Part shown: positions 1 through 64,000 of the stretch, piece after piece | Numbering within the stretch: position 1 is the first letter of the stretch | Layout of the letters: each line of letters begins with the position of its first letter | NCBI GenBank assembly: GCA_018433835.1 | Contig: JAHDQM010000010.1 | Span: forward strand, 1 to 64,000 | DNA length: 64,000 nt | Direction of reading: 5' to 3' | DNA from: Methanoculleus sp. | GTDB taxonomy: Archaea > Halobacteriota > Methanomicrobia > Methanomicrobiales > Methanoculleaceae | Program-made: the position numbers and the translations under genes | The notes under the pieces: generated by a model | Seen by the model: the letters and a program-made list of their open reading frames with translations, nothing else | Database searches by the model: none | What the model was told of the DNA's origin: nothing

Positions 1-141
1 ATCGTGCTTCGAATTACGACTGGCCTTTTGAGGGCAGGAGTTCGAGAAGTCATCGTGCTTCGAATTACGACTGGCCTTTTGAGGGCAGGAGTTCGAGAAG
101 TCATCGTGCTTCGAATTACGACTGGCCTTTTGAGGGCAGGA
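1..141 (-). repeat. 51-bp tandem repeat, 2.75 copies visible (hairpin-pair family)
   Basis: Two identical 51-base units (1-51 and 52-102) are followed by a third that matches for about 39 bases before diverging at about 141. The array probably continues left of the window. Read on the minus strand, each unit holds a CTTC/GAAG hairpin, the 9-base linker TCGAACTCC, a second hairpin (TGCCCT/AGGCCA, one mismatch) and GTCG. This is the same plan as the dispersed hairpin arrays at 5284-5406, 35321-35492 and 52012-52130. There are no unique spacers, so it is not CRISPR. Because 51 is a multiple of three, an open frame crosses it, but nothing else suggests coding. Confidence 0.9.
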
Positions 142-258
142 CTGGAGGTATTGCAGGTGCGTCCCCCAGCCACGATCTCCCCACAACCCCACCAAACCCC
201 CTATATCGCCGGACTTCCAACACTCCCTTAAGAGAACCGGAGTGGAGGAGTTCATAGA

Positions 259-1341
259 GTGACGACCGGCGGCCGGATCATCATGCACGTGGATATGGAC
301 AGCTTCTTCGCCTCCGTGGAGGTCCGCCGCGACCCCGCTCTTGCCGGGAGGCCGGTGATCGTGGGCGCCGACCCGAAGGGAGGGGCTGGCCGGGGGGTCG
401 TGAGCACCTGCTCTTATGAAGCCCGGCGGTACGGGGTCCACTCCGGCATGCCCATATCCCGGGCGTACGACCTCTGCCCGCACGGCGTCTACCTCCCGGT
501 GAATCGCCTGCTCTATTCCCGGGTCTCGGGGGAGATCATGACGATCCTCTCCCGGCGCGCCGGCCGCATCGAACAGGTGAGCATCGACGAGGCCTACCTC
601 GACGTCAGCGCTGCCGGGAGTTTTCCGGCGGCAGCGACGCTTGCCGCCGCAATCAAGCGGGAGGTCCGGGAAGAGGCGGGGCTCACCTGCTCGGTCGGCG
701 TCGCCCCGGGCAAGGCCGTGGCAAAGATCGCCTCCGCCTACAAAAAACCCGATGGACTGACAGTCGTCCCCCCGGACGAGGTCGCGGGATTCCTCGCCCC
801 CCTGCCGGTGGAAAAGGTGCCCGGCGTCGGGAAGAAGACCCGCGATGACCTCCGGCAGATGGCCATCCAGACCATCGGCGACCTTGCATGCCATGACGTC
901 CAGGACCTCATTGCCAGGCTGGGAAGACACGGCGTCCTGATGCACCGCCTCGCCCGGGGCATCGATGACGGGGAGGTGCAGGGCCGGCAGCGGTGCAAAT
1001 CAGTCTCCCGGGAGACGACGTTTGAAGCGGATACCGCCGACCCGTCCGTCCTCTCCGGGACCCTCGCCGAACTTGCGGACGAGGTCGCGGAGACACTTCG
1101 TGCCGAGGGCCTCCGGTGCCGGACCGTCACGGTCAAGGTCAGGTACCGCGGATTCGAGACGCATACCCGGTCCCGAACGCTGGAGCGGTTCACCGCGGAC
1201 CCCGAAGCGATCCGGCGGGCCGCATCCGCCCTGCTCCTGCCGTTCCTCAACGGGACGGACGTCCGGCTCCTCGGGGTCAGGCTCTCGACGCTGGAGGGTG
1301 GGTACACCCGGCAGGCGTCGATCGACGAGTTCTTCTCCTGA
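259..1341 (+). CDS. dinB: DNA polymerase IV (Y-family translesion polymerase)
   Basis: This is a Y-family DNA polymerase that copies past damaged bases, 360 residues, the usual length. The palm motif MHVDMDSFFAS lies at residues 9-19 with metal-binding Asp12, and the second catalytic pair Asp110-Glu111 sits in SIDEAYLD. A helix-hairpin-helix (VPGVGKK) follows near residue 187, then a little-finger domain from about 240 to 345. The C-terminus QASIDEFF fits a PCNA-interacting PIP box (Q352, I355, F358, F359), so recruitment by the sliding clamp is likely. The GTG at 259 is chosen because a purine-rich ribosome site (GGAGTGGAGGAG) ends eight bases upstream; ATG 283 is the alternative. A CTATATC box near 198-206 could be its promoter. 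Confidence 0.95.
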   Translation: MTTGGRIIMHVDMDSFFASVEVRRDPALAGRPVIVGADPKGGAGRGVVSTCSYEARRYGVHSGMPISRAYDLCPHGVYLPVNRLLYSRVSGEIMTILSRRAGRIEQVSIDEAYLDVSAAGSFPAAATLAAAIKREVREEAGLTCSVGVAPGKAVAKIASAYKKPDGLTVVPPDEVAGFLAPLPVEKVPGVGKKTRDDLRQMAIQTIGDLACHDVQDLIARLGRHGVLMHRLARGIDDGEVQGRQRCKSVSRETTFEADTADPSVLSGTLAELADEVAETLRAEGLRCRTVTVKVRYRGFETHTRSRTLERFTADPEAIRRAASALLLPFLNGTDVRLLGVRLSTLEGGYTRQASIDEFFS

Positions 1342-1395
1342 AACGCCCCCACAAGGCGAACCTTCTTTACGTCGCGTGCGCACCAGGGTGCCGGT

Positions 1396-2229
1396 ATGCC
1401 CGATATCTGGACCGTGCTCCTCGTCGCCATCCTTCTCCTCCTCTTTGCGGTGCCGGTCGTCCGGCAGCAGCTGACCCGGGCCCGCCGCCTGAGGGCGATC
1501 CGGGACCTGGAGGTGGAGCGCCGAACCCGGGTCATCGTCCTCATCCACCGGCAGGAGCGGATCGGCTTTCTGGGCATCCCGCTCTTCCGCTACATCGACA
1601 TCAACGACTCCGAGGAGATCCTCAGGGCGATCCGGCTCACTCCCCCGGAGATGCCGATCGACTTCATCATCCACACCCCGGGGGGCCTGATCCTCTCCTC
1701 CGAGCAGATCGCGATGGCGCTCCGGCGCCACAGGGGGAAGGTGACGGTCTTTGTTCCCCACTACGCCATGTCGGGCGGGACGCTCCTCTGCCTTGCCGCC
1801 GACGAGGTGGCGATGGACGAGAACGCCGTGCTCGGTCCGGTCGACCCCCGGATCGGGGAGTACCCGGCGGCGTCGATCCTGCGGGTTCCGCGCTTAAAAC
1901 CGCCGGAGGAGATAGAGGATGAGACCTTCATCCTGGTCGACATCGCTTCAAAAGCCCAGAACCAGATGCGGGAGTTCGTGACCGGCCTGCTCGGTGGCCG
2001 GATGGACGCCGGGCAGGCGGACCGCCTCTCCCGCCTGCTCACGGAGGGGAAATGGACCCACGACTACCCGATCACCCTCGAGCAGGCACGAGAACTCGGG
2101 CTCCCCGTCACCTCCGGTATGCCCGCCGGGATCTACCGGTTGATGGACCTCTTCCCGCAGGCGATGCCCCGCCGCCCGTCGGTTGCCTACGTCCCGATCC
2201 CTTACCGGGAGGAAGAGAAGAAGGGGTGA
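1396..2229 (+). CDS. Membrane-anchored SDH-type serine protease (ClpP/SppA fold)
   Basis: The 277-residue protein matches the family called serine dehydrogenase proteinase (SDH_sah), relatives of ClpP and SppA with a crotonase-like fold. Residues about 5-22 form one hydrophobic segment, so it is probably membrane-anchored. The conserved IIHTPGG block (near residue 93) is followed by HYAMSGGT with the probable nucleophile Ser126, then the block DENAVLGPVDPRIG. Such proteins are thought to cleave membrane or short-lived proteins; the substrate is unknown here. The gene follows dinB in the same direction after 54 bases and may share its transcript, with no clear functional link. Confidence 0.88.
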   Translation: MPDIWTVLLVAILLLLFAVPVVRQQLTRARRLRAIRDLEVERRTRVIVLIHRQERIGFLGIPLFRYIDINDSEEILRAIRLTPPEMPIDFIIHTPGGLILSSEQIAMALRRHRGKVTVFVPHYAMSGGTLLCLAADEVAMDENAVLGPVDPRIGEYPAASILRVPRLKPPEEIEDETFILVDIASKAQNQMREFVTGLLGGRMDAGQADRLSRLLTEGKWTHDYPITLEQARELGLPVTSGMPAGIYRLMDLFPQAMPRRPSVAYVPIPYREEEKKG

Positions 2230-2274
2230 TGTTTCGCCGTCCTCCCCGGGTTCTGTGGAAACGCCGGTGAAACT

Positions 2275-2287
2275 CATTTTAAAATTC
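2275..2287 (+). promoter_or_regulatory. TATA-like box upstream of the lipoprotein gene
   Basis: CATTTTAAAATTC is an AT-rich block in GC-rich surroundings, about 30 bases before the first possible start (GTG 2313). The distance fits an archaeal TATA box serving a nearly leaderless transcript. Confidence 0.45.
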
Positions 2288-2312
2288 CGGAACCAATATT
2301 GACCCGTTCGCG

Positions 2313-2837
2313 GTGCGCGCCCGCAGGGACTCCTGTGCCGGTATCCCGTGGGTGCGGGACCGACAGGGAGCGGTAACAAGGACTTCGACCATAACACGTG
2401 CATCGCTTGTTTGCCTGTTCCTCGCGGTGGTGCTGCTCTCTGCCGGATGCACCAGCGGGGAGCAGCCTCCCGCAGGAAAGGCGGCGGATCCGGACTTCCG
2501 GGGAGAGACGCTGAGCTACGACGACCGTGTGGTATTCCGTCTCATCCCTGAGGCCGATGAGGCGGCAGCCTACAGCGTGACCTGTACGATCGAGCGGGAC
2601 ATCTCCCGGGGAACGACGATCGAGACCCGGGCGAACGTGCTGTACGAGAATATCTCCCGCGGCAACCCCATCGAGATCGTCGTCCCGCGTGAAGATCCCT
2701 CGGACGGCGCAGCGATCGAGATCGAGATCCGGAGCACGACCGGCGAGGTCCAGTACCGGAGCAGGACGTCCGTGGCCCCCGCGGGACGGGGGTTGTTACC
2801 CAGCCCTTATCCCGTCCCGCGACCTACCTTCTTTTGA
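2313..2837 (+). CDS. Predicted lipoprotein, function unknown
   Basis: An exported protein of about 174 residues. A hydrophobic stretch (SLVCLFLAVVLLSAGC) ends in a lipobox-like LLSAGC and is followed by a polar region (TSGEQPPAGK), typical of a lipid-anchored surface protein. The rest looks like a compact beta-rich domain with no recognised catalytic motif. The start is uncertain. GTG 2313 suits a leaderless message from the TATA-like box at 2275-2287 but gives a long N-terminal region; GTG 2352 in the same frame gives a more usual signal peptide. The stop overlaps the TTG that could start the next gene, suggesting co-transcription. Confidence 0.7.
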   Translation: MRARRDSCAGIPWVRDRQGAVTRTSTITRASLVCLFLAVVLLSAGCTSGEQPPAGKAADPDFRGETLSYDDRVVFRLIPEADEAAAYSVTCTIERDISRGTTIETRANVLYENISRGNPIEIVVPREDPSDGAAIEIEIRSTTGEVQYRSRTSVAPAGRGLLPSPYPVPRPTFF

Positions 2838-2839
2838 TC

Positions 2840-3313
2840 GTGAGCGCTTACCTCCAGCTGCGCCTGGACGCATTCGACCGTTCTCTGGACCCTCTCTGCA
2901 ACGATTGCCCCGACCGAAACGGTTTCCGCCGGCTCTGTTACCAGTGCCCGTTCGCCGTGAGAACCGCAGGCGCCGTCTACTGCGAACGGTTCGCGACCCG
3001 CATCCGGGCGCAGGAGAAGTATACCCTGCCGGGATGGAAAGCGATACGGAACGCGATCCTGGAGCGGGACCGGCAACGGTGTAATGTCTGCGGTGGAGAG
3101 CAGGACCTTCACATCCATCATCTCGACCGCGATCCCACGAACGACGACCCGGCCAACCTGCTTACTCTCTGCGGCATCTGCCATGCCCGGGTGCATACCG
3201 AGCTCCGCCGGGAAGGCGGGGCCGGCCGGGTGGCGCGGGTGCTCCCGGCGGGACGGCGTCGTGCTGCCCGCACGACGCGATCCCCGGTGAGCGGGGAGAC
3301 GAGACATTCCTGA
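2840..3313 (+). CDS. HNH endonuclease-domain protein
   Basis: A small protein of about 157 residues with an HNH nuclease fold: CNVCGG, then HIHHLDRDPTNDD, NLLTLC and GICHARVH, giving the paired cysteines of the zinc site and the His-Asn-His catalytic set. A second cysteine cluster lies in the N-terminal third (CNDC, CYQC), possibly another metal site. The C-terminal 30 residues are basic and low in complexity. GTG 2840 avoids overlap with the upstream lipoprotein gene; TTG 2834 is an in-frame alternative. HNH proteins of this size can be housekeeping or mobile-element nucleases; no partner gene identifies the target. Confidence 0.8.
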   Translation: MSAYLQLRLDAFDRSLDPLCNDCPDRNGFRRLCYQCPFAVRTAGAVYCERFATRIRAQEKYTLPGWKAIRNAILERDRQRCNVCGGEQDLHIHHLDRDPTNDDPANLLTLCGICHARVHTELRREGGAGRVARVLPAGRRRAARTTRSPVSGETRHS

Positions 3314-3390
3314 AAACCGCTTCTCCCGCCCAGTCACCGTCAGGGGCGGGGGAACGGTTATATCGTATGCCCGCTACCAGTAGCGTGACC

Positions 3391-4239
3391 ATGGGGGGAA
3401 TGTCCGGAATGAGTATTACAGGAAAGCTCTTCGGCAAGGGCGATCCCGAAGGCCGGGAAGGCGCCGGCACCGATACCTCAGTGAGCAGAAAGGCGGTCTC
3501 CCTCGCCCAGCAGGGACGATTCGGCGAGGCTATAGGTTGCTTTGACCGGGTGCTCGAAGAAGATCCGGCCAACGTGAAGATGTGGAACAACAAGGGTGTC
3601 TTTCTCGATCTCATCGGCAGGGACCAGGATGCGCTTGCCTGCTGGGAGAGAGCACTCTCGATCGACCCGGGTTTTGCTCCGGCATGGGTCTCCCGTGGAA
3701 TGCTGCACCGGCGCCGCAACCGGCTCGAGGAGGCGCTCGCCTGCTACGACCGTGCCCTGGAACTCAACCCGGACTCCGCGGTCGCCTGGTACAACCGGAG
3801 CGGCATCTTTATCGCGATGCACCGGCTGGACGATGCAATCGCCTGTTACGAGCGGGTTCTCGCGATCGATCCCCATTTCGTGGCGGCCTGGACCGATCTC
3901 GGCTACGCCCACTTCCTCGGGCACCGGCACGAGGATGCCATCGCCTGTTACGACAGGGCCATCGCCGACGATCCCGGGAGTGTCCGGGTCTGGAGCCTGA
4001 AGGGGGGTGCCCTGTATGTGCTCGGGGAGTACCGTAAAGCCCTCGAATGTTTCGATCAGGTGCTCGCGATCGATCCGAGGTATGCCGCCGGATGGAGCAT
4101 GAAGTGCAGTGTCCTCTACCACCTCGGCATGTACCGGCATGCGCTTGCGTGCGCCGACAAGGCGCTTGAGATGAACCCCTCCTGCGAACTGACCACCCAG
4201 GTCCGAAAGATGCTCCTCTCCCTCATCCAGCAGTGGTGA
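3391..4239 (+). CDS. Tetratricopeptide-repeat protein
   Basis: The protein (about 282 residues) is built of roughly seven 34-residue TPR units, each with the A-x-x-C-Y/F-D-R-x-L-x-x-D-P signature (for example ALACYDRALELNPDS and AIACYERVLAIDPHF). TPR arrays form scaffolds for protein binding; there is no enzymatic domain or membrane segment. A GTTATATC box at 3357-3364 would start transcription near 3385, so ATG 3391 (or in-frame ATG 3409) is preferred over ATG 3367. The 3' end abuts a decayed GH13 gene on the other strand and may overlie its lost end. Confidence 0.85.
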   Translation: MGGMSGMSITGKLFGKGDPEGREGAGTDTSVSRKAVSLAQQGRFGEAIGCFDRVLEEDPANVKMWNNKGVFLDLIGRDQDALACWERALSIDPGFAPAWVSRGMLHRRRNRLEEALACYDRALELNPDSAVAWYNRSGIFIAMHRLDDAIACYERVLAIDPHFVAAWTDLGYAHFLGHRHEDAIACYDRAIADDPGSVRVWSLKGGALYVLGEYRKALECFDQVLAIDPRYAAGWSMKCSVLYHLGMYRHALACADKALEMNPSCELTTQVRKMLLSLIQQW

Positions 4240-5218
4240 GGCTCCCGACCTTTTCCTCCGGGCCCGGCCCTCCCGGATACCTGGTGGAAGAACCGGAGGC
4301 CGGGGCAGAGGAAGGCGAGGACGGCGGCGGCCCGGTGGCGGTCGGGCGGGAAGGCTGCCGCCGCCCGGTTCTCGAGGAACCGGACGGATCTTCGCTGGTA
4401 TTCCAGGTCAGCCCCGAAGTGTTCCCGCACCGGCCGTGACTTTCCGCTCCGGAGTCTGTCATAGAGCCGTTTGTCGTAGGTGTAGTCGAACCCCTGCTGC
4501 TGGAGCGTCCACTCGAGGTCCCAGTACACCTCCGCCACGAAGACAAACCCGGGATGCTCTCTATGGACCTCCCCGATCGCGCGGGGCCAGAACGGCCCCA
4601 TCTCCCGTCCCCAGGTCTGCCGGAATACCTCCGGGAGGACGAGCATCGCCATATCGCACCGGAGCCCGTCGCACCATCGCGCTATCCTCTGCAGCTCGGC
4701 GATCATCGCTTCCTGTACGGCCACATTGCCGTAGTCGAGCTGCAGGGTGTCGGGCCAGCCGCCGGAGTAGGGGTCGCGGCCGTGGGCGAGGACGGCCGAG
4801 CCTCCGGGGGAGGTCCACCTGGACGAATTCCTGCGGCCGGCGGGCGAGTTCCTCTTCCGTGCCGGTGCAGGCGGTCGCGGAACCGGACGAGCGCCTCCGC
4901 CTCCCCGAGTTCGGGGTGGAGCCGGTAGCTGGCGACGGCAAAGGGGGAACCGCAGATGTCCTCCTCCCGGAGGTCGGGGAGCAGGCTCCGGTACTCTGTG
5001 AGCCACCGGTCGTTCGAGCGGGAGACCCGGCGCCCCGCCTCCCCGGTTTCCCAGACCCCCATGAGGTAAACCCAGGAAAAACCGCACCCTGCAAGTCCCG
5101 CGACCCAGGCGTCCGGGAGATCGTCGAGCGTGACACGGCGCCCCGCCTCCCGGGCGAGGTGCCGGAGCCGGACGCGGGCGTTGACCTCGTAGAGGGAGGG
5201 GTAACGGGGGGTGTTCAT
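4240..5218 (-). pseudogene. Decayed alpha-amylase-family (GH13) gene
   Basis: Homology to the archaeal/bacterial GH13-like family is spread over three frames. From ATG 5218 one frame reads YPSLYEVNARV and FSWVYLMGVWETG up to FRDRLHRHG (about 4865). Where the family has its DFVPNH region a segment is missing. Homology resumes in another frame (GTEEELARRPQEFVQVDLP, 4866-4807) and shifts again at about 4806 to GGSAVLAHGRDPYSG, LQLDYGN and CDGLRCDMAML, ending at GLRFFHQ (about 4281). The usual C-terminal part is absent where the TPR gene lies opposite. So there are two frameshifts, one internal deletion and a 3' truncation. It once encoded a glycan-acting enzyme, probably linked to glycogen or trehalose metabolism. 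Confidence 0.85.
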
Positions 5219-5283
5219 GGCTGCGGCGTTCTGGACGTATGGATGGATAATGGTATCCGCCGGACTGCCCCGTGGGGCGTCGC

Positions 5284-5406
5284 ACTTCGGGGAAGTCGCA
5301 ACTCGCACCTGGCGGTGCTCGAACTCCGCCTGCCCCTGGCGGGGCACGCGTCGTTGCTCGAAAACGCTTCGCGTTTTCTCGAACTCCCTCCCCTGCGGGG
5401 AGGTCG
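5284..5406 (+). repeat. Hairpin-linker array upstream of the GH13 remnant
   Basis: Consecutive short hairpins are joined by constant linkers: ACTTC/GAAGT (5284-5296), GCACC/GGTGC (5305-5318), linker TCGAACTCC (5319-5327), TGCCCC/GGGGCA (5331-5346), GAAAACGC/GCGTTTTC (5360-5378), linker TCGAACTCC again (5379-5387), CTCCCC/GGGGAG (5388-5402), then GTCG. This is the same family as 35321-35492 and 52012-52130. It fills the gap between the flavoprotein gene and the GH13 pseudogene. Confidence 0.85.
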
Positions 5407-5409
5407 TTT

Positions 5410-6621
5410 TCACCACACGGCGGAATGAAGGCCGTCGTCCCGCCGGAAAACCCGGAACGACCGGGACCCCTGCACCGCGTCGACGACGCGGTTGCTCGTC
5501 GCCCTCATGAACGCGGCAAGCGGCACCTGCATCCGGGCGTCCAGGCAGCCGTAGAGGAAGTTTCGCAGCGCCGTTTCCGCCCGCAGTTCGGGGATGAGAC
5601 GGCGCCGGAGGAGGGCGGTGTAGGTTCCGGCAAGCTGTGCGGCGGAGGTAAGGTGGCGGTCGACGGCGTGGGCGGCGAGCTCTGCGGTCCGGTGAGCGTA
5701 GAAGATCCCCTCGCCGAGGAGCGGGCTTGCAAACCCGGCCGCATCCCCGACGAGGACCGTCCCCTCATGGGCCGGAGAGGGGATGTAGTTCCCCAGCGGG
5801 AGCGGAAAGCCAACAGGTTTCCGATCGGTGAATGCAGAAAAGCCGACAGTCTTCAGGAACTCTTCGAAGCGTTCGGGGAGGCATTTTTCGTTCATCCGTA
5901 GCAGTCCCCCTATCCCCACGACAATCGCCTCCCTGTTCGGGAAGACCCACCCGTAGCCCCGCCGGCAGGCGGCAAAGACCAGGTGGGGTGTCGCGAGGTC
6001 GGCGTCCAGGCGGATCGACCCGTCTCCGTTCATGAGCGTCTCCGCCTCTTTGCGGGGGATCGCGAGTTCCAGCGCCCACCCGAGGTTTTCGCGCCACCGC
6101 TCGGTGTCGACGATGCTCTCCGGGAGGGAGCGCCGGACCCGGCTATGGACCCCGTCGGCCCCGATGAGGACCCGGGCGGCATACCGGTCCCCGTCGGATG
6201 TCGTGACGGTCCGGCGGGCGTGGTCGATTGCGGTCACCTCCGCGCCCGTCTGGACTTCCACCCCTGCTCGTGCCGCCATTCCGGCAAAATAGGCATCGTA
6301 ACGCTCCCGGCGGGTGAAGTAGACCGGCTCCGCAAGGTCTTCGGCGAGGATGCGGCTGCTCCCGATGTAGAGCGCGTATCCTGTCCCGGTGAAGTCGAGC
6401 AGCCCTTCCCGCCGGAGGGCACCGACCGGCAGATGAAAGACCCGGTCGAGAAACCGGACGGATTTCTGGCTGAGGCAGCCGCCGCAGACCTTATCCCGGG
6501 GATACGTCCGCTTTTCGAGGAGCGCCACCCGGTGCCCGGCCTCCCCGAGCAGGCAGGCGGCGGTGCTCCCGGCGGGCCCGCCCCCGACGACGACAACATC
6601 GTAATCAGGCCGGCTCCCCAT
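5410..6621 (-). CDS. Geranylgeranyl reductase-family flavoprotein
   Basis: A 403-residue FAD-dependent oxidoreductase. The N-terminal Rossmann motif VVVVGGGPAGSTAA binds FAD; PRDKVCGGCLS and the late GDAAGFASPLLGEGI block are hallmarks of the geranylgeranyl reductase family, which saturates isoprenoid chains of archaeal lipids or quinones. Which substrate this paralogue uses cannot be read from the sequence. ATG 6621 is chosen over the longer open frame because GAGGAGA lies just upstream and the Rossmann fold starts right after. It diverges from the radical SAM gene beginning at 6756. Confidence 0.88.
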   Translation of the reverse strand: MGSRPDYDVVVVGGGPAGSTAACLLGEAGHRVALLEKRTYPRDKVCGGCLSQKSVRFLDRVFHLPVGALRREGLLDFTGTGYALYIGSSRILAEDLAEPVYFTRRERYDAYFAGMAARAGVEVQTGAEVTAIDHARRTVTTSDGDRYAARVLIGADGVHSRVRRSLPESIVDTERWRENLGWALELAIPRKEAETLMNGDGSIRLDADLATPHLVFAACRRGYGWVFPNREAIVVGIGGLLRMNEKCLPERFEEFLKTVGFSAFTDRKPVGFPLPLGNYIPSPAHEGTVLVGDAAGFASPLLGEGIFYAHRTAELAAHAVDRHLTSAAQLAGTYTALLRRRLIPELRAETALRNFLYGCLDARMQVPLAAFMRATSNRVVDAVQGSRSFRVFRRDDGLHSAVW

Positions 6622-6725
6622 CTCGGTCTCTCCTCGCGATGACAGGGTCCGGCACATACCATAGTTTTTTCCCCGGCGTGAGGAGGCCGCTCCTCCCCGG
6701 ACACTTTCGCACTCCGCGCGACAGG

Positions 6726-6735
6726 CTCTTTATTC
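6726..6735 (+). promoter_or_regulatory. TATA-like box for the radical SAM gene
   Basis: TCTTTATTCC lies 21-30 bases before ATG 6756, the spacing expected for a leaderless archaeal transcript. Confidence 0.5.
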
Positions 6736-6755
6736 CGCGAGCCGATGTTTCAGGC

Positions 6756-7838
6756 ATGTCCGTTGCGGAGCAGAAACTCGCCTACCTTACCGCTGCCGGG
6801 CGGTTCGACCTCTGCAGCCCCGGGGAGTGCCTCCGGCTCCTCTCGGCGGCGAGTTACATCACCTACAGCCGCCGGACCGGAGGATGCGGGCGGATGCTCA
6901 AGATGCTCCTCCACGGCACCTGCTCCTACGACTGCGCCTACTGCTCCGTCCGCCTTCAGCGGGAGCGGGTGGGGTTCTCCCCCGGGGAGTTCGCCGACAC
7001 CTTCCTCGACCTCTGGCGGGAAGGGCTCGTCGGCGGGCTCTTCCTGAGTTCCGGGATCGCCCGGGACGTCGATTGCGTGATGCACGATATCGTGGAGACG
7101 GGGGAGATCCTGCGCCGCCGGGGCTACGACGGCTACCTTCACCTGAAGGTTCTCCCCGGCGCCGCCCGGGCGGATATTCATGACGCCGCCCGCGTGGCGA
7201 ACCGGATCAGCATCAACCTGGAGGCGACGTCCCCCGACCGCCTCGGGCGCATCGCCGGGGTGAAGGACTACCGGCAGGATATCCTGAAGCGCCAGGCCTG
7301 GGTGGCGGAGGAGAAACCCGGGGGCCACACCACCCAGCTCGTTGTCGGGGCGGCAGACGAGACCGATGCGGAGATCCTCTCCTGCCTCGCCGACCAGTAC
7401 CGGCGGGTCCGCCCCTCCCGGGTCTACTTCTCGGCGTTCCGCGCCCTCCCCGGAACTCCTCTCGCGTCGCATCCCGATACCCCGACATGGCGGGCGATGC
7501 GATGGTACCAGGCCGACTACCTGCTCCGTGAGTACGGCGTTACGGCCGACGAACTCCGGGCGGTCCTCGATGAAGAGGGATTCTTTCCCGACCGCGACCC
7601 GAAAGTCGTCCTTGCGGACGGCAGGATGGCGGTGAACGTCAACCTTGCCTCGCACAGCGACCTCCTTCGGGTTCCCGGGATCGGGCCGAAAGGGGCGGAC
7701 CGGATCCTCTCGCTGCGGAGAGAGCGGCCGTTTACCGGGCTCGCGGACCTTGCCCGGGCCGGTATTCGGGGTAAGGCCGCCGGACGCTACCTCGTGTTCG
7801 GCGGGCGGGAGACGGTGCAGACGAAGCTTGTCCTGTAG
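6756..7838 (+). CDS. Radical SAM protein, putative DNA modification/repair type, with C-terminal HhH
   Basis: A 360-residue radical SAM enzyme. The [4Fe-4S] ligands are Cys56, Cys60 and Cys63 in CSYDCAYC. The flanking RRTGGCGRMLKMLL and FLSSGI blocks match the family annotated as putative DNA modification/repair radical SAM protein, often paired in genomes with a uracil-DNA-glycosylase-like gene (established association; no partner lies within this window). The C-terminus carries a helix-hairpin-helix (LLRVPGIGPKGADRIL, from about residue 302), a non-specific DNA-binding motif. ATG 6756 is preferred because a TATA-like box lies at 6726-6735 and the conserved region begins there. The reaction is unknown. 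Confidence 0.88.
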   Translation: MSVAEQKLAYLTAAGRFDLCSPGECLRLLSAASYITYSRRTGGCGRMLKMLLHGTCSYDCAYCSVRLQRERVGFSPGEFADTFLDLWREGLVGGLFLSSGIARDVDCVMHDIVETGEILRRRGYDGYLHLKVLPGAARADIHDAARVANRISINLEATSPDRLGRIAGVKDYRQDILKRQAWVAEEKPGGHTTQLVVGAADETDAEILSCLADQYRRVRPSRVYFSAFRALPGTPLASHPDTPTWRAMRWYQADYLLREYGVTADELRAVLDEEGFFPDRDPKVVLADGRMAVNVNLASHSDLLRVPGIGPKGADRILSLRRERPFTGLADLARAGIRGKAAGRYLVFGGRETVQTKLVL

Positions 7839-7876
7839 CGTGCGGACGGACGCGGTTTCCCAAAAATTGGTGAGGA

Positions 7877-8680
7877 TTACCTGACCTTCCCGAACTCGGT
7901 GCCCACGTCTGCGGCGGACAGGTAAGTCCGGTCGCCGAACCTCTCAAGCGCCGTGATCACGCTCTCCGGGGCATCGTTTTTCCGGGCGTGGGTAATCAGG
8001 TCCTGTCTGCCCGCCGGGTAGTCAATGCCCTTAAGGTAGACCTGCAGGTCGGCGGCGGAGAGATGCGCGAGGGACGGCGCTCCCGGGGTTGTCGCGGGCC
8101 GTTCAACCGCCGCTCCCTCCCCCTCGGCCTTCATCATGGACTCGAGCGTCGGAGCATGAGCCTCTGTCACCGGCCGGGCCTCCACCTCCTCGGCTTTTAT
8201 CGGCATTTCCTCGCGGGCGTCTCTCTCACGCACCTCCACGCGCTCCGTCGTGACGACCTCGCGGGGCGGGGCCTCCGTCCGGGTCACGGCCCGGGCCTCC
8301 TCCTGGCTCGGGGGGCCCATGGGCCGTCTCGACTCAATCAGGCTCCAGTTCGCCTCTCTCGGCCAGTCACTCTCCGAGAACCCGGGCTCGTTGTCGAGCC
8401 TGTACTTGCTGATGTTCGCCACGAAGACGTCGTCCCCCGGCCGATATACCATGGCCTCGATGGGGATCGCGAAGAGTTTCGTTCCGAGGCCGAACATGCC
8501 CCCGGTCCTGAGCACCGCGTATGCCACTCTTCCCGTGGGCAGGCCGACCCGGAGGCTTGAGATCTCACCGAGGTCATAGCCCTCCGGGTTCTTCACCCGT
8601 TTCCCCACGACATCCTCGGATGAGAAGAACTCATGCCCCTCCCCCCTCCGCACCTGCTGTTCCAGAATCGTTTCAGCCAT
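7877..8680 (-). CDS. PRC-barrel protein with DUF2795 domain
   Basis: The protein (267 residues) has an N-terminal PRC-barrel domain (about residues 20-95, with VGKRVKNPEGYDLGEI and GRVAYAVLRTGG), a charged low-complexity middle rich in Glu, Ala and Arg, and a C-terminal DUF2795 domain (LQVYLKGIDYPAGRQDL to the end). PRC barrels act in RNA processing and photosynthetic complexes; DUF2795 has no assigned role. The next gene (8883-9935) is a paralogue with two DUF2795 copies. ATG 8680 follows GGTGG; ATG 8692 lies just upstream in frame. No membrane segment is seen. Confidence 0.82.
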   Translation of the reverse strand: MAETILEQQVRRGEGHEFFSSEDVVGKRVKNPEGYDLGEISSLRVGLPTGRVAYAVLRTGGMFGLGTKLFAIPIEAMVYRPGDDVFVANISKYRLDNEPGFSESDWPREANWSLIESRRPMGPPSQEEARAVTRTEAPPREVVTTERVEVRERDAREEMPIKAEEVEARPVTEAHAPTLESMMKAEGEGAAVERPATTPGAPSLAHLSAADLQVYLKGIDYPAGRQDLITHARKNDAPESVITALERFGDRTYLSAADVGTEFGKVR

Positions 8681-8768
8681 TGCAACCACCATATCCCTGG
8701 TATGCTTCCGAAGGCGATCTTCACCTTCGCGCAGAGCGGGCGATGCGTGTTGCGACTATTTAAGAGTT

Positions 8769-8800
8769 CCCCGGCCCCTGGACCGGGGCGTCGCCAGGGG
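8769..8800. other. Overlapping palindromes between the PRC genes
   Basis: Two mutually exclusive hairpins are possible: CCCCGG (8769-8774) with CCGGGG (8783-8788), or CCCCTGG (8775-8781) with CCAGGGG (8794-8800). This could be a terminator for the upstream PRC gene or an alternative-fold leader of the downstream one. No T-run follows. Confidence 0.35.
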
Positions 8801-8882
8801 ATTCTCCACCGCACAAAGAGCATACTGGGGGAGCGGGAGGGATGTTTCCCGGCCGCCGCCCGCAGCGGTGGAATTTGTCCCC

Positions 8883-9935
8883 TCACTTGACGTTGCCGAA
8901 CTCCGTGCTCACGTCTGCGGCTGACCGGTAGGTCCGGTCGCCGAACCTATCGAGCGCCGCGATCACGTCCTCCGGAGCGTTATGCTCCCGGGCGTGGGAG
9001 ATCAGGTCCTGTTTGCCCGCCGGGTAGTCCATGCCCTTGAGATTGACCTGCAGGTCGGCGGCCGAGAGGTGCGCGAGGGACGGCGCCCTCGTCCGGGCAA
9101 CGGGGGACTCCTCGCGGACCTCCTCCAGGATGGTCTCCCCTGGCCGGGTCTCCATGTCGCCCGGTTGTTCCCCACGGGTCTCTCTGCCGAACTCCACGCT
9201 CACATCCGCGGCTGACCGGTAGGTCCGGTCGGAAAAGCCCTCGATCGCCGCGATCACGCTCCCCGGGGCATCGTTTTTCCGGGCGTGGGTGATCAGGTCC
9301 TGTCTGCCCGCCGGGTAGTCCATGCCCTTAAGGTAGACCTGCAGTCCGGCGGCCGAGAGGTGTCCGGGAGCCGGCCCCGGGATTGTCGTGGGCCGTTCGG
9401 CCTCTGTTACCGGCCGCTCCTCGGCACGCTGCCCCGTCGGCTGCCCTCCCCAGCCGCCCGCGACCGTCTGGACGGGCGGCGGGACCGGAACGGTTCTCTC
9501 TCTGCCCGGGGGCGTGGACTCCGCCGTTGCCGCTGCGCCTGTGGCCGCCGCCGCCGCACGCGCCGGCGGTGGTGTCCGGATCAGGCTCCAGTCCCCTTCA
9601 AGAGGCATCCTGTCACGGGAAAATCCGTGAGTGGTGTCCAGTGTTCGCTTATCCGCATCCACGACGGCGACCCTCTCCCCCGGGCGGGTAAGAACCGCTT
9701 CCCAGGGAATGGCGAAGTGTTTCTCGCCGAACCCGAGTATTCCCCCGTAGGAGAGCACGGCATACGCGATGCAGCCGCTATCGCGATCAATGGCGACATC
9801 GTTGATATCGCCGAGGCTCTCTCCGTCCGGGTTTCGTACCTTGATATCCCTGATGTCGTGTGCGCGCATCAGGTCCACTATCTCTTCCCGTCTCGGCCGG
9901 GTCTCCAGCACCGACCCTGCCTGTCTCTCAGCCAT
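8883..9935 (-). CDS. PRC-barrel protein with two DUF2795 domains
   Basis: A 350-residue paralogue of the 7877-8680 protein. The PRC barrel is near residues 20-110 (VRNPDGESLGDINDV, GCIAYAVLSYGG). An Ala/Pro-rich linker leads to a DUF2795 copy (LQVYLKGMDYPAGRQDL), then a second copy at the C-terminus (LQVNLKGMDYPAGKQDL). DNA encoding the three DUF2795 copies in the two genes is very similar, pointing to recent duplication or gene conversion. ATG 9935 is chosen for the strong GGAGGGAG site just upstream. Function is unknown; the pair may be co-transcribed. Confidence 0.82.
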   Translation of the reverse strand: MAERQAGSVLETRPRREEIVDLMRAHDIRDIKVRNPDGESLGDINDVAIDRDSGCIAYAVLSYGGILGFGEKHFAIPWEAVLTRPGERVAVVDADKRTLDTTHGFSRDRMPLEGDWSLIRTPPPARAAAAATGAAATAESTPPGRERTVPVPPPVQTVAGGWGGQPTGQRAEERPVTEAERPTTIPGPAPGHLSAAGLQVYLKGMDYPAGRQDLITHARKNDAPGSVIAAIEGFSDRTYRSAADVSVEFGRETRGEQPGDMETRPGETILEEVREESPVARTRAPSLAHLSAADLQVNLKGMDYPAGKQDLISHAREHNAPEDVIAALDRFGDRTYRSAADVSTEFGNVK

Positions 9936-10086
9936 CGTCTCTCCCTCCAACTCGTTTGCCTGCGAAGGGGTACCCCTTCAAGGCGGGGGAGTAGAGAATC
10001 GAAGATACTTAAGCGTTTCCCGTTCGGACGAATCGGCCGGGATCCGGGGTTTCAACGAAGAGAGGAGAGAGGTTGCCGGCCCGAAC

Positions 10087-11394
10087 TTACGCCCGGGCGT
10101 ACCGGAGGATAAGTTCGGTCGCCGCCCTGATATCCCGGCCCTGCTTCCTTGCCTCGGCGAGGTAAACAGAGTAGACCTTGTCGGTCACGAGCCGCGGCTG
10201 CGGGCGGAACATATCGGCATGCGTCATCAGGTCGAAGCACCGGGCCTCGCTCTCGGTGAGACCGAGCGTCCGGTACTCCCCGGCGTGCGGCACGAAAACC
10301 GGATTCTTATCACGGGGCGTCCTGACCACGAGGTCGGCGAGCGGTGTCCCGGGAATGGGCTCGGCGCTGCTCACGAAGACGTCGTCGAGGCAGAGGGCGG
10401 CGATCAGGTCCTTCGTCGCCTCGTAGTCCCGTTCCGTCTCCCCCGGGTAGCCGACGATGAAACTTCCCGCAACCCGGAGGCCGTGCTCCCGGCACCGCTC
10501 CACCGCCTCCTCGACCTGCCGGACGGTTGCGCCCTTGCCCATCAGCCGGAGCACCCGGTCGCTCCCCGACTCGATCCCGAAGAAGACCCACCCGATGGTG
10601 TACTGCCGGATGGCGTCCAGGATCTCGTCGGTGATGCAGTCCACGCGGATGTCCGGTGAGGAGACGTTTTTCGGTCCCATCACCTCCGCCATCCCGCGGA
10701 GGAGGCCTATGAAGGCTTCCGGATTCATCTCCCCGCCGCTGGAGCCGTAGAGCGACCCGGTCCCTCCGGAGACCGAGAGCCGCGTTGCCCCGTGTGCCGC
10801 AAAAGCCTTCACCTCCTCGACGATGCTCGCGAGCGGCCGGCTCCGGACCGTCCTCCCGAAGAACCGGGGCACCTGGCAGAAGGTGCACCCCCCGATGCAC
10901 CCCCGGTGGGTCTCGATGTAGGCGCTCGCGCCCCGGATGCTCTGGCTCCCGATATCGTCCGGGATCAGGGGAAGCGGCCGGTCTATCGGCGCCGGCGGGG
11001 CGGGAGGCGTCACGGCCGGCCGGCCGCCGTCGAGAAACGCTATCCCCGGGAGGGTATCCGAGACCCCCTCCTCGACGAGGCGGACAACCGTCTCCTCGCC
11101 CTCGCCGACGACCACCGCGTCGGGGGCGAGCTCCCCGAGCACCATCTCCGGCGCGGCCGAGACCGGTCCCCCGACGTAGACCAGCCCCCCGCGCTCGCGG
11201 TGTGTCCGGACCAGATCGCGGATCGCGGGGTCGAGGAGGTGCTGGGTCGAGAAGAGGCTCGCGAGCAGGATTGAATCTGCCGGAGCGGCAGGCGTCCGGG
11301 TGAGCGTCACCCGATGACCCGCGTCGCGGAGGACGCCGCCGATCAGCATGGCGCCGTAGGTGTAGATGCCGGGGGAGAGGATCGTGATATCCAT
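10087..11394 (-). CDS. B12-binding/radical SAM domain protein
   Basis: A 435-residue class B-type radical SAM protein: an N-terminal cobalamin-binding-like Rossmann domain (residues 1-130), then the cluster motif CIGGCTFC with Cys166, Cys170 and Cys173, then the SAM barrel (GIESGSDRVLRLMGKG, GSFIVGYPGETERDYE). It resembles the methanogen families named after MJ_1487 and MJ_0865; I cannot decide between them by eye. Such enzymes commonly methylate unactivated carbons. ATG 11394 is chosen because the conserved start MDITILSPGIYTYG begins there. No neighbour reveals the substrate. Confidence 0.82.
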   Translation of the reverse strand: MDITILSPGIYTYGAMLIGGVLRDAGHRVTLTRTPAAPADSILLASLFSTQHLLDPAIRDLVRTHRERGGLVYVGGPVSAAPEMVLGELAPDAVVVGEGEETVVRLVEEGVSDTLPGIAFLDGGRPAVTPPAPPAPIDRPLPLIPDDIGSQSIRGASAYIETHRGCIGGCTFCQVPRFFGRTVRSRPLASIVEEVKAFAAHGATRLSVSGGTGSLYGSSGGEMNPEAFIGLLRGMAEVMGPKNVSSPDIRVDCITDEILDAIRQYTIGWVFFGIESGSDRVLRLMGKGATVRQVEEAVERCREHGLRVAGSFIVGYPGETERDYEATKDLIAALCLDDVFVSSAEPIPGTPLADLVVRTPRDKNPVFVPHAGEYRTLGLTESEARCFDLMTHADMFRPQPRLVTDKVYSVYLAEARKQGRDIRAATELILRYARA

Positions 11395-11448
11395 GATAGA
11401 GTATCGGTGGAACAATATACAAATGGTGGGGATCTGCCGGTCCCCCGG

Positions 11449-12126
11449 TCAGAGCGGTGCAGGCTGCCTGAACCGCCGGGCTTCGGCGACGGTGTGGGCG
11501 CTCCGGTCCGATGCGGCGATCAGCCGGACCTGAAGCCGCAGGATGTCGGCGATGACGGGCTGCGGGTTCTGCTCCAACGTCTTCTTTACCACGGCGCGGG
11601 CCTCCCGGAGCCTCCCCGCCCTGCGGAGCAGGTCCGCGAGGAGCGCCTCGTCCGTCCCCGGCTGGGGTGCCAGGCGCTCGCCCTTCTCCCACGCCCGCCG
11701 CAGAAGGTCGGCAGCACGTGTCCGGCAGACCCGTGCGGGCACGTCCGCTCCCTCGTCGTCGCAAACCCACGCAGCGTGGAGGGATGCCCATGCCGCCTTG
11801 GCCGGGACGCCGAGATCCTCCTGGATGATCGACCAGCAGAGGAAGGTGTTTGCAATCTTTGGGAACTTCCGGGAGTCCAGCTGCCAGCGGTAACGCGGGA
11901 GTTTCACCGCTTCGGCCGCCCCGTCCGGGGCTTTGCCCGGGTCGGGGGCGCAGTAGCCGCAGGACGGGCACCGTTTCACCCATGCGTAGATGGTGGAGCG
12001 CAGGGGTTCGGCGGGACGGGTATCGAGGTCGCGCGACCCGACGCTGCCTGCTGCCTCGGGGATGGTGAACCGGCAGGACTCGCCGCAGACTGCACAGGTG
12101 GTACTGAGGTAGCGAAGTTGGGTCAT
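11449..12126 (-). CDS. Zinc-ribbon protein of unknown function
   Basis: A 225-residue protein with two CxxC pairs in its N-terminal third (CAVCGE and CPSCGYC), probably one structural zinc ribbon, followed by an alpha-helical Arg/Ala-rich region that may be TPR-like. The layout recalls the DUF2225 family, but the match is weak. The start at ATG 12126 is supported by a TATA box 27-37 bases upstream, implying a leaderless transcript. It is followed without a gap problem by the B12/radical SAM gene in the same direction (54 bases), so the two may share a transcript. Confidence 0.65.
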   Translation of the reverse strand: MTQLRYLSTTCAVCGESCRFTIPEAAGSVGSRDLDTRPAEPLRSTIYAWVKRCPSCGYCAPDPGKAPDGAAEAVKLPRYRWQLDSRKFPKIANTFLCWSIIQEDLGVPAKAAWASLHAAWVCDDEGADVPARVCRTRAADLLRRAWEKGERLAPQPGTDEALLADLLRRAGRLREARAVVKKTLEQNPQPVIADILRLQVRLIAASDRSAHTVAEARRFRQPAPL

Positions 12127-12152
12127 CGATGGGCTGAATTGCATAACTCTCG

Positions 12153-12163
12153 ATATATATTTT
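12153..12163 (-). promoter_or_regulatory. TATA box for the zinc-ribbon gene
   Basis: On the minus strand the sequence AAAATATATAT stands out in GC-rich DNA, 27-37 bases before ATG 12126, as expected for leaderless archaeal transcription. Confidence 0.6.
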
Positions 12164-12244
12164 GCTCCGGATAGAATCCGGAGAAAAGGTGGCTATGCCC
12201 GAACCCCTCCGCCACCAACCCCGGGGACGGGCCGGCGGGGGGCC

Positions 12245-13327
12245 TCACCGGGCTGGCGGGGTGGCTTCCCCGATCCGCCGGGCGTAGGCCGTCGCGGCCC
12301 ATCCGAGGAGCGCCGTCGCGCCTGCGACCAGCGCGAGGATCAGCCAGTGGATGGGACCGGCGGTGCCCACCGCGAGCCTTACCATGAGGTTTAAGGGGTT
12401 GTAGGGGACGGCCATGACGAGGAGGAAGACCACGACGAGCGCTGTCGAGAAGATGAACTGGGCGCTCGTCCGCTCGCGGTAATAGAGGGCGACGAGGGCA
12501 CCGAGCAGGATGAGGAAGAGCCCGCCTGCCGAGGCGTGGAGGAGGATCGCGGCGGCGTTATCGATCGCGATGCCGTTCACGCCAAGGAGGAGGAGCCACA
12601 CTCCTGCCTGGACCGGGACCAGAACCTCGCAGGCGGCGATCTTCCCCCAGACCATCTCCGCGAACGTGACCGGTGTCGAGATGAGCGTCTCGAGCGTCTG
12701 GTGCTGGTACTCCTCGGTGATGAGGTCGATGATCAGGGCCGCCGAGACGATCGCCGGGAGGAAGACGAGCAGCGGGATCAGGAGGCCGTAGACGAACTCG
12801 AAGAAGTTCTCGCCGCCCCCGGATTCGGGGAAGTTCAGCCCGACGGGGAAAGAGGTCATCCGGTCGGCCCGGACCTCCCGGAGCTCCTTCTCGTAGCCCT
12901 GGAGTACCTCTTTTACCTTGACGTTGATGACGCTCGACTGCAGGTCGTTCTGGATGAGGTAGAGCGTGACCGTGACCGGTTCTTCTGCGTCCGGCGGCGT
13001 ATCCGGGACATAGACCACCGCCGCAACCTTTCGTTCGCGGAGCGCCGCAAGCGCCACATCGAGGTCCATCCGGTGGAGGACGAGGTCGTCCCTTTTTGCG
13101 AACTCGTCGATGAGCGGCGAGGCCTCCCCGGCGTAACCGACGCCGTAGGTGACCGTTGAGTAGCCCTCGATCGCCTCCGGGTCGTACATGGCGGTGAGCC
13201 CCACCATCAGAAACGAGGAGAACATCGCGATGAAGACTTGCAGGAGGATGGCGAAGACGATCGTCTTCTCCGACGAGAGCCCCGAGAGTTCTTTCTTCGC
13301 GACGATAGCGAGATGGCGCGCGTTCAC
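12245..13327 (-). CDS. ABC-2-type exporter permease
   Basis: A 360-residue membrane subunit of an ABC exporter. One membrane segment near residues 22-45 is followed by an extracellular domain (about 50-170), then roughly five membrane segments from residue 180 on, including the ABC-2 signature region IDLITEEYQHQTLETLISTPV. The plan matches NatB-like permeases. Its ATG overlaps the stop of the upstream permease (13324-13327, ATGA), showing translational coupling. With the permease-PrsW fusion and the divergent ATPase at 15210-16097 it forms one transporter of unknown substrate. Confidence 0.88.
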   Translation of the reverse strand: MNARHLAIVAKKELSGLSSEKTIVFAILLQVFIAMFSSFLMVGLTAMYDPEAIEGYSTVTYGVGYAGEASPLIDEFAKRDDLVLHRMDLDVALAALRERKVAAVVYVPDTPPDAEEPVTVTLYLIQNDLQSSVINVKVKEVLQGYEKELREVRADRMTSFPVGLNFPESGGGENFFEFVYGLLIPLLVFLPAIVSAALIIDLITEEYQHQTLETLISTPVTFAEMVWGKIAACEVLVPVQAGVWLLLLGVNGIAIDNAAAILLHASAGGLFLILLGALVALYYRERTSAQFIFSTALVVVFLLVMAVPYNPLNLMVRLAVGTAGPIHWLILALVAGATALLGWAATAYARRIGEATPPAR

Positions 13328-15129
13328 AGGAGCGCCCCCATGAGGAAGTGAAGGTTATAGAGGCTGTGCACCACGCTCGCCGCGACGAGCCCCGGCCCGT
13401 AGGCATGCCGTCCCCAGAGCAGGAGGAAGCCGCCGGTGATCAGCACCCCGGTTATGTGGAGGAGGAGCGGCATCCAGAGCACCTGGAGGGAGAGGAAGAG
13501 GACGCTCCCGAAGATCGACTCGGTGATCTGGGCGAGCGTGGCGAAGAGGAGAAGTTTTTCCCCGGCAAGGAACCCGAGGCCGATGACGACCGCCCCGAGG
13601 AGCAGGTTTTTCGGTGTCAAGAACCCGGGGCGCTCCCTTGCTACCGCATAAAGCCCTATCGACTTGGCAAATTCCTCGATGAACGCCGCAGAGACGGTCA
13701 GGAGGATGAGGGAGAGCGGCATCGGGATGTTGAAGAAGAGGACGAGCGTCAGCATCTGGGCCATGAAGACGAACGGTATCGTGAAGGCGGCAAGGAGGAA
13801 GAGCGAGAGGTGCGGATGGTCGCGGTCGATCCCGCCCGAGACGAAGTCGGCAAGCCTCGACGTGAGGGTTTTTTCCGAGAAGAGCCGCTCCTCCCGGAAG
13901 TTCACGATCCCCGCGTAGAAGAGGATGATGCTCGTTGCAAAGAAGAGCACGGTCGAGTAGACGTACTCCATAGCGGTAAACCCGTCGCCCTGAGTCTCGA
14001 GGACGATCAGGGTGAGAGGGGAGATGATGCTTATGATGTGGGTGTTCGCAAAGACCGCCGGGAAGAAGAGGTACGACGTGGCGAGGGTCGAGAAGAAGAT
14101 CGAGACGAACGAGAGTTCCTTGAAGCTCCGGGCGGCCATCCCGATGATCAGGGCGTTTGCGAGGAAGAAGAGGACGACCGGGATGAGCGGGAGGAGGATT
14201 GTCATCGGCGCCCCGGCAAAGAGGGTGATCGCGGCCGAGATGAGGATCATGATCGTGAAGTAGGGGAGCGCTTTGCCGACGACGATCGCAGATGCCCTGA
14301 GGGGGGTGGAGAGGAGGGCCTCCCCGGCCCGTCCCACCCGCTCGTTCATCACGCTCATCATGAAGAACTGAGAGGTGAAGTAGAGCGGGAAGATGAAGAC
14401 GAAGACCAGAATGATCGCGTCGAAGGGAAGCGGCGCCGAGAGCTCTGAGGGCGTCCGGAACCTGTCCATCGCAGAATCGCCCGAGACGATGCCGGTGTAG
14501 CGTTCGAGGGGATGACCGCCCCCTGCCTCCGCGAGGTGCTCCCGGAGGTCGTCCTCAGAGACCGGCATGGCCGACGGCGGGAGGGTCACCGCTTCGACCG
14601 GGCCGGCGGGGGTGAGAGGCACCCGGGCATCCGCCGGGGCGCCGACCTGCTGCCCGCTCTGGGTCGCCAGGAAGTCGATCTCGCTCTTCACGTACTGAAG
14701 ATCGATCCAGAGCGGGTAGGCGGCGAAGAGGTCGGGCTCTCCGGCGGCCACGTGGGAGACGTAGCCTTCATAGTCGCGTTCGAGCGTTTTTAGGGCCGCC
14801 CGCCCTTTGTCCGTATCGGCGGCGTAAACCTCGCCGTTCAGGATGACGATGTCGTACGCGAACCGGTTCTCCCAGAGGGCCGGGCCGCTGTCGAGGTAGG
14901 CGGCAAAGCGGCTGTCCGGGGCGACGACCCGGGCGACGTCGGGATCGTCGATGCCGATGCGATACATGCCGTCCTGCATATGGACACCGCTCTGAGCGGC
15001 AAACGCCGTCACCAGCACCAGGAGGACGAGCAACCCTGCCGCGAGGGGGAGGACGTTTCTCCCCATCGTGGTCATCGACCGGTTCATCTCCCAGACGGCG
15101 ACCGTCCGGATGGAGGAGGCAAGACTCAT
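13324..15129 (-). CDS. ABC-2-type permease fused to a PrsW-like membrane domain
   Basis: A 601-residue protein, longer than ordinary ABC-2 permeases. Residues 1-400 look like a permease: a TM near 25-45, a large external domain, then several TMs with RVGRAGEALLSTPLR. The last 170 residues form a second multi-pass unit with the motif EEFAKSIGLYA and a late VVHSLYN, as in the PrsW/CPBP intramembrane protease groups (EExxK type). The fusion suggests that export and membrane proteolysis or substrate handling are linked. Protease activity is inferred only from the motif. It is the first gene of a two-gene operon facing the ATPase. Confidence 0.82.
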   Translation of the reverse strand: MSLASSIRTVAVWEMNRSMTTMGRNVLPLAAGLLVLLVLVTAFAAQSGVHMQDGMYRIGIDDPDVARVVAPDSRFAAYLDSGPALWENRFAYDIVILNGEVYAADTDKGRAALKTLERDYEGYVSHVAAGEPDLFAAYPLWIDLQYVKSEIDFLATQSGQQVGAPADARVPLTPAGPVEAVTLPPSAMPVSEDDLREHLAEAGGGHPLERYTGIVSGDSAMDRFRTPSELSAPLPFDAIILVFVFIFPLYFTSQFFMMSVMNERVGRAGEALLSTPLRASAIVVGKALPYFTIMILISAAITLFAGAPMTILLPLIPVVLFFLANALIIGMAARSFKELSFVSIFFSTLATSYLFFPAVFANTHIISIISPLTLIVLETQGDGFTAMEYVYSTVLFFATSIILFYAGIVNFREERLFSEKTLTSRLADFVSGGIDRDHPHLSLFLLAAFTIPFVFMAQMLTLVLFFNIPMPLSLILLTVSAAFIEEFAKSIGLYAVARERPGFLTPKNLLLGAVVIGLGFLAGEKLLLFATLAQITESIFGSVLFLSLQVLWMPLLLHITGVLITGGFLLLWGRHAYGPGLVAASVVHSLYNLHFLMGALL

Positions 15130-15209
15130 GGTAATCCCTGAAGGCTTCGGAGAACCATATCTCTGTGCAGCAACCTATTAGTAGGCATCGGAGACATAAG
15201 GGATACCAG

Positions 15210-16097
15210 ATGATCACGGCCCGCTCTCTTGTCAAGCATTACGGCGACTTCCCTGCTCTCGACGGCGTCACCTTCGACCTCGACGATGCACGAATACTCG
15301 GGGTGATCGGGCATAACGGCGCCGGCAAAACGACGCTCTTGAAGATCATGGCCGGTCTTATCGCACCGACGGCAGGCAGCCTCGTCGTCGACGGGATCGA
15401 TGTCGTGAGAAGACCGCTCGACCTGAAACAGAACCTGGGCTACCTTCCCGAGGAGTCACGGCTCTACGAGACGATGACCACGGATGCGTATCTCGCGTTC
15501 TTCGGCGAGATCTACGGTCTGTCGAAGCCGGCCATCCGGGGACGGCGCGACGAACTCCTCGCTTCGCTCGCGCTTGAAGCGGACGGGAAGAAGATCGGGG
15601 AGCTCTCGAAGGGGATGAAGCGGAAGGTCGCGATCGCGCGGTCGCTGATGCACGACCCCGGCCTGCTCATTTACGACGAGCCCACCTCCGGCCTCGACCC
15701 CATGACCTCGCGGTCGGTGCTCGACTACGTCAAGGGCCTGCGCGACCGGGGCAAGACGGTGATCTTCTCCGCCCACAACCTCTTCCAGGTGGAGGAGGTC
15801 TGCGACCTCGTGCTGATCCTGCGCCGGGGGAAGGTGGTGGCGAAAGGCACCATGCCCGAACTCAGGGAGACCTTCGGCTCGCTCACCTACCAGGTCTTCT
15901 TCCGGGTGCCCGACCCGGCGGCGTTCGCGACATCGGTCGGCTACTCGGCTTCCGACGGCCGGTACCTTGCGGAGGCCCACTCCGTCGAGGAGTTGAACCT
16001 GACAACCGCGGCCCTTGCGGAGGACGGCGCAGTTATCGAGCGGATTGAGTCACACTATCCGACGCTCGAGGAGATGCTCTTGAAGATCGGGCGGTGA
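15210..16097 (+). CDS. ABC transporter ATP-binding protein
   Basis: The 295-residue ATPase carries Walker A GHNGAGKTT, the signature LSKGMKRKVAIARS, Walker B LLIYDEPTSGLD and the switch His in SAHN. The C-terminal 80 residues are the extension usual in ABC-2 exporters. ATG 15210 is chosen with AAGGGA upstream; the longer open frame begins within the divergent promoter. It stands back to back with the two permease genes (12245-15129), and the shared 80-base gap (15130-15209) presumably holds both promoters. Substrate unknown. Confidence 0.9.
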   Translation: MITARSLVKHYGDFPALDGVTFDLDDARILGVIGHNGAGKTTLLKIMAGLIAPTAGSLVVDGIDVVRRPLDLKQNLGYLPEESRLYETMTTDAYLAFFGEIYGLSKPAIRGRRDELLASLALEADGKKIGELSKGMKRKVAIARSLMHDPGLLIYDEPTSGLDPMTSRSVLDYVKGLRDRGKTVIFSAHNLFQVEEVCDLVLILRRGKVVAKGTMPELRETFGSLTYQVFFRVPDPAAFATSVGYSASDGRYLAEAHSVEELNLTTAALAEDGAVIERIESHYPTLEEMLLKIGR

Positions 16098-16121
16098 GCA
16101 TATCGTGCCGTCGTAGTTGTG

Positions 16122-18335
16122 TCATTCTTCCGTCCGCTCATACGGTTCCACTCCGGTTTCACCGGCGACCGGGAGAATCCCCGTATAAATGTCGAATCTT
16201 CCCACTCCCGGCTGAGTGAACGCCCTGTGCGACCATCGGACCGATAGCTGTTCGCCGGCCGTCGCCGGGACCAGATCAACGAACGGCTGTTCGGTGCCGC
16301 CGGGGCCCATGCAGGCCGCTCCCTGTCTCGTGCATTCGATCAGCGTCCTGTATTGTTCATTACACCAGACTATGCGGCTGTCGTCGTCCGCAACCACGAT
16401 CAGGGCGTCGACCGCTTCGAGGACGGCGGTGTTGAATCTCCGTTCCCGCTTCAACAGGTCTTGTGTGTGGCGCAGGATCGAGATGTCGTGGACGAACTCG
16501 ATCGCACCGAAGACTTCCCCCGCACTACCGTAGATCGGGACGGCTTTTTCCAGGATTATCCGCGAGTAACCGTCGGGCGGTGAGATGGCCCGCTCTGCGG
16601 TGAGACAGTTATCTTCCTCCCCGATGTTGCCGGTGTACCCGTCTCCTGGTGCGGTCCCGGTCCCGGCCGCGCGGTCGATGAGCATGGGCACCCGCTCCCG
16701 GTAGAACGGGAGTGCATACTCGTAATTTCCTTTCCCAAGCATATCCGCCGCTCTGATGCCGGTCATCTTTTCCATGGCCCGGTTCCAGGCTATGACCCTG
16801 CCCCTGCGATCGACGGCGAACACCGCATCGGGAATGCTCCTGACGATCTCGTCCAGAAGCCCGCCGGGCGATCCCGTCGGGGATTCTTCGAAGGCCTTCC
16901 GGAACACCTCCCCGTTTTCCCAGAGGACCCTGTCGGGCATCGCGGCCTCCGGAAAAATCCGGATATACGCGCAGCAGTATCTCATGCCGTTCAGTTCGAG
17001 GTGTAGTGCGGTAATTTCGGCAGGGAGAAACGTTCTGTCGATCCGTCGGAGTGTCGACTGGATGCGGCACCTGCCTTCGCGCCGGAGTATCTTCCACATC
17101 CGCTCAAACGATTCCCGGTTGCAGCGGGTATCGATCTCCGCGTAATGCATTGATTGCAGTTCGTCCTGCGCATACCCGAGGCTCCCGCACAGTGCCCGGT
17201 TCGCGTAGAAGATGCGGCCGGACCCGTCGATCCAGCAGATTCCGTCCGTACTGTTCTCCAAGGCAAACCTGGCGAACCACGACCTGGTTTCGACCCGTTC
17301 CCGGCATGCGATGTCCTCGTAGTACCTGATTTTGCTCTCCTGGAGGCTGAGTTTTCTGGCCGAAGCCTGTTTATCGAGTTTTTCCTTGCACTGCAGGAAT
17401 TCGTCCCGGGTTGCCATGTACCCGCTGATATCGTGCCCCACCAGCTGGTACTCCAGCAGCGTTCCGGACGGTCCGTGCAGTCCCCGCAATGTCCAGTGCT
17501 GCCACCGAGAGGGTTTGTTCCGGGTGCCGACGTGACATTCGATCGTCGATACGGGGTTTGCAGCAGTAAGAGAACGGAGTTGCCTGTCCCACTCTTCTCT
17601 CTCGTCCCCGACGGCGGGAGGCCTGAACCGCTGCCCGAAAAGACTCTGCATTGTCTGATCCGTCATCCTGCAGTACCCGGGGTTCGCCCACCGGATGTAT
17701 CCGTCCGGGGAGAGCCTCACGACGTATTCGCTCTGATCCTCGAAGAGTGCCTGAGAACGCAGCTTATCGAGTTCACCTTCGTTGCCGTTGCGATCGCTCT
17801 CGGTGACGTCGTCAAGGACCAGCGATGCCGCCGGGCGCCCGGATTCGAGCACGGTCGGTATGAATGAGACCGTAAAAACCCGGTTTCCCTGGTGCCTGCC
17901 GGTCGACCACCGGATCGTCTGTTCCTCGTCCCTGAGTGCTGAACGCAGATATGTCTGGAGATTGGGAATTCCACGCAGACCGGGGAACTGGTCACAGACC
18001 CGGCGGCTTGTGCGTTCCCCGGCCGGCATGCCCAGGCTGACCGGCAGCGACGCGGATGTTTCAACCAGATCGAGGATATGGTCGACGATGACGTAATGGC
18101 GGCAGAACCTGCGCACGGCCGAGATCGGAATGCGATCGGCCAGGTAGTACACCTTCGCCACGCCGACCTGCCGCATGCCGACCGATCCCTGGCTCTGCAT
18201 GATCCCAAGGTACTTCACGAGGGTATTCCGGTTGATCTCGGATTGGGATGCTATCGACGTAATGCTCAACCCTTCGGGGTGTAACCTGAGGAATACCCGT
18301 ATTTTCTCCGTGATCTCCAGTAAGTCCATACCCAT
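16122..18335 (-). CDS. wHTH-PAS one-component sensor/regulator
   Basis: About 737 residues. The N-terminus is a winged-helix-like DNA-binding domain (GLSITSIASQSEINRNTLVKY and YYLADRIPISAVRRF). At least four PAS-like domains follow (visible starts VRLSPDGYIRWANPGY, CWIDGSGRIFYANRA, AVDRRGRVIAWNRAMEKM, VADDDSRIVWCNEQY). There is no histidine-kinase or other output domain, so the DNA-binding head is the likely output: a soluble one-component regulator. It is paralogous to 19433-22483, sharing the head and the PAS block with NYEYALPFYRERVP. ATG 18335 or 18329 is the start; a TATA-like TATTTATCC sits further upstream. Ligand and targets are unknown. Confidence 0.82.
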   Translation of the reverse strand: MGMDLLEITEKIRVFLRLHPEGLSITSIASQSEINRNTLVKYLGIMQSQGSVGMRQVGVAKVYYLADRIPISAVRRFCRHYVIVDHILDLVETSASLPVSLGMPAGERTSRRVCDQFPGLRGIPNLQTYLRSALRDEEQTIRWSTGRHQGNRVFTVSFIPTVLESGRPAASLVLDDVTESDRNGNEGELDKLRSQALFEDQSEYVVRLSPDGYIRWANPGYCRMTDQTMQSLFGQRFRPPAVGDEREEWDRQLRSLTAANPVSTIECHVGTRNKPSRWQHWTLRGLHGPSGTLLEYQLVGHDISGYMATRDEFLQCKEKLDKQASARKLSLQESKIRYYEDIACRERVETRSWFARFALENSTDGICWIDGSGRIFYANRALCGSLGYAQDELQSMHYAEIDTRCNRESFERMWKILRREGRCRIQSTLRRIDRTFLPAEITALHLELNGMRYCCAYIRIFPEAAMPDRVLWENGEVFRKAFEESPTGSPGGLLDEIVRSIPDAVFAVDRRGRVIAWNRAMEKMTGIRAADMLGKGNYEYALPFYRERVPMLIDRAAGTGTAPGDGYTGNIGEEDNCLTAERAISPPDGYSRIILEKAVPIYGSAGEVFGAIEFVHDISILRHTQDLLKRERRFNTAVLEAVDALIVVADDDSRIVWCNEQYRTLIECTRQGAACMGPGGTEQPFVDLVPATAGEQLSVRWSHRAFTQPGVGRFDIYTGILPVAGETGVEPYERTEE

Positions 18336-18572
18336 ATTTTGTACTGGCACCCGCTTTCCAATCCAACATACTGCAGGTCCGGATAAATACTTCGCATACT
18401 GCACGGCACTTTTGCATGGCAAATAAGCTATTTGAAACGTTTTCCTGAAGAAAATCAGTTGTCAACGGTCGAAACGGCTGTTTCTTCCCCTGGGAACCGG
18501 CGAAGGGGAGTCGGTCCGTTTTCCCGGAGAACGGATGTGTGAGGTTGAGGTTAATTGAGCAGGGAGTGATCT

Positions 18573-19328
18573 TTGTCGGGAGAGAATGGGACATGGTATC
18601 GGGCAGTGCTGGACACCCTGCCCGGTGCGGTGCTGCTGGTTGAAGACGGCAGGTGCATCGATGGAAACGCCGCCGCCGCCGAACTTTTCGGCGTTGCCGG
18701 ATCGGAGGGGATTGTTGGACTGGACATCTCCCGGTTCTTAGCTCCGGTACAGCCGGCCGGCAACGAATTCGAAGAGATGATCGATGCCAGGATCCGGGAT
18801 GCGATGCAGGGCGGGCCCCGGAAATTTTTATGGCGGTGCAGGCGGGCCGACGGTACGACCTTCGATGCGAAGATCACTCTGGTGGCAATCCATATCGACG
18901 ACTCCAAAGCGGTCCTGGTACTGATCAGGGATGCCTTCAGCGAGAACCGTCTGTTTGCCGGGGTTGCGGAACGGGGGGCGGAGGCGGCAGTCCCGGGGAG
19001 TTCCGTGTCCGTCGTCATCTGGGATCCGGAAATGAACATCCGGGCGGTGGACAGCACGTTCCTGTGCATGACCGGCTGCGAAAGGCGGATTGTAGAATCG
19101 ATGAGCATCCGTGACTTCGAGTCCCTCGACCGAACTGCCGGAAGCATCGCAGATGCGATCCGGTCGGGAGGAACGGTCGTTGAGGAGGTCACGCTTGATC
19201 TCCCTGCGGGACCCCGCACTCTGATCCGCTCCAGCACTCCCTTTTTTGACGGAGATGGAAATGTCTCAGAGATTTTGACCGTTTATCGGGATATTGCCCC
19301 CTGGTCGAAAAGATATCCGTCCCTCTGA
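18573..19328 (+). CDS. Small protein with two PAS domains, no output domain
   Basis: A 251-residue soluble protein made of two PAS units. The second (VSVVIWDPEMNIRAVDS, then ESMSIRDF and ILTVYRDIA) is clearly related to the PAS domains of the chemoreceptor at 22738-24573 ([32 protein letters not shown]). It looks like the sensory half of that receptor without its signalling half: a free-standing sensor or a remnant kept by drift. The start TTG 18573 has GGGAG about nine bases upstream. It lies between, and opposite to, the two wHTH-PAS genes. Confidence 0.72.
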   Translation: MSGENGTWYRAVLDTLPGAVLLVEDGRCIDGNAAAAELFGVAGSEGIVGLDISRFLAPVQPAGNEFEEMIDARIRDAMQGGPRKFLWRCRRADGTTFDAKITLVAIHIDDSKAVLVLIRDAFSENRLFAGVAERGAEAAVPGSSVSVVIWDPEMNIRAVDSTFLCMTGCERRIVESMSIRDFESLDRTAGSIADAIRSGGTVVEEVTLDLPAGPRTLIRSSTPFFDGDGNVSEILTVYRDIAPWSKRYPSL

Positions 19329-19432
19329 GGGTAACGGCAACGGATTCCCTGTTGCCTGCTTCCGCCTGAAACCTTTCTCACCGGCGGTTGTGCCTGTTCC
19401 GTCCTCGTCTCCCCAAAGCCACAAGCGACACG

Positions 19433-22400
19433 TCAAAGTGTCTCAAAAGTTGTGTTTGGAGAGAACCTCACCCTCTTCAAGGCCTCTTCGGCGCGTCTCT
19501 GTGCCGTGATGTCACGGATCAGTTCGATGGCACCGGTGCTCTCCTCGTGCTCGTCGTAGAGCAGGGCAGCCTTCACCCACCAGATCCGGGGAGAATCATC
19601 GTCTTCGTGCGTGATCGCGGTCTCTGCGATGATACTGTTCCCTTCCACGAAGGTGATGGTGCGGTACCGATTGTACAATGTTTCATCGGGCTTGAGTATC
19701 TTGTCCACGAGCAGCGGCACCCTCTTTCCGTAAAACGGCAGGGCATATTCATAGTCCCCCTTACCGAGCATCTCCACTGCAGGGATCCCGGTCAGTTCCT
19801 CCATTGCCGGGTTCCAGATCGTGACGATGCCCTGCCGGTCGATGGCAAACATGGCATCGGGCAGGTGTCTGGCGATGCCGGCCAACCGTTCGTGCGACTC
19901 CCGGAGCACCCTTTCCGCCAGAACCCGGCTGGTTATGTCAAGCATCTGGATGAGATATCCCTCCGGGGATCCGCTGTCCGGAGACCCGAGCCGGCCGATA
20001 ACGCCCCTGACGTGGACGGACCCGGTCCGGGTCGTCGGGAGGAGGTCCCGGCCCCGGACCGCGTCAAAGTCGAGGCGGCATTCGAACGACGTCGCGGCAT
20101 CTCCGGGTGGCAGGAGGTTGAAGTTCCCGAACGTCCGGCAGATCTGCAGGAGGCTGGTTCCCGGGATCTCATCGGGTCGGGTGACCCCGAAAAGCCCGAG
20201 GCACGCCTGGTTGACGTGAAGCAGTGCCCAGTCGCGATCGCAGACTGCGATCCCGATCGGTGACTCTTCAAAGATGCTCCTGAACCACTCTGCATGTCTC
20301 CGCGAGACGTCTTCCGCCTGCTTCCATGCGGTGATGTCGCGTGCAATACCCATGACGTACCGGCACGTGCCGTCCCGTGCGCTGATCGGGATGAGCCGGG
20401 TGTCGTACCAGACCTCGCCGTCGGGCAGCGGCAGCCGGCTGACGTTGTTCTTGATCGTGCAGGTTGCCGCCACCGATGCCACATCCCGGCAATAATTCTC
20501 TCCCTGGTCGCCCGGGAAGAGATCGGTGAGTTTCCTGCCGAGAACATCCTCCGGAAGGCGGTGCATCAGCCGCGCTCCGAGCGAGTTGACATAGACCAGG
20601 TGTCCGTCGGGATCGATCAGGAGGGCGACGTCTGGCAGCGATTCCGTCAGTGCCAGGTACTGTCTCTCGGTATCGAGCCGCGCCTCCTCGATCTCTCTCA
20701 GCCTGGTGATGTCGCTGAAGACGGCGGCGACCTGAAACGGCCTGTCTTCACCGTGCCGGAACCGGGGAACGGCCAGGATGTCGATCCAGCGATGCTGGCC
20801 TTCCCGGGGGTTGAAGATGCCGAGGATCTTTCTTTCCGATCCGCCGCTCGCCAGAGCCGCCATGTGTGGGAGCGGTTCTTCCGGGTGTTCGAAACCGTCT
20901 TCACCGATGACCCGCCGCTGAAGTTCGCTGCACGTTTTGCGCTGCAACTCCGGGAGAGAGTACCCGAGAATGCGTTCTGCGGAGGGGCTGGCATCGATGA
21001 TCCTTCCGTCCGTTCCCAGATAGACGACACCTTCGGCCAGCGTATCGAGAAGATGTCTGTACCGGGATTCTGCCTCGCATGTACCTGCTTCCGCCCTCCT
21101 CTGTCCGGTTATATCCTGGAGTTGCAGCACGAATGTCGAAGACACCCCGTTCTTCCGACAGGATACAGGCGACGCCACGCCCTTCAGGCAGATTGTCTCG
21201 GACTCTTCTGCCGTGCAGCAACTCCGGTTTCGGTGTTCATTGCGGGAATATGGAATTATAAACCTCGCCGCCTTCCCGCCCTGCAGGCGGGACCGCATGG
21301 CCGGGGAAATGTTCAGGTACTCAAAGACGTTCCGTCCCTCAAGTTCCTGTCTCTTGCCGGTGCTCAGGGTCGCAAGGAATGCTTTGTTGACGTGAAGCAG
21401 GGTGCCGTCCATGTTGCAGAGCGCTGTCCCGGCGGGTGATTCTTCGAAGATAGCCCGGAACTTCTCTTCGCTCTCGCGAAGTGCGGCCGTCCGATCGCTC
21501 ACCTGCTGTTCGAGGGCTCGCTGCTGCCGGAACAGCGACTCCTCGAGTATCTTGTGTTCGTGGATCGAGGAGCAGAGATACTGGTACTCGATCGCTCTGC
21601 CGTCCGGGCCGCAGAGGATTCGTCCTCTCCACCTGTACCAACGGACACCTTCGTCTGATACGACCATCCTGCAGTCGATCGTTGCTGTCGGGTTGTCCGG
21701 CGTGAGGTTCCGGACAAACTCCTTCCATGCTCTGCTGTCTGTTGCGGCAACGGGCGGCTGAAACGGTTTTCCGACGAGGTCGTCCCGGATGCTCTTGCCC
21801 GTCGTCCGGCAGTAGGCGCTGCTGGCCCGCCGGATGCGGCCGTCCGGCGAGACGTTGACGATGCCTTCGGTTTGATCGCTCTGGAGTGCTTCATGCCGCA
21901 ACGCATCGAGGAGACGCTCCTCCTCATGTTCATCCCCAGCGGAGTCCTCTTCCAGGACAAGAGAGACCGCAGGGTGCCCCGAATCGAGCACGGTGGGGAT
22001 CAGGGAGAACCGGCAGGTGCTGCCGGTTCCCCGATCCCTTCCCGGGCGCTGGAGGAGGATCCCCTCCTCACCCCAGAGTGCCTTCCTGAGCGGGGAAATT
22101 ACCTCGCCGGAGGAAGATATGCAGGGGAACAGGGCCGAGATCGGCTGGTCGGAGAGGGCCGCTGGCGTCATGCCGATGGGGCCTGCAAGGGCGTCGGAGA
22201 CTTCCAGGATCTTGAGGTTGTGGTCGACGACGATCAGGTTCGACGAGCAAAACCGGCGGACAGCCGCGACCGGAAGGCGCCGGGTCGGGTAGAAGATCTT
22301 TGCTGCGCCGACCCGGCGCATGTCGACCAGACCCTGTCGCTGGAATATCCCGAGATACTTTGCAACTGAGTTCCTGTTTATAGAGAGCAGAACCGCGAGA

Positions 22401-22483
22401 TCGGTGATACTCAGTCCATTGGGATGCTCCTTGACGATACCGAGTATCTTTGAGGCGCTGCCGTCTATATGGTTGTCGACCAC
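19433..22483 (-). CDS. wHTH-PAS one-component sensor/regulator with about seven PAS domains
   Basis: About 1016 residues. The N-terminal winged-helix head (GLSITDLAVLLSINRNSVAKY, FYPTRRLPVAAVRRF) is homologous to that of 16122-18335. Six or seven PAS/PAC units follow, seen at GIVNVSPDGRIRRASS, ALCNMDGTLLHVNKAF, VYLGTDGRIIDASPS, LLIDPDGHLVYVNSL, AVCDRDWALLHVNQA and AIDRQGIVTIWNPAMEE. No kinase domain is present. GTG 22483 is preferred: a TATA box at 22520-22532 would start the message near 22500, after the other candidate ATG 22516, and the shorter start aligns with the paralogue. Probably a cytoplasmic redox or small-molecule sensor controlling transcription. Confidence 0.82.
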   Translation of the reverse strand: MVDNHIDGSASKILGIVKEHPNGLSITDLAVLLSINRNSVAKYLGIFQRQGLVDMRRVGAAKIFYPTRRLPVAAVRRFCSSNLIVVDHNLKILEVSDALAGPIGMTPAALSDQPISALFPCISSSGEVISPLRKALWGEEGILLQRPGRDRGTGSTCRFSLIPTVLDSGHPAVSLVLEEDSAGDEHEEERLLDALRHEALQSDQTEGIVNVSPDGRIRRASSAYCRTTGKSIRDDLVGKPFQPPVAATDSRAWKEFVRNLTPDNPTATIDCRMVVSDEGVRWYRWRGRILCGPDGRAIEYQYLCSSIHEHKILEESLFRQQRALEQQVSDRTAALRESEEKFRAIFEESPAGTALCNMDGTLLHVNKAFLATLSTGKRQELEGRNVFEYLNISPAMRSRLQGGKAARFIIPYSRNEHRNRSCCTAEESETICLKGVASPVSCRKNGVSSTFVLQLQDITGQRRAEAGTCEAESRYRHLLDTLAEGVVYLGTDGRIIDASPSAERILGYSLPELQRKTCSELQRRVIGEDGFEHPEEPLPHMAALASGGSERKILGIFNPREGQHRWIDILAVPRFRHGEDRPFQVAAVFSDITRLREIEEARLDTERQYLALTESLPDVALLIDPDGHLVYVNSLGARLMHRLPEDVLGRKLTDLFPGDQGENYCRDVASVAATCTIKNNVSRLPLPDGEVWYDTRLIPISARDGTCRYVMGIARDITAWKQAEDVSRRHAEWFRSIFEESPIGIAVCDRDWALLHVNQACLGLFGVTRPDEIPGTSLLQICRTFGNFNLLPPGDAATSFECRLDFDAVRGRDLLPTTRTGSVHVRGVIGRLGSPDSGSPEGYLIQMLDITSRVLAERVLRESHERLAGIARHLPDAMFAIDRQGIVTIWNPAMEELTGIPAVEMLGKGDYEYALPFYGKRVPLLVDKILKPDETLYNRYRTITFVEGNSIIAETAITHEDDDSPRIWWVKAALLYDEHEESTGAIELIRDITAQRRAEEALKRVRFSPNTTFETL

Positions 22484-22519
22484 GGGGTAACGACCAATAG
22501 TCCATTGGCATCCCATCGT

Positions 22520-22532
22520 ATTTATGCATAAA
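22520..22532 (-). promoter_or_regulatory. TATA-like box for the long wHTH-PAS gene
   Basis: Minus-strand TTATGCATAAATA, partly palindromic, lies about 40 bases before GTG 22483. It supports that start over ATG 22516. Its symmetry could also let it act as a regulator site. Confidence 0.45.
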
Positions 22533-22737
22533 TGTTTCCAAAATGCAAAGCGAATATGCATGGCATAAAGTCTCTTTTAAATGATAATATGGGGATAACT
22601 TTGCATTAACGGCAAAAATCGGGTTGTCCGATTGCCGTGGGCATCAGACTCCGCCCACGCAGGCCGGATCTCCGCCGTTCTTCTCCGGCCCCTGCGGAGT
22701 TTGCAGAGAGTCCATGAGTCGCACATAGAGGTAGAGT

Positions 22738-24573
22738 ATGACATCAGTTGAACCAGAATCCAACAGTCCGGTCTCCACTGCGGCAGAAGCCATCCTGCAG
22801 GAGAACCCGATGCCCATTATCATCTGGGACCGCGACCTGCACGTGAAAGCGGTGAACAAAGCGTTCCTGCAACTCACCGGCTACGATCGAAAGAAAGTCG
22901 AGTCGATGACACTCAAGGAGTTCAGCCGGGTCGGTGACGACCGGTCCGACCAGGAGATGGCGGATGCCTTCAGGACGAAGCAGGAGACGTCCGCAGAATT
23001 GACTGTTGCCTTCCCACACGGCACGTTCTCCCTTGTCCGCTACAGCGTCCCGCTCCTGAACGGGTCGGGCGACGTCGAGAGCGTGATGGCGGTCTACAAG
23101 GACGTCACCGATCAGAAGCAGCAGATCGAGCAGATGCGGGTGCTCCAGCAACAGGCCGATGCGATAATCCAGGAGAACCCGATGCCCATCCTCCTCTGGA
23201 GCACCGACAGAACGGTGGAGATCGCGAATAAGGCGTTCTGCAGACTGAGTGGCTTTTCCGAGGAGCAGGCCGCGCGTCTCACCCTTGGGGATTTCAAGTA
23301 CGTCAGCCAGTCCGGAAACAGCGTTACGGATACGCTGAAGAGCCGGAAACCCAGCAAGGGTGAAGCCATCCTCGAGTTTCCGGCCGGCGTCCGCATCGTT
23401 GAGCGTTACAATATTCCTCTCTTAGATAAGGGAGGAGATCTCGCGAACGTGCTCACCGTCTACAACGACATCACGGAATCGCGGACCCTTCAGGAGCGGC
23501 TTAACAAGAGCATCGAGGAACTCGCAGGAAGTCTCGGCGCGATCGCCGTCGGCGACCTGACGCGGCTGGCACCCACTTATGCGGACGATCCGCTGGACAA
23601 GATCAAGAAAGACCTGAATAAAACCCTCCAGACACAGAAGGAGTTCTTCCGGCAGACCCTCGAACAGGCGGACGCACTCGAGCATGCGATCATCGACGTC
23701 GGGAAGGGTGCCGACGAGATCGCCCGGGCCTCACAGCAGGTGGCGAACACCGCCCAGAAGACATCGGACGGCGCGAAGGAGCAGATCCGGCAGCTCGACC
23801 GGGTCACCAAGGAGATCGGCGACCTTTCCGCAGCGGTGGAGGAGATTGCAAGCACGGCCCAGGAGGTCCGGGACCTATCGATGAACGTCGCAAAGGCCGG
23901 AGAATCCGCCGTCGGGCTCGGGAACGAGGCGAGCTCGAAGATGCAGGCGGTGCAGCGGATCTCCGAGCAGGCCGTCGAGGAGATCACCAACCTGAACGCG
24001 AAGATGCAGGACATCAGCCACATCGTGAAGTTGATCACCGATATCGCGAACCAGACCAACCTCCTCGCACTCAACGCCGCGATCGAGGCAGCCCGTGCCG
24101 GGGAGCACGGCCGTGGGTTTGCAGTCGTCGCAGGCGAGGTCCGGAACCTTGCCGGAGAGTCGAAGAGCGCGACCCGGCAGATCGAGGAAGTGATCGGCGG
24201 CGTCACCGCAAGCAGCGGAAAGACCGCCGAAGCGATGCGGAGTGCGCATACGGAGATACTCAGCGGGATTGAGAGCGTGAACAAGACGATCGTGGCCCTC
24301 AACAAGATGGTCGCCGACGTCAACGGGTCCGTTAACGGCATCGCCGACATCTCCCGTGCGACCGAGAACCAGGCCGATGCGGCGAACGTGGTCACGACGA
24401 GTATCGAGGAGGTCTTCTCCCTGATCCAGGAGGGTGAGAAGGGCACGGAAAGCCTCGCTGCGCTCGCCGAAGAGTCGTCCGCCTCGACCGAGGAGGTTGC
24501 CAGCGCCTCGAACGAGATCCAGCAGATGGCTCAGCAGCTTCGCGATAGAGTTGCCCTGTTCAGGTTCCAGTGA
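22738..24573 (+). CDS. Soluble methyl-accepting chemotaxis protein with two PAS domains
   Basis: A 611-residue chemoreceptor. Two similar PAS domains (about residues 15-125 and 140-250) are followed by a HAMP-like segment ([14 protein letters not shown]) and a long coiled-coil signalling domain whose conserved tip reads [20 protein letters not shown] then [15 protein letters not shown] (about residues 435-475). There is no membrane segment, so it senses an internal signal in the cytoplasm. ATG 22738 has AGAGGT upstream. It is followed after nine bases by cheW, its adaptor. No cheA, cheB or cheR lies in the window. Confidence 0.93.
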
Positions 24574-24582
24574 GGCCGGAGC

Positions 24583-25074
24583 ATGATCGACGTCGTCGAG
24601 TTCGGGCTTGGGCAGGAACTGTACGCGATGGATATCCAGCTTGCCCGGGAGATCGTGGAGATGATGCCCATCACCCACATTCCCCGGGCGCAGGACTACA
24701 TCGCCGGGATCATGAATCTCCGGGGCGAGATCACCACTGTCGTCGACCTGAAACGCCTGATCCTGATCCCGGGCGAACCGGGGGGCAACCAGAAGATCAT
24801 CGTTCTGGTCGCCGAAGCGGCTGGTGGGTCGAACCTCGGCATCATCGTGGACGACGTGCACAGCGTCATCCAGGTGGCCGAGGAGGATATCGAGTTGATG
24901 GACGAGGGGATCTCCTCCGGGGTCCATGCCTTCGTCAAGGGGATCATCAAACTCGCGAAGGACGAGGACGACCGGAAACCGGGCGACGCCAGGTCGCAGC
25001 AGGGGACCGGGCTCATCCTCTGGATCGACATCAAGAGGATCCTCGACGACCTCGTCCAGAAGAGTCAGGTATAG
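24583..25074 (+). CDS. cheW: CheW chemotaxis adaptor
   Basis: The 163-residue protein has the CheW fold: DVVEFGLGQELYAMDI, REIVEMMPITHIPRA, the conserved IAGIMNLRGEITTVVDL and GIIVDDVHSVIQV. CheW couples chemoreceptors to the CheA kinase. It has a slightly extended C-terminal loop (KLAKDEDDRKPGDARSQQ). The start ATG 24583 follows CCGGAG and sits nine bases after the receptor gene, so the two are one operon dedicated to that receptor. An archaeal terminator-like T-run with a hairpin follows at 25121-25157. Confidence 0.92.
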   Translation: MIDVVEFGLGQELYAMDIQLAREIVEMMPITHIPRAQDYIAGIMNLRGEITTVVDLKRLILIPGEPGGNQKIIVLVAEAAGGSNLGIIVDDVHSVIQVAEEDIELMDEGISSGVHAFVKGIIKLAKDEDDRKPGDARSQQGTGLILWIDIKRILDDLVQKSQV

Positions 25075-25120
25075 TCGCCCGGTCGATTGCACCTGCAAAA
25101 CGTAGCGTATCCGCAAACCT

Positions 25121-25157
25121 CTCTTTTTTTTGACCCTGCCGCCCCACCCGCGGCAGG
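25121..25157 (+). terminator. T-run and hairpin after the receptor-cheW operon
   Basis: A run of eight T with neighbours (CTCTTTTTTTTG) is followed by an 8-base-pair hairpin, CCTGCCGC with GCGGCAGG. T-runs are the main archaeal termination signal. Confidence 0.6.
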
Positions 25158-25229
25158 GAGTGTGGAACAGGGAGGCCCCGGGATTCCCTACCCTGCACAA
25201 CGCTGCTGTGGTTTTTCCTTCAGAGCATG

Positions 25230-25238
25230 ATTTATATA
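25230..25238 (+). promoter_or_regulatory. Orphan TATA-like box, possible small-RNA promoter
   Basis: ATTTATATA is a good archaeal TATA match in the 360-base gap between cheW and tRNA-Lys (25075-25436), but no convincing reading frame follows: the first ATG opens only 15 codons. Transcription would begin near 25262 and run toward the tRNA, antisense to it. I see no match to RNase P RNA, SRP RNA or a C/D-box pair. The rest of the gap shows only the terminator hairpin and a weaker stem (GCAGGG with CCCTGC, about 25153-25195). Confidence 0.35.
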
Positions 25239-25436
25239 GCAGCGGCATACATGTGCCTTCGGAACCCCGTTACAATCGCAGCAACCGGCCTCCCGTAAGA
25301 AACAATGGTGCTGGCTGAGACTGATGGAGGTTGACCGGCCGGCCGGGCGCCCTGCCTGCAATGGAGGAACCACTCGGAGGGGTGTCACTGGAGGATCGAT
25401 GCCGGATGCGAACGATGGAAAGAATCGAGAGTTCGA

Positions 25437-25510
25437 CGGGCCTGAAGGGATTTGAACCCTTGGCCTACGGATTAAGAGTCCGTCGCTCTGCCGAACTAAG
25501 CTACAGGCCC
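25437..25510 (-). tRNA. tRNA-Lys (anticodon CTT)
   Basis: The minus strand folds as a full cloverleaf. The acceptor GGGCCTG pairs with CAGGCCC, the anticodon stem ACGGA/TCCGT holds loop CTCTTAA (anticodon CTT, reading AAG), and the T arm is AAGGG-TTCAAAT-CCCTT. The discriminator base is G. CCA is not encoded and there is no intron. A CTATACTATTAG box about 15-25 bases upstream is a possible promoter. Confidence 0.96.
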
Positions 25511-25544
25511 ATGTATCTGACCTAATAGTATAGCATGGGTACGG

Positions 25545-25553
25545 GTATAAATC
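25545..25553 (+). promoter_or_regulatory. TATA box for the RCK-DHH operon
   Basis: GTATAAATC lies about 30-37 bases before ATG 25582, fitting a near-leaderless transcript and supporting that start codon. Confidence 0.6.
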
Positions 25554-25581
25554 TTATGGGCCCCTCCCGAAAATCGCCTAA

Positions 25582-27084
25582 ATGGAATCCCTTAATACCA
25601 TGAGAAGTTACACCATTGTACGCATGCCTGAGGCGGTCCAGAACGTTTCGAAGGAACGTATCAAATACATGATTTTTGGCTGCGGGAGCACCGGCTATAA
25701 TGTCGCAGAGGAGCTCGAGCAGGAGAACGAAGATCTCATCATCCTCGATAAGGACGAAAAGCGGGTGGAGGATCTCCGGGACCAGAAATACGAAGCGCTC
25801 GTTCGCGACCTCCGGGACCCGGACCTCATGGATGGGTTGCCCGTGCCGGAGGTCGCGTTCATCCTCGCGAACGACCGTGAAGCCAACCTCGCCGCGCTCA
25901 AGACCGTCAAGATCCGGTACCCGGCGACCTACGTCATCGCACGCGCCACCGACCCGGTCAGCGTCGACCTCCTTCAGCAGGAGGGCGCCGACATCGTCCT
26001 CTATCCGCAGGAGGTGGTGGCCCATACCGCTATCCACCACATCAGGAAGCTCCACTCGTCAAGGCTCGCCCTGCGGCTCTACGATATGCTTGCCGCCTGG
26101 GAGGGGACGCTCTGCATCGTCACCCACTTAAACCCCGATCCCGACTCGATCTCGAGCGCCATGGCGCTTTCGATGATCGCGCGGCACGCGAGCCGCAACA
26201 AACTCAACTGCCGCATCCTTTACGAGGGGGACATCGGGCACCAGGAGAACCGGGCGTTTATCAACCTCCTCGAGATCAAGATGGAGCGGCTCACCCCCCA
26301 GATCCTCGAGGAGTGCAACTACATCGCCCTGGTCGACTCGTCCGGACCCGGCGTGAACAACGAACTCCCCAGGTCCACCCGGGTCAACATTATCATCGAC
26401 CATCACAAGAACGGCGAGCACCCTTCCACCGTCGCCGACTTCATCGACATCAGGCCGGGGGTCGGCGCCACGGCGAGCATCATGACCCAGTACCTGATGG
26501 AGCTCGATATCCCGGTGAACAAATCGGTAGCCACCGCGCTTCTCTACGGCGTCAGGGCTGACACCAGGGACTTTAAGAGGAACGTCACCCCGCAGGACCT
26601 CAACTACGCGGCGTTCCTCCTCCCCCTGACCGACTCGGATCTCCTCGACAAGATCACGTCTCCCTCCATATCGCAGGAGACGGTCGAGATCATCGGGAAC
26701 GCCATCCGGAACCGGCGGGTCAAGAGCGGCTACCTCTTCTCGAACGTCGGCTACATCAGGAACCGCGACGCTCTTCCGCAGGCGGCCGACATGCTGATCC
26801 ACCTCGAGGGTGTCAACACGGCGCTGGTCTACGGTATCAGCGACCAGAACATCGTCATCTCCGCCCGGAACAAGGATATCAGGCTCCACCTGGGCAACGT
26901 GATGGCCGAGGCTTTCGGCCCTATCGGCGAGGCTGGCGGCCACGCCACGATGGCCGCAGCCATGATACCGCTCAGTTACTTCTCCATGGTGAAGGAGAAG
27001 GAGGACCTGCTCGATCTCATCATCGACCCGATCCTGAAGCGGTTCTCCAGCATCGTCGGCCTGGACAACGAGGATAAACAATGA
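25582..27084 (+). CDS. RCK (TrkA-N)-DHH-DHHA1 phosphoesterase
   Basis: A 500-residue soluble protein. An N-terminal nucleotide-binding Rossmann domain (IFGCGSTGYNVAEEL, about residues 30-140) is fused to a DHH phosphoesterase (THLNPDPDS near 183, then Asp273-His274-His275 in IIIDHHKN) and a C-terminal DHHA1-like RNA/nucleotide domain ending with GEAGGHATMAAAMIP. Families with this plan hydrolyse cyclic dinucleotides or short RNAs, with the RCK part sensing a nucleotide; a c-di-AMP role is inference. ATG 25582 is the first start after the TATA box; ATG 25600 and 25624 are alternatives. It overlaps mptE by four bases. Confidence 0.88.
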   Translation: MESLNTMRSYTIVRMPEAVQNVSKERIKYMIFGCGSTGYNVAEELEQENEDLIILDKDEKRVEDLRDQKYEALVRDLRDPDLMDGLPVPEVAFILANDREANLAALKTVKIRYPATYVIARATDPVSVDLLQQEGADIVLYPQEVVAHTAIHHIRKLHSSRLALRLYDMLAAWEGTLCIVTHLNPDPDSISSAMALSMIARHASRNKLNCRILYEGDIGHQENRAFINLLEIKMERLTPQILEECNYIALVDSSGPGVNNELPRSTRVNIIIDHHKNGEHPSTVADFIDIRPGVGATASIMTQYLMELDIPVNKSVATALLYGVRADTRDFKRNVTPQDLNYAAFLLPLTDSDLLDKITSPSISQETVEIIGNAIRNRRVKSGYLFSNVGYIRNRDALPQAADMLIHLEGVNTALVYGISDQNIVISARNKDIRLHLGNVMAEAFGPIGEAGGHATMAAAMIPLSYFSMVKEKEDLLDLIIDPILKRFSSIVGLDNEDKQ

Positions 27085-27701
27085 GGTTTGCGGACTGGGA
27101 ACCTCACTACACTGCAATTCTTGAGTATTTCGGGTTTGAGCGCGAGGCGGACGAGGCGGCCGCCAGGCTGCTCGCGGATCTTGCCGACCGGGACAATGTC
27201 GGGCTGCTTGAAGCGCTCATCCGGGGAAGAGCGGTGACGGTCTGCGGGAACGCGCCCTCTCTCCCGGATGAGCTCGATCAGGTCGAGGGGACGGTGCTCG
27301 CCGCCGATGCCGCCGCCGAGGTGCTTGCTGACCACGGGATCCGGCCGGACGCGGTCTTCACCGACCTCGACGGGGCGACCGATGTCTTCATCGACCTCTC
27401 GGAGCAGGGGACGGTGATGGTCGTGCACGCTCACGGCGACAACGTCCCGCTCCTCCGCCACTGGGTCCCTCTCCTCCCGGGACCGCTCGTCGCCACTACC
27501 CAGGCGGCCCCCCTCCCCCGCGTCCACAACTTCGGCGGGTTCACCGACGGCGACCGGGCGGTCTTTGCCGCCGACGAACTCGGGGCGGCGCGGATCCGGA
27601 TCGTCGGGTTCGATCTTGCCGACAAAAACGTCGACCCTCTCAAGCGGGGAAAACTCTACTGGGCGGGGATTCTCCTCCGCCTGATCGGGTATGACCTCTA
27701 A
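27081..27701 (+). CDS. mptE: 6-hydroxymethyl-7,8-dihydropterin pyrophosphokinase, archaeal MptE type
   Basis: A 206-residue enzyme of the archaeal (MJ1634-like, DUF115) pyrophosphokinase group that activates the pterin precursor of methanopterin, the C1 carrier of methanogenesis. Visible blocks are TVCGNAPSLPDE, AADAAAEVL, DAVFTDLDG, VVHAHGDN, NFGGFTDGDRAVF and IVGFDLADKNV. The ATG lies in an ATGA overlap with the RCK-DHH gene, and the 3' end overlaps the next gene by 11 bases, so the three are tightly coupled. The link between methanopterin synthesis and the two partners is not established. Confidence 0.9.
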   Translation: MRFADWEPHYTAILEYFGFEREADEAAARLLADLADRDNVGLLEALIRGRAVTVCGNAPSLPDELDQVEGTVLAADAAAEVLADHGIRPDAVFTDLDGATDVFIDLSEQGTVMVVHAHGDNVPLLRHWVPLLPGPLVATTQAAPLPRVHNFGGFTDGDRAVFAADELGAARIRIVGFDLADKNVDPLKRGKLYWAGILLRLIGYDL

Positions 27702-29337
27702 CGCCCTCATCATCGACGGCTACGTCGACGAGCCCGCGTGCCTCGGCGTTGCGCCCTACATCTCCCCCTACGTGAGAGAGGTTGCCGGCGTCCTCGCCGG
27801 GCACGGCTACGCTCCCCGGTACGTCACCATCGACCAGGTCCGGGCCGATCCGGCTCTCGCGGCCGCCCCCGGCAGGGGCGATCTCGTGGTGATGATCGCC
27901 GGCCTGACCGTGCCCGGCGCCTACATCGGGGGGAAGCCCGCGACCCTGACGGAGATCCAGCAGATCGGGATCGTGCTCCGGGAGCCGGCCTCCGCTATCG
28001 GCGGGCCGATCGCCTTCGGCTACGCTCCCGGGGGCGGGAAGAAGGCGATCCGGCAGGCTATTGCCGGCTTTGACGTCACGCTCTCGGGGTCGCCCGCGGT
28101 CGCGCTGGATGCCTGGCTCTCGGGCGGTGAGCCAGCCGGAGCGGGCGATTACTCCCTGACCGACTCCTGGTGCGTGGCGGGCGCCGGGATCGTGGGCGAG
28201 CACCCGGCGTTCCCGTACGTGGTGTGCGAGCTCGAGACCGCGACCGGGTGCTCCCGGGCGACGGTCGGGGGTTGCTCCTTCTGTACCGAACCCTTCTACG
28301 GGCTCCCGCGCTACCGTGGCATCGAGGGGATCGCGGAGGAGGTGGCGGCGCTCCGTGCGGCGGGCGCCCGCCACTTCAGGCTCGGCCGGCAGCCGGACCT
28401 CCTCGCCTACCGGAGCAGCGGCGGCGGGGAGTTCCCGGTCCCGCGCCCGGAGGTGCTCGAGGACCTCTTCTCGGCCATCAGGGAGAGCGCCCCGGACCTC
28501 AAAACCCTGCACATCGACAACATCAACCCGGGCACCATCGCCCGGCACGAGGATGCGGCCCGGGCGGCGCTCGCGGCGATCGTCGCCGGCCACACCCCCG
28601 GCGACACGGCGGCCTTTGGTATGGAGACCGCCGATCCGGCGGTGGTGGCGGCAAACAACCTCAAAGCCATGCCGAACGACGTCTTCCGCGCGATCGAGGT
28701 CGTGAACGATGTCGGGGGGAAGCGAACCCACGGCGTCCCCGAGCTCCTCCCGGGCCTGAACTTCATCGTCGGCCTCGTGGGGGAGACGCCGGCGACCTTC
28801 GATGCGAACTCCGCGTTCCTCCGGAGAGTGCTCGACGCCGGACTCCTGGTGCGGCGGGTGAACATCCGGCAGCTGATGCCGTTCGAGGGGACGGCGGCCT
28901 ATGAAGAGAACACCATCGGGAGGCACGACGCCCGGTTCCGGGCGTTCAAGGAGTGGGCCCGGACGCACTTTGACGAACCGATGCTCCGCCGGGTCTTCCC
29001 CGTCGGCACCGTTCTTTCGGAAATCGTCGTCGAGATCACAGGCAGGCCGTCGTTCGGACGGCAGATGGGCTCGTACCCCATCCTGGTCGGGATACCCCTC
29101 GAACTCCCGGCGAGGACGGTGCTCGACGCCGTCGTGGTGGACTGGGGGATGCGGTCGGTGACGGCCCTCCCCTGCCCGGTGGAAGTCAACACCCTGCCGG
29201 TAGCGGCGCTCCGGTGGATTCCGGGCGTCGGCAAGAAGAAGGCCGCAACCATCGCCGCCCGCCGGCCGTTCGGGAGCGTTGAGGAGTTCCGGGCGGTTGC
29301 CGGGGAGACGGGGATTGAGAGTGTGATGGTGTTTTAG
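27691..29337 (+). CDS. Radical SAM protein with C-terminal helix-hairpin-helix
   Basis: A 548-residue archaeal radical SAM protein. The N-terminal 180 residues form a B12-binding-like domain (IAGLTVPGAYIGGKP). The cluster ligands lie in CSRATVGGCSFC, a longer spacing than the classic CxxxCxxC, as in a known archaeal subfamily. The C-terminal 40 residues are a helix-hairpin-helix (LRWIPGVGKKKAATIAARRP) like that of the 6756-7838 protein, so nucleic-acid binding is likely; a small beta-domain precedes it. It starts inside mptE (11-base overlap) and ends the operon. The reaction is unknown. Confidence 0.85.
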   Translation: MTSNALIIDGYVDEPACLGVAPYISPYVREVAGVLAGHGYAPRYVTIDQVRADPALAAAPGRGDLVVMIAGLTVPGAYIGGKPATLTEIQQIGIVLREPASAIGGPIAFGYAPGGGKKAIRQAIAGFDVTLSGSPAVALDAWLSGGEPAGAGDYSLTDSWCVAGAGIVGEHPAFPYVVCELETATGCSRATVGGCSFCTEPFYGLPRYRGIEGIAEEVAALRAAGARHFRLGRQPDLLAYRSSGGGEFPVPRPEVLEDLFSAIRESAPDLKTLHIDNINPGTIARHEDAARAALAAIVAGHTPGDTAAFGMETADPAVVAANNLKAMPNDVFRAIEVVNDVGGKRTHGVPELLPGLNFIVGLVGETPATFDANSAFLRRVLDAGLLVRRVNIRQLMPFEGTAAYEENTIGRHDARFRAFKEWARTHFDEPMLRRVFPVGTVLSEIVVEITGRPSFGRQMGSYPILVGIPLELPARTVLDAVVVDWGMRSVTALPCPVEVNTLPVAALRWIPGVGKKKAATIAARRPFGSVEEFRAVAGETGIESVMVF

Positions 29338-29385
29338 TTCAGGGGTGCCCTGTGCTGGCTGTTGCTTCCTTTGGGAGTCGCGTTT

Positions 29386-29408
29386 GCACCTGATGGTGCT
29401 TGAACTCC
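29386..29408 (+). repeat. Single hairpin-linker unit
   Basis: GCACC-TGAT-GGTGC (29386-29399) is followed directly by the family linker TTGAACTCC (29400-29408). It is a solitary half-unit of the dispersed hairpin family. The surrounding gap 29338-29848 otherwise holds only the larger element at 29577-29781. Confidence 0.75.
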
Positions 29409-29576
29409 GGTCTTCCCGTCTTGTGCTCGTGGGAATAGGTTCAACTGGTGCTGGAGACCTCGATCCTGGGTACCCGCAACCTTGTGGATCGTGAGGCACG
29501 GCTGGAAGGATTTATTCAGGGGGTTACAAATACCGGAGTAGCCTACTCGATGGAAAAGCCCGGTACACTGGACCGT

Positions 29577-29781
29577 GGGGATATCGCCATTGGGGGTGGG
29601 GCTGACGGGGAGTGCGATGCTCCGAGGGAGCGGAGCACGAGAAGCCGTGAGGCTTCGAGGGGGGCACGCCCCCCTCCCCTGTCTCCATCGTATTGGGCAT
29701 ATCTGTAACCCCCCACCGCCCGCGCTTCGCGCTCCTCCCGCCCCCCCTAGGGGGGGGCGGGCAGTGCGTGGCGATATCCCC
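29577..29781. mobile_element. Structured inverted-repeat element, copy A1 (about 205 bp)
   Basis: The ends are perfect 13-base inverted repeats (GGGGATATCGCCA at 29577-29589, its complement at 29769-29781). Inside are GCTGACGGGGAGTGCGA, hairpin GCTCC/GGAGC (29619-29631), linker GGAGCACGA, hairpin GAAGCC/GGCTTC (29641-29656) and a long GAGGGGGG/CCCCCCTC stem (29657-29676). The right half has a GCGC/GCGC hairpin, a CCCCCCC/GGGGGGG stem and GGCAGTGCGTGGCGATA. Copies A2 (45841-45993) and A3 (51847-52238) share this order. No transposase or target duplication is evident, so it would be a non-autonomous, MITE-like element if mobile. Confidence 0.8.
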
Positions 29782-29848
29782 TCGAAAGCCGTGCGTGGTG
29801 ATAAGCGATGTTCCGATAGGAAGCGGCTGTCCTGCCGAACGCCTCCCC

Positions 29849-30985
29849 CTACTCATCCTCCCGCAGTTCCATCACCCGGAGCACGTCCGTCCGGGTCACG
29901 ATTCCGACCAGGTTTCCGTCCGCGACCACCGGGATCCGCCCGATATCCTGGCCCGTTATGATTCTCAGCGCGTCGATGAGCGGTGCCGACGGCGGAAGAG
30001 TGGTCGGGTTCCGGGTCATGACGTCCCGCACCTGCATCGCCTCCCGGTCGGCCGGCGAGATCTTGTGGACGTCGGCGAGGGCGACTATCCCGACGAGCGA
30101 TCCCCGGTCCACCACGGGAAAGCCGAGGTGCTTCGTCTCGTACATCATATCCACCACCCGGGGTAGCGGGGTCGTCGGTTCTACGGTGGCGACCGGGGTG
30201 CTCATTGCGTCCGCCACGGTGACGTCCTGCAGCAGGATGTTGTAGCGGAGGTAGTTAGCCTCCTGATTCGCCCCGATGTAGATGAAGAAAGCGATGATGA
30301 TCAGGATGGGGTTCAAGAGCAGGAGCCCGACGATCCCGAAGACGACGGCAAACCCTTTCCCGACGTCGGCGGCGATCCGGGTCGCCCGGGAGAGCGGCAT
30401 CCGTCGGGCGAGCCACGCCCTTAGCACGCGTCCCCCGTCCATGGGGAACGCCGGGAGAAGGTTGAACCCGAAGAGCAGGATGTTTAAGAGCCCGAGGTAG
30501 CCGAAGGTGAAGACCAGGACGCCGGCGACGCCCGGGTCCGGGACGACCGCCGCAAAAACGTAGACCAGGGCGCTGGAGATCACGCCGACCGCAAGGCTCG
30601 TGAGCGGGCCCGCGAGCGCCATGGGGAGTTCTATCTTCGGGTCCGGCATCGTCTCCTCCATCTGGGAGACACCACCGAGGATGAGGAGCGTGATGCTGTG
30701 GATCTCGATCCCCCTTGCTCTCGCGATGAGCGAGTGGGCCATCTCGTGGATGAAGACGCCGACAAAGAGGCCGAGCGCGACGACGGTCCCGAGGATGTAG
30801 GGGTTGAACCCCGCCGTAATCAGCGTCACGTCGATGGGAACACCGAAGAGAACCGCGATCAACTCGGTCGTGAGCAGGATCTGGCTCCCGATGATCCATG
30901 CAAAGAGGGGGATCACCAGAAGGAAACTCCAGTGCAGTTTGACCGGGATTCCGGCCAGCTTTCCAATCTGTAGCGACGCTTCCAT
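29849..30985 (-). CDS. Site-2 protease-type metalloprotease with two CBS domains
   Basis: A 378-residue intramembrane zinc protease (M50 family). About six hydrophobic segments span residues 15-240. The zinc motif is His80-Glu81-x-x-His84 (HEMAH) and the third ligand Asp183 is in NLLPAFPMDGGRVLR. Two CBS domains (about 245-378) follow and probably bind adenine nucleotides to set activity. Such proteases release membrane-bound regulators. ATG 30985 fits a leaderless transcript from the TATA box RC of 31006-31014. It diverges from a PRC-barrel gene. Confidence 0.92.
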   Translation of the reverse strand: MEASLQIGKLAGIPVKLHWSFLLVIPLFAWIIGSQILLTTELIAVLFGVPIDVTLITAGFNPYILGTVVALGLFVGVFIHEMAHSLIARARGIEIHSITLLILGGVSQMEETMPDPKIELPMALAGPLTSLAVGVISSALVYVFAAVVPDPGVAGVLVFTFGYLGLLNILLFGFNLLPAFPMDGGRVLRAWLARRMPLSRATRIAADVGKGFAVVFGIVGLLLLNPILIIIAFFIYIGANQEANYLRYNILLQDVTVADAMSTPVATVEPTTPLPRVVDMMYETKHLGFPVVDRGSLVGIVALADVHKISPADREAMQVRDVMTRNPTTLPPSAPLIDALRIITGQDIGRIPVVADGNLVGIVTRTDVLRVMELREDE

Positions 30986-30997
30986 GAAAAGGAGTAT

Positions 30998-31014
30998 CTT
31001 TTTATCATTTATAG
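30998..31014. promoter_or_regulatory. Divergent TATA boxes between S2P and PRC genes
   Basis: An AT-rich block holds CTATAAATG on the minus strand (31006-31014, about 25 bases from ATG 30985) and TTTTTATC on the plus strand (30998-31005, about 35 bases from ATG 31038). Confidence 0.5.
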
Positions 31015-31037
31015 TAATATACCTTCAGAGGATACCG

Positions 31038-31301
31038 ATGAGAACACAGATCACAGAGATGTTCGGACTGCGCGTCTATACCGACAGGGCTGTCTATATC
31101 GGGAGCGTTGACGACGTCGTGCTCGACGTGGACCAGAAAAAGATCGACTCCCTTGCAGTCGGCGAGCTCAACCCCGAGATCGGCGAGGTAAAGGGCTACG
31201 CAGGAATGCAGATCCCCTTCCGCATCGTGAAGAGTATCGGAGATATCGTCATCGTCCGCCACATCCCCGGGATCTTCAGGTCGCCGGCAAAAGAAGATTA
31301 A
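31038..31301 (+). CDS. Small PRC-barrel protein
   Basis: An 87-residue protein consisting of a single PRC-barrel domain (FGLRVYTDRAVYIGSVDDVV, then IPFRIVKSIGDIVIV). Short stand-alone PRC proteins of this kind are widespread in Euryarchaeota; links to RNA processing or cell division have been proposed for the group, and nothing here narrows that. ATG 31038 follows GAGGATA. Upstream frames extend into the divergent promoter and are not real. Confidence 0.85.
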   Translation: MRTQITEMFGLRVYTDRAVYIGSVDDVVLDVDQKKIDSLAVGELNPEIGEVKGYAGMQIPFRIVKSIGDIVIVRHIPGIFRSPAKED

Positions 31302-31342
31302 CCGCGATGTACAGCCTGTCCGGGGCTCCCTGCCGATAGAAT

Positions 31343-32077
31343 ATGGATACCAGAGACCGTGAGATCTTCTCGAATCTCACCATCTTCCCCCCCGTTTTTG
31401 TCCGGCTCGACGGCCGGGCCTTTCACCGTCTGGCCCGAGCGCTTAAGCTCAAAAAGCCGTTCGATCCCGCATTTTGCGCGAGCATGCGGTCGGTCTGCCG
31501 CTACCTCCTCACCGGGAGCGGCCTATCTCCCGCGTTCGCCTACACCTTCTCCGACGAGATCAGCCTCTACTTCAAGACGCTGCCGTTCTCCGGGCGGGTG
31601 GAGAAGCTCGACTCCGTGACCGCCGCGGTTGCGGCGAGCGCGCTCACGATCGAACTCGGGTGCGGACAACCCCTTGCGTTCGATGCCCGGACCATCCCCG
31701 CAACGGGGGAGTTTGCGGTCGAGTATCTTATCTCGCGGCAGAACGAGGCGTGGCGGAACCACATCAACGCCTACTGCCAGAATACGCTCATCAAGGAGGG
31801 GATGAGCCCCGGGGAGGCCGCCGCCGCGCTCCGGGGGATGCAGTCCGAGGCGATGCACGAGATGATGTTCGAGCGGGGCGTCAACCTGGCGGCAACGCCG
31901 GCCTGGCAGCGGCGGGGGACGCTGCTCTACCGGGAAGAATGCATAAGGGAGGGGTACAACCCCCTGACGGAGGAGACCGTGCAGGCCACGAGGACCTGCA
32001 TCCGGGAACCGGAGGAGACGCCTCTCTTCTCCACCCCGGAGGGTGCGGCCCTGATCCGGTCACTCACCGGCGCGTGA
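31343..32077 (+). CDS. thg1: tRNA(His) guanylyltransferase-like 3'-5' polymerase
   Basis: A 244-residue Thg1-family protein, which adds nucleotides in the 3'-5' direction to tRNA 5' ends. The catalytic palm is visible: VFVRLDGRAFHRLAR with the first metal Asp, and YTFSDEISLYF with the second Asp-Glu, followed by NHINAYCQNTLI. Archaeal members repair truncated tRNA 5' ends in a template-dependent way and need not act only on tRNA-His. The 3' end overlaps ileS, which runs the opposite way, by 18 bases. Confidence 0.93.
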   Translation: MDTRDREIFSNLTIFPPVFVRLDGRAFHRLARALKLKKPFDPAFCASMRSVCRYLLTGSGLSPAFAYTFSDEISLYFKTLPFSGRVEKLDSVTAAVAASALTIELGCGQPLAFDARTIPATGEFAVEYLISRQNEAWRNHINAYCQNTLIKEGMSPGEAAAALRGMQSEAMHEMMFERGVNLAATPAWQRRGTLLYREECIREGYNPLTEETVQATRTCIREPEETPLFSTPEGAALIRSLTGA

Positions 32078-35000
32078 GATGCCGATCTGCATCTGCACGC
32101 CTTCGACGTCCCAGTCCCTCTCGAGCGCAAAGGATTCCGCCGGCCTCTCTCCGTCGGTGCGGCGGACGGTGAGGGCTGCCGCCCGCACCTCGCCGGCGAT
32201 CTCCTTCTGCCACTCATCTTCCCCGATGAGTGAGGCCACCCGCTCGTCGGCGACATCCACGGCAGCGACGATGAAGTCGTCGACGTTCAGGTCCAGCTGG
32301 CGGCGCATCTCCTGGATCCGCCGGATCACCTCGCGGGCGTAGCCTTCGGATTCCAGCGCCGGCGTGAGGGTGACGTCGACGTAGACCGTCGCGTCCTTCA
32401 TGGGGGCGGCAAAGACGCCCTCGGGAAGGCCCTCCGCGAAGGCAACGTGGCGCGCGGCGATCTCGTAGCCGTCGAGTTCGGCCTTTCCTTCCCGCTCGAT
32501 CGCGGCCTTCAGGGCGGTACCGTCCGCCTGCTCGATCAGCGCTTTGACCTTCGGCCCAACCCTCCCGAACTCCGGGCCGATGGCCCGCATCACCGGCTCG
32601 GCCTGCCAGAGGATCCGCTCCCATGTCCCTGTGACGACCCTGACCGTCCGGGCGTTCGCCCGGTTCAGGGCGAGGTCGTTTAAGCCCTCGAGAGCCGCCT
32701 TCACGTCAACGCTTTCGGTGACGACCACGGTCTGGGCAACCGGCCAGCGGAGTTTTCTTCGACCTGCCTGCCGGGCGGTGGCGACCGCGTCGTCGAACGA
32801 CTGGACGATCTCCATAGCGCCCTCAAGATCGGGCGCGATCAGGAGGTCGTCCGTCTCCGGCCAGTCGAGCATATGGACGCTCTCCGGGTCGTTCTCGAGG
32901 CGGAGGTTGCCGTAGATCTCCTCGGTGATGTGGGGGGTAAACGGCGCGAGGAGCGCTGTCAGGCGGCGCATGACGTAGTAGACGGTCTCGTAGGCGTACC
33001 GCTTCTCCGGTGAATCCTCTTCAAGCCACATCCTCGGCCGGACGAGCTGCACGTACCAGCGGGAGAGGTCCTCGAGGATGAAGGCGGCGAGCGCCCGCGT
33101 CACCTTATGGAGCTGGTACTCCTGCATGTCCTCGGCCGTAGCCCGGGCGAGCGAGTTTACCCGGGAAATAATCCAGCGGTCCTCGTCCGGCATATCGTTG
33201 ATATTGGCCCGAACGAACGACCCGTCCCACCGACCGCCGTCGCCGGATGCCGGCTCGAACGAATCCAGGATCATGTACGGGAGCGGGAACCGGTAGACGT
33301 TCCAGAGGATGTTGAGCGTCCGGTGGATGGTCTTTACGCTGTCCCAGTTGAACTTCAGGTCGTCCCAGGGGGCGTTCGCCCAGAGGACGTAGAACCGCAG
33401 AACGTCGATGCCGAACTGGTTCATCACCTCTTCAGGCGTCACCACGTTTCCGAAGCTCTTGCTCATCTTGCGTCCTTCGGCATCGAGAGCGAACCCGTGC
33501 ATCAGGACGCTTTTATAGGGGGCGCGGCCGAACGCCACGGTGCTCGCCCCTAGCTGTGAGTAGAACCAGCCCCGGGTCTGGTCCTGCCCCTCGGTGATGA
33601 AGTCCGCCGGCCAGTAGCGGTCGAAGGCCTCGCGCTCCCTGGGGAACCCGAGGGTCGCCCATGACGCGACCGCCGAGTCGAACCAGACGTCGAAGATGTC
33701 GGCGACCCGGTGCATCTCCCCGCCGCAGGGGCACGGGACGGTGACCGCGTCCACGTAGGGGCGGTGCGGGTCGGCGACCTTCGTCCCGGACCGTTCTTCG
33801 AGCTCGGCGACGGTGCCGATGACGGTGTGCTCCCCGCACTGCTCGCACTGCCAGATGGGGATGGGGATCCCCCAGTAACGCTGCCGGGAGATGCACCAGT
33901 CACGGGAATCCTTGACGAAGTCGTGGAACCGGGCGCTCCCCGCCCACTCCGGGTACCACTTCACCTTCGCGATCTCCTCGAGCATCGGGCCGCGGATCTC
34001 GGTGGCCTTCAGGAACCACTGGGCCGTCGCCCGGTAAATGATGGGGGTCTTGCACCGCCAGCAGTGGCCGTAGCGGTGGGTGATCGTCCGTCGGGCGAGG
34101 AGGTAGCCGCCGAGCGCGTCGATGACGAGATCGTTTGCGTCCCGGACGTACATGTCCGCAAACGCCCCGGCCTCCGGGGTGAAGCACCCGCCGGAATCGA
34201 CCGGGCAGAATACCTCAAGCCCTTCCCGGATGCCGACCAGATAGTCGTCCCACCCGTGTCCGGGGGCGATGTGGACGAGACCGGTGTTCTCGAGCGTGAC
34301 GTAGTCGGCCGCAACGACCCGGTGCCGGATCTCCGCCTGGCGCGGCACGTGGCCGGCGAGCGGCGAAGCGTACTCCGTCCCGAGGAGGTCGTTCCCGCTG
34401 CCCCTCTCAAGGACCGTATAGTCCTGGTACCGGCCCATCTTCAGGACGGACTCGACGAGTTCGTCGGCGATCCAGAGGATCTCTTCGCTGCCGTCCTTCT
34501 TCGCCCGCACCCGCGCGTAGGTGAACGCGGGGTTGACCGCCACCGCCACGTTCGCCGGGAGCGTCCAGGGCGTCGTCGTCCAGATCACCAGGTACTCGTT
34601 CTCGCGCCCGACGATAGGGAACTTGACGAAGATGGAGGGGTCGGTCTCGTCCCAGTACTCCACCTCCGAGTCGGCGATCGCCGTCTCGCACCGGGGGCAC
34701 CAGTTCACGACCCGGTGGCCGCGCTCGAGGAGCCCGCGCTCGTCGGCCCGCTGGATCGCCCACCAGGCGGACTCGATGTAGCCCTCGTCGATTGTCTGGT
34801 AAGGGTTGTCGAAGTCGAGCCAGACCCCGAGCCGCCGGAACTGATCGCTCATGATCTCCATGTGCGTCACCGCAAACGTCCGGCACTGCTCGATGAATGC
34901 GGCGATGCCGTACTCCTCGATGTCTTTTTTGGAGGTGAACCCGAGCTGGTGCTCCACCTTTACCTCGATGGGGAGGCCGTGCATGTCGTAGCCGGCCCGT

Positions 35001-35275
35001 TCGATGATGTTTCTGCCCTGCATCCGGTGGTAGCGGAGGATGGCGTCTTTTATGATCTTGTTCCAGGCGGTGCCGAGGTGGATGTGGCCGGTGGTGTACG
35101 GCGGCCCGTCGACGAAAAAGAACGCTTTTCCATCCTTGTGCAGCTCCTGAACGCGTGCATAGGTGTTCTCCCGTTTCCAGTAGTCCTGGACTCCCGCCTC
35201 AAGCTCGCGCGGGTTATAACTGCCGGTGACTTCTTTCACCTCGTATCCCTCATATTCAGCACTCTGGTGTACCAT
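32060..35275 (-). CDS. ileS: Isoleucyl-tRNA synthetase
   Basis: The 1071-residue class I synthetase charges tRNA-Ile. PPYTTGHIHLGTAWN carries the HIGH-type signature near residue 65 and KMSKSFGN lies near residue 602; a long editing insert (CP1) lies between them. The anticodon-binding region and a C-terminal domain follow. ATG 35275 (MVHQSAEYEGYEVKEV) is the accepted start. The frame stays open for 315 bases further upstream, but only because the hairpin array there lacks stops; that extension is Arg/Ser-rich and unlike any synthetase. Confidence 0.96.
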   Translation of the reverse strand: MVHQSAEYEGYEVKEVTGSYNPRELEAGVQDYWKRENTYARVQELHKDGKAFFFVDGPPYTTGHIHLGTAWNKIIKDAILRYHRMQGRNIIERAGYDMHGLPIEVKVEHQLGFTSKKDIEEYGIAAFIEQCRTFAVTHMEIMSDQFRRLGVWLDFDNPYQTIDEGYIESAWWAIQRADERGLLERGHRVVNWCPRCETAIADSEVEYWDETDPSIFVKFPIVGRENEYLVIWTTTPWTLPANVAVAVNPAFTYARVRAKKDGSEEILWIADELVESVLKMGRYQDYTVLERGSGNDLLGTEYASPLAGHVPRQAEIRHRVVAADYVTLENTGLVHIAPGHGWDDYLVGIREGLEVFCPVDSGGCFTPEAGAFADMYVRDANDLVIDALGGYLLARRTITHRYGHCWRCKTPIIYRATAQWFLKATEIRGPMLEEIAKVKWYPEWAGSARFHDFVKDSRDWCISRQRYWGIPIPIWQCEQCGEHTVIGTVAELEERSGTKVADPHRPYVDAVTVPCPCGGEMHRVADIFDVWFDSAVASWATLGFPREREAFDRYWPADFITEGQDQTRGWFYSQLGASTVAFGRAPYKSVLMHGFALDAEGRKMSKSFGNVVTPEEVMNQFGIDVLRFYVLWANAPWDDLKFNWDSVKTIHRTLNILWNVYRFPLPYMILDSFEPASGDGGRWDGSFVRANINDMPDEDRWIISRVNSLARATAEDMQEYQLHKVTRALAAFILEDLSRWYVQLVRPRMWLEEDSPEKRYAYETVYYVMRRLTALLAPFTPHITEEIYGNLRLENDPESVHMLDWPETDDLLIAPDLEGAMEIVQSFDDAVATARQAGRRKLRWPVAQTVVVTESVDVKAALEGLNDLALNRANARTVRVVTGTWERILWQAEPVMRAIGPEFGRVGPKVKALIEQADGTALKAAIEREGKAELDGYEIAARHVAFAEGLPEGVFAAPMKDATVYVDVTLTPALESEGYAREVIRRIQEMRRQLDLNVDDFIVAAVDVADERVASLIGEDEWQKEIAGEVRAAALTVRRTDGERPAESFALERDWDVEGVQMQIGISRAGE

Positions 35276-35320
35276 TTGTTGTTGGGGGACAAAGTGTTTT
35301 GCGCGACGGGCCGGAGGGCC

Positions 35321-35492
35321 GGAGCGGGAGAAAACGCGAAGCGTTTTCGACTCGCGATCGGTCGCTTGGCAACTCCTTTCGCGTTCTTCGCACCTGCGGT
35401 GCTCAAGCTCCGGGCGTTCACACCTGACGGTGCTCACACTCCTGCTCGAAGCCTGGCGGCTTCTCAAGCTCCGGACGTTGTCCGTCGCACCC
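35321..35492 (+). repeat. Hairpin-linker array upstream of ileS
   Basis: In order: GGAGCGGGA (an inverted linker), GAAAACGC/GCGTTTTC (35330-35348), GCACC/GGTGC (35390-35402), linker TCAAGCTCC (35403-35411), CACC/GGTG (35421-35432), linker TCACACTCC (35434-35442), GAAGCC/GGCTTC (35448-35463), linker TCAAGCTCC (35464-35472), GGAC/GTCC (35473-35483) and GTCGCACCC (35484-35492). Copies face both directions. The array fills the gap 35276-35634, which otherwise holds only a TATA box for the next gene. Confidence 0.88.
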
Positions 35493-35603
35493 TCCGGCCA
35501 GTCGCGTTCCGCCCATCGCTCTTCACGAGTTCGCGTGAGGTAATGCAGTGAGGATGGCAAAGAGATGCCGGGTGCCCCGAAGATCCGCAACCCCGCCCAA
35601 CCC

Positions 35604-35611
35604 CTTTATCC
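35604..35611 (+). promoter_or_regulatory. TATA-like box for the LOG-family gene
   Basis: CTTTATCC lies 24-31 bases before ATG 35635, consistent with a leaderless transcript. Confidence 0.5.
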
Positions 35612-35634
35612 CCTACCCCCCCGACTTCTCCTCC

Positions 35635-36117
35635 ATGCAGATCGCGGTCATCGGGAGAGGGGACTGCTCCGAGGAGGAGTACGAAGCGGCGGAGACCATC
35701 GGCTACCTCATCGCCGGCAACCATGAGACCGTCTGCTGCGGCGGCCTCTGCGGGGTGATGGAGGCCGTCTGCAGGGGGGCAAAAGAGGCCGGCGGGACGA
35801 CCGTCGGCATCCTCCCTGACACCGGGGAGGGAAACCCCTACCTCGACGTGGTGATCCGCACCGGGATGGGCCACGCGAGGAACGTCGTCCTGGTCAACTC
35901 CGCGGACGCGGTGATCGCCGTCGGGGGAGGCTACGGCACGCTCTCGGAGATCGCAGTCAGCCTCAAGACGGAGAAACCGGTCTTCGGTCTTTTGACCTGG
36001 AAGATAGAGGGGGTGTTTGCCTGCGCCACGCCCGAGGAGGCGGTCATCCTCGCAGTTCGCGCAGGACGCCTGTCTCGCCCGTCTCGTAGCCCCCGAGGTC
36101 CAGGAGGATCTGCCTGA
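35635..36117 (+). CDS. LOG-family (TIGR00725-type) nucleotide-binding protein
   Basis: A 160-residue Rossmann protein. IAVIGRGDCSEEEY, CCGGLCGVMEAVCRGAKEAGG, GMGHARNVVLVNSADAVIAVGG and GYGTLSEIAVSLK match the family related to lysine decarboxylase-like/LOG phosphoribohydrolases. The PGGxGTxxE signature appears as GGGYGTLSE. Catalytic activity on nucleoside monophosphates is plausible but untested for this subgroup. The start ATG 35635 is set by the TATA box. The last 25 codons overlap the 3' end of the convergent moeA-PBP gene by 74 bases and encode a low-complexity Arg/Ser/Pro tail. Confidence 0.82.
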   Translation: MQIAVIGRGDCSEEEYEAAETIGYLIAGNHETVCCGGLCGVMEAVCRGAKEAGGTTVGILPDTGEGNPYLDVVIRTGMGHARNVVLVNSADAVIAVGGGYGTLSEIAVSLKTEKPVFGLLTWKIEGVFACATPEEAVILAVRAGRLSRPSRSPRGPGGSA

Positions 36118-37951
36118 ACGCCTCCGACGAGATGGTTTCCACGAGGGCAGCGATCCGGGGGTCGTCGAGCATCTCACGGTGCATCACGAGCTCGTAACGC
36201 TCCGTCGCCACCGGGACGAACGCGAGATCGAGCGCCTTTGCCGCGCTGTAGACCCCAACACCTGCGTCCGCCTCCCCGGTCCGGACCGCAAGGGCCACCG
36301 CAAGGTGGGTCGTCGCCTCGCGTTCGTACCCGGAGATGGACGCCGGGTCGATGCCGCGCTGTGCGAGATGGTGGTCGAGGAGCATCCTGGTCCCGGACCC
36401 CTTCTGCCGGTTGACGAACGCCCGCCCCGGCAGGTCGTCGAACGAGAGGCCGTCGCGTGAGATGACCCCCTGCTGGCGTTCTGCCACGCAGAGGAGGACG
36501 AGGTCGGCTCCGGGCATATAGCGCTCCAGGTAATGAGTGTTGTAGGTGCCGTCGGGGGCGAGGAGGTGCATCGGGGCAGCGTGGCACTCCTGCTTCTTCA
36601 GCGCGATCACCCCGCCCATGCTCCCTACATGGGTGGAGTGGATATCGACCCCGCGCGGCCGCACCAGGTCGGCCAGGTAGTCGAGGGCCGGGTCGTGGCT
36701 GCCGGTGATAAGCACCGCCTCCTCCGCCTCGGCGCGGGGGACGGTGAGCCGGACGTCCACGGTCTCCCCTGCCTCGGCGCCCTCCTTCTGTGAAGGGATC
36801 TGCATGTAGCCGTTCGCCCGCACCACGCTCATCTGGACTCCCGCGCCCCGTGACTGGGGAACCGCCACCCAGCGCTCATCGATCCTCCCCGCCGAGAGGA
36901 GGACGAACTCGTCGGTCCCGATATCCGAATGGAGACTCGTGGTCAGCCGGGCGGCGACGCGCTCCGGCTCGCGGACGGGGAGGCCGTAGCGGGTGATAAG
37001 CGGCAGGACGATCTCGCGGAGCACGGTTGCCGCCGCGAGCGGGTAGCCGGGGAGCCCGATCACCGGCTTTCCCTCGATCCTGCCGATGATCACCGGCTTT
37101 CCGGGCTTGATGGCGACCCCGTGCGCCAGCACCTCGCCGAGATCCGCGATGATATCGGCGGTGTAGTCCCGTGTCCCGGCGGACGATCCCGCCGAGACGA
37201 GCAAGACGTCGTTCTCGGCGACGCCGCGCCGGACGGCGTCCCGGATCAGGTCGTAGTCGTCCGGGACGATTTCGTAGCGGTGCGTCTCCACGCCCGCCTC
37301 CGCAAGGACGGCCGCGGCCATCAGGGTGTTGCTCTCCACGACCTTTCCCGGCGGCGGCATCTCGCCTGCCGGTATGAGTTCGCTCCCGGTGGGGATCAGG
37401 CCCGCCCGGACGTTTAAGACCGCAACTTCCGTGACCCCGTAGTTCGCGAGCGCTCCTGCGTCGTGCGGCCGGATCCGGTGCCTCCTTGGGAGGATCATCT
37501 CCGATTCGCCGATATCCTCGCCGACCGGGCGGACGTGCTGCCAGGGGCTGACCGGCTTTCTGATGGTATAGGTCTCGCCGTCGCGACGTTCCGTGGGAGC
37601 GGAGCGGGAGAAGTCGTCAGACTTCGACCCGACCCAGACGTCCTCGATCATGATCACCGCGTCGTAACCGGGCGGGACGATGTTCCCCGTGTTGACCCTC
37701 GCCGCATCCGGGAGGGTCACCGGGCGCTGCTCGCTCGCCCCGATGGTATCGGCGCTTCTCGCCGCGATCCCGTCCATCGCCGAGATGTGGATGGCGGGGA
37801 CCGAGAACCGGGCGAATATGGGCGCGGCGGTGATCCTCCCCACCGCCCCGGCGGTCACCGGGACGCGGATGGTCCCGGGGACCGCCGGAAATGAGCGCTC
37901 TACGAGTGCCAGCGCCTCGCGAAGCGTTATGACCGAGAGGTAGCGCTTCAC
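36044..37951 (-). CDS. MoeA-type molybdopterin protein with C-terminal PBP-like domain
   Basis: A 635-residue archaeal fusion. Residues 1-410 are a MoeA domain (AMDGIAARSADT, GYDAVIMIEDVW, GSELIPAGEMPPPGKVVESN, VLLVSAGSSAGTRDYT, GLPGYPLAAATVL), which inserts molybdate or tungstate into molybdopterin. Residues 440-635 are a periplasmic-binding-protein-like domain (ITGSHDPALDYLADL), perhaps an oxyanion sensor. The GTG start overlaps the stop of moeA in GTGA. Residues about 108-125 (GSKSDDFSRSAPTERRDG) are encoded by a hairpin-family unit inserted in frame between VW and ETYTIRKPV. Function serves formylmethanofuran and formate dehydrogenases. Confidence 0.9.
   Translation of the reverse strand: MKRYLSVITLREALALVERSFPAVPGTIRVPVTAGAVGRITAAPIFARFSVPAIHISAMDGIAARSADTIGASEQRPVTLPDAARVNTGNIVPPGYDAVIMIEDVWVGSKSDDFSRSAPTERRDGETYTIRKPVSPWQHVRPVGEDIGESEMILPRRHRIRPHDAGALANYGVTEVAVLNVRAGLIPTGSELIPAGEMPPPGKVVESNTLMAAAVLAEAGVETHRYEIVPDDYDLIRDAVRRGVAENDVLLVSAGSSAGTRDYTADIIADLGEVLAHGVAIKPGKPVIIGRIEGKPVIGLPGYPLAAATVLREIVLPLITRYGLPVREPERVAARLTTSLHSDIGTDEFVLLSAGRIDERWVAVPQSRGAGVQMSVVRANGYMQIPSQKEGAEAGETVDVRLTVPRAEAEEAVLITGSHDPALDYLADLVRPRGVDIHSTHVGSMGGVIALKKQECHAAPMHLLAPDGTYNTHYLERYMPGADLVLLCVAERQQGVISRDGLSFDDLPGRAFVNRQKGSGTRMLLDHHLAQRGIDPASISGYEREATTHLAVALAVRTGEADAGVGVYSAAKALDLAFVPVATERYELVMHREMLDDPRIAALVETISSEAFRQILLDLGGYETGETGVLRELRG
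37579..37625 (-). repeat. Hairpin-pair unit embedded in a coding sequence
   Basis: Read on the minus strand: GAAGTC-TGAC-GACTTC (37625-37610), linker TCCCGCTCC (37609-37601), hairpin GCTCC/GGAAC with one wobble (37600-37588), then GTCGC. This is one complete unit of the dispersed family, lying inside the MoeA domain of 36044-37951 without breaking its frame. Confidence 0.75.
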
Positions 37952-39150
37952 CACAGGATCACCTCCACCTCCTCGCCGACCTCGAACCCCTCGCTCGACG
38001 CCGGGACCCGTACCAGTCCCTCGCTCTGCACCAGGGTGTTGAGGAGCCCCGACTTCCCGAAGACCGGCGTCGCCTCCCCATTGCTCGTGCTGACCCGGAC
38101 GTAGTCCTCCCGCCCGCGGGTCGAGGGGACGTTCTGCGTCAGCCGTGCGCGGACGGTTCGCCGGGAGACAGCGGTCTGCCGCATCGCCGCGAGCAGGTGG
38201 TCGACGACGGCGACGAGCACGACGAAGGCCGAGGCCGGGTGCCCGGGGAGCCCGATGACCGGCTTTCCCCGCGCTGTCCCGATGATGGTGGGTTTTCCGG
38301 GCGCGAGGGCGATCCCGTGCACCAGCACCTCCCCGAGTTCCGCGATGACCGCTGCGGTGTTGTCCCGCTCGTCCTTCGAGGACCCTCCCGAAACCAGAAC
38401 TGCGTCGCACCTCTCAAGCGCCGAAGAGACCGCTCGCTTCAGCACCGCCCGTTCGTCCCTGACGATCCCGAAGTAGACCGGATGGCAGCCTCGCTCCGTC
38501 ACGAAGGCGCCGGCGAGGTAGGAGTTCGCGTCCCGCACCTCACCCGGCCCGGGGGTCTCGACGACGGGAACGAGTTCGTTCCCCGTGGATATGATCCCGA
38601 TCTTCGGCATCTTCACCACCGAGATCCGGTCGGCGCCGACAGCCGCGGCGACGCCGATCTCCCGGGGCGAAAGCACGCGCCCCCGTTCCAGGACCGCCTT
38701 CCCTGCCCCGAAGTCTTCGCCCCGGAAGACCACGTTCTCGCCGGGCGCCACCGGGCGGTGCACCAGGACGTCGTCCCCGATCTGCTCGGTATGCTCGATC
38801 ATCACCACCGCGTCCGCGCCCCCGGGGAGAGCGCCGCCGGTGGGGACGTACAGGCACGATCCCCGGGAGACTATCCCCGCATCCGCGCTTCCCATCCCGA
38901 CCCGGCCCCGGCACTGGAGCATCGCCGGGATGGCCTCGGAGGCCCCGGTGGTCTCGGCCGCGGCGACCGCGTAGCCGTCGACCGTAGACCTGTCGAATCC
39001 CGGGATATCGATATCGGCACGGACGTCCCTCGCGAGGACCCGGTGGAGGGCGTCTTCGAGCGGGATTTCCTCGCACCCGGGCGGGGGCGCGATCTTCCGC
39101 ACCGTTTCCACGGCCTCGCTGACGGATACGACCTCAAGGAAGAGGCTCAT
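37948..39150 (-). CDS. moeA: Molybdopterin molybdenumtransferase MoeA
   Basis: A 400-residue MoeA: STVDGYAVAAAET, GADAVVMIEHTEQ, GEDFGAGKAVLERG, ISTGNELVPVVETPGPGEV, DAVLVSGGSSKDERDN and GLPGHPASAFV cover all four domains. It incorporates molybdenum or tungsten into the pterin cofactor. It overlaps both neighbours by four bases (the small gene at 39147-39329 upstream and the MoeA-PBP fusion downstream), so the three form one translationally coupled operon. Having two MoeA paralogues side by side is common in archaea and may reflect separate Mo and W routes. Confidence 0.94.
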   Translation of the reverse strand: MSLFLEVVSVSEAVETVRKIAPPPGCEEIPLEDALHRVLARDVRADIDIPGFDRSTVDGYAVAAAETTGASEAIPAMLQCRGRVGMGSADAGIVSRGSCLYVPTGGALPGGADAVVMIEHTEQIGDDVLVHRPVAPGENVVFRGEDFGAGKAVLERGRVLSPREIGVAAAVGADRISVVKMPKIGIISTGNELVPVVETPGPGEVRDANSYLAGAFVTERGCHPVYFGIVRDERAVLKRAVSSALERCDAVLVSGGSSKDERDNTAAVIAELGEVLVHGIALAPGKPTIIGTARGKPVIGLPGHPASAFVVLVAVVDHLLAAMRQTAVSRRTVRARLTQNVPSTRGREDYVRVSTSNGEATPVFGKSGLLNTLVQSEGLVRVPASSEGFEVGEEVEVILW

Positions 39151-39329
39151 CTGAAGCAGCCCAGCTGACAGCCCCGGATCTTAATTCTCGGTTCGCGCTG
39201 GTTGCAGTACCGGGCGATATCCATCTTCGGTATATCGTACTTCTCCGATATCTCGAATGCCTGCGGGCAGGTGATCTCGTCCGTTATGCCGTATGCCTCG
39301 AATGCTTTCAGTATCTTATCTTCATCCAT
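39147..39329 (-). CDS. Small conserved Cys-containing protein of the moeA operon
   Basis: A 60-residue protein starting MDEDKILKAFEAYGI and ending with two cysteines four apart (RGCQLGCF), plus single cysteines in EITCPQAF and RYCNQREP. The spacing suggests a metal site or a tiny winged-helix regulator. I do not recognise a named family. Its stop overlaps moeA by four bases and GTGAG lies upstream of ATG 39329, so a role in molybdenum/tungsten handling or its control is inferred from context only. Confidence 0.65.
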   Translation of the reverse strand: MDEDKILKAFEAYGITDEITCPQAFEISEKYDIPKMDIARYCNQREPRIKIRGCQLGCFR

Positions 39330-39422
39330 GGTACTCACATGGTCTGTCTGCAGGAAGATAGGATTTACTATCGCGCCAGTCAAGCACCATCATTTAGCGT
39401 GCAGCCGACCCACATGTACTCG

Positions 39423-40736
39423 ATGCGGATCGCGCTGATCAACTCAAAACAGGACGCTGCGGGGGTAAACATCCGGGATGACCTCCGAACCCTGCTCGCG
39501 GCAGGCGGGCGATGGCCGCTTGCGGACCGTCATGCGCTGACGTTTCACGAGGTCGCAGGAAGGCTGATCCACCAGGACCGGATCGACCGGGAGGTCGATG
39601 CCGACCTCATCATCTTCATCTCCCGGCACTCGAGCGTGCAGCCGACGCCCTGCCTGACCGTGCACGTGACCGGCAACTACGAGACCGCCGACCTCGGCGG
39701 GGAGCCGGGAATGCTCGCGCCGGCAGCCCCTGCATGGATGCATGCCGTCCTCGGCAACCTCGCCGCCCGGGCCCCGGAGGGGTACCGGGTCTCCTACGAG
39801 GTGACGCACCACGGCCCGACGGCGCTCTCGACGCCGTCGCTCTTCGTCGAGATCGGGTCCACCGCCACGGAGTGGGCCGATCCGGCCGCCGGAAGAGCGG
39901 TGGCGGAGAGCATCCTCTCCGCGGCACCGGGAGAGACGATCAACCTCATCGGCTTCGGTGGAACCCACTACGCCGTGCGGCAGACCGGGATCGCCCTCTC
40001 CTCTCGGGGTGCCTTCGGCCACATCGTACCGACCCGGCAGATCGGTGCTGTCAACCCCGGTATTTTCCGGACGATGCAGGAGGCGAGCGGTGCCGTGGCA
40101 GCCTATATCGACAGAAAATCGCTTCCCACCGATGAGGTGGGGCGGATCGAGCGGATGCTTGACGACGCCGGGTTCCTCCTCCTCTCCGAGTCGGAGATCC
40201 TGGAGGCCTCGCGCCTCGAGTGGGCCACCTACCTCGAGGTCAGGGCGCTCGCCGAAGAGATCGCTCCCGGGTCACGCATTCGTATCCACGATCTTGCAGG
40301 ACAGGGAACTCCTGTTGCGGTGCGGATAGCCCCCGAGCTGACAGAAGAGGTGATAAAAAGCGATAAAGCCGGATTTATTAACGGCCTCGATGAATTACCG
40401 GTCGTCCATCTATCAAAAGATTCCACAGAAGTTTTACCGATGTTTATCTGCTTTGAAAACGGGTCGTCCCGACTCGCAAGTGATATAACTACCCTGTGTG
40501 TAAAACTCTTACTTATCTGTGAAAATGCTGTTATCGACGGTGATCACCTCGTCCTCCGGAAGGTGCGGTTCGACCCCGAGAAGGCGCGCAGACACGGGGT
40601 TCCGAAGGGGCCGCTCTTCGCCATGCTTGCCGGTGGGAAAGCGGTTGAGATCGAGGGACGGAGGATCACACCCGATGCAGTGCAGACAACCAGCGTAAAG
40701 CGGATACATATCCCGGGATTGGAGAGTTACATATGA
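39423..40736 (+). CDS. dtdA: D-aminoacyl-tRNA deacylase, archaeal DtdA type
   Basis: A 437-residue archaeal/plant-type (GEK1) D-aminoacyl-tRNA deacylase that frees D-amino acids from tRNA. Visible are [53 protein letters not shown] and [12 protein letters not shown]. The C-terminal 130 residues form an added domain; the DNA encoding its start (about 40340-40510) is distinctly AT-richer than its neighbours. ATG 39423 is preferred over ATG 39414. The stop overlaps ftsZ in ATGA, coupling proofreading and division genes. Confidence 0.92.
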
Positions 40737-41830
40737 AATCCATCGTAGAAGAGGCACTTTCACGGGCGCGAGAGGAACAGCGCTTTGCCGAGCCCACGGA
40801 GGTCGACAAGGATCTTGAGGATGTCCTCATGGAGCTCCGTACGGAGATCGCAGTCGTCGGGTGCGGAGGCGGCGGTTCGAACACGGTCACCCGGATGGCG
40901 GAGGAAGGCATCAACGGGGCGCGGCTGATCGCTCTCAACACCGATGCCCAGCACCTTATCCGGACACGGGCCGAGACCCGAATTCTCATCGGGAGACAGA
41001 GGACCCGCGGCCTTGGTGCAGGCTCGATCCCCCAGGTCGGCGAGGAGGCGGCCCTCGAGAACGAGGACGACATCAAGCGGGCCGTCGAGGGGTGCGACAT
41101 GGTATTCATCACCACCGGGCTCGGGGGCGGCACCGGTACCGGCTCCGCACCCGTGGTCGCGAAGTCCGCACGGGAAGAGGGCGCCCTGACCATCGCCGTG
41201 GTCACCCTGCCGTTCACGGCCGAAGGCGCTATCCGGGGACAGAACGCCGAGGCAGGCCTTGAGAGGCTCCGTGAAGTGGCGGATACCGTTATCGTCGTCC
41301 CCAACGACCGTCTGCTCGAGGTCGTGCCCCGCCTTCCGCTTCACGCCGCCTTCAAGGTCTCGGACGAGGTGCTGATGCGGGCGGTCAAGGGCATCACCGA
41401 GCTGATCACGATGCCCGGGCTCGTGAACCTCGACTTCGCCGATGTCCGAACCGTCATGGAGCGTGGAGGCGTCGCGATGATCGGGATGGGCGAGAGCGAC
41501 AGTGAGGACAAAGCCGCCGACTCGGTCAAGAAGGCGTTGCGCTCCCCGCTGCTCGATGTCGACATCTCCGGCGCGACCGCAGCGCTCGTCAACGTGGTCG
41601 GCGGACCCGATATGACGATGTCCGAGGCCGAAGGCGTCATCCAGGAGGTCTACGACCGTATCGATCCCGATGCCCGCATCATCTGGGGTGCCCAGGTCGA
41701 CCCCGATATGCAGGGCAAGATGCGCACGCTGCTCGTGGTCACCGGCGTCCGGTCACCACAAATATATGGGAGAACTGAAAAGAGTATGCCACGCATGATG
41801 AAACAGTTTGAGATCGACTTCCTGAAGTGA
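40733..41830 (+). CDS. ftsZ: Cell division protein FtsZ
   Basis: The 365-residue tubulin homologue has [28 protein letters not shown], the GTP-binding signature [10 protein letters not shown] (about residues 131-140), and the T7 loop [11 protein letters not shown] that completes the GTPase site of the next subunit. It forms the contractile ring. The C-terminal tail ([14 protein letters not shown]) is short. It lies in a dtdA-ftsZ-secE-spt5 cluster, the usual euryarchaeal arrangement. Confidence 0.97.
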
Positions 41831-41836
41831 GCCGGT

Positions 41837-42046
41837 ATGATGGACTATAAAGAAAAGTTAGAGGACGTAAAGTCGTTCAAGATCGAGGAGGAACTCTTCA
41901 AAAAGTACTGGCGCGTGCTGAAACTGGCACGGACGCCGACCCGCGATGAGTTCTCCAAGATCGCCATCGTGGCGGCGGCCGGGATCATGCTCATCGGCCT
42001 TGTCGGCTTTATTATATACGAAATCCTGCTGGTATTGCCCAAATGA
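41837..42046 (+). CDS. secE: Protein translocase subunit SecE (Sec61 gamma)
   Basis: A 69-residue protein with an amphipathic N-terminal helix and one membrane helix (IAIVAAAGIMLIGLVGFIIY) near the C-terminus, the standard SecE layout. It clamps the SecY channel. ATG 41837 or the adjacent ATG 41840 is the start. Its stop overlaps spt5 by four bases. Confidence 0.93.
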   Translation: MMDYKEKLEDVKSFKIEEELFKKYWRVLKLARTPTRDEFSKIAIVAAAGIMLIGLVGFIIYEILLVLPK

Positions 42047-42525
42047 TGGATATGGCTGAGAGCGCAAACAGAGTATACGCGATCAAGACGACCGCGAAGC
42101 AGGAGCGGACGGTTGCCGACAATATCGAGAAGGTGACGAGGGAGCAGAAAGACATCCATGTGGTGGCCGTCATGGTTCCCGAGGAACTGAAGGGCTACGT
42201 CCTCGTGGAGAGCCCCGATTCCATCGCCCGGATAGAGCAGATGGTGGAGTTGATCCCCCATGCGCGCGCTGTGGTGCAGGGTTCGACCGCGCTCTCCGAG
42301 GTAGAGCACTTCCTGGTGCCGAAACCGGTGGTCAGCGGCATCACCGAAGGCACCATCGTCGAGATCATCGCCGGTCCCTTCAAGGGCGAGAAGGCAGTCG
42401 TCAAGCGTATCGATTCCGGAAAGGAAGAGATAACGGTCGAATTGTACGAGAGCATGGTCCCCATTCCGATCACGGTCCGCGGCGACTCCGTCCGTGTCGT
42501 GGAGCGGTCGGAAGACGCCATCTGA
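42043..42525 (+). CDS. spt5: Transcription elongation factor Spt5 (NusG)
   Basis: The 160-residue archaeal Spt5 has a NusG N-terminal domain (RVYAIKTTAKQERTVADN, GYVLVESPDSIARIEQM) that binds RNA polymerase and a C-terminal KOW domain (EGTIVEIIAGPFKGEKAVV). It raises processivity and couples to the ribosome. The position between secE and the L11 operon is nearly universal. A T-run terminator candidate follows. Confidence 0.96.
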   Translation: MMDMAESANRVYAIKTTAKQERTVADNIEKVTREQKDIHVVAVMVPEELKGYVLVESPDSIARIEQMVELIPHARAVVQGSTALSEVEHFLVPKPVVSGITEGTIVEIIAGPFKGEKAVVKRIDSGKEEITVELYESMVPIPITVRGDSVRVVERSEDAI

Positions 42526-42531
42526 AGAATA

Positions 42532-42549
42532 TTTCCCCCCTTCTTTTTT
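42532..42549 (+). terminator. Pyrimidine/T-run after spt5
   Basis: TTTCCCCCCTTCTTTTTTG follows the stop of spt5 and precedes the promoter of the ribosomal operon. Confidence 0.5.
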
Positions 42550-42643
42550 GCCCGGGCACGGGTCGTTGCACTGCCGGCGATACTATTTCCATCGCCCGGG
42601 TGCGTCCGTCCGTGCGGGGCCGGGGTGTCGCCCGGGTACCATA

Positions 42644-42653
42644 CTTTAAATCC
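42644..42653 (+). promoter_or_regulatory. TATA box of the L11-L1-L10-L12 operon
   Basis: CTTTAAATCC lies in an otherwise GC-rich leader, 67-76 bases before the L11 start; transcription would begin near 42675, leaving a 45-base leader. Confidence 0.6.
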
Positions 42654-42719
42654 TCTTACGTTGACCTTAGATAACCCAGGCAACTATTCCCCTGAGGAAT
42701 AATAAGCTGGTGAACTTGT

Positions 42720-43196
42720 ATGGCAGAAACGGTCGAGGTATTGGTACCCGGCGGCAAGGCAACAGCAGGTCCGCCTCTCGGGCCTGCGCTCGGACCTCTC
42801 GGTATCAACGTGAAGGCTGTCGTCGACGAGATCAACAAAAAGACAGTCGACTTCAACGGCATGCAGGTGCCGGTGACGGTCACGGTCGACGACAAGCGGA
42901 ACTTCACGATTGAGGTGGGTATTCCACCCACGACGGCTCTCGTCATGAAAGAGGCCGGTATCGGGAAGGGCTCGGCGGAGCCGGGTGCTTTGGTGGCAGG
43001 AGATCTGCCGCTGGAGGCCGCTGTCCGTATTGCCCGTATGAAATTTGATGACATGCTCTCGTACGATCTTAAATCGGCAGTCAAAGAGGTCGTTGGAACG
43101 TGCGTGAGCGTCGGTGTCACCGTCGAGGGTAAGAAACCCCGCGAGATGATCCTGGCTATCAATGACGGGGAATACGACGGCGTGCTCGTCGCATAG
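42720..43196 (+). CDS. rpl11: Ribosomal protein L11
   Basis: A 158-residue L11: the [20 protein letters not shown] block is the universal N-terminal signature, followed by the RNA-binding C-terminal domain ([19 protein letters not shown]). It binds the GTPase centre of 23S rRNA. ATG 42720 follows GGTGA. First gene of the stalk operon. Confidence 0.97.
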
Positions 43197-43247
43197 ATGT
43201 CAGACAACCATAGAAGATCATGAGGTCGTGTACTATGGAGGCAAAGG

Positions 43248-43889
43248 ATGGTTGATAAAACCAGTATACAGGGAGCCGTGAAGGCGGCCCTCTCAAAGGC
43301 TCCGGAACGGAAGTTCAAGGAGAGCGTGGATATCACCGTCAATCTCAGGAATATCGATATGTCCCAGCCCAAGAATCGTATCGATGAGACGATTCTCCTC
43401 CCGAACGGTTTTGACAACGTCAAGATCGCCGTTCTCGGGAAGGGGGACATTGTCACGCAGGCAAAAGAGGTGAATGTGGACCTCATTATCGGACCTGAGG
43501 AGATCGAGCGGCTCGGGGGAGAACCCCGGGAAGCGCGTAAGGTGGCGGAAGAGTACCGGTTCTTCCTTGCCGAGACGGCAATGATGCCTCTCGTCGGCCG
43601 TTATCTCGGTGTCAGGCTCGGTCCGCGCGGGCGGATGCCGATGCCGGTTCCGCAGGGAATGGATATTCGGCCCGTCGTTCAGCGCCTGCGCAGTTCCGTG
43701 AAGATCCGGACGAAGGACAAGAAGGTTTTCCACACCAAGGTCGGAACTTCCGGAATGGAGCCCGAGCAGATCGCCGAGAACATCGACACGGTTCTCCGGA
43801 GGGTTGAGTCCGTCCTGGAGAGCGGGGCGATGAACATTCACTCGGTTTACGTGAAGACGACCATGGGGCCGGCAGTGAGGGTGATCTGA
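43248..43889 (+). CDS. rpl1: Ribosomal protein L1
   Basis: A 213-residue L1, forming the mobile stalk at the ribosomal E site. FKESVDITVNLRNIDMSQP, GPRGRMPMPVPQG and VGTSGMEPEQIAENI are family blocks. In methanogens L1 is known to repress its own operon by binding mRNA near its start; the 51-base spacer 43197-43247 would be the place to look, but I cannot confirm a binding fold. The stop overlaps the next start (TGATG). Confidence 0.97.
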   Translation: MVDKTSIQGAVKAALSKAPERKFKESVDITVNLRNIDMSQPKNRIDETILLPNGFDNVKIAVLGKGDIVTQAKEVNVDLIIGPEEIERLGGEPREARKVAEEYRFFLAETAMMPLVGRYLGVRLGPRGRMPMPVPQGMDIRPVVQRLRSSVKIRTKDKKVFHTKVGTSGMEPEQIAENIDTVLRRVESVLESGAMNIHSVYVKTTMGPAVRVI

Positions 43890-44914
43890 TGGCACTCTAT
43901 ACGCACCACCTGCCCCGATGGAAGAAGGAAGAAGTAGAAGAGATCAAGCGCGGCATCAAGGAGCACACGCTCGTCGGCGTTGTGGACATGTACGGCATTC
44001 CCGCCTCGCAGGTCCAGCATATCCGGCGGAATCTCCGCGGCACGGCGAGAGTGAAGATGGCCCGCAACACGCTGATCGAGCACGCCTTGAACGAGCTCGG
44101 CGGCAGCGTCGCGGCCTTAAACGACCATGCCGAAGGCCAGAGCGCCCTGATCTTTACGAACGAGAACCCGTTCAAGCTCTTCAAGCTGCTCGAACAGACC
44201 AAGACGAAGATGGCGGCGAAACCCGGCGAGACTGCGCCGGAGGATATCGTCATCCCGAAGGGTCCGACCAGTTTCAAGCCCGGCCCGATCGTGGGCGAGC
44301 TCCAGCAGGTCGGCATTCCCGCAGCCATCGAGGGTGGAAAGGTCAAGATCCGCGAGACGAAGACGGTCGTGAAGAAGGGCGAGGTCATCAACAAGAAGGT
44401 TGCCGGTGCCCTCGTGAAACTCGGCGTCAAGCCGATGGACGTCGGCCTCATCCTGCAGGCCGCATACTACCGGGATACCATCTTCACGCCGGACCTCCTC
44501 GCTATCGACGAGGAAGTCTACGCCAGCAACATCATGATTGCGGCTCAGCAGGCGTTCAACCTCTCGGTCAATGCCGTCATCCCGACCAGACTCACCGTCG
44601 GCGCCATCATCGGCAAGGCGGTGCGCGAAGCCCGGAACGTGGGCGTCGAGGCGAGCATCTACGAGAGGGATATCGTCGACCTGATCATCGGACGGGCACA
44701 GCGCGAAATGCTGGCCGTCGCGCTCGCGGCGCAGGGCCGTGGTTTCGAGCTCGATGAGGCGACCCTGAAGGCCGCGACGGCTGCGACCGCTGCACCTGCA
44801 GCCGCTGTCGCGCCCGCAGCTGAGGAAAAGCCCGAGGAAGAAGAGACGGAAGAGGAGAAGAAGGAAGAAGAGGAAGAGAGCGGCATGGCCGGCCTCGGCG
44901 CCCTCTTCGGCTAA
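43889..44914 (+). CDS. rpl10: Ribosomal protein L10 (acidic P0)
   Basis: A 341-residue archaeal P0, base of the factor-recruiting stalk. The N-terminal rRNA-binding domain (LPRWKKEEVEEIKRGIKEH, GTARVKMARNTLIEHAL) is followed by the archaeal insertion and helices that anchor L12 dimers, an Ala/Glu hinge and the tail [12 protein letters not shown]. That tail is nearly identical to the end of L12, also at DNA level. It binds elongation factors. Confidence 0.97.
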   Translation: MALYTHHLPRWKKEEVEEIKRGIKEHTLVGVVDMYGIPASQVQHIRRNLRGTARVKMARNTLIEHALNELGGSVAALNDHAEGQSALIFTNENPFKLFKLLEQTKTKMAAKPGETAPEDIVIPKGPTSFKPGPIVGELQQVGIPAAIEGGKVKIRETKTVVKKGEVINKKVAGALVKLGVKPMDVGLILQAAYYRDTIFTPDLLAIDEEVYASNIMIAAQQAFNLSVNAVIPTRLTVGAIIGKAVREARNVGVEASIYERDIVDLIIGRAQREMLAVALAAQGRGFELDEATLKAATAATAAPAAAVAPAAEEKPEEEETEEEKKEEEEESGMAGLGALFG

Positions 44915-44942
44915 TATCATTTCAAAAAGAGGTGAATGAACT

Positions 44943-45260
44943 ATGGAGTATATCTACGCTGCACTGCTCCTGCACAACGCAGGCAAAGATGTAACTGAAG
45001 AGAATGTGACTGCTGTCCTGAACGCGGCCGGTGTCGCCGTCCAGGATGCCCGCGTGAAGGCCCTCGTCGCCGCACTCGAGGACGTGAACATCGAGGAGGC
45101 CATCAGCAAGGCCGCCGTCGCGCCCGTCGCCGCTGCACCCGCAGCCGCTGCCCCTGCAGCCGCCGCCGCGCCCGCAGCCGAGGAAGAGCCCGAGGAAGAG
45201 TCCAAGAAGGAAGAGGAAGAAGAGAGCGGCATGGCCGGTCTCGGTGCCCTCTTCGGCTAA
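44943..45260 (+). CDS. rpl12: Ribosomal protein L12 (P1)
   Basis: The 105-residue archaeal stalk protein starts [15 protein letters not shown] (dimerisation domain), continues through an Ala/Pro hinge and a Glu/Lys-rich segment, and ends in [12 protein letters not shown], which contacts translation factors. Last gene of the operon; a T-run follows at once. Confidence 0.97.
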
Positions 45261-45262
45261 AC

Positions 45263-45275
45263 CCTTTTTTCTTTT
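45263..45275 (+). terminator. T-run ending the stalk operon
   Basis: CCTTTTTTCTTTT begins two bases after the L12 stop. Confidence 0.6.
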
Positions 45276-45290
45276 GCCGGTAGCTGGCCG

Positions 45291-45527
45291 GTGTTTTATC
45301 GATCCGTGTGTCATCGTAGTCATTCGTTGAGCCGTATCTCCTTTGGCAGGTTGGAGATTGAAGACCTGCTGCTGGACAAGGTCTCAGATGCACTGAACGA
45401 GGAACAGAAACATCATTCCATCAGGGATTTGCTTCAAGAGATGCGCAAAGATGGGACAATTATACCTATTGGGAGGACTAAGGCTGCAAAGTGGGTTCTT
45501 GTTTCTGATCAGGTGCATGATGCATGA
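45291..45527 (+). pseudogene. Remnant reading frame in an AT-rich island
   Basis: An open frame of 78 codons without a convincing start or ribosome site, just after the L12 terminator. Its end (SIRDLLQEMRKDGTIIPIGRT then AKWVLV) resembles the last winged-helix part of ATPase or Fic-type DNA-associated proteins, so it may be the 3' stub of a lost gene. Base composition is clearly lower in GC than the ribosomal genes beside it. From 45528 to 45840 I see no gene, only AT-rich sequence. Confidence 0.35.
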
Positions 45528-45769
45528 TTGTTGACTGGATTGTAGATGATTGTAGAAATGATCTCAAATTCTTTGTCACTTTTTACTAGATTCAGGCTGG
45601 ATCTTGTGTAATTTCTAACTGCAATTGCATCGCATTGTATCATACCGGATCATATTGTATCGGACGGTAAAGACGAAAGGATAGTGAACAAAGGGAGTAT
45701 TAAATTTTTGCTCAGTTGGGGGGATGTTTTGGTTCTGGAGATCGGAATTAAGGGGCGTGTGGATGTCCA

Positions 45770-45790
45770 GAGTATGAACACCGTCAGGTG
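45770..45790 (-). repeat. Isolated hairpin of the dispersed family
   Basis: CACC-GTCA-GGTG (45779-45790) has a degenerate linker TTCATACTC on its minus-strand 3' side. It matches the CACC/GGTG hairpin plus TCACACTCC of the array at 35421-35442. Confidence 0.55.
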
Positions 45791-45840
45791 CGAAGTGTGG
45801 CAAAAAGAGTAGTCAAAACGGGGAAAATATCGCGGTATAG

Positions 45841-45993
45841 TGGACCGTGGAACTATCGCCACGTGGGGAGGGGCTGACGGGGAGTGCGACGTTCCACAGG
45901 AACGGAGCTCGACCACCGTCAGGTGGGGAGGGGGGATGCTCCCCCCTCCCCTGTCCCCACCCCCCTCATGGCGATATCCCCTCGGAATCCGTG
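45841..45993. mobile_element. Structured inverted-repeat element, copy A2 (about 153 bp)
   Basis: The left end (TGGACCGTGGAACTATCGCCA) resembles the left of A1 and pairs imperfectly with TGGCGATATCCCC on the right. A second stem joins GTGGGGAGGGG with CCCCTGTCCCCAC. The core has GCTGACGGGGAGTGCGA, hairpin CGTTCC/GGAACG (45890-45904), linker GAGCTCGA, hairpin CCACC/GGTGG (45913-45926) and a GGAGGGGGG/CCCCCCTCC stem. Same order as A1 and A3 but with different stem bases. The rest of the gap to hypF (45994-46153) is AT-rich and empty. Confidence 0.8.
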
Positions 45994-46153
45994 TCTGGGA
46001 CGCCCTTAGGCATCCTTGGCCCACGGGTTCTCCTACAACGGGTCATCACGAGTTTTTGATATGTTTAGAGATATCGTATTTCAGTCGTCATCATCCGTTC
46101 GTCATTACTGCTAAATCTGGATCGGAGTATTCTTTGAAAGACCGGGTTCCCCC

Positions 46154-48364
46154 TCACTCCTCCGTGCTCCCCCCGTACACTACCTGCCCGAAGCTGATGC
46201 ACCCGTCGCCGAGGGGGTAGTCCCGGTTGACGACGAACTCGAGCCCGGTGGCCAGCACCTCGGCCCGGATCGTCTCCCGGATCGCCCGGTTGTAGGCCAC
46301 GCCGCCCGAGAGCGCTACCCGGGTGATCCCCCGCTCTTCGGCCGCCCGAACGGCCATCGCGGCGACGCCCCGCGAGAGGTTGTACTGGAACGATGCCGCG
46401 ATGTTACCCGTCCGCTCGCCGGCGACGGACCTCCGGCAAGCCTCCGCGAGGAGCGAGCGGGTCGAGAGGACCTCGCAGCCGTCTTCGCGCAGGAAGTCGA
46501 GGTCCCAGGCCGAGGGCTTCCCGGCGTATGCCGCCGACTCGAGTTTCATCGCCGGTTCGCCGTCGTAGGTCCGTTCCCGGCAGATCCCGAGGAGGGCTGC
46601 GGCGGCGTCCAGCACCCTGCCGGTGCTCGAGGTGGCGGCAACGTTCAACCCCCGCTCCACCTGCCTGGTGAGGACCGCGAGTTCGATATCGCTCCACCCC
46701 CGCGACGCCAGCATGTCCCGGACCCCGGGCGTCGGCAGGATCCCGTAGAGCATCCGCTCCGGGAACCGGGTGGCGAGGTCGCCGCCCGGCATCGGGACGA
46801 CCTCGAGGTGGGCGACCCGGTCGAGGCGGGGGACCTGCCCGGCAAAGATCTCGCCGCCCCAGATTGTCCCGTCGTCGCCGTAGCCCACGCCGTCGATTGC
46901 AATCCCGACGCACTCCTCCCGGGTCGTGGCGGCGATATGCGCCCGGTGGTGCTGGACGGCGAGGAGTTCCGCCCCGGCTGCTTCGGCAACCTCCCTCGCG
47001 TAGCGAGTTGAGAGGAACTGCGGGTGGAGGTCGTGGACGACCCGGCCGTACCGGGCGCCGGTGAGCCCGCCGAGCCTCTCCGCCGTCTCCTGCAGGTAGG
47101 CGAGGGTCTGGGGGTTCCGGACGTTCCCGACGTGGGGGGAGGTGATGCAGAAGCCCTTTTTGTAGACGGAGATGTTCGCGTTCAGTTCCGGTCCGACGCC
47201 GAGGATGCACGCATCGCCGAGGCCTATCGCCGCCCGCTTCGGGGCGAGGCCCCTTGATAAACGGATGATATAGCCGTCTCTCGTGACGGAGTCGTCGCAC
47301 CGGTTGACGATCCGGCGGTCGTGGGTGAGGATGTAGTCGACCTGCCCCGAAAGGCGCTCAAGAGCGGTCGCGAGGTCGGTGATCATCGGGTAGCCCGGCA
47401 GGTTTGCACTCGTCATCACGAGGAGCGGATGGGCGAGGTTCGCGAAGAGGAGGTGGTGCAGCCCGGTGTAGGGGAGCATGAACCCGATGGTGTGGAGGCT
47501 CGAGATCGCAGGATGGGATGCGGGGTCCCTTTTTGCAAGCACCACGATCGGCCGTTCCCGGGAGTGGAGGATCCGCCGCTCCTCGTCCGATACGACCGCG
47601 ATCCGCTCCACCTCTTCAGGGGTTGCCATCACCGCGAGAGGCTGCTCCGTCCGGCCCAGGCGGCGTTTCAGCTCCCCTGCCGCCTCTTCGGTGCAGGCGA
47701 TATGGAATCCTCCGATCCCCCGGACGGCGACGATCGAGCCGGCGTCGAGGAGGGCTGCCGTTTCCCGGATGGGGTCCGCCGCCGCAAGCAGCGTCCCGTC
47801 GGCCTTAAAGAGGGTGAGATGCGGTCCGCAGGCCGCACAGGCGATCGTCTGGGCGTGGTGGCGCCGGCACGACGGGTCGGTGTACTCGCTCCCGCAGGCA
47901 GGGCAGACCGGGAATTCCGCCATCGAAGTCCGTTCACGGTCGTAGGGGATGGCGGTGATGATGCTGTACCGCGGGCCGCAGTTAACGCAGGACGTAGCCC
48001 AATAGCCTTCGTATCGTCCGCCTGGTGTGGAAATGTCGGCGATGCAGTCGTCACAGGTGGCAACGTCGGTCGGGATGAATCCCGAGAGGCTCCCGGAACC
48101 ACTATCGAGGATGGTAAACGTATCGGGTGGGTTGCCGCACAGATTCTGGACATCTACGGAATCTATGTGAGATAACGGCGTCCCTTTCGAAACGGCCTCC
48201 AGGAACACCTCGAAGCGGTCCCCGAATGCATGGATCTCCACCTCGCTCCCGAGGTTTTTGACGGTCCCGGTGATTCCGAATTCCCGCGCCTTTGCATAGA
48301 CAAAGGGACGAAACCCGACCCCCTGAACGATGCCCCGGATGATGATTGTGCCATGTGTACGCAT
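46154..48364 (-). CDS. hypF: Carbamoyltransferase HypF (hydrogenase maturation)
   Basis: The 736-residue protein makes the cyanide ligand precursor for [NiFe] hydrogenases. It has an acylphosphatase domain (IIIRGIVQGVGFRPFVYAKA), two zinc-finger pairs (CDDC, CVNC, CPAC, CAAC), a YrdC-like domain (GIGGFHIACTEEA, VMTSANLPGYP) and a C-terminal Kae1-like domain (VQHHRAHIAATTREE, ALSGGVAYNRAI). Full length. It diverges from a wHTH gene; their 57-base gap carries the palindrome at 48390-48407, so local control is possible. Confidence 0.96.
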   Translation of the reverse strand: MRTHGTIIIRGIVQGVGFRPFVYAKAREFGITGTVKNLGSEVEIHAFGDRFEVFLEAVSKGTPLSHIDSVDVQNLCGNPPDTFTILDSGSGSLSGFIPTDVATCDDCIADISTPGGRYEGYWATSCVNCGPRYSIITAIPYDRERTSMAEFPVCPACGSEYTDPSCRRHHAQTIACAACGPHLTLFKADGTLLAAADPIRETAALLDAGSIVAVRGIGGFHIACTEEAAGELKRRLGRTEQPLAVMATPEEVERIAVVSDEERRILHSRERPIVVLAKRDPASHPAISSLHTIGFMLPYTGLHHLLFANLAHPLLVMTSANLPGYPMITDLATALERLSGQVDYILTHDRRIVNRCDDSVTRDGYIIRLSRGLAPKRAAIGLGDACILGVGPELNANISVYKKGFCITSPHVGNVRNPQTLAYLQETAERLGGLTGARYGRVVHDLHPQFLSTRYAREVAEAAGAELLAVQHHRAHIAATTREECVGIAIDGVGYGDDGTIWGGEIFAGQVPRLDRVAHLEVVPMPGGDLATRFPERMLYGILPTPGVRDMLASRGWSDIELAVLTRQVERGLNVAATSSTGRVLDAAAALLGICRERTYDGEPAMKLESAAYAGKPSAWDLDFLREDGCEVLSTRSLLAEACRRSVAGERTGNIAASFQYNLSRGVAAMAVRAAEERGITRVALSGGVAYNRAIRETIRAEVLATGLEFVVNRDYPLGDGCISFGQVVYGGSTEE

Positions 48365-48389
48365 TGAAATTTCAGCAAAAATTTATGGA

Positions 48390-48407
48390 GTTATACAACG
48401 ATATAAC
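48390..48407. promoter_or_regulatory. Perfect inverted repeat in the hypF/wHTH divergent promoter
   Basis: GTTATACAACGATATAAC has perfect 6-base arms (GTTATA and TATAAC) around a 6-base spacer. It overlaps the likely TATA regions of both hypF (ATG 48364) and the regulator gene (GTG 48422), a good place for an operator or a symmetrical pair of TATA boxes. Confidence 0.55.
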
Positions 48408-48421
48408 AATAGGGTATCGCA

Positions 48422-48934
48422 GTGACGGGACATATTAAAATTCTTAACGATCCGGTGGAACTGGTTCCTCTTCTCATAACGTTCAATAATGCTGATTATA
48501 AAAGGATCTACGAACTCTTAAACAAGGCCTGGCTGACCGAGGAGGATCTCGAGGCGTACGCCGGGACCTCGACAGTGACCGAGTGCCTCTCTATCCTCAA
48601 GAAAGGAAACCTGATCGAAGAGCAGTGGCGGATGCCGAAGCCCGGAGAGAAGCCGACGAAAGAATACCGGGCGACATACAGCAAGTTCAGGGCTAATTTT
48701 CAGTGTTCTATGGGCGATATCGGGGACCTGCTGCATATCGCCGTATCGAACGACGAAGGTCTCCGTACAATCGTGGACTCGGTCGAACAGGAGATCGTGG
48801 GCGGGACAACTTCCATCGGCGATATATCCCGTAAATATGGAGTCAGTCCGATCTTCATCAAGGGGCTGGCGAAAAGGATCCCCGGTCTCGACGTGAAAGG
48901 ACAGGGAATGGTGTTGCTTGACCGACCTCACTGA
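48422..48934 (+). CDS. Winged-helix transcriptional regulator (ArsR-like)
   Basis: A 170-residue protein. The N-terminal half reads as a winged helix (YKRIYELLNKAWLTEEDLEAY, VTECLSILKKGNLIEEQW) and the C-terminal half has a second helix-turn-helix-like segment (SIGDISRKYGVSPIFIKGLAKR). Such ArsR-like proteins recur in Methanomicrobia with no known effector. GTG 48422 lies 15 bases after the palindrome at 48390-48407, so it may control itself and hypF. The 3' end overlaps the next gene by 17 bases. Confidence 0.75.
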   Translation: MTGHIKILNDPVELVPLLITFNNADYKRIYELLNKAWLTEEDLEAYAGTSTVTECLSILKKGNLIEEQWRMPKPGEKPTKEYRATYSKFRANFQCSMGDIGDLLHIAVSNDEGLRTIVDSVEQEIVGGTTSIGDISRKYGVSPIFIKGLAKRIPGLDVKGQGMVLLDRPH

Positions 48935-49727
48935 CGATCCCCTTTACGTCATCCTGCGCAGCAAACGGGAGGCCACCCGGTTCCAGATCCTGGTGGAGAT
49001 CGCCGAGCACCAGCCGGCCGTCCGCCAGCAGGAGATCGCCGGGAAACTCGGCGTGACACCCCAGGCCGTCTCCGAGTACATCCGGGAACTGGTGGACGAA
49101 GGACTGGTCACCGCTCACGGCCGGGGCCGGTACGAGGTGACGAAGAACGGGATCGAATGGGTCCTGCGGCACGCCGAGGCGCTCGAGTCCTATGCCCGCC
49201 ACATCAACCGGGACATCATCCAGCAGGTGGCGGTCTGGACGGCCATCGCCCGGGACGAGATCCGGAAGGGAGATACGGTCGGCGTCGTCATGCGGAACGG
49301 ATGGCTTTATGCGACGAAAGAAGAGCAGAGCGCCACCGGCCTCGCGACCATGGACGCCCAGGCCGGGGAGGATCTCGGTGTCGCCCAGTTAAACGGCATC
49401 ATCAAGCATGAAGAAGGGCTCATCCATGTCTGCAAGGTCCCGCGGGTGGAGCGGGGCGGGTCCCGGCAGGTCTCCACGGAGCTCCTCCGGGATGCCCTCC
49501 GGGACGCGGAGATGGTGGGCGCCGTCGGCCTCGAGTCCTATGTCGCTCTCAGGAGGGCGGATATCGAGCCGGATATGTTCTTCGGCTCCCGGGAGGGCGT
49601 CATCGAGGCGGCGTTCCACGGCCGGGAATGCGCAATTCTTATCGTTGATGAGGAGTTTACCGATTTCCTCAAGCGCCTGGAGACGGTGGGGCTCACCTAT
49701 ACGATCCACGACCTGATTCCGCCATGA
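48918..49727 (+). CDS. MarR-like winged-helix regulator with large C-terminal domain
   Basis: A 269-residue protein. Residues 12-75 form a winged helix (RFQILVEIAEHQPAVRQQEIAGKLGVTPQAVSEY is the helix region). The remaining 190 residues are an unrecognised domain with alternating strands, perhaps ligand-binding (KGDTVGVVMRNGWLYAT, GAVGLESYVALRRADIEP). TTG 48918, inside the previous gene, is the only sensible start and has GGGAATGG upstream. It overlaps the helicase gene by four bases. The three genes form one unit. Confidence 0.78.
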   Translation: MTDLTDDPLYVILRSKREATRFQILVEIAEHQPAVRQQEIAGKLGVTPQAVSEYIRELVDEGLVTAHGRGRYEVTKNGIEWVLRHAEALESYARHINRDIIQQVAVWTAIARDEIRKGDTVGVVMRNGWLYATKEEQSATGLATMDAQAGEDLGVAQLNGIIKHEEGLIHVCKVPRVERGGSRQVSTELLRDALRDAEMVGAVGLESYVALRRADIEPDMFFGSREGVIEAAFHGRECAILIVDEEFTDFLKRLETVGLTYTIHDLIPP

Positions 49728-51733
49728 AGGTCATCGTCCAGCCTCAGAAAGGCACGTATAAACTGCTGTTTGTCGAAGGCGGCCGCGTCGAAGGTTCTGG
49801 ATTCGTCGACCTGGCCGCGACCCCGAAGGGCCAGCGGCCCAAGAACTTCAAGATGCGCCGGCGGGGCAAACAACTCAAGCCCACCCCTACCCGGGACCTG
49901 ATCACCCTGCTGCGCCGGTCCTCGGTACACCTTGCGGCGAAGAGCCCTGAGTTCGAGTCGTTCCTTGCCGACCTCCAGATCCCGTCGTCACGGATCGATA
50001 TCTGCCGGTTCTGCCAGCTCGAGGACCGGTTCGTACCCGTCGATAAGGCGACCGGTGTCAGGTACGGCGGGGAGTGGATCTGCATGGAGTGCGCAAAGCG
50101 CGAGATGCGCCGGGAACTCGGCTACCTGGGAAAATTCGGCGGCTCGGTGCTGGTTCATCTCGAGAAACTCCTTACCCAGGTCAGGGACCTCGACCGGGTG
50201 CTGGCATCGGTTGGGCCCGACCATCCCGACCGGAAGCGGACCCTCTTTGACCGGCTCGAGGCGCACGAGGTCCAGAAGACGGCCCATATCACCGATCTGG
50301 CGCTGCCTCCCGCGTTTGCGAAGGCCGCCGGGGTCGAATACCTGATGCCGGTCCAGCAGCTCGCCGTCCAGGACGGGCTCCTCGAGGGGCAGCACCTCCT
50401 CGTAGTCTCGGCCACCGCGAGCGGCAAGACCTTCATCGGGGAGATGGCCGGGATGAAGAACTTCCTCGAGGGGCGGGGAAGGATGCTCTTCCTGGTCCCG
50501 CTGGTCGCCCTCGCGAACCAGAAGTACCAGCGGTTCCGTGACCGCTACGGCCACCTTGTCCGGGTCACCCTGCAGGTCGGGGTGAGCCGCCTCAACCTCC
50601 CCGAGACCCGCCCGGCGGGAGACCGGGACGTCAACGCTCCCGTGGTGGTGGGGACCTACGAGGGGATCGACCACGCTCTCCGCACCGGGCGGTCCTTGAA
50701 GGACATCGGGACCATCGTCATCGACGAGGTCCAGATGCTCGAGGACCCGGAGCGGGGCCATCGTCTCGACGGGCTGATCGCCCGGCTCAAGCACGTCGCT
50801 CCCGACGCCCAGTTCCTCTACCTCTCGGCCACGATCGGGCTCCCGGGGCTGCTTGCGGAGAAGCTCCAGGCGAACCTGGTCCGCTACGCGGACCGGCCGG
50901 TCCCGCTCGAACGCCACCTCATCTTCGTGGAACGGAGCAAGAAGATCGGGTTCATCAAGCAGATGGTCGCCGAGGAGTACAAGGTGCGGTCGTCCAAAGG
51001 CTACCGGGGCCAGACGATCGTCTTCACCAACTCCCGGGCCCGCTGCCACGTCATCGCCGACGCTCTCGGCAAGAAGGCCGCCCCCTACCACGCGGGGCTG
51101 ACCTCCCAGGAGCGCCGCGACGTTGAGCGGCGGTTCGCGAACGGGGAGCTTGCCGCCGTCGTGACCACGGCGGCGCTTGCCGCCGGCGTCGATTTTCCGG
51201 CGTCCCAGGTGATCTTCGATGCCCTTGCGATGGGCATCCAGTGGCTCACCGTCCAGGAGTTCCACCAGATGATGGGCCGGGCCGGCCGGCCGGACTTCCA
51301 CGACCTCGGCCGGGTGGTCATCATGGCGGAACCCGGGGGGTCGTATTCCCGGACGTCCGGGATGACCGAGGAGGAGGTCGCCGTCGGTCTCCTGCGGGGC
51401 GAGATGGAGGAGGTCGCTCCCGAGTACGATATGGAGCAGAGCACGGAGGAGTTCGTCGCGAACGCCGTGGTCTCGAACGGCGAAGAGCAGCAGGTCATCA
51501 AGATGACCCGTACGATGGTCGGGACGCTGGAGCCGGCCCTGCCCACGCTCCTCGACTACGGGCTGGTCCGGCGGCGGGCGGGGCGTATCGAACTCACCGA
51601 TATGGCCCGGGTGATGGCCGAGCACTTCATCGGCGCCGAGCGCCTGATCGAGATCAAGGACCTTGTCCGTCGCATGGATGATGCGGCCGAGATCGTCGCG
51701 GAACTCGAGTGCGCCGAGGAGACGACGCCGTAG
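49724..51733 (+). CDS. Superfamily 2 DEAD/DEAH helicase with N-terminal zinc finger
   Basis: A 669-residue archaeal helicase related to the Ski2/Hel308 group. An N-terminal 210-residue domain includes a zinc finger (CRFC and CMEC, about residues 94-125). The motor has Walker A SATASGKT (229-236), DEVQ at 334-337, SATIG, and motif VI QMMGRAGRP. A C-terminal winged-helix and helical region follows. Substrate (DNA or RNA) is not evident. Its ATG overlaps the upstream regulator gene by four bases, an odd pairing that suggests the regulator and helicase act together. Confidence 0.9.
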   Translation: MKVIVQPQKGTYKLLFVEGGRVEGSGFVDLAATPKGQRPKNFKMRRRGKQLKPTPTRDLITLLRRSSVHLAAKSPEFESFLADLQIPSSRIDICRFCQLEDRFVPVDKATGVRYGGEWICMECAKREMRRELGYLGKFGGSVLVHLEKLLTQVRDLDRVLASVGPDHPDRKRTLFDRLEAHEVQKTAHITDLALPPAFAKAAGVEYLMPVQQLAVQDGLLEGQHLLVVSATASGKTFIGEMAGMKNFLEGRGRMLFLVPLVALANQKYQRFRDRYGHLVRVTLQVGVSRLNLPETRPAGDRDVNAPVVVGTYEGIDHALRTGRSLKDIGTIVIDEVQMLEDPERGHRLDGLIARLKHVAPDAQFLYLSATIGLPGLLAEKLQANLVRYADRPVPLERHLIFVERSKKIGFIKQMVAEEYKVRSSKGYRGQTIVFTNSRARCHVIADALGKKAAPYHAGLTSQERRDVERRFANGELAAVVTTAALAAGVDFPASQVIFDALAMGIQWLTVQEFHQMMGRAGRPDFHDLGRVVIMAEPGGSYSRTSGMTEEEVAVGLLRGEMEEVAPEYDMEQSTEEFVANAVVSNGEEQQVIKMTRTMVGTLEPALPTLLDYGLVRRRAGRIELTDMARVMAEHFIGAERLIEIKDLVRRMDDAAEIVAELECAEETTP

Positions 51734-51846
51734 GGTTTTTTCGGGATTGTTGGGGAGCCGGCCGGAAAAGATGGCTCTCCCAAAGATCCGCGATTATTCG
51801 TGCTCTTCAAGTTTTCTTGTCCCCCAGTTTCACGTTTCGGGACGTT

Positions 51847-52238
51847 GCAAACCCCATGCACGGATTTCCACTGGCTATCGCCACGTAGGGGTAGGGCTGA
51901 CGGGGAGTGCGATGGGCGGAACGCCCGGAGCTCGACCACCGTCAGGTGGGGAGGGGGGAGCTCCCCCCTCCCCTGTCTCTACCCCGTAAGGCTAACCTGT
52001 AACCCCCACTCGAAGATCTTTGGTCTTCTCATGCTCCGGTTCTAACGAACCGTCGCACCCCGCCCGGCCTCCGGCCTCCTCCTCCGCACCTTCGGTGCTT
52101 AAACTCCGCTCCTCCGGAGCGTCGCACCCCACACCTCGGGGCGGGGGCAGTGCGTGGCGATAGGCGATGCCCCGACGGGCCATCGCTGGAGAAGGCCGAA
52201 GGTGCGTAGCCCGATGGAAAGCCGTGCATGGGGTTTGC
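51847..52238. mobile_element. Structured inverted-repeat element, copy A3 (about 392 bp)
   Basis: Terminal 24-base inverted repeats (51847-51870 and 52215-52238) differ at one position. A second pair, GGCTATCGCCACG against CGTGGCGATAGGC, lies inside. The left core matches A1/A2: GCTGACGGGGAGTGCGA, hairpin GGGCG/CGCCC (51914-51926), linker GGAGCTCGA (51927-51935), hairpin CCACC/GGTGG (51936-51949) and a GGAGGGGGGAG palindromic stem. A full hairpin-linker array (52012-52130) sits in the middle, and the right end GGCAGTGCGTGGCGATA equals that of A1. No gene lies in 51734-52344. Confidence 0.85.
52012..52130 (+). repeat. Regular hairpin-linker array inside element A3
   Basis: The clearest array: GAAGA/TCTTC (52012-52028), linker TCATGCTCC (52029-52037), GGTTC/GAACC (52038-52051), GTCGCACCCC (52052-52061), GGCC/GGCC (52066-52076), linker TCCTCCTCC (52077-52085), GCACC/GGTGC (52086-52098), linker TTAAACTCC (52099-52107), GCTCC/GGAGC (52108-52120), GTCGCACCCC (52121-52130). 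Linkers keep length and end; stems differ freely. Confidence 0.9.
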
Positions 52239-52344
52239 CACATTCTTAAACATGAACCCGGTACTACAGGAAATTGAAGAGCGCAAGTGACCACGGGTTT
52301 TAGAGGTGCCAGTCCCTCACACCCCACGGCAGTTGTCCAACCCC

Positions 52345-53397
52345 CTACCGATACCTCTCCAGGTACTCCCGCACCTTCTCCGACTCGACCCACCCTTCGT
52401 CGAGCTGCCGGAGGATCGCCTTGATCTGTCTGACCTGTTCCCGGATCCTCTCTGCCCGCGGATCATCGATGAGGTCGGCCATCCCCTGGACGACCTGAAG
52501 GGGGTTTCTAATGTGGTCGGTCAGGACCGCGAACTGCTCGATATTCCTCTCGATCTGCCGATATGCCTCCATTCTCTCCCGCTCCATCCTCTCCCGCTCT
52601 CTCATCTCGCGTCTGAGACTCTCGTTTGCCGCCCGGAGTTCTTCCGTCCGCTGTGTCACCAGTTCCTCCAGGCGGTAGCGGTAGTCCATCAGTTCCTTCT
52701 CAGCCCGCCTCCTCTCCGTCACGTCCCGGGCGATGACGAGGATGGCCGGCGTACCGCCGAGGGTGATGCGATGAATGCTCGCTTCAACGGGGATCCGCTC
52801 GCCCTCCCGGGGAATCAGGTCGGCGGAATGCAGGCGGTGGTCGTCTCTCTTGAAGTCGCTCCTGATGAGGATGACCGACCGGGGAGCAAGGGCGAAGAGT
52901 TCCTCCCGGGCATACCCGAGACACCGGCAGGCAAGCGCGTTTGCATCCAGTATCCGGTAGGGCGTCCCCTCCCTCCCGACTGCGCATACGAGCAGGAAGT
53001 CGTTCCCGCTGTCGAAGAGGAGACGGTAGCGGTCCCGGCTCTCCTGGAGCTCCTGCCGGGATCGTTCCAGTTCGTCAAGCATCAGGTTGACCTCGTCGAC
53101 AAACCGCGAGACCGGATCGCCCCCGATTGCAGGGAGGCTGCGCGGGACACTGTTTGCTGTCTTGATGCCCTCGATGCTCGCGTCCATGCCGGCGATGCGG
53201 GCGGCCACATCCCGCTCCTTGAGCCAGATACCGAGCACCCCGAACGCGATGCCGACGAGAAGGAGTTCGGCGAGCAGGATGCCCAGGGAGATCTGGACCT
53301 CCCCCGGAAGGCCGAACGGGAGGGTGAGCGCGAGGGGCGGGGTAGCCGCGGGCAGCGGCGCATTTTTGCAGAGGGCCATGTTGTTGTACTGTGTCAC
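52345..53397 (-). CDS. Membrane PAS protein with isolated histidine-kinase H-box
   Basis: A 350-residue protein: one membrane segment (about residues 36-58), a PAS domain (about 122-235, YRILDANALACRCLGY, IARDVTERRRAE), a coiled coil rich in Glu and Arg, and an H-box-like HIRNPLQVVQGM with His295. It ends about 55 residues later with no HATPase domain, so it cannot phosphorylate itself by the usual route. It may be a phospho-acceptor for another kinase or a truncated sensor. GTG 53397 is the long start, ATG 53379 the alternative. Confidence 0.75.
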   Translation of the reverse strand: MTQYNNMALCKNAPLPAATPPLALTLPFGLPGEVQISLGILLAELLLVGIAFGVLGIWLKERDVAARIAGMDASIEGIKTANSVPRSLPAIGGDPVSRFVDEVNLMLDELERSRQELQESRDRYRLLFDSGNDFLLVCAVGREGTPYRILDANALACRCLGYAREELFALAPRSVILIRSDFKRDDHRLHSADLIPREGERIPVEASIHRITLGGTPAILVIARDVTERRRAEKELMDYRYRLEELVTQRTEELRAANESLRREMRERERMERERMEAYRQIERNIEQFAVLTDHIRNPLQVVQGMADLIDDPRAERIREQVRQIKAILRQLDEGWVESEKVREYLERYR

Positions 53398-53531
53398 CTG
53401 TGCCGGGCAGATACACGCCCGTGGTCTGCGGGGTGTATCCGGGAGGTCATCCAGTCGCCCTGCAGGTGTTTATCGTGGCGATTCCGGCGCGTTCTCCATC
53501 CACGCGCCATTGTACCCCATGATGGCGCATG

Positions 53532-53541
53532 TAGTATATAA
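53532..53541. promoter_or_regulatory. Symmetric TATA-like box in the 53398-53672 gap
   Basis: AGTATATAAT could serve either strand. Leftward it would give the PAS gene a leader of about 110 bases. Rightward it is followed by hairpin TTTCCC/GGGAAA (53545-53564) and a T-run near 53580, compatible with a short untranslated RNA or a decayed unit. No other gene is visible in the gap. Confidence 0.4.
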
Positions 53542-53672
53542 TAGTTTCCCAAGTGTGGGGGAAATTTACGGTCGGAATACCTTTTTTCAGTCGGAAGAAG
53601 GGACATTCCCGAGCATCGGAAGGGGTATGTCGATCTTTCTGCTGACGGCACCGGGGCCGTGAGACGGAGGAT

Positions 53673-54866
53673 CTATCCGGGCCCGGGAACGTCTCTGGCT
53701 GCGCCTTGCCGGGCGCTTCTCCGCATCAATACGGCGAAAACTCCGGTCCCAAGGAGGCTTATCGCCCCGGCCACATAGAAGACGGCGTCGATACCGACAA
53801 AGTCCATGAAGATGCCTCCTACCAGCGGTGCGATGATCATGCCGATACCAAAGACCGTGTTGTAGGCACCCATCGAAGTTCCCATCCCGATGGTCCGGCC
53901 CGCATCGACCGTCAGGGCCATAATGGCCGGTTGCTGGACGGCACTCCCGACGCCGATCATGGAAGTTGCCGCGAGCAGGGGCCAGAATGACCCGGAGAAG
54001 GGAATTGCGACGAGCGCTATTGCTATTATGGTCGAGCCCGTGACGATCAGAGCGACCTTGTTCCCGGTGTCGGTGATCCTCCCCATCGGCACCTGGAGGA
54101 GCGCCATCAGGAAGGTGTTCATGGAGAGAACGATGCCCACCTCGAAAGGGGTGATCGCGATCAACGGGCCGAAGACCGGGATGAAGACCATCATGCCCCC
54201 GCGGCCGAGGGCGCTGATGAAGGTAAAGACAATGATGCCCCGCATGCTCGGGAGCGCGAGGATCGAACTCATCGGGACGGGTTTCCCGTCCGCGACCGTG
54301 AACGAACCCGGTTTTGCCTCGGGGAGGGAGATGCCGACGAGGAGCGTGGCGAATGCCGAGAGCGCGGCCATGACGTAGAAGACCGAATCCAGCCCGAATG
54401 CATCGTTCAGGAATCCCCCGAGCAGCGGCCCCACCCCCATGCCGAGGAACATCGAGATGGAAAAGTTTCCCATATGACTTCCCTCCTTACCCCTCTCCGA
54501 GAGGTCCGCAATGTAGGCCATGGCTATCGGGACGACCATGGCCGATGCGACCCCGTGGACGAAGCGGACGGCCGTAAGGGAATAGACGCTGTCGGCGATG
54601 ACGTAAGCGAGCGACATGACTGCGTAGGCGAACATGCCGATGAGGATGATCCATTTCCTCCCCCGCCGGTCCGACACCCGCCCGATGATGGGCATGAAGA
54701 TCGACCGGGAGAGCGCGAAGCTCGAGAAGATGATGCCGAGCCAGATGCCGGTTGCTCCGAGGTTCTCCGCGTAGATGGGGAGCAGCGGGCTGACGACACC
54801 GAGCCCGAGCATGGTGGCGAAGACGGAGATGAATAAGACGTTATAGATGCGCTTGGCGGTATTCAT
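53673..54866 (-). CDS. Major facilitator superfamily transporter
   Basis: A 397-residue protein with about twelve membrane segments and the MFS loop-2/3 motif GRVSDRRGRKW, repeated weakly as GRITDTGNK in the second half. It resembles drug/proton antiporter-type MFS proteins; the substrate cannot be inferred. ATG 54866 is the start. On the minus strand a CCAATATATATAG box near 54957-54970 would give a leader of about 70 bases. It stands alone between the PAS gene and the methyltransferase-like gene. Confidence 0.9.
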   Translation of the reverse strand: MNTAKRIYNVLFISVFATMLGLGVVSPLLPIYAENLGATGIWLGIIFSSFALSRSIFMPIIGRVSDRRGRKWIILIGMFAYAVMSLAYVIADSVYSLTAVRFVHGVASAMVVPIAMAYIADLSERGKEGSHMGNFSISMFLGMGVGPLLGGFLNDAFGLDSVFYVMAALSAFATLLVGISLPEAKPGSFTVADGKPVPMSSILALPSMRGIIVFTFISALGRGGMMVFIPVFGPLIAITPFEVGIVLSMNTFLMALLQVPMGRITDTGNKVALIVTGSTIIAIALVAIPFSGSFWPLLAATSMIGVGSAVQQPAIMALTVDAGRTIGMGTSMGAYNTVFGIGMIIAPLVGGIFMDFVGIDAVFYVAGAISLLGTGVFAVLMRRSARQGAARDVPGPG

Positions 54867-54984
54867 GCAGGTTGCACCTGATATAGTTCAAAGCCGCAGG
54901 GCCCCGTCTGCGGCCGGGATTTCACAATTGTGGAGAAGAAAAATTGGTGATACTGCACTATATATATTGGGTCGCCGGCCGGGA

Positions 54985-55821
54985 TCACGCCCGCCGCGCG
55001 ACGCAGCACCACCGGTCGTAGAGCGGGTCGCGCCGGTTCTCGAAGACCTCGGCGTCCCGTCCATTCCCCGTACACCACCCTTCCACCCGGGCCGCCTCGG
55101 CCTCCGTGCCGACGGTGATCAGCGTCTCATCGGTGAGGGCGAGAAATCCGGTGAGGATCGACTCCCAGAGGCCCGCATTGTAGGAATAGATCTCCCCGGC
55201 CATGAAGGCAGCGCCGAGGGGCACCGGTGCGATGTAGCGGGCGGCCTCTCGCGCGTCGATGCACATGGTATCGGAGGGCACGAGGCGGCCCTTCGAGAGG
55301 CCGAGCGCGAGGAGAGACGGGTCGTTGTCGTAGGCGAGCGCCCGCACCCCGCCGGCGCGGAGGGCCGCGGTGCCGACCCCGGACCCGCAGCAGCAGTCGA
55401 GGCAGGGGGTTCCCGCACGGTCGCCCCAGACTTCGTCGAGGAGGTCGCGGATCATCCCCGTCCGGTCGGGCCGCAGGTCTTCGAGGGCAGGGACCACGGT
55501 TGCCAGAAGTTCCGTGCTGTAGTACTCGCGGACTGCCGAGAGCCACGTCTCCCGGTTCTCCTGGTAGATCTCGCCGCCGACGGCCTCGAAGCATTCGATG
55601 GCGGCGAGCGTCGGTTCCCTGAAGAGGAACGAGACGGCGTGCCATCCCTCGCCGTCGTGGAGCGCGAGCGCGAGGGGCTCCTCTTCCTCGTCGACCAGGA
55701 GGCGGGCCTCGTCCGGTGCAGCCCGGAACAGCAGGGCCGTACAGGCATCTGCCGTTAGTTCCGCAAAAGACGGTTCAACCAGCCGGCACCCGTCGACCTC
55801 AAGGATATCCGCAACCTTCAT
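54985..55821 (-). CDS. SAM-dependent methyltransferase-like protein
   Basis: A 278-residue protein. The C-terminal half holds a Rossmann methyltransferase motif I (PCLDCCCGSGVGTAALRAGG) and motif II acidic site (LAYDNDPSLLALGL). The N-terminal 110 residues are an added alpha/beta domain. Methanogen genomes carry many such proteins; substrate unknown. ATG 55821 overlaps the stop of the bactofilin-like gene upstream (ATGA), so they are co-translated. Confidence 0.75.
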   Translation of the reverse strand: MKVADILEVDGCRLVEPSFAELTADACTALLFRAAPDEARLLVDEEEEPLALALHDGEGWHAVSFLFREPTLAAIECFEAVGGEIYQENRETWLSAVREYYSTELLATVVPALEDLRPDRTGMIRDLLDEVWGDRAGTPCLDCCCGSGVGTAALRAGGVRALAYDNDPSLLALGLSKGRLVPSDTMCIDAREAARYIAPVPLGAAFMAGEIYSYNAGLWESILTGFLALTDETLITVGTEAEAARVEGWCTGNGRDAEVFENRRDPLYDRWCCVARRA

Positions 55822-56666
55822 GCTGCCCGCCTCTCGATCTTCAGGCCCCCCGGTGCCCGGATGACGCCGTCCACGCGGGCGTCCTCGTGCAGGGTGAGAC
55901 TCCGGCAGGAGACGTTCCCAAGGATATGCACCTCCTGCTCGACCACCACGTCGCCGTTGCTCTGGACGTCGCCGTGGATGACCGTTCCTCTGGCGATGTT
56001 CGCGTCCTCTCGTGCATGCAGGCTCCCGAAGATCGTCGTCTCCTCCCGGACCGCTATCGAACCGGCACGGATGTTCCCGTGCAGCCGGCACCCCGTCCCG
56101 ACGGCCATCCTCTCCGGGACCGAGAAGGTCTGCATGTTGAGGACGGCACCGGCCGGGATCATCAGCGGTGTGGCGCCGGGCGCCTCGTCGTCGCCGAAGA
56201 GTTTCTCGAGGACGGAGCTCAGTTCCTCCTCCTTCTCGAGCCCGAGGACGGCCACCAGGTACATCATGATATAGATGATGACCGGCATCGGGTTCCTTAT
56301 GGAGATCCAGCCTTTCGCCTCGAATCCGCGTTCGATCTGGACGTTGTCCCCGATATCGAGGTCCCCTCTGACGACCAGCTTCCCCTGGATCTTCACCCCT
56401 TCGCCGAGGTAGGCGTCCTCCTCCACGACGACGTCCCCGTTGATCTCGCACCAGTTATCTATTCTGGCGTCACCGCCCGCAACGATGTCGCCGTTTATCT
56501 TGCTGAATTCACAGACCACGACGTCGTTTCCGAAGAGGCCGTAATCTATCCGGCACCTCTCACCGATGACGATGTCCTGCCCGGTCTTGAGCGTCCTCTC
56601 CTGGAGTTCGGTGTGGTCGGGGAGGGTGCAGGCCCTGATCCAGTCGTGGTCTCCTTTTGGTTCCAT
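55818..56666 (-). CDS. Bactofilin-like polymer-forming protein with central hydrophobic segment
   Basis: A 282-residue protein with two beta-helix halves of short repeats (INGDIVAGGDARIDN, IQGKLVVRGDLDIGD; then IRAGSIAVREETTIFGS, VIHGDVQSNGDVVVEQ), the pattern of polymer-forming cytoskeletal proteins. Between them lies a hydrophobic stretch (PVIIYIMMYLVAVLGL) that may bind the membrane, followed by an acidic helix. Bactofilins form filaments scaffolding envelope enzymes. Unlike the single-domain type, this one is split by the hydrophobic segment. Confidence 0.75.
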   Translation of the reverse strand: MEPKGDHDWIRACTLPDHTELQERTLKTGQDIVIGERCRIDYGLFGNDVVVCEFSKINGDIVAGGDARIDNWCEINGDVVVEEDAYLGEGVKIQGKLVVRGDLDIGDNVQIERGFEAKGWISIRNPMPVIIYIMMYLVAVLGLEKEEELSSVLEKLFGDDEAPGATPLMIPAGAVLNMQTFSVPERMAVGTGCRLHGNIRAGSIAVREETTIFGSLHAREDANIARGTVIHGDVQSNGDVVVEQEVHILGNVSCRSLTLHEDARVDGVIRAPGGLKIERRAA

Positions 56667-56682
56667 TTACCTGGTATAATCT

Positions 56683-57918
56683 TCATGCGCCATACTTATG
56701 ACTCTTATTAATTAGATCCAGGGCGATCGGCATGAGATCGCAGCCGCGGATACGGTGGAGGCCTCCCTCCGCACACGAGACTTCGTCGAACCGGTCCGTC
56801 CGGTCCGTTCGGACTCCCGGGCCCCGGATGACGACCGGGACCGGGTCTGCGCTGTGATCCCTGACCGAGCAGGGGGTGCTGTGATCGGCGCAGACGACGA
56901 GCAGGGTATCGGAGAGCGCGAGCAGCGGTTCGAGCGCCGCGTCGATCACCTCGATGAAGTCTCGTTTCTGGATGCTCTTCCCGTCGTGGCCGGCCTCGTC
57001 CGCGCCCTTGATGTTCATCAGCACGAACTCCTTCCGGTCGAGTTCCCCTATGGCCGCCTTCACCTTGGCGTCGAGATCGGAGTCGACCGACCCCGTCGTC
57101 CCCGGCACCGGGATATGCTCGAGCCCCACGACCTTCCCGATCCCGGAGATGAGGGTGGCCGCGGAGATGACGCTCCCGGAAAGGCCGTAACGCTCGGAGA
57201 ACTGTGGGAATGCGCCCATCTTCCCTGCGCCCCTGATCAGGAGGAGGTTTGCGGGGGGGAGTCCTTCTTCCATCCGCCGGACGTTCGCCGGGTGGTCGAA
57301 GAGGATCTCCCGCGACTGGCGGATGAACTCGTTGCAGGCATCGGCGGTCTTTCTGTCCGCCGCGTCATCGGTGCAGGGCCGGACGGCGGGCGGCCGTACC
57401 CCCTCCCCCTTCGGGTCGTTCGAGGAGACCTTATCCCCGAGCCCTTCCCCGGTGAGGGCGAGGGCCGCCCGGTGGCCGGCGCCCGACTCGAACCTGAACC
57501 CGAGACCGAGCGATGAAAGGTCCACGCCGTCCCGGATCGCCTCCGAGAGGGGTTCGGTCCCGGAGATCCGCCCGGCCCGGCGGTCGGTGACGAGGCCGTC
57601 CGCGTCCACGGTGGCGAAGTTGCACCGAAATCCGATCATCCCGGCGGTCATGTGGATGCGGGTCCCTTCGGCCTCGAGCGGGCCTCTGCCGGTATAGTAC
57701 TCCTGCGGCGGGTAGCCGAGCAGGGCAAGGTGGGAGGTGTCGGACCCGGGACGGATGCCGGGCGCGATGGAGTCCATGATCCCGCATACGCCTTCGGCGG
57801 CGATCCGGTCGAGAACCGGGGTCCGTGCGGCGGCGAGCGGGGTCAGTCCGTCCAGTGTTTCACAGGGACGGTCGGAGATCCCGTCCAGTACCAGGAAGAG
57901 AACCTTGTGAGCAATCAT
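56683..57918 (-). CDS. apgM: Phosphoglycerate mutase, 2,3-bisphosphoglycerate-independent, archaeal ApgM
   Basis: A 411-residue alkaline-phosphatase-fold enzyme interconverting 3- and 2-phosphoglycerate in glycolysis/gluconeogenesis. Seen are FLVLDGISDRP with the metal Asp, GSDTSHLALLGYPP with the catalytic Ser region, YYTGRGPLEAEG, and metal sites NIKGADEAGHDGK and VVCADHSTPCSVRDHS. Full length for the archaeal family. Confidence 0.95.
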   Translation of the reverse strand: MIAHKVLFLVLDGISDRPCETLDGLTPLAAARTPVLDRIAAEGVCGIMDSIAPGIRPGSDTSHLALLGYPPQEYYTGRGPLEAEGTRIHMTAGMIGFRCNFATVDADGLVTDRRAGRISGTEPLSEAIRDGVDLSSLGLGFRFESGAGHRAALALTGEGLGDKVSSNDPKGEGVRPPAVRPCTDDAADRKTADACNEFIRQSREILFDHPANVRRMEEGLPPANLLLIRGAGKMGAFPQFSERYGLSGSVISAATLISGIGKVVGLEHIPVPGTTGSVDSDLDAKVKAAIGELDRKEFVLMNIKGADEAGHDGKSIQKRDFIEVIDAALEPLLALSDTLLVVCADHSTPCSVRDHSADPVPVVIRGPGVRTDRTDRFDEVSCAEGGLHRIRGCDLMPIALDLINKSHKYGA

Positions 57919-57945
57919 CGAGAACAGGTGCGATCCAGAACGTGA

Positions 57946-58413
57946 TTACTCTTCCCGGTGGACGACGAATACCCGGGTTGCCAGACCGCCTCCTCTCTTC
58001 TGGACAAGCGTCAGGCACCGTTCGACCTGGCGGAGCGCCTCCTTCGCGAGGGCGTCGCTCTCCTCGCGGCACTCCTCCCCGCAGCCGAGCATGATGAGGA
58101 CGTTCGTGGTCTTGATCATATCGGCCGAGAGGCACCGGATCTCCACGGCGAGGTCTTCGCCGAGGATCGACTCCATCTCGCATATGACGTCGTAGAGCTG
58201 GTGCGAATACCGTTCGAGCAGGGTGTTTGTGGCGAGAATCAGGGCCTTGCCACTCTCCCTGCCCTGGAGGTCGGTCCACTCACGATGGAACTGGACGAGC
58301 ATCCTCCTGATGATCTCCCTCGCTATCGTCTGCTGTTCGTCGAAAGGCCGCTCGCTGAGCAGAACCCGGTCTGCCCGCCGCGTACCTGCATGCTGCCCCT
58401 GGGCCGTCACCAT
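57946..58413 (-). CDS. Conserved protein of unknown function
   Basis: A 155-residue, mostly alpha-helical soluble protein (FDEQQTIAREIIRRMLVQFH, TNTLLERYSHQLYDVICEM). Cysteines occur in RCLSADM and MLGCGEECREE. No family is recognised. ATG 58413 has GAGGTG just upstream. It precedes apgM in the same direction by 27 bases and may be co-transcribed with it; no function can be assigned. Confidence 0.6.
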   Translation of the reverse strand: MVTAQGQHAGTRRADRVLLSERPFDEQQTIAREIIRRMLVQFHREWTDLQGRESGKALILATNTLLERYSHQLYDVICEMESILGEDLAVEIRCLSADMIKTTNVLIMLGCGEECREESDALAKEALRQVERCLTLVQKRGGGLATRVFVVHREE

Positions 58414-58546
58414 GATCACCTCTTTGTCGCGCTCCGGCGGAGGTGTATCCGGTCATAGGGCATATACCCTTCGTGTCGTCCCCGTCACCGGGATCGAGAG
58501 AACGGCGAAGATGGGACGATTGTAAAAGTGGGGTGAGCAGCCGGCC

Positions 58547-59140
58547 TTATACGGCCGCGACCTGCTCCAGTTTGGACTTGGTGATCTCGACCCGGCGGAT
58601 CGGGTAGATCGTCTTTACGACCTTGAAGACATCCCGTGCCATGTCGCCGGAGACGATATCCCTGACCAGGGTCTCAAAGTCGCTTTCCGCCGCCCGGGCG
58701 GAGAGGGCCTGCGAGATCGCCTGCCGTACGGCGTGGACCTGACTCTGGTCGGCCCTTGAGAGGGTGAGACAGACGACCGTCACCCGGAGGAGTTTCTTGT
58801 CCTTGCTGACGATCGGGTGGATGGTGTCGATGCGGGATGCCCGCCGCTTGACCATCGACCGGAGGTAGTCCCGGGTCACCTCGTGACCGACGAACTCGGT
58901 GTACGCGGCGTCGCCGGCCACGTTGTTGATCTTGAACCTCATCTTGATGTGGGACTTCGAGTAGTCCTGCACAACTTCGCCGAGCGTCGCGGTCATGATG
59001 CGGCCGACCATGTTCTCGGGGTCGGCCGAGATGGCGTCGCCGATCTCGGCTTTGCCGAAGGCGTCGGGTACGTAGACACGGTACCACTTCTTGGCCTTCC
59101 AGCCTTCCAACCTTCTTCCAACCTGTTTCTTCCTTGCCAT
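58547..59140 (-). CDS. rps3ae: Ribosomal protein S3Ae
   Basis: A 197-residue archaeal/eukaryotic small-subunit protein (MARKKQVGRRLEGWKAKKWY, SKSHIKMRFKINNVAG, YLRSMVKRRASRIDTIHPIV). Archaea and eukaryotes only. ATG 59140 follows AAGAAGTGATACC. Last gene of the S15-RecJ-Pcc1-S3Ae operon. Confidence 0.96.
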   Translation of the reverse strand: MARKKQVGRRLEGWKAKKWYRVYVPDAFGKAEIGDAISADPENMVGRIMTATLGEVVQDYSKSHIKMRFKINNVAGDAAYTEFVGHEVTRDYLRSMVKRRASRIDTIHPIVSKDKKLLRVTVVCLTLSRADQSQVHAVRQAISQALSARAAESDFETLVRDIVSGDMARDVFKVVKTIYPIRRVEITKSKLEQVAAV

Positions 59141-59160
59141 GGTATCACTTCTTTCTGTTA

Positions 59161-59445
59161 TTATCGATTTTTCAGCCCACTAGATCCTGATTCCACTCCG
59201 GAAATCTCCGATCCGCCCTGCCGCCTCACGGCGGCGGTGCATACGTCCTCCGCTATCGCCAGGTTCATGAGGTAGTCGTCCACCGAAGCGATGATCGACC
59301 GGAGCCTGGTCCCGTCGATCTCGGCCCGCACCCCTCCCTCGATCGGGCTGGTCCTGATCAGGGTGAGGTTGTCGGGCTCGAGTGCCGCCGCCACGCATTC
59401 GGGATGGTTGTGCGGCGTCTCGATGGCGCCTTCGATCCGGATCAT
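59161..59445 (-). CDS. pcc1: KEOPS complex subunit Pcc1
   Basis: A 94-residue protein matching Pcc1, the dimerisation subunit of the KEOPS complex that makes t6A on tRNAs. The pattern VAAALEPDNLTLIRTSP, RLRSIIASVDDYLMNLAIAE is characteristic. Its ATG is inside an ATGA overlap with the RecJ-like gene and it is followed by rps3ae after 20 bases. The C-terminal 25 residues are Ser/Gly-rich and probably unstructured. Confidence 0.88.
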   Translation of the reverse strand: MIRIEGAIETPHNHPECVAAALEPDNLTLIRTSPIEGGVRAEIDGTRLRSIIASVDDYLMNLAIAEDVCTAAVRRQGGSEISGVESGSSGLKNR

Positions 59446-60659
59446 GCGGGAACCGCCTCCAGGAGTTCCTGCCTGAACCGGTCCACCTGGCCGGCGCCGA
59501 TCCGGGCGCCGGCCCTCCGGCGATGTCCGCCGCCCTGGCCGCCGCACGCCTCTGCGAGCCTTCGCATCAGCGCCTCGAGGTCGAGGTCGATGCCCGGCGG
59601 GCAGCGTGCCGATACGGCGTAACGGCCCCCGCTCTCTCCGATGACGAAGACCGGGCCGTTCTGGACGAGGTCGTTTGCGAGCGCATCCGCGACGTCGCTT
59701 GCCACCCCTCCGTCGTCCACCGCAAAGAGGGCGACACGCTCGTCGAGACGGCGCACCCCGCGGATGCCGGCGATGACCGCCTGCCGGTAGCGGGCGGTGA
59801 TCTCCCAGGCTTCCTGGAGCGCGTGGGTCGAGCGGAGGCAGAGCGATGCGCCGATGTCCCCGGACCCGGCCTTGCCGCAGGCGTCGACGACGGCGGCGAG
59901 ATTCAAGGCCTCGTCGATCACCTCGCGGCCGAGGCTGTAGGTGGTGCCCCAGATTCCGCATATGGCGGAGACCGATGCGTTCGGGGCGGCCGCAAGGACG
60001 ATCCGGGAGAGGAGGGACTCGATGTCCACGTCGTCCTCGTCGGTGACCTGCGCGACCAGTGCCCGGGCGGTGTCGGGAACGCCTGAGAACCCGGGGAGGT
60101 AGGGGTTGACGGCGAGCGCGAGCTGCTCGACGAGGCCCCTTCCCGGGAGGCGGAGGCCGCGGCGGGGTGCGATGAACCCGTTCGCGATGCCCTCGCTCGT
60201 GATCTCCCGGTTCGGCCCCTCGAGGGCCTGGCCGTCCCCGATGATCCCGAGGAGCGCGAGCCCCGCGAGATCCCGGTTGTCTCCCATGCGCTGGGCGACG
60301 AGGTAGGCCGCACCGGCCGCCGAAAGGTTCCGGTCGCCGTCGATCCCGGCTAGGTGCGGGTTGACGTGGAAGTCACCCTCGAAATGGGGCAGGTGGTGGT
60401 CCACTACCATCACGTCGCCGGGGAGGTCCGTGAGTGCCGATCCGAAGTCGCAGAGAAGCACGCTGCCGTCGCCGGGGAGGTCGGCCGTGGTGATGCCTGA
60501 GCGGATCCTCAGCCGGAACCGTCCGCCCTTGCGGAACATGGCGTGGCAGAGGATGGATGCGGCGGCTATACCGTCCGCATCGTGGTGCGCCAGCACCTCC
60601 ACGAACCCCTGCTGAAGCAGGTGGTCGGCGAGACCTGCAGCAGCGGCGTCAAGCGACAT
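59442..60659 (-). CDS. DHH-family exonuclease, archaeal RecJ-like
   Basis: A 405-residue single-stranded nuclease-like protein. LAHHDADGIAAASIL and VMVVDHHLPHFEG are the two DHH metal-binding motifs, and the C-terminal DHHA1 motif GGQGGGHRRRAGARIG binds nucleic acid. In archaea such proteins (RecJ1/GAN group) act at the replication fork or in RNA decay; subgroup not determined. Embedded between rps15 and pcc1 in an archaeal-typical operon. Confidence 0.88.
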   Translation of the reverse strand: MSLDAAAAGLADHLLQQGFVEVLAHHDADGIAAASILCHAMFRKGGRFRLRIRSGITTADLPGDGSVLLCDFGSALTDLPGDVMVVDHHLPHFEGDFHVNPHLAGIDGDRNLSAAGAAYLVAQRMGDNRDLAGLALLGIIGDGQALEGPNREITSEGIANGFIAPRRGLRLPGRGLVEQLALAVNPYLPGFSGVPDTARALVAQVTDEDDVDIESLLSRIVLAAAPNASVSAICGIWGTTYSLGREVIDEALNLAAVVDACGKAGSGDIGASLCLRSTHALQEAWEITARYRQAVIAGIRGVRRLDERVALFAVDDGGVASDVADALANDLVQNGPVFVIGESGGRYAVSARCPPGIDLDLEALMRRLAEACGGQGGGHRRRAGARIGAGQVDRFRQELLEAVPA

Positions 60660-60665
60660 GGATCA

Positions 60666-61124
60666 TCAGCGGGTAAGCAGGATCTCTGCGGTCTCCGGTT
60701 TGTAGGTCCAGCCTTTCGGCATCCGTCCGGACCTGACGTAGTACTTGACCAGTCTGCGCACCTTGGACTCTGCAATCTGCAGCTGCCGGGTGTTGTGCAC
60801 GTCCTTCTTGTTCTCCGCAAGGTGCTTCCTTATCCCGAGCGCTTTCTGCATCAGGTTCCGGAGATCTTCGGGGATCTCCGATTCAAGGCCCTTCTCGCGG
60901 AGGATCTCGTTCACGCGCTTGCCGGTGGCGAGCTTGACGTCGGGGACGGCGTACCTGTCACGCAACGCAAGGCCGATCTGGCTTGCCGACATGCCGTCTT
61001 TGCGGAGCTCGACGATGATCTTCTCGATCTCAGCTGTGTCCGTGTTGGACCACTCGGGTGCTTCCTTCCGGTAGGGTCGGACGGAACCGCTGGTTCCGCG
61101 GCGCCGAGCGTACATTCTTGCCAT
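60666..61124 (-). CDS. rps15: Ribosomal protein S15
   Basis: A 152-residue archaeal S15 (eukaryotic S13 type): MARMYARRRGTSGSVRPYR, then the helical rRNA-binding core (LRKDGMSASQIGLALRDRYAV, VHNTRQLQIAESKVRRLVKYY). The GGAGGTG site lies nine bases before ATG 61124. First gene of its operon; AT-rich AGTATATCC and CTTAACAT blocks at 61141-61157 include the probable promoter. Confidence 0.97.
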   Translation of the reverse strand: MARMYARRRGTSGSVRPYRKEAPEWSNTDTAEIEKIIVELRKDGMSASQIGLALRDRYAVPDVKLATGKRVNEILREKGLESEIPEDLRNLMQKALGIRKHLAENKKDVHNTRQLQIAESKVRRLVKYYVRSGRMPKGWTYKPETAEILLTR

Positions 61125-61314
61125 TCATACACCTCCGTTGGATATACTATGTTAAGTCCAGAAAAGAGTCCTTTTACTGACTAATCTCTGTAATCCCGAG
61201 CCCTTACGGGCAGTGCTTCCGGGAGCACGTCGGACTTACCATAGCCAGCACATATTGTGCTGCATCATATTCTCCGGGAGGCACCTTAAGGGTATCGGAG
61301 ATGTGCCCGGCTCC

Positions 61315-63630
61315 ATGACGGAGAGCGATTCGTGGGGATTTATTACGGTTTACATCGACTTCCAATGCGTGAAGGAAGGGCACCCGGAACACCATTTCTC
61401 CGACGCGTTCACAAAGGAGAGCCTTATCGACTTTAGCATCGCTGCTTCCGCCCTGGTCGCCTTCGGTGCCACGACGTACTGCCTCTCCACCGGGATATTC
61501 ATCGTCTTCTCCCACCTCTTCTACATCCCGATCGTCCTTGCGGCCTACCGGTATCCGGAGCGGGGCGTTGCGTTTGCCGGTGCGCTTGCCGTCGGCTACT
61601 TTGCAGAGGTGCTGTACTTCTCCCCGGGCGATTGGGCGGAGATTGCAAACGCCCTGCTCCGCATCGCGATATTCTTCGTCGTCGCCATCGTCGTATCGAA
61701 CCTCTCCAGCCGCCTGCAGGCACGGGAAAGCCGGTACCGGGGAATCTTCGAGACCTCCGGGGCGGGGATCTTTCTCTTCTCGCCCGGGACCGGGAAGATC
61801 GCGGAGATGAACCGGGAGTGCTCTGCAATGCTCGGGTATCCGGAAGGTGAGGTGCCGTCTCTGGAGGTGCCCGCGATCTGGCCCGGGTACCCCGGGCTCG
61901 CCGGCTCTCTCGATGAGGGTGGAATCGAAGGTCTGGACTGCAATCTTGTCGGCCGGGACGGGACGCCCTGCCCGGTGCTCCTCTCGGCAAGCCTTCTCCC
62001 CGGCCGGCAGGAGGGCTGCGTGGCGGTCACCGGAACAGCGGAACTGAAGCGGATGGAGAGCCGGCTCCGTCGTTCGGAGGAGATGCTCCGGGTCATCCTT
62101 GACACCACCGATGTCGGGATCCTCCTGACCGGTTCGGGCGGGGAGGTCGTGGAGGCGAATGCGGCCGCGATCCGGCTCTTCGGCGGGGCCGGGCGGGAGG
62201 ACCTGATTGGGCTGAACCCGTACGACCTGGTTGCCGCGAGGGACCGGGAAGCCGTCCGGGCCTACCGGGGACGGGCCCTCTCCGGGGAGGCGCCTGCCTC
62301 GGGAGAGTGCACGTTGTGCAGGCTCGACGGCGCCGAATGGCCCGCGGAGGTTACGATCACCCGCTTCGCACAGGACAGAGCTGCCTTGGGAAGGCTGGTC
62401 GTCTCGCTCCGGGACATCACAAAACGGCGTCGGGCGGAGGAGGCGATTCGGGAAGAGAACCAACACCTCTCGGTCGTCAACGAGGTCGTCGCTGCCGCGG
62501 CTGCGTCCCACGGGCTGGAAGACCTCTGCCGGGTCTCGCTCGCAAGGATTCTCACCCTGCTCGGGTTCGACCACGGGGCGGTTTACCTGGTGCGCCCCGG
62601 GGACGATACGGCGTTTCTCCGTGCCCAGGAAGGGGTGGGCGAGGCCCTGCCGCCGGTGGTGCGTCGGGAGGACCCCCTCTACCAGAACATTCTTCAGGCC
62701 GGTGCGATGCAGTGCATCGAGGACTTTTCAACGAGGTATCCCGGCTCCAGGGTTCGGGTTCTTGTCGTGGTGCCCATCCCCGGCGACGGCGGCCCGGCGG
62801 GATGGATCGGGGTCGGGAGCAGGGTCAGGGGGACGATCACGCGGAGCGAGCGGGCGGTCCTTCTTGACATAGGCAAAGAGCTCGGCAATGCGGTCGTGAA
62901 GGGGATGCTCCAGGAGGATCTGGAGGCGGCGCTCGCCTCCGCCAACCGCTACCTTGAGGAGGCGAATGCCGCGGCCGCCGAGGCCAACCTCTACATGGAT
63001 ATCCTCACCCACGACATCAACAACGCGAACACCATAGCGATGGGCTACCTGCAGATGCATCTCGAGTCCGTTGCCGAATCGGACGGGGCGCTCGTCGGGA
63101 AGTCGCTTGCGGCCGTCTACCAGAGCAGCGAGATCATACGGAACGTCCTGACGCTTCGCAGGCTCAAGACCGGGCCTGCCGAGCTTCGGCCGGTGCGGCT
63201 TGAGCCGGTGATCCGGGGGATCTGCAGTTACCACGCGGATGCCCGCATCGCCTGCAACGGAGCGGATGCGACGGTTCTCGCCGACGACCTTGTCAGCGAG
63301 GTCTTTGCGAACCTGATCGGCAATGCCATCAAGTTCGGCGGGCCGACCGTCGAGATCACCGTCGGCGTTCGGGAGGAGGCTGATACGGTATCGGTGACGG
63401 TTGCCGACACCGGTCCCGGGATTCCCGACGACCTCAAGCCGCGTCTGTTCGAACGCAACCAGCGTGGCGCGACGAAGAAGAGCGGGAAGGGCCTCGGCCT
63501 CTACATCGTCCGGATGCTTGTGGAACGCTATGGGGGGAGCGTCTGTGCGGGCGATCGGATCCCCGGCCACCCGGGGGAGGGGGCCGCGATCACGTTCACC
63601 CTGCCGCGTTGCCTTCCGGCAACGGAGTGA
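61315..63630 (+). CDS. PAS-PAS-GAF sensor histidine kinase
   Basis: A membrane histidine kinase of about 771 residues. Three or four N-terminal hydrophobic segments (about residues 45-135) lead to two PAS domains (ESRYRGIFETSGAGIF; SEEMLRVILDTTDVGILL), a GAF domain (HGLEDLCRVSLARILTLL) and the kinase core: H-box LTHDINNANTIAMGYLQ with His566, N-box NLIGNAIKFGG, G1 DTGPGIPD (698-705) and GKGLGLYIVRML. ATG 61315 is chosen; GTG 61303 with GGAG upstream is possible. No response regulator is adjacent. Confidence 0.88.
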   Translation: MTESDSWGFITVYIDFQCVKEGHPEHHFSDAFTKESLIDFSIAASALVAFGATTYCLSTGIFIVFSHLFYIPIVLAAYRYPERGVAFAGALAVGYFAEVLYFSPGDWAEIANALLRIAIFFVVAIVVSNLSSRLQARESRYRGIFETSGAGIFLFSPGTGKIAEMNRECSAMLGYPEGEVPSLEVPAIWPGYPGLAGSLDEGGIEGLDCNLVGRDGTPCPVLLSASLLPGRQEGCVAVTGTAELKRMESRLRRSEEMLRVILDTTDVGILLTGSGGEVVEANAAAIRLFGGAGREDLIGLNPYDLVAARDREAVRAYRGRALSGEAPASGECTLCRLDGAEWPAEVTITRFAQDRAALGRLVVSLRDITKRRRAEEAIREENQHLSVVNEVVAAAAASHGLEDLCRVSLARILTLLGFDHGAVYLVRPGDDTAFLRAQEGVGEALPPVVRREDPLYQNILQAGAMQCIEDFSTRYPGSRVRVLVVVPIPGDGGPAGWIGVGSRVRGTITRSERAVLLDIGKELGNAVVKGMLQEDLEAALASANRYLEEANAAAAEANLYMDILTHDINNANTIAMGYLQMHLESVAESDGALVGKSLAAVYQSSEIIRNVLTLRRLKTGPAELRPVRLEPVIRGICSYHADARIACNGADATVLADDLVSEVFANLIGNAIKFGGPTVEITVGVREEADTVSVTVADTGPGIPDDLKPRLFERNQRGATKKSGKGLGLYIVRMLVERYGGSVCAGDRIPGHPGEGAAITFTLPRCLPATE

Positions 63631-63675
63631 GCCGAATGTTTATCTGTTCCCGGGTCAACGTGTACCGGTACCAGT

Positions 63676-63746
63676 GCGATAGTAGTCTAATGGCAGGACA
63701 GGGGCTTCCCAAGCCTCTAGTCCGGGTTCGATCCCCGGCTATCGCA
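63676..63746 (+). tRNA. tRNA-Gly (anticodon CCC)
   Basis: A complete cloverleaf: acceptor GCGATAG/CTATCGC, anticodon stem GGGGC/GCCTC (one G-T wobble pair) with loop TTCCCAA (anticodon CCC), T arm CCGGG-TTCGATC-CCCGG, discriminator A. CCA is not encoded. A small palindrome AACGTG/CACGTT about 22 bases downstream may aid termination. Confidence 0.96.
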
Positions 63747-63866
63747 TCCCGATTTTCCGGCTCCCGAACGTGTTAGCACGTTTCGCCGTTCTGAAATCTC
63801 CGGTTCGTACTGCAGGAGCCTGTTTTGCACGCAGGGGACGTTCGGGCCGGTCCGTGGTGCGCCCCC

Positions 63867-64000
63867 TCACGCCCGCTGCGGCCCTTCAGCCTCACGAAGG
63901 AGATCCGCCCGCTGCTCCGCGCCGCGGAGTGCGGAGGCGATCACCGCCGGCACGGTCAGGAGCGTGGAGACGGCGAAGGCGAAGGTGATGCCGGCGGTCA
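63867..64000 (-). CDS. C-terminus of an RND/MMPL-type membrane transporter (partial)
   Basis: The minus-strand frame ending at 63867 reads TAGITFAFAVSTLLTVPAVI, then SALRGAEQRADLLREAEGP. The last membrane helix with TLLTVPAVI is typical of the C-terminal end of RND-superfamily (MMPL/HAE) transporters. Only 44 codons are inside the window; the rest lies beyond the right edge. Substrate unknown. Confidence 0.6.
   Translation of the reverse strand, partial: TAGITFAFAVSTLLTVPAVIASALRGAEQRADLLREAEGPQRA

Follow-up and report, generated by a model that had tools for sequence, protein, structure and literature searches.

Copies of a double-hairpin repeat in the window

The window, by which is meant the whole 64,000-nt stretch analysed here, comprises bases 1–64000 of one contig of a Methanoculleus genome of 2.94 Mb in 63 contigs. 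It carries a dispersed repeat with a unit of ~46 nt that consists of two hairpins, X and Y, and that reads TC-X-TCRNRCTC-Y-TCGYN in the direction used by the sequence-only reading from which this work started. Hairpin Y takes in the final C of CTCC and, in most copies, the G of GTCG.

The window was searched with model R1, built from ten units of the GCACC/CCACC class (five of them inexact, with an altered prefix, a shortened loop or as composites), and with model R2, derived from 18 exact copies. At E<0.001, R1 matched 16 places, of which 15 are family units: 13 of the 16 fell at the nine places that had been listed previously, all nine of which carry the motif, two were additional units (35300–35340 and 45752–45794, both on the minus strand, the latter degenerate), and one was a partial match to Y only (32566–32587). 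The 14 places found by R2 at E<=0.01 are all among the 15 family units of R1. The units, their host elements and the one gene interrupted in frame are as follows.

1–141, minus: tandem array of a 51-nt hairpin unit, ended by the contig end; weak (R1, E 2e-4 and 4.5e-4; R2, 0.0034)
5302–5348, plus: unit, X GCACC/GGTGC, long Y GCCTGCCCC/GGGGCACGC (R1, E 3.5e-14; R2)
5357–5410, plus: unit, X GAAAACGC/GCGTTTTC, Y CTCCCC/GGGGAG (R1, E 8.7e-6; R2)
29386–29420, plus: X hairpin and linker, Y unclear (R1, E 2.9e-7; R2)
29562–29795, no strand: host element with TATCGCCA ends (limits approximate), around the unit 29611–29659
29611–29659, minus: unit, X GAAGCC/GGCTTC, within the host element at CCCCCCTC^CCCGTCAG (R1, E 3.5e-13; paralogous empty site)
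35300–35340, minus: unit, X GAAAACGC (R1, R2; orthologous locus in genome G008)
35387–35440, plus: unit, X GCACC/GGTGC, then a second X-like hairpin (R1, E 9.4e-9; R2)
35445–35491, plus: unit, X GAAGCC/GGCTTC, Y GGAC/GTCC (R1, E 7.4e-13; R2)
36044–38410, minus: open reading frame with moeA (MoeA_N, MoCF_biosynth, MoeA_C, PBP_like), carrying the unit 37580–37628
37580–37628, minus: unit in frame within moeA, 48 nt = 16 codons (R1, E 6e-5; R2, E 0.0011)
45752–45794, minus: degenerate unit (R1, E 2.3e-8; R2)
45836–45992, no strand: host element with TATCGCCA ends (limits approximate), around the unit 45883–45929
45883–45929, minus: unit, X CCACC/GGTGG, Y CGTTCC/GGAACG (R1, E 1.8e-24; R2, E 3.5e-19)
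51824–52261, no strand: host element whose 47-nt ends are inverted (81% complementary), with three units inside
51906–51952, minus: unit, X CCACC/GGTGG, Y CGGGCG/CGCCC (R1, E 4.2e-24; R2, E 1.4e-18)
52009–52059, plus: unit, X GAAGA/TCTTC, Y CGGTTC/GAACCG (R1, E 1.1e-9; R2)
52083–52128, plus: unit, X GCACC/GGTGC, Y CGCTCC/GGAGCG (R1, E 1.6e-18; R2)

Two of the places first listed need rewording: the repeat at 1–141 is present, but in the form of the weakly matching 51-nt array at the contig end, and the copy given as 29386–29408 shows X and the linker, with Y unclear. The larger host element ends in inverted TATCGCCAC...GTGGCGATA, and a G-rich hairpin of the host element comprises GGGGTGGGGCTGACGGGGAGGGG plus CCCTCCC.

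Perfect X hairpins followed by the linker occur 11 times in the window (one of these, near 24557, is a chance coding hairpin) and 0 times in the reversed window, and 16 times against 6 in the reversed control over 220 kb of genome G003; over 220 kb of G011 the enrichment is weak, with 6 against 3. Across the genome holding the window, with 150 candidates scored per search, there are at least 151 matches to R2 at E<=1e-4 and at least 163 to R1 at E<=1.

Pairing and covariation of the stems

Stems were counted in 157 units anchored on the linker, Y and TCG. X pairs perfectly in 134 of them, while 16 have a single mismatch, 2 have two and 5 have three; with the locus-fetching units left aside (n=98), 75 are perfect, 16 have one mismatch and 7 are worse. 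Stems differ among copies, as had been claimed, but they are drawn from a limited repertoire that recurs in many combinations (the 157 units show 11 kinds of perfect X arm and 29 of Y arm). Arm pairing reached 0.80 over 26 distinct X pairs, compared with 0.535 after shuffling (maximum 0.623), and 0.635 over 97 distinct Y pairs, compared with 0.442 (maximum 0.497).

For 17 distinct exact copies drawn from the best R1 matches, the covariation score was 0.428, compared with 0.116 on average after shuffling; 0 of 500 shuffles reached the observed score, and both sides had changed in 7 of 13 pairs, a linker/tail pair among these. The earlier claim that pairing is kept while both sides change is thus borne out. 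The linkers had also been described as fixed and single-stranded, and here the joints are indeed constant, but base 5 of the linker covaries with base 4 of the tail (157 units: G-C 83, A-T 57, A-C 12, G-T 1, other 4; without locus-fetching units, n=98: 44 G-C, 42 A-T, 9 A-C, 0 G-T, 3 other), so that part of the linker is paired and Y runs on beyond an internal TC/TC loop. The neighbouring pair of linker base 6 (C) and tail base 3 (G) was set by the search pattern and is uninformative. On the opposite strand, hereafter the GA strand, the TC/TC internal loop is a tandem GA/GA, and folding programs drew it in several units.

Wobbles at the closing pair of Y, where the first base was free, are one-sided: C.A, which is G.T on the GA strand, occurs in 22 distinct stems and T.G in 1. 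Elsewhere in Y (9 against 5) and in X (8 against 4 distinct stems) the asymmetry is not significant.

Exchange of stems between fixed joints

At the minus-strand unit 35300–35340, both stems differ from those at the orthologous locus in G008, while the joints are alike (GCGCGAC ... GGAGCGGGAGAA ... TTCGACTCGCGA), and in homologous host elements identical joints repeatedly enclose different stems, among them CGTTCC, CGGGCG, CGGTTC and CGCTCC. Stem differences of one pair fit compensatory change, and those of several pairs are what whole-hairpin exchange would give. Two further rearrangements were seen: in locus L137 the X loop is reverse-complemented relative to the window locus, and in one array of genome G019 two right arms of Y are mixed. 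Taken together, the pairing and covariation, the replacement of stems at the same locus and in homologous host elements, and the one-sided wobble closing Y support selection on the fold along with exchange of hairpins. The sequence-only reading had proposed either selection on fold plus linker, in a structured RNA or in protein-binding DNA, or copying in which stems are rewritten; fold selection and hairpin exchange are both supported, and a structured RNA is disfavoured on the evidence given below.

Stem replacement of this kind could arise by template switching, with no transposase at all: replication would stall at hairpins and switch to another copy via microhomology at the joints, and would thereby copy whole hairpins, nest units in loops, build tandem arrays and swap stems. 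The whole stems that differ between identical joints, the reversed X loop in L137 and the array with two Y right arms all speak for such a process. Reversed X loops are, however, rare in the tally, and template switching alone would leave the fixed G and A at the loop ends (see below) unexplained. It is a doubtful explanation of the family as a whole, albeit one to be taken seriously.

Loops, folded strand and gene context

Read on the GA strand, the majority of loops are GNA or GNNA. Without locus-fetching units, 160 of 187 X triloops are GNA and 68 of 100 X tetraloops are GNNA, 9 of these 68 being GNRA, and in Y the counts are 59 of 74 and 12 of 21 (2 GNRA). Contiguous stretches alone gave 14 of 18 GNA and 16 of 22 GNNA (2 GNRA) for X. 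The tally over all loci is biased, because the pattern used to fetch many of them fixes part of the X loop, and stands at 173 of 203 and 232 of 285 (12 GNRA) for X; for Y it is 93 of 117 and 23 of 35 (4 GNRA). Background hairpins in 220 kb of G003, with both loop readings counted and the units kept in, gave 33 of 286 GNA and 18 of 248 GNNA. Loops of the GNA and GNNA types produce extraordinarily stable DNA mini-hairpins, according to the accessible part of PMC4686876.

Seven of the 15 window units were folded. The GA strand had the lower fold energy in all seven, as DNA and as RNA alike, whereas its DNA z-score against shuffles was the better one in just 5 of 7, and one of the RNA folds was a different structure. 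My inference is that folding takes place on the GA strand, more likely as DNA. UUCG-type RNA tetraloops were considered for the X-Y strand and, by eye, lie out of register with the stems.

Gene context was assigned to 34 units with a home-made caller, which placed 28 between genes and 6 in called frames. Downstream of at least one gene lie 26 of the 28 intergenic units, the other two being at the contig start without a left gene, and none of the 28 lies between divergent genes. Two units within 35300–35491 are located in the N-terminal part of a frame for a tRNA synthetase; the units there are probably intergenic, since the alignment of relatives to the synthetase frame ends at this point.

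This placement would suit a structured RNA of the GA strand, be it a 3' UTR element or a small RNA, that was dispersed by copying and selected for its fold; the covariation of stems and of linker with tail and the stable RNA folds of the GA strand point the same way. Its tetraloops are nevertheless GNNA and rarely GNRA (9 of 68), and no Rfam family lies over the units at gathering score, the window hits being two tRNAs and an S15 leader. Over one host element, Rfam at E<=1 returned just microRNA models far below gathering. With the variable distribution described below also against it, a structured RNA is an improbable account of the family.

Insertion at filled and empty sites

Filled and empty sites were compared in 36 cases covering 27 distinct units, with insert lengths of 36–61 searched and with empty sites that are mostly paralogous host repeats rather than orthologous loci, and the insert measured 44–48 nt in 31 of the 36. 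Direct repeats at the junctions were of 0 nt (9 cases), 1 (11), 2 (3), 3 (6), 4 (1) or 6 nt (6), which rules out a constant target duplication. Direct repeats of at least 4 nt beside units in general were not enriched (88 against a shuffled mean of 82.6), and no fixed target tetranucleotide was seen beside the inserts in these comparisons. The range of junction repeats from 0 to 6 nt would suit template switching; the narrow insert length would not.

A conventional MITE, mobilised through terminal inverted repeats by a DDE transposase, would account for the inverted ends of the larger host element, but not for a unit that has neither visible terminal inverted repeats of its own nor a constant target duplication and that inserts within, and independently of, the host element. 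This origin is disfavoured and considered highly improbable.

The clearest insertion is the one in moeA. Ten genomes cover this locus: the site is filled in G000, G005, G008, G003 and G006, exactly empty in G001, G002, G011 and G026 (a member of another genus), and partly deleted in G014, where 12 nt are left. The flanks of G011 are closest to those of G003 and G014 and are 98% and 96% alike to those of the filled G003 over 100 nt per side. This pattern, with the outgroups empty and the nested species G011 exactly so, implies that the unit was gained and that a single lineage then lost it exactly, barring replacement of a very short tract by recombination; the absence in G011 could alternatively come from strongly localised recombination with an allele lacking the unit. 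What was inserted in moeA is one clean unit, and the alignment shows a repeat of only 2 nt at the ends, which again argues against template switching. At another locus a unit is present in G006 and none in G003, with a host element that is otherwise alignable.

Insertion into genes is rare. The scan covered 447 other units that have 200 nt of sequence to either side; the moeA unit, which has a different linker, lies outside this set. Of the 447, 18 stand in an open coding-like frame, and of those 18 the genuine in-frame units are L200:423 and perhaps L117:6545, the others looking like chance hairpins. Weak matches in a gene common to G003 and G011 (L225:10214 and L235:14732, E 0.004) were treated as chance.

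Units also lie within the loops of other hairpins, including other copies, and within a CTTCGCG-type palindrome. Complementary flank arms of at least 6 were found in 12 of 145 units, compared with a shuffled mean of 2.8 and a maximum of 6 in 50 shuffles. In G019 a tandem array holds 14 copies of 46 nt. The type of loop, the precise insertion and the nested insertion together favour a mobile single-stranded DNA hairpin element over a structured RNA gene.

Distribution and candidate enzymes

A search of 41 genomes with R1 gave matches in 23, all of them members of the genus (23 of 25); G013 and G020 within the genus and 16 genomes of other families had none. The copy number of the unit differs widely between species, and its presence at a given locus often differs among related species; both observations tell against a structured RNA. 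The double-hairpin repeat is real, genus-wide and mobile.

Under stricter filters and a lower limit on candidates, 33 of 120 genomes of the order had matches: 22 genomes of the genus including the one holding the window, G117 from another genus of the family with 48 matches, and ten further genomes with 1–5 matches each, which may stem from transfer or contamination. The family genomes G095 and G124 gave no matches in this search. In the GTDB collection, most of the at least 80 stretches listed come from Methanoculleus species or methanogen MAGs, and six of those listed are non-archaeal records that look like chance matches in coding sequence. No exact match to GCACCTGNNGGTGCTCRNRCTCC was found in IMG/VR viruses.

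A Y1 transposase was rejected as the mobiliser, as PF01797 was not found in the genome holding the window, an absence that counts in favour of template switching. PF01797 is present in 6 of 25 genomes of the genus, in which the unit has 5, 114, 0, 0, 4 and 8 matches; the genome with 114, G010, is the exception in combining PF01797 with many copies. It was not found in the other 19 of the 25 genomes searched, some of which are incomplete. Cas1 was set aside as a candidate mobiliser, being present in 40 of 41 genomes and hence uninformative.

Relation to described repeats

The sequence-only reading knew of no described family of this kind. For the unit itself this holds within open-licence PMC text, in which no description of the double hairpin was found; the G-rich host sequence, however, has been published and REP repeats similar in kind have been described in bacteria, as far as the accessible parts of PMC8044849 and PMC3733652 go. 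The former reports repetitive G-quadruplex sequences in Methanomicrobiaceae, which lie between genes and occur in Methanoculleus and its relatives. The host element fits their description in its G-rich hairpin, and the accessible part of PMC8044849 covers this G-rich sequence without mention of the double-hairpin unit.

The closest described kind is that of the GTAG and CGTC REP repeats. With GTAG-REP/REPIN sequences, as presented in the accessible part of PMC3733652, the unit shares short hairpins, high copy number, a mostly intergenic position near gene ends, occurrence in clusters, complementary variation of the stems and some intragenic copies. It differs in lacking the GTAG tag, its joints being TCRNRCTC and TCGYN, and in having two dissimilar hairpins whose tandem order is constant, where GTAG-REP/REPIN sequences in that source are mostly inverted dimers. 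It also differs in the enzyme: a RAYT (Y1) is expected in copy-rich genomes with GTAG-REPs, and PF01797 was not found in the genome holding the window. On the other strand, the joint of the unit reads GGAG, a tag that some REPs use. By the more general measure of REP-like repeats, i.e. high copy number in intergenic positions at gene 3' ends, the unit belongs with them.

The CGTC-REP families, which include RPE-4 and RPE-6 of Rickettsia, are without a known dedicated transposase, have intragenic copies and in some cases lie within other palindromes; each element has one stem of 8–9 bp starting with A-T, and loops of 4–5 nt (all from the accessible part of PMC3733652). The unit resembles them in its intragenic copies and its placement within palindromes, and its Y can read CGTC at the 3' end, which happens only when Y ends in CG. 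Its stems follow other rules, with perfect X arms of 5–8 bp, no A-T rule and loops of mostly 3–4 nt, and unlike CGTC elements it joins two hairpins and contains an internal TC/TC loop. The in-frame insertion in moeA corresponds to what defines the Rickettsia-type palindromic elements, namely insertion in frame into protein genes. The string 'Methano' does not occur in the text of PMC3733652.

Elements of the IS200/IS605 family have hairpins that act on one strand and insert without target duplication (described in part in PMC6006769). The unit likewise has no constant target duplication, but neither a TnpA (Y1) in the genome holding the window nor a fixed target motif was found. The defining tags, the stem rules and, for GTAG, the enzyme thus set the unit apart from its closest described relatives. 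By analogy it appears to work as REP and RPE repeats do, as a short, palindromic, non-autonomous sequence that is intergenic and sometimes intragenic.

A candidate single-stranded DNA element

With moderate confidence, I read the unit as a REP-like, non-autonomous mobile element of ~46 nt with two hairpins that acts as single-stranded DNA. The strand reading GA-hairpin-GA would be its working strand and, once single-stranded, would fold into hairpins capped mostly by GNA or GNNA loops. A putative activity handling single-stranded DNA would then copy or move the folded unit to a further site that is itself single-stranded and often able to form a hairpin. Fold selection, along with exchange of whole hairpins among copies, would then give rise to covarying stems between fixed joints.

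A variant that dispenses with a transposase is that the copying itself is driven by structure, GNA/GNNA-capped hairpins being exchanged at replication as entire modules among dispersed copies, with stems rewritten and joints persisting; new units would also enter hairpin loops and even genes, and exact loss would be possible. I regard this as unlikely, though not far-fetched. REP-like repeats are common in bacteria, and they include kinds without a Y1 transposase. The archaeal family offers a unit of defined make-up, filled as well as empty sites at orthologous loci, an exact absence within a nested species, nested insertion, stem exchange at the same locus and a genus with many sequenced species, and it lets copying driven by DNA structure, an enzyme acting on single-stranded DNA and selection on the fold be told apart. 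Tandem arrays of the unit probably also explain breaks in the present assembly.

Insertion targets of the units

Many ~46-nt double-hairpin units are housed in a larger repeat, whose ends read TATCGCCAC...GTGGCGATA and which is present three times in the window.

Larger host repeat, ends TATCGCCAC...GTGGCGATA
29562-29795
45836-45992
51824-52261

The outer ends of this host repeat are of two interchangeable kinds, CACGGATTTCCACTGG or CAGTGGACCGTGG, which by their sequences look like mutually inverted versions of each other. The published G-quadruplex repeat (PMC8044849) is contained in the host repeat. Palindromes of a distinct family, which read CTCACGCGAAG...CTTCGCGTGAG and have CGCGAAG at the core, are dispersed intergenically (window ~35355-35545; locus L232 at G003:599299; further gaps in the genus genomes G003 and G011), and these palindromes themselves serve as a target for units.

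Variation and tandem arrays of the units

The X hairpin of window 5357-5410, GAAAACGC-TTC-GCGTTTTC, reads GAAAACGC-GAA-GCGTTTTC at the orthologous locus L137; on this comparison, it is reverse-complemented in place. Locus L243 of genome G019 carries an array of 14 copies of 46 nt each (796-1442), in which the right half of Y occurs in two mixed versions, TTCGGTCCG and TAGCGGAACG, each pairing imperfectly with one common Y left half. Unit tandem arrays with a period of 46-62 were also found at many contig ends of the window's own genome (C36, C34, C50, C17, C21, C45, C39, and the window start), and therefore the assembly probably breaks there and the real copy number is higher. A model search of the genus genomes returned no unit matches in G020, and this genome has 19 matches to the IS200-type transposase family Y1_Tnp, many of them fragmentary.

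Other features of the window

Further features of the window
3615-4076, 102-nt periodic repeat within a reading frame
7879-8085, 8885-9091, 9176-9382, a 207-nt repeat present three times, with 79-85% identity between copies
61190-61261, minus strand, S15-Methanomicrobia ribosomal protein leader (RF03137), 72.7 bits

The 207-nt copies probably represent repeated protein domains. The 102-nt repeat has a period of 34 residues, which points to TPR-type protein repeats.
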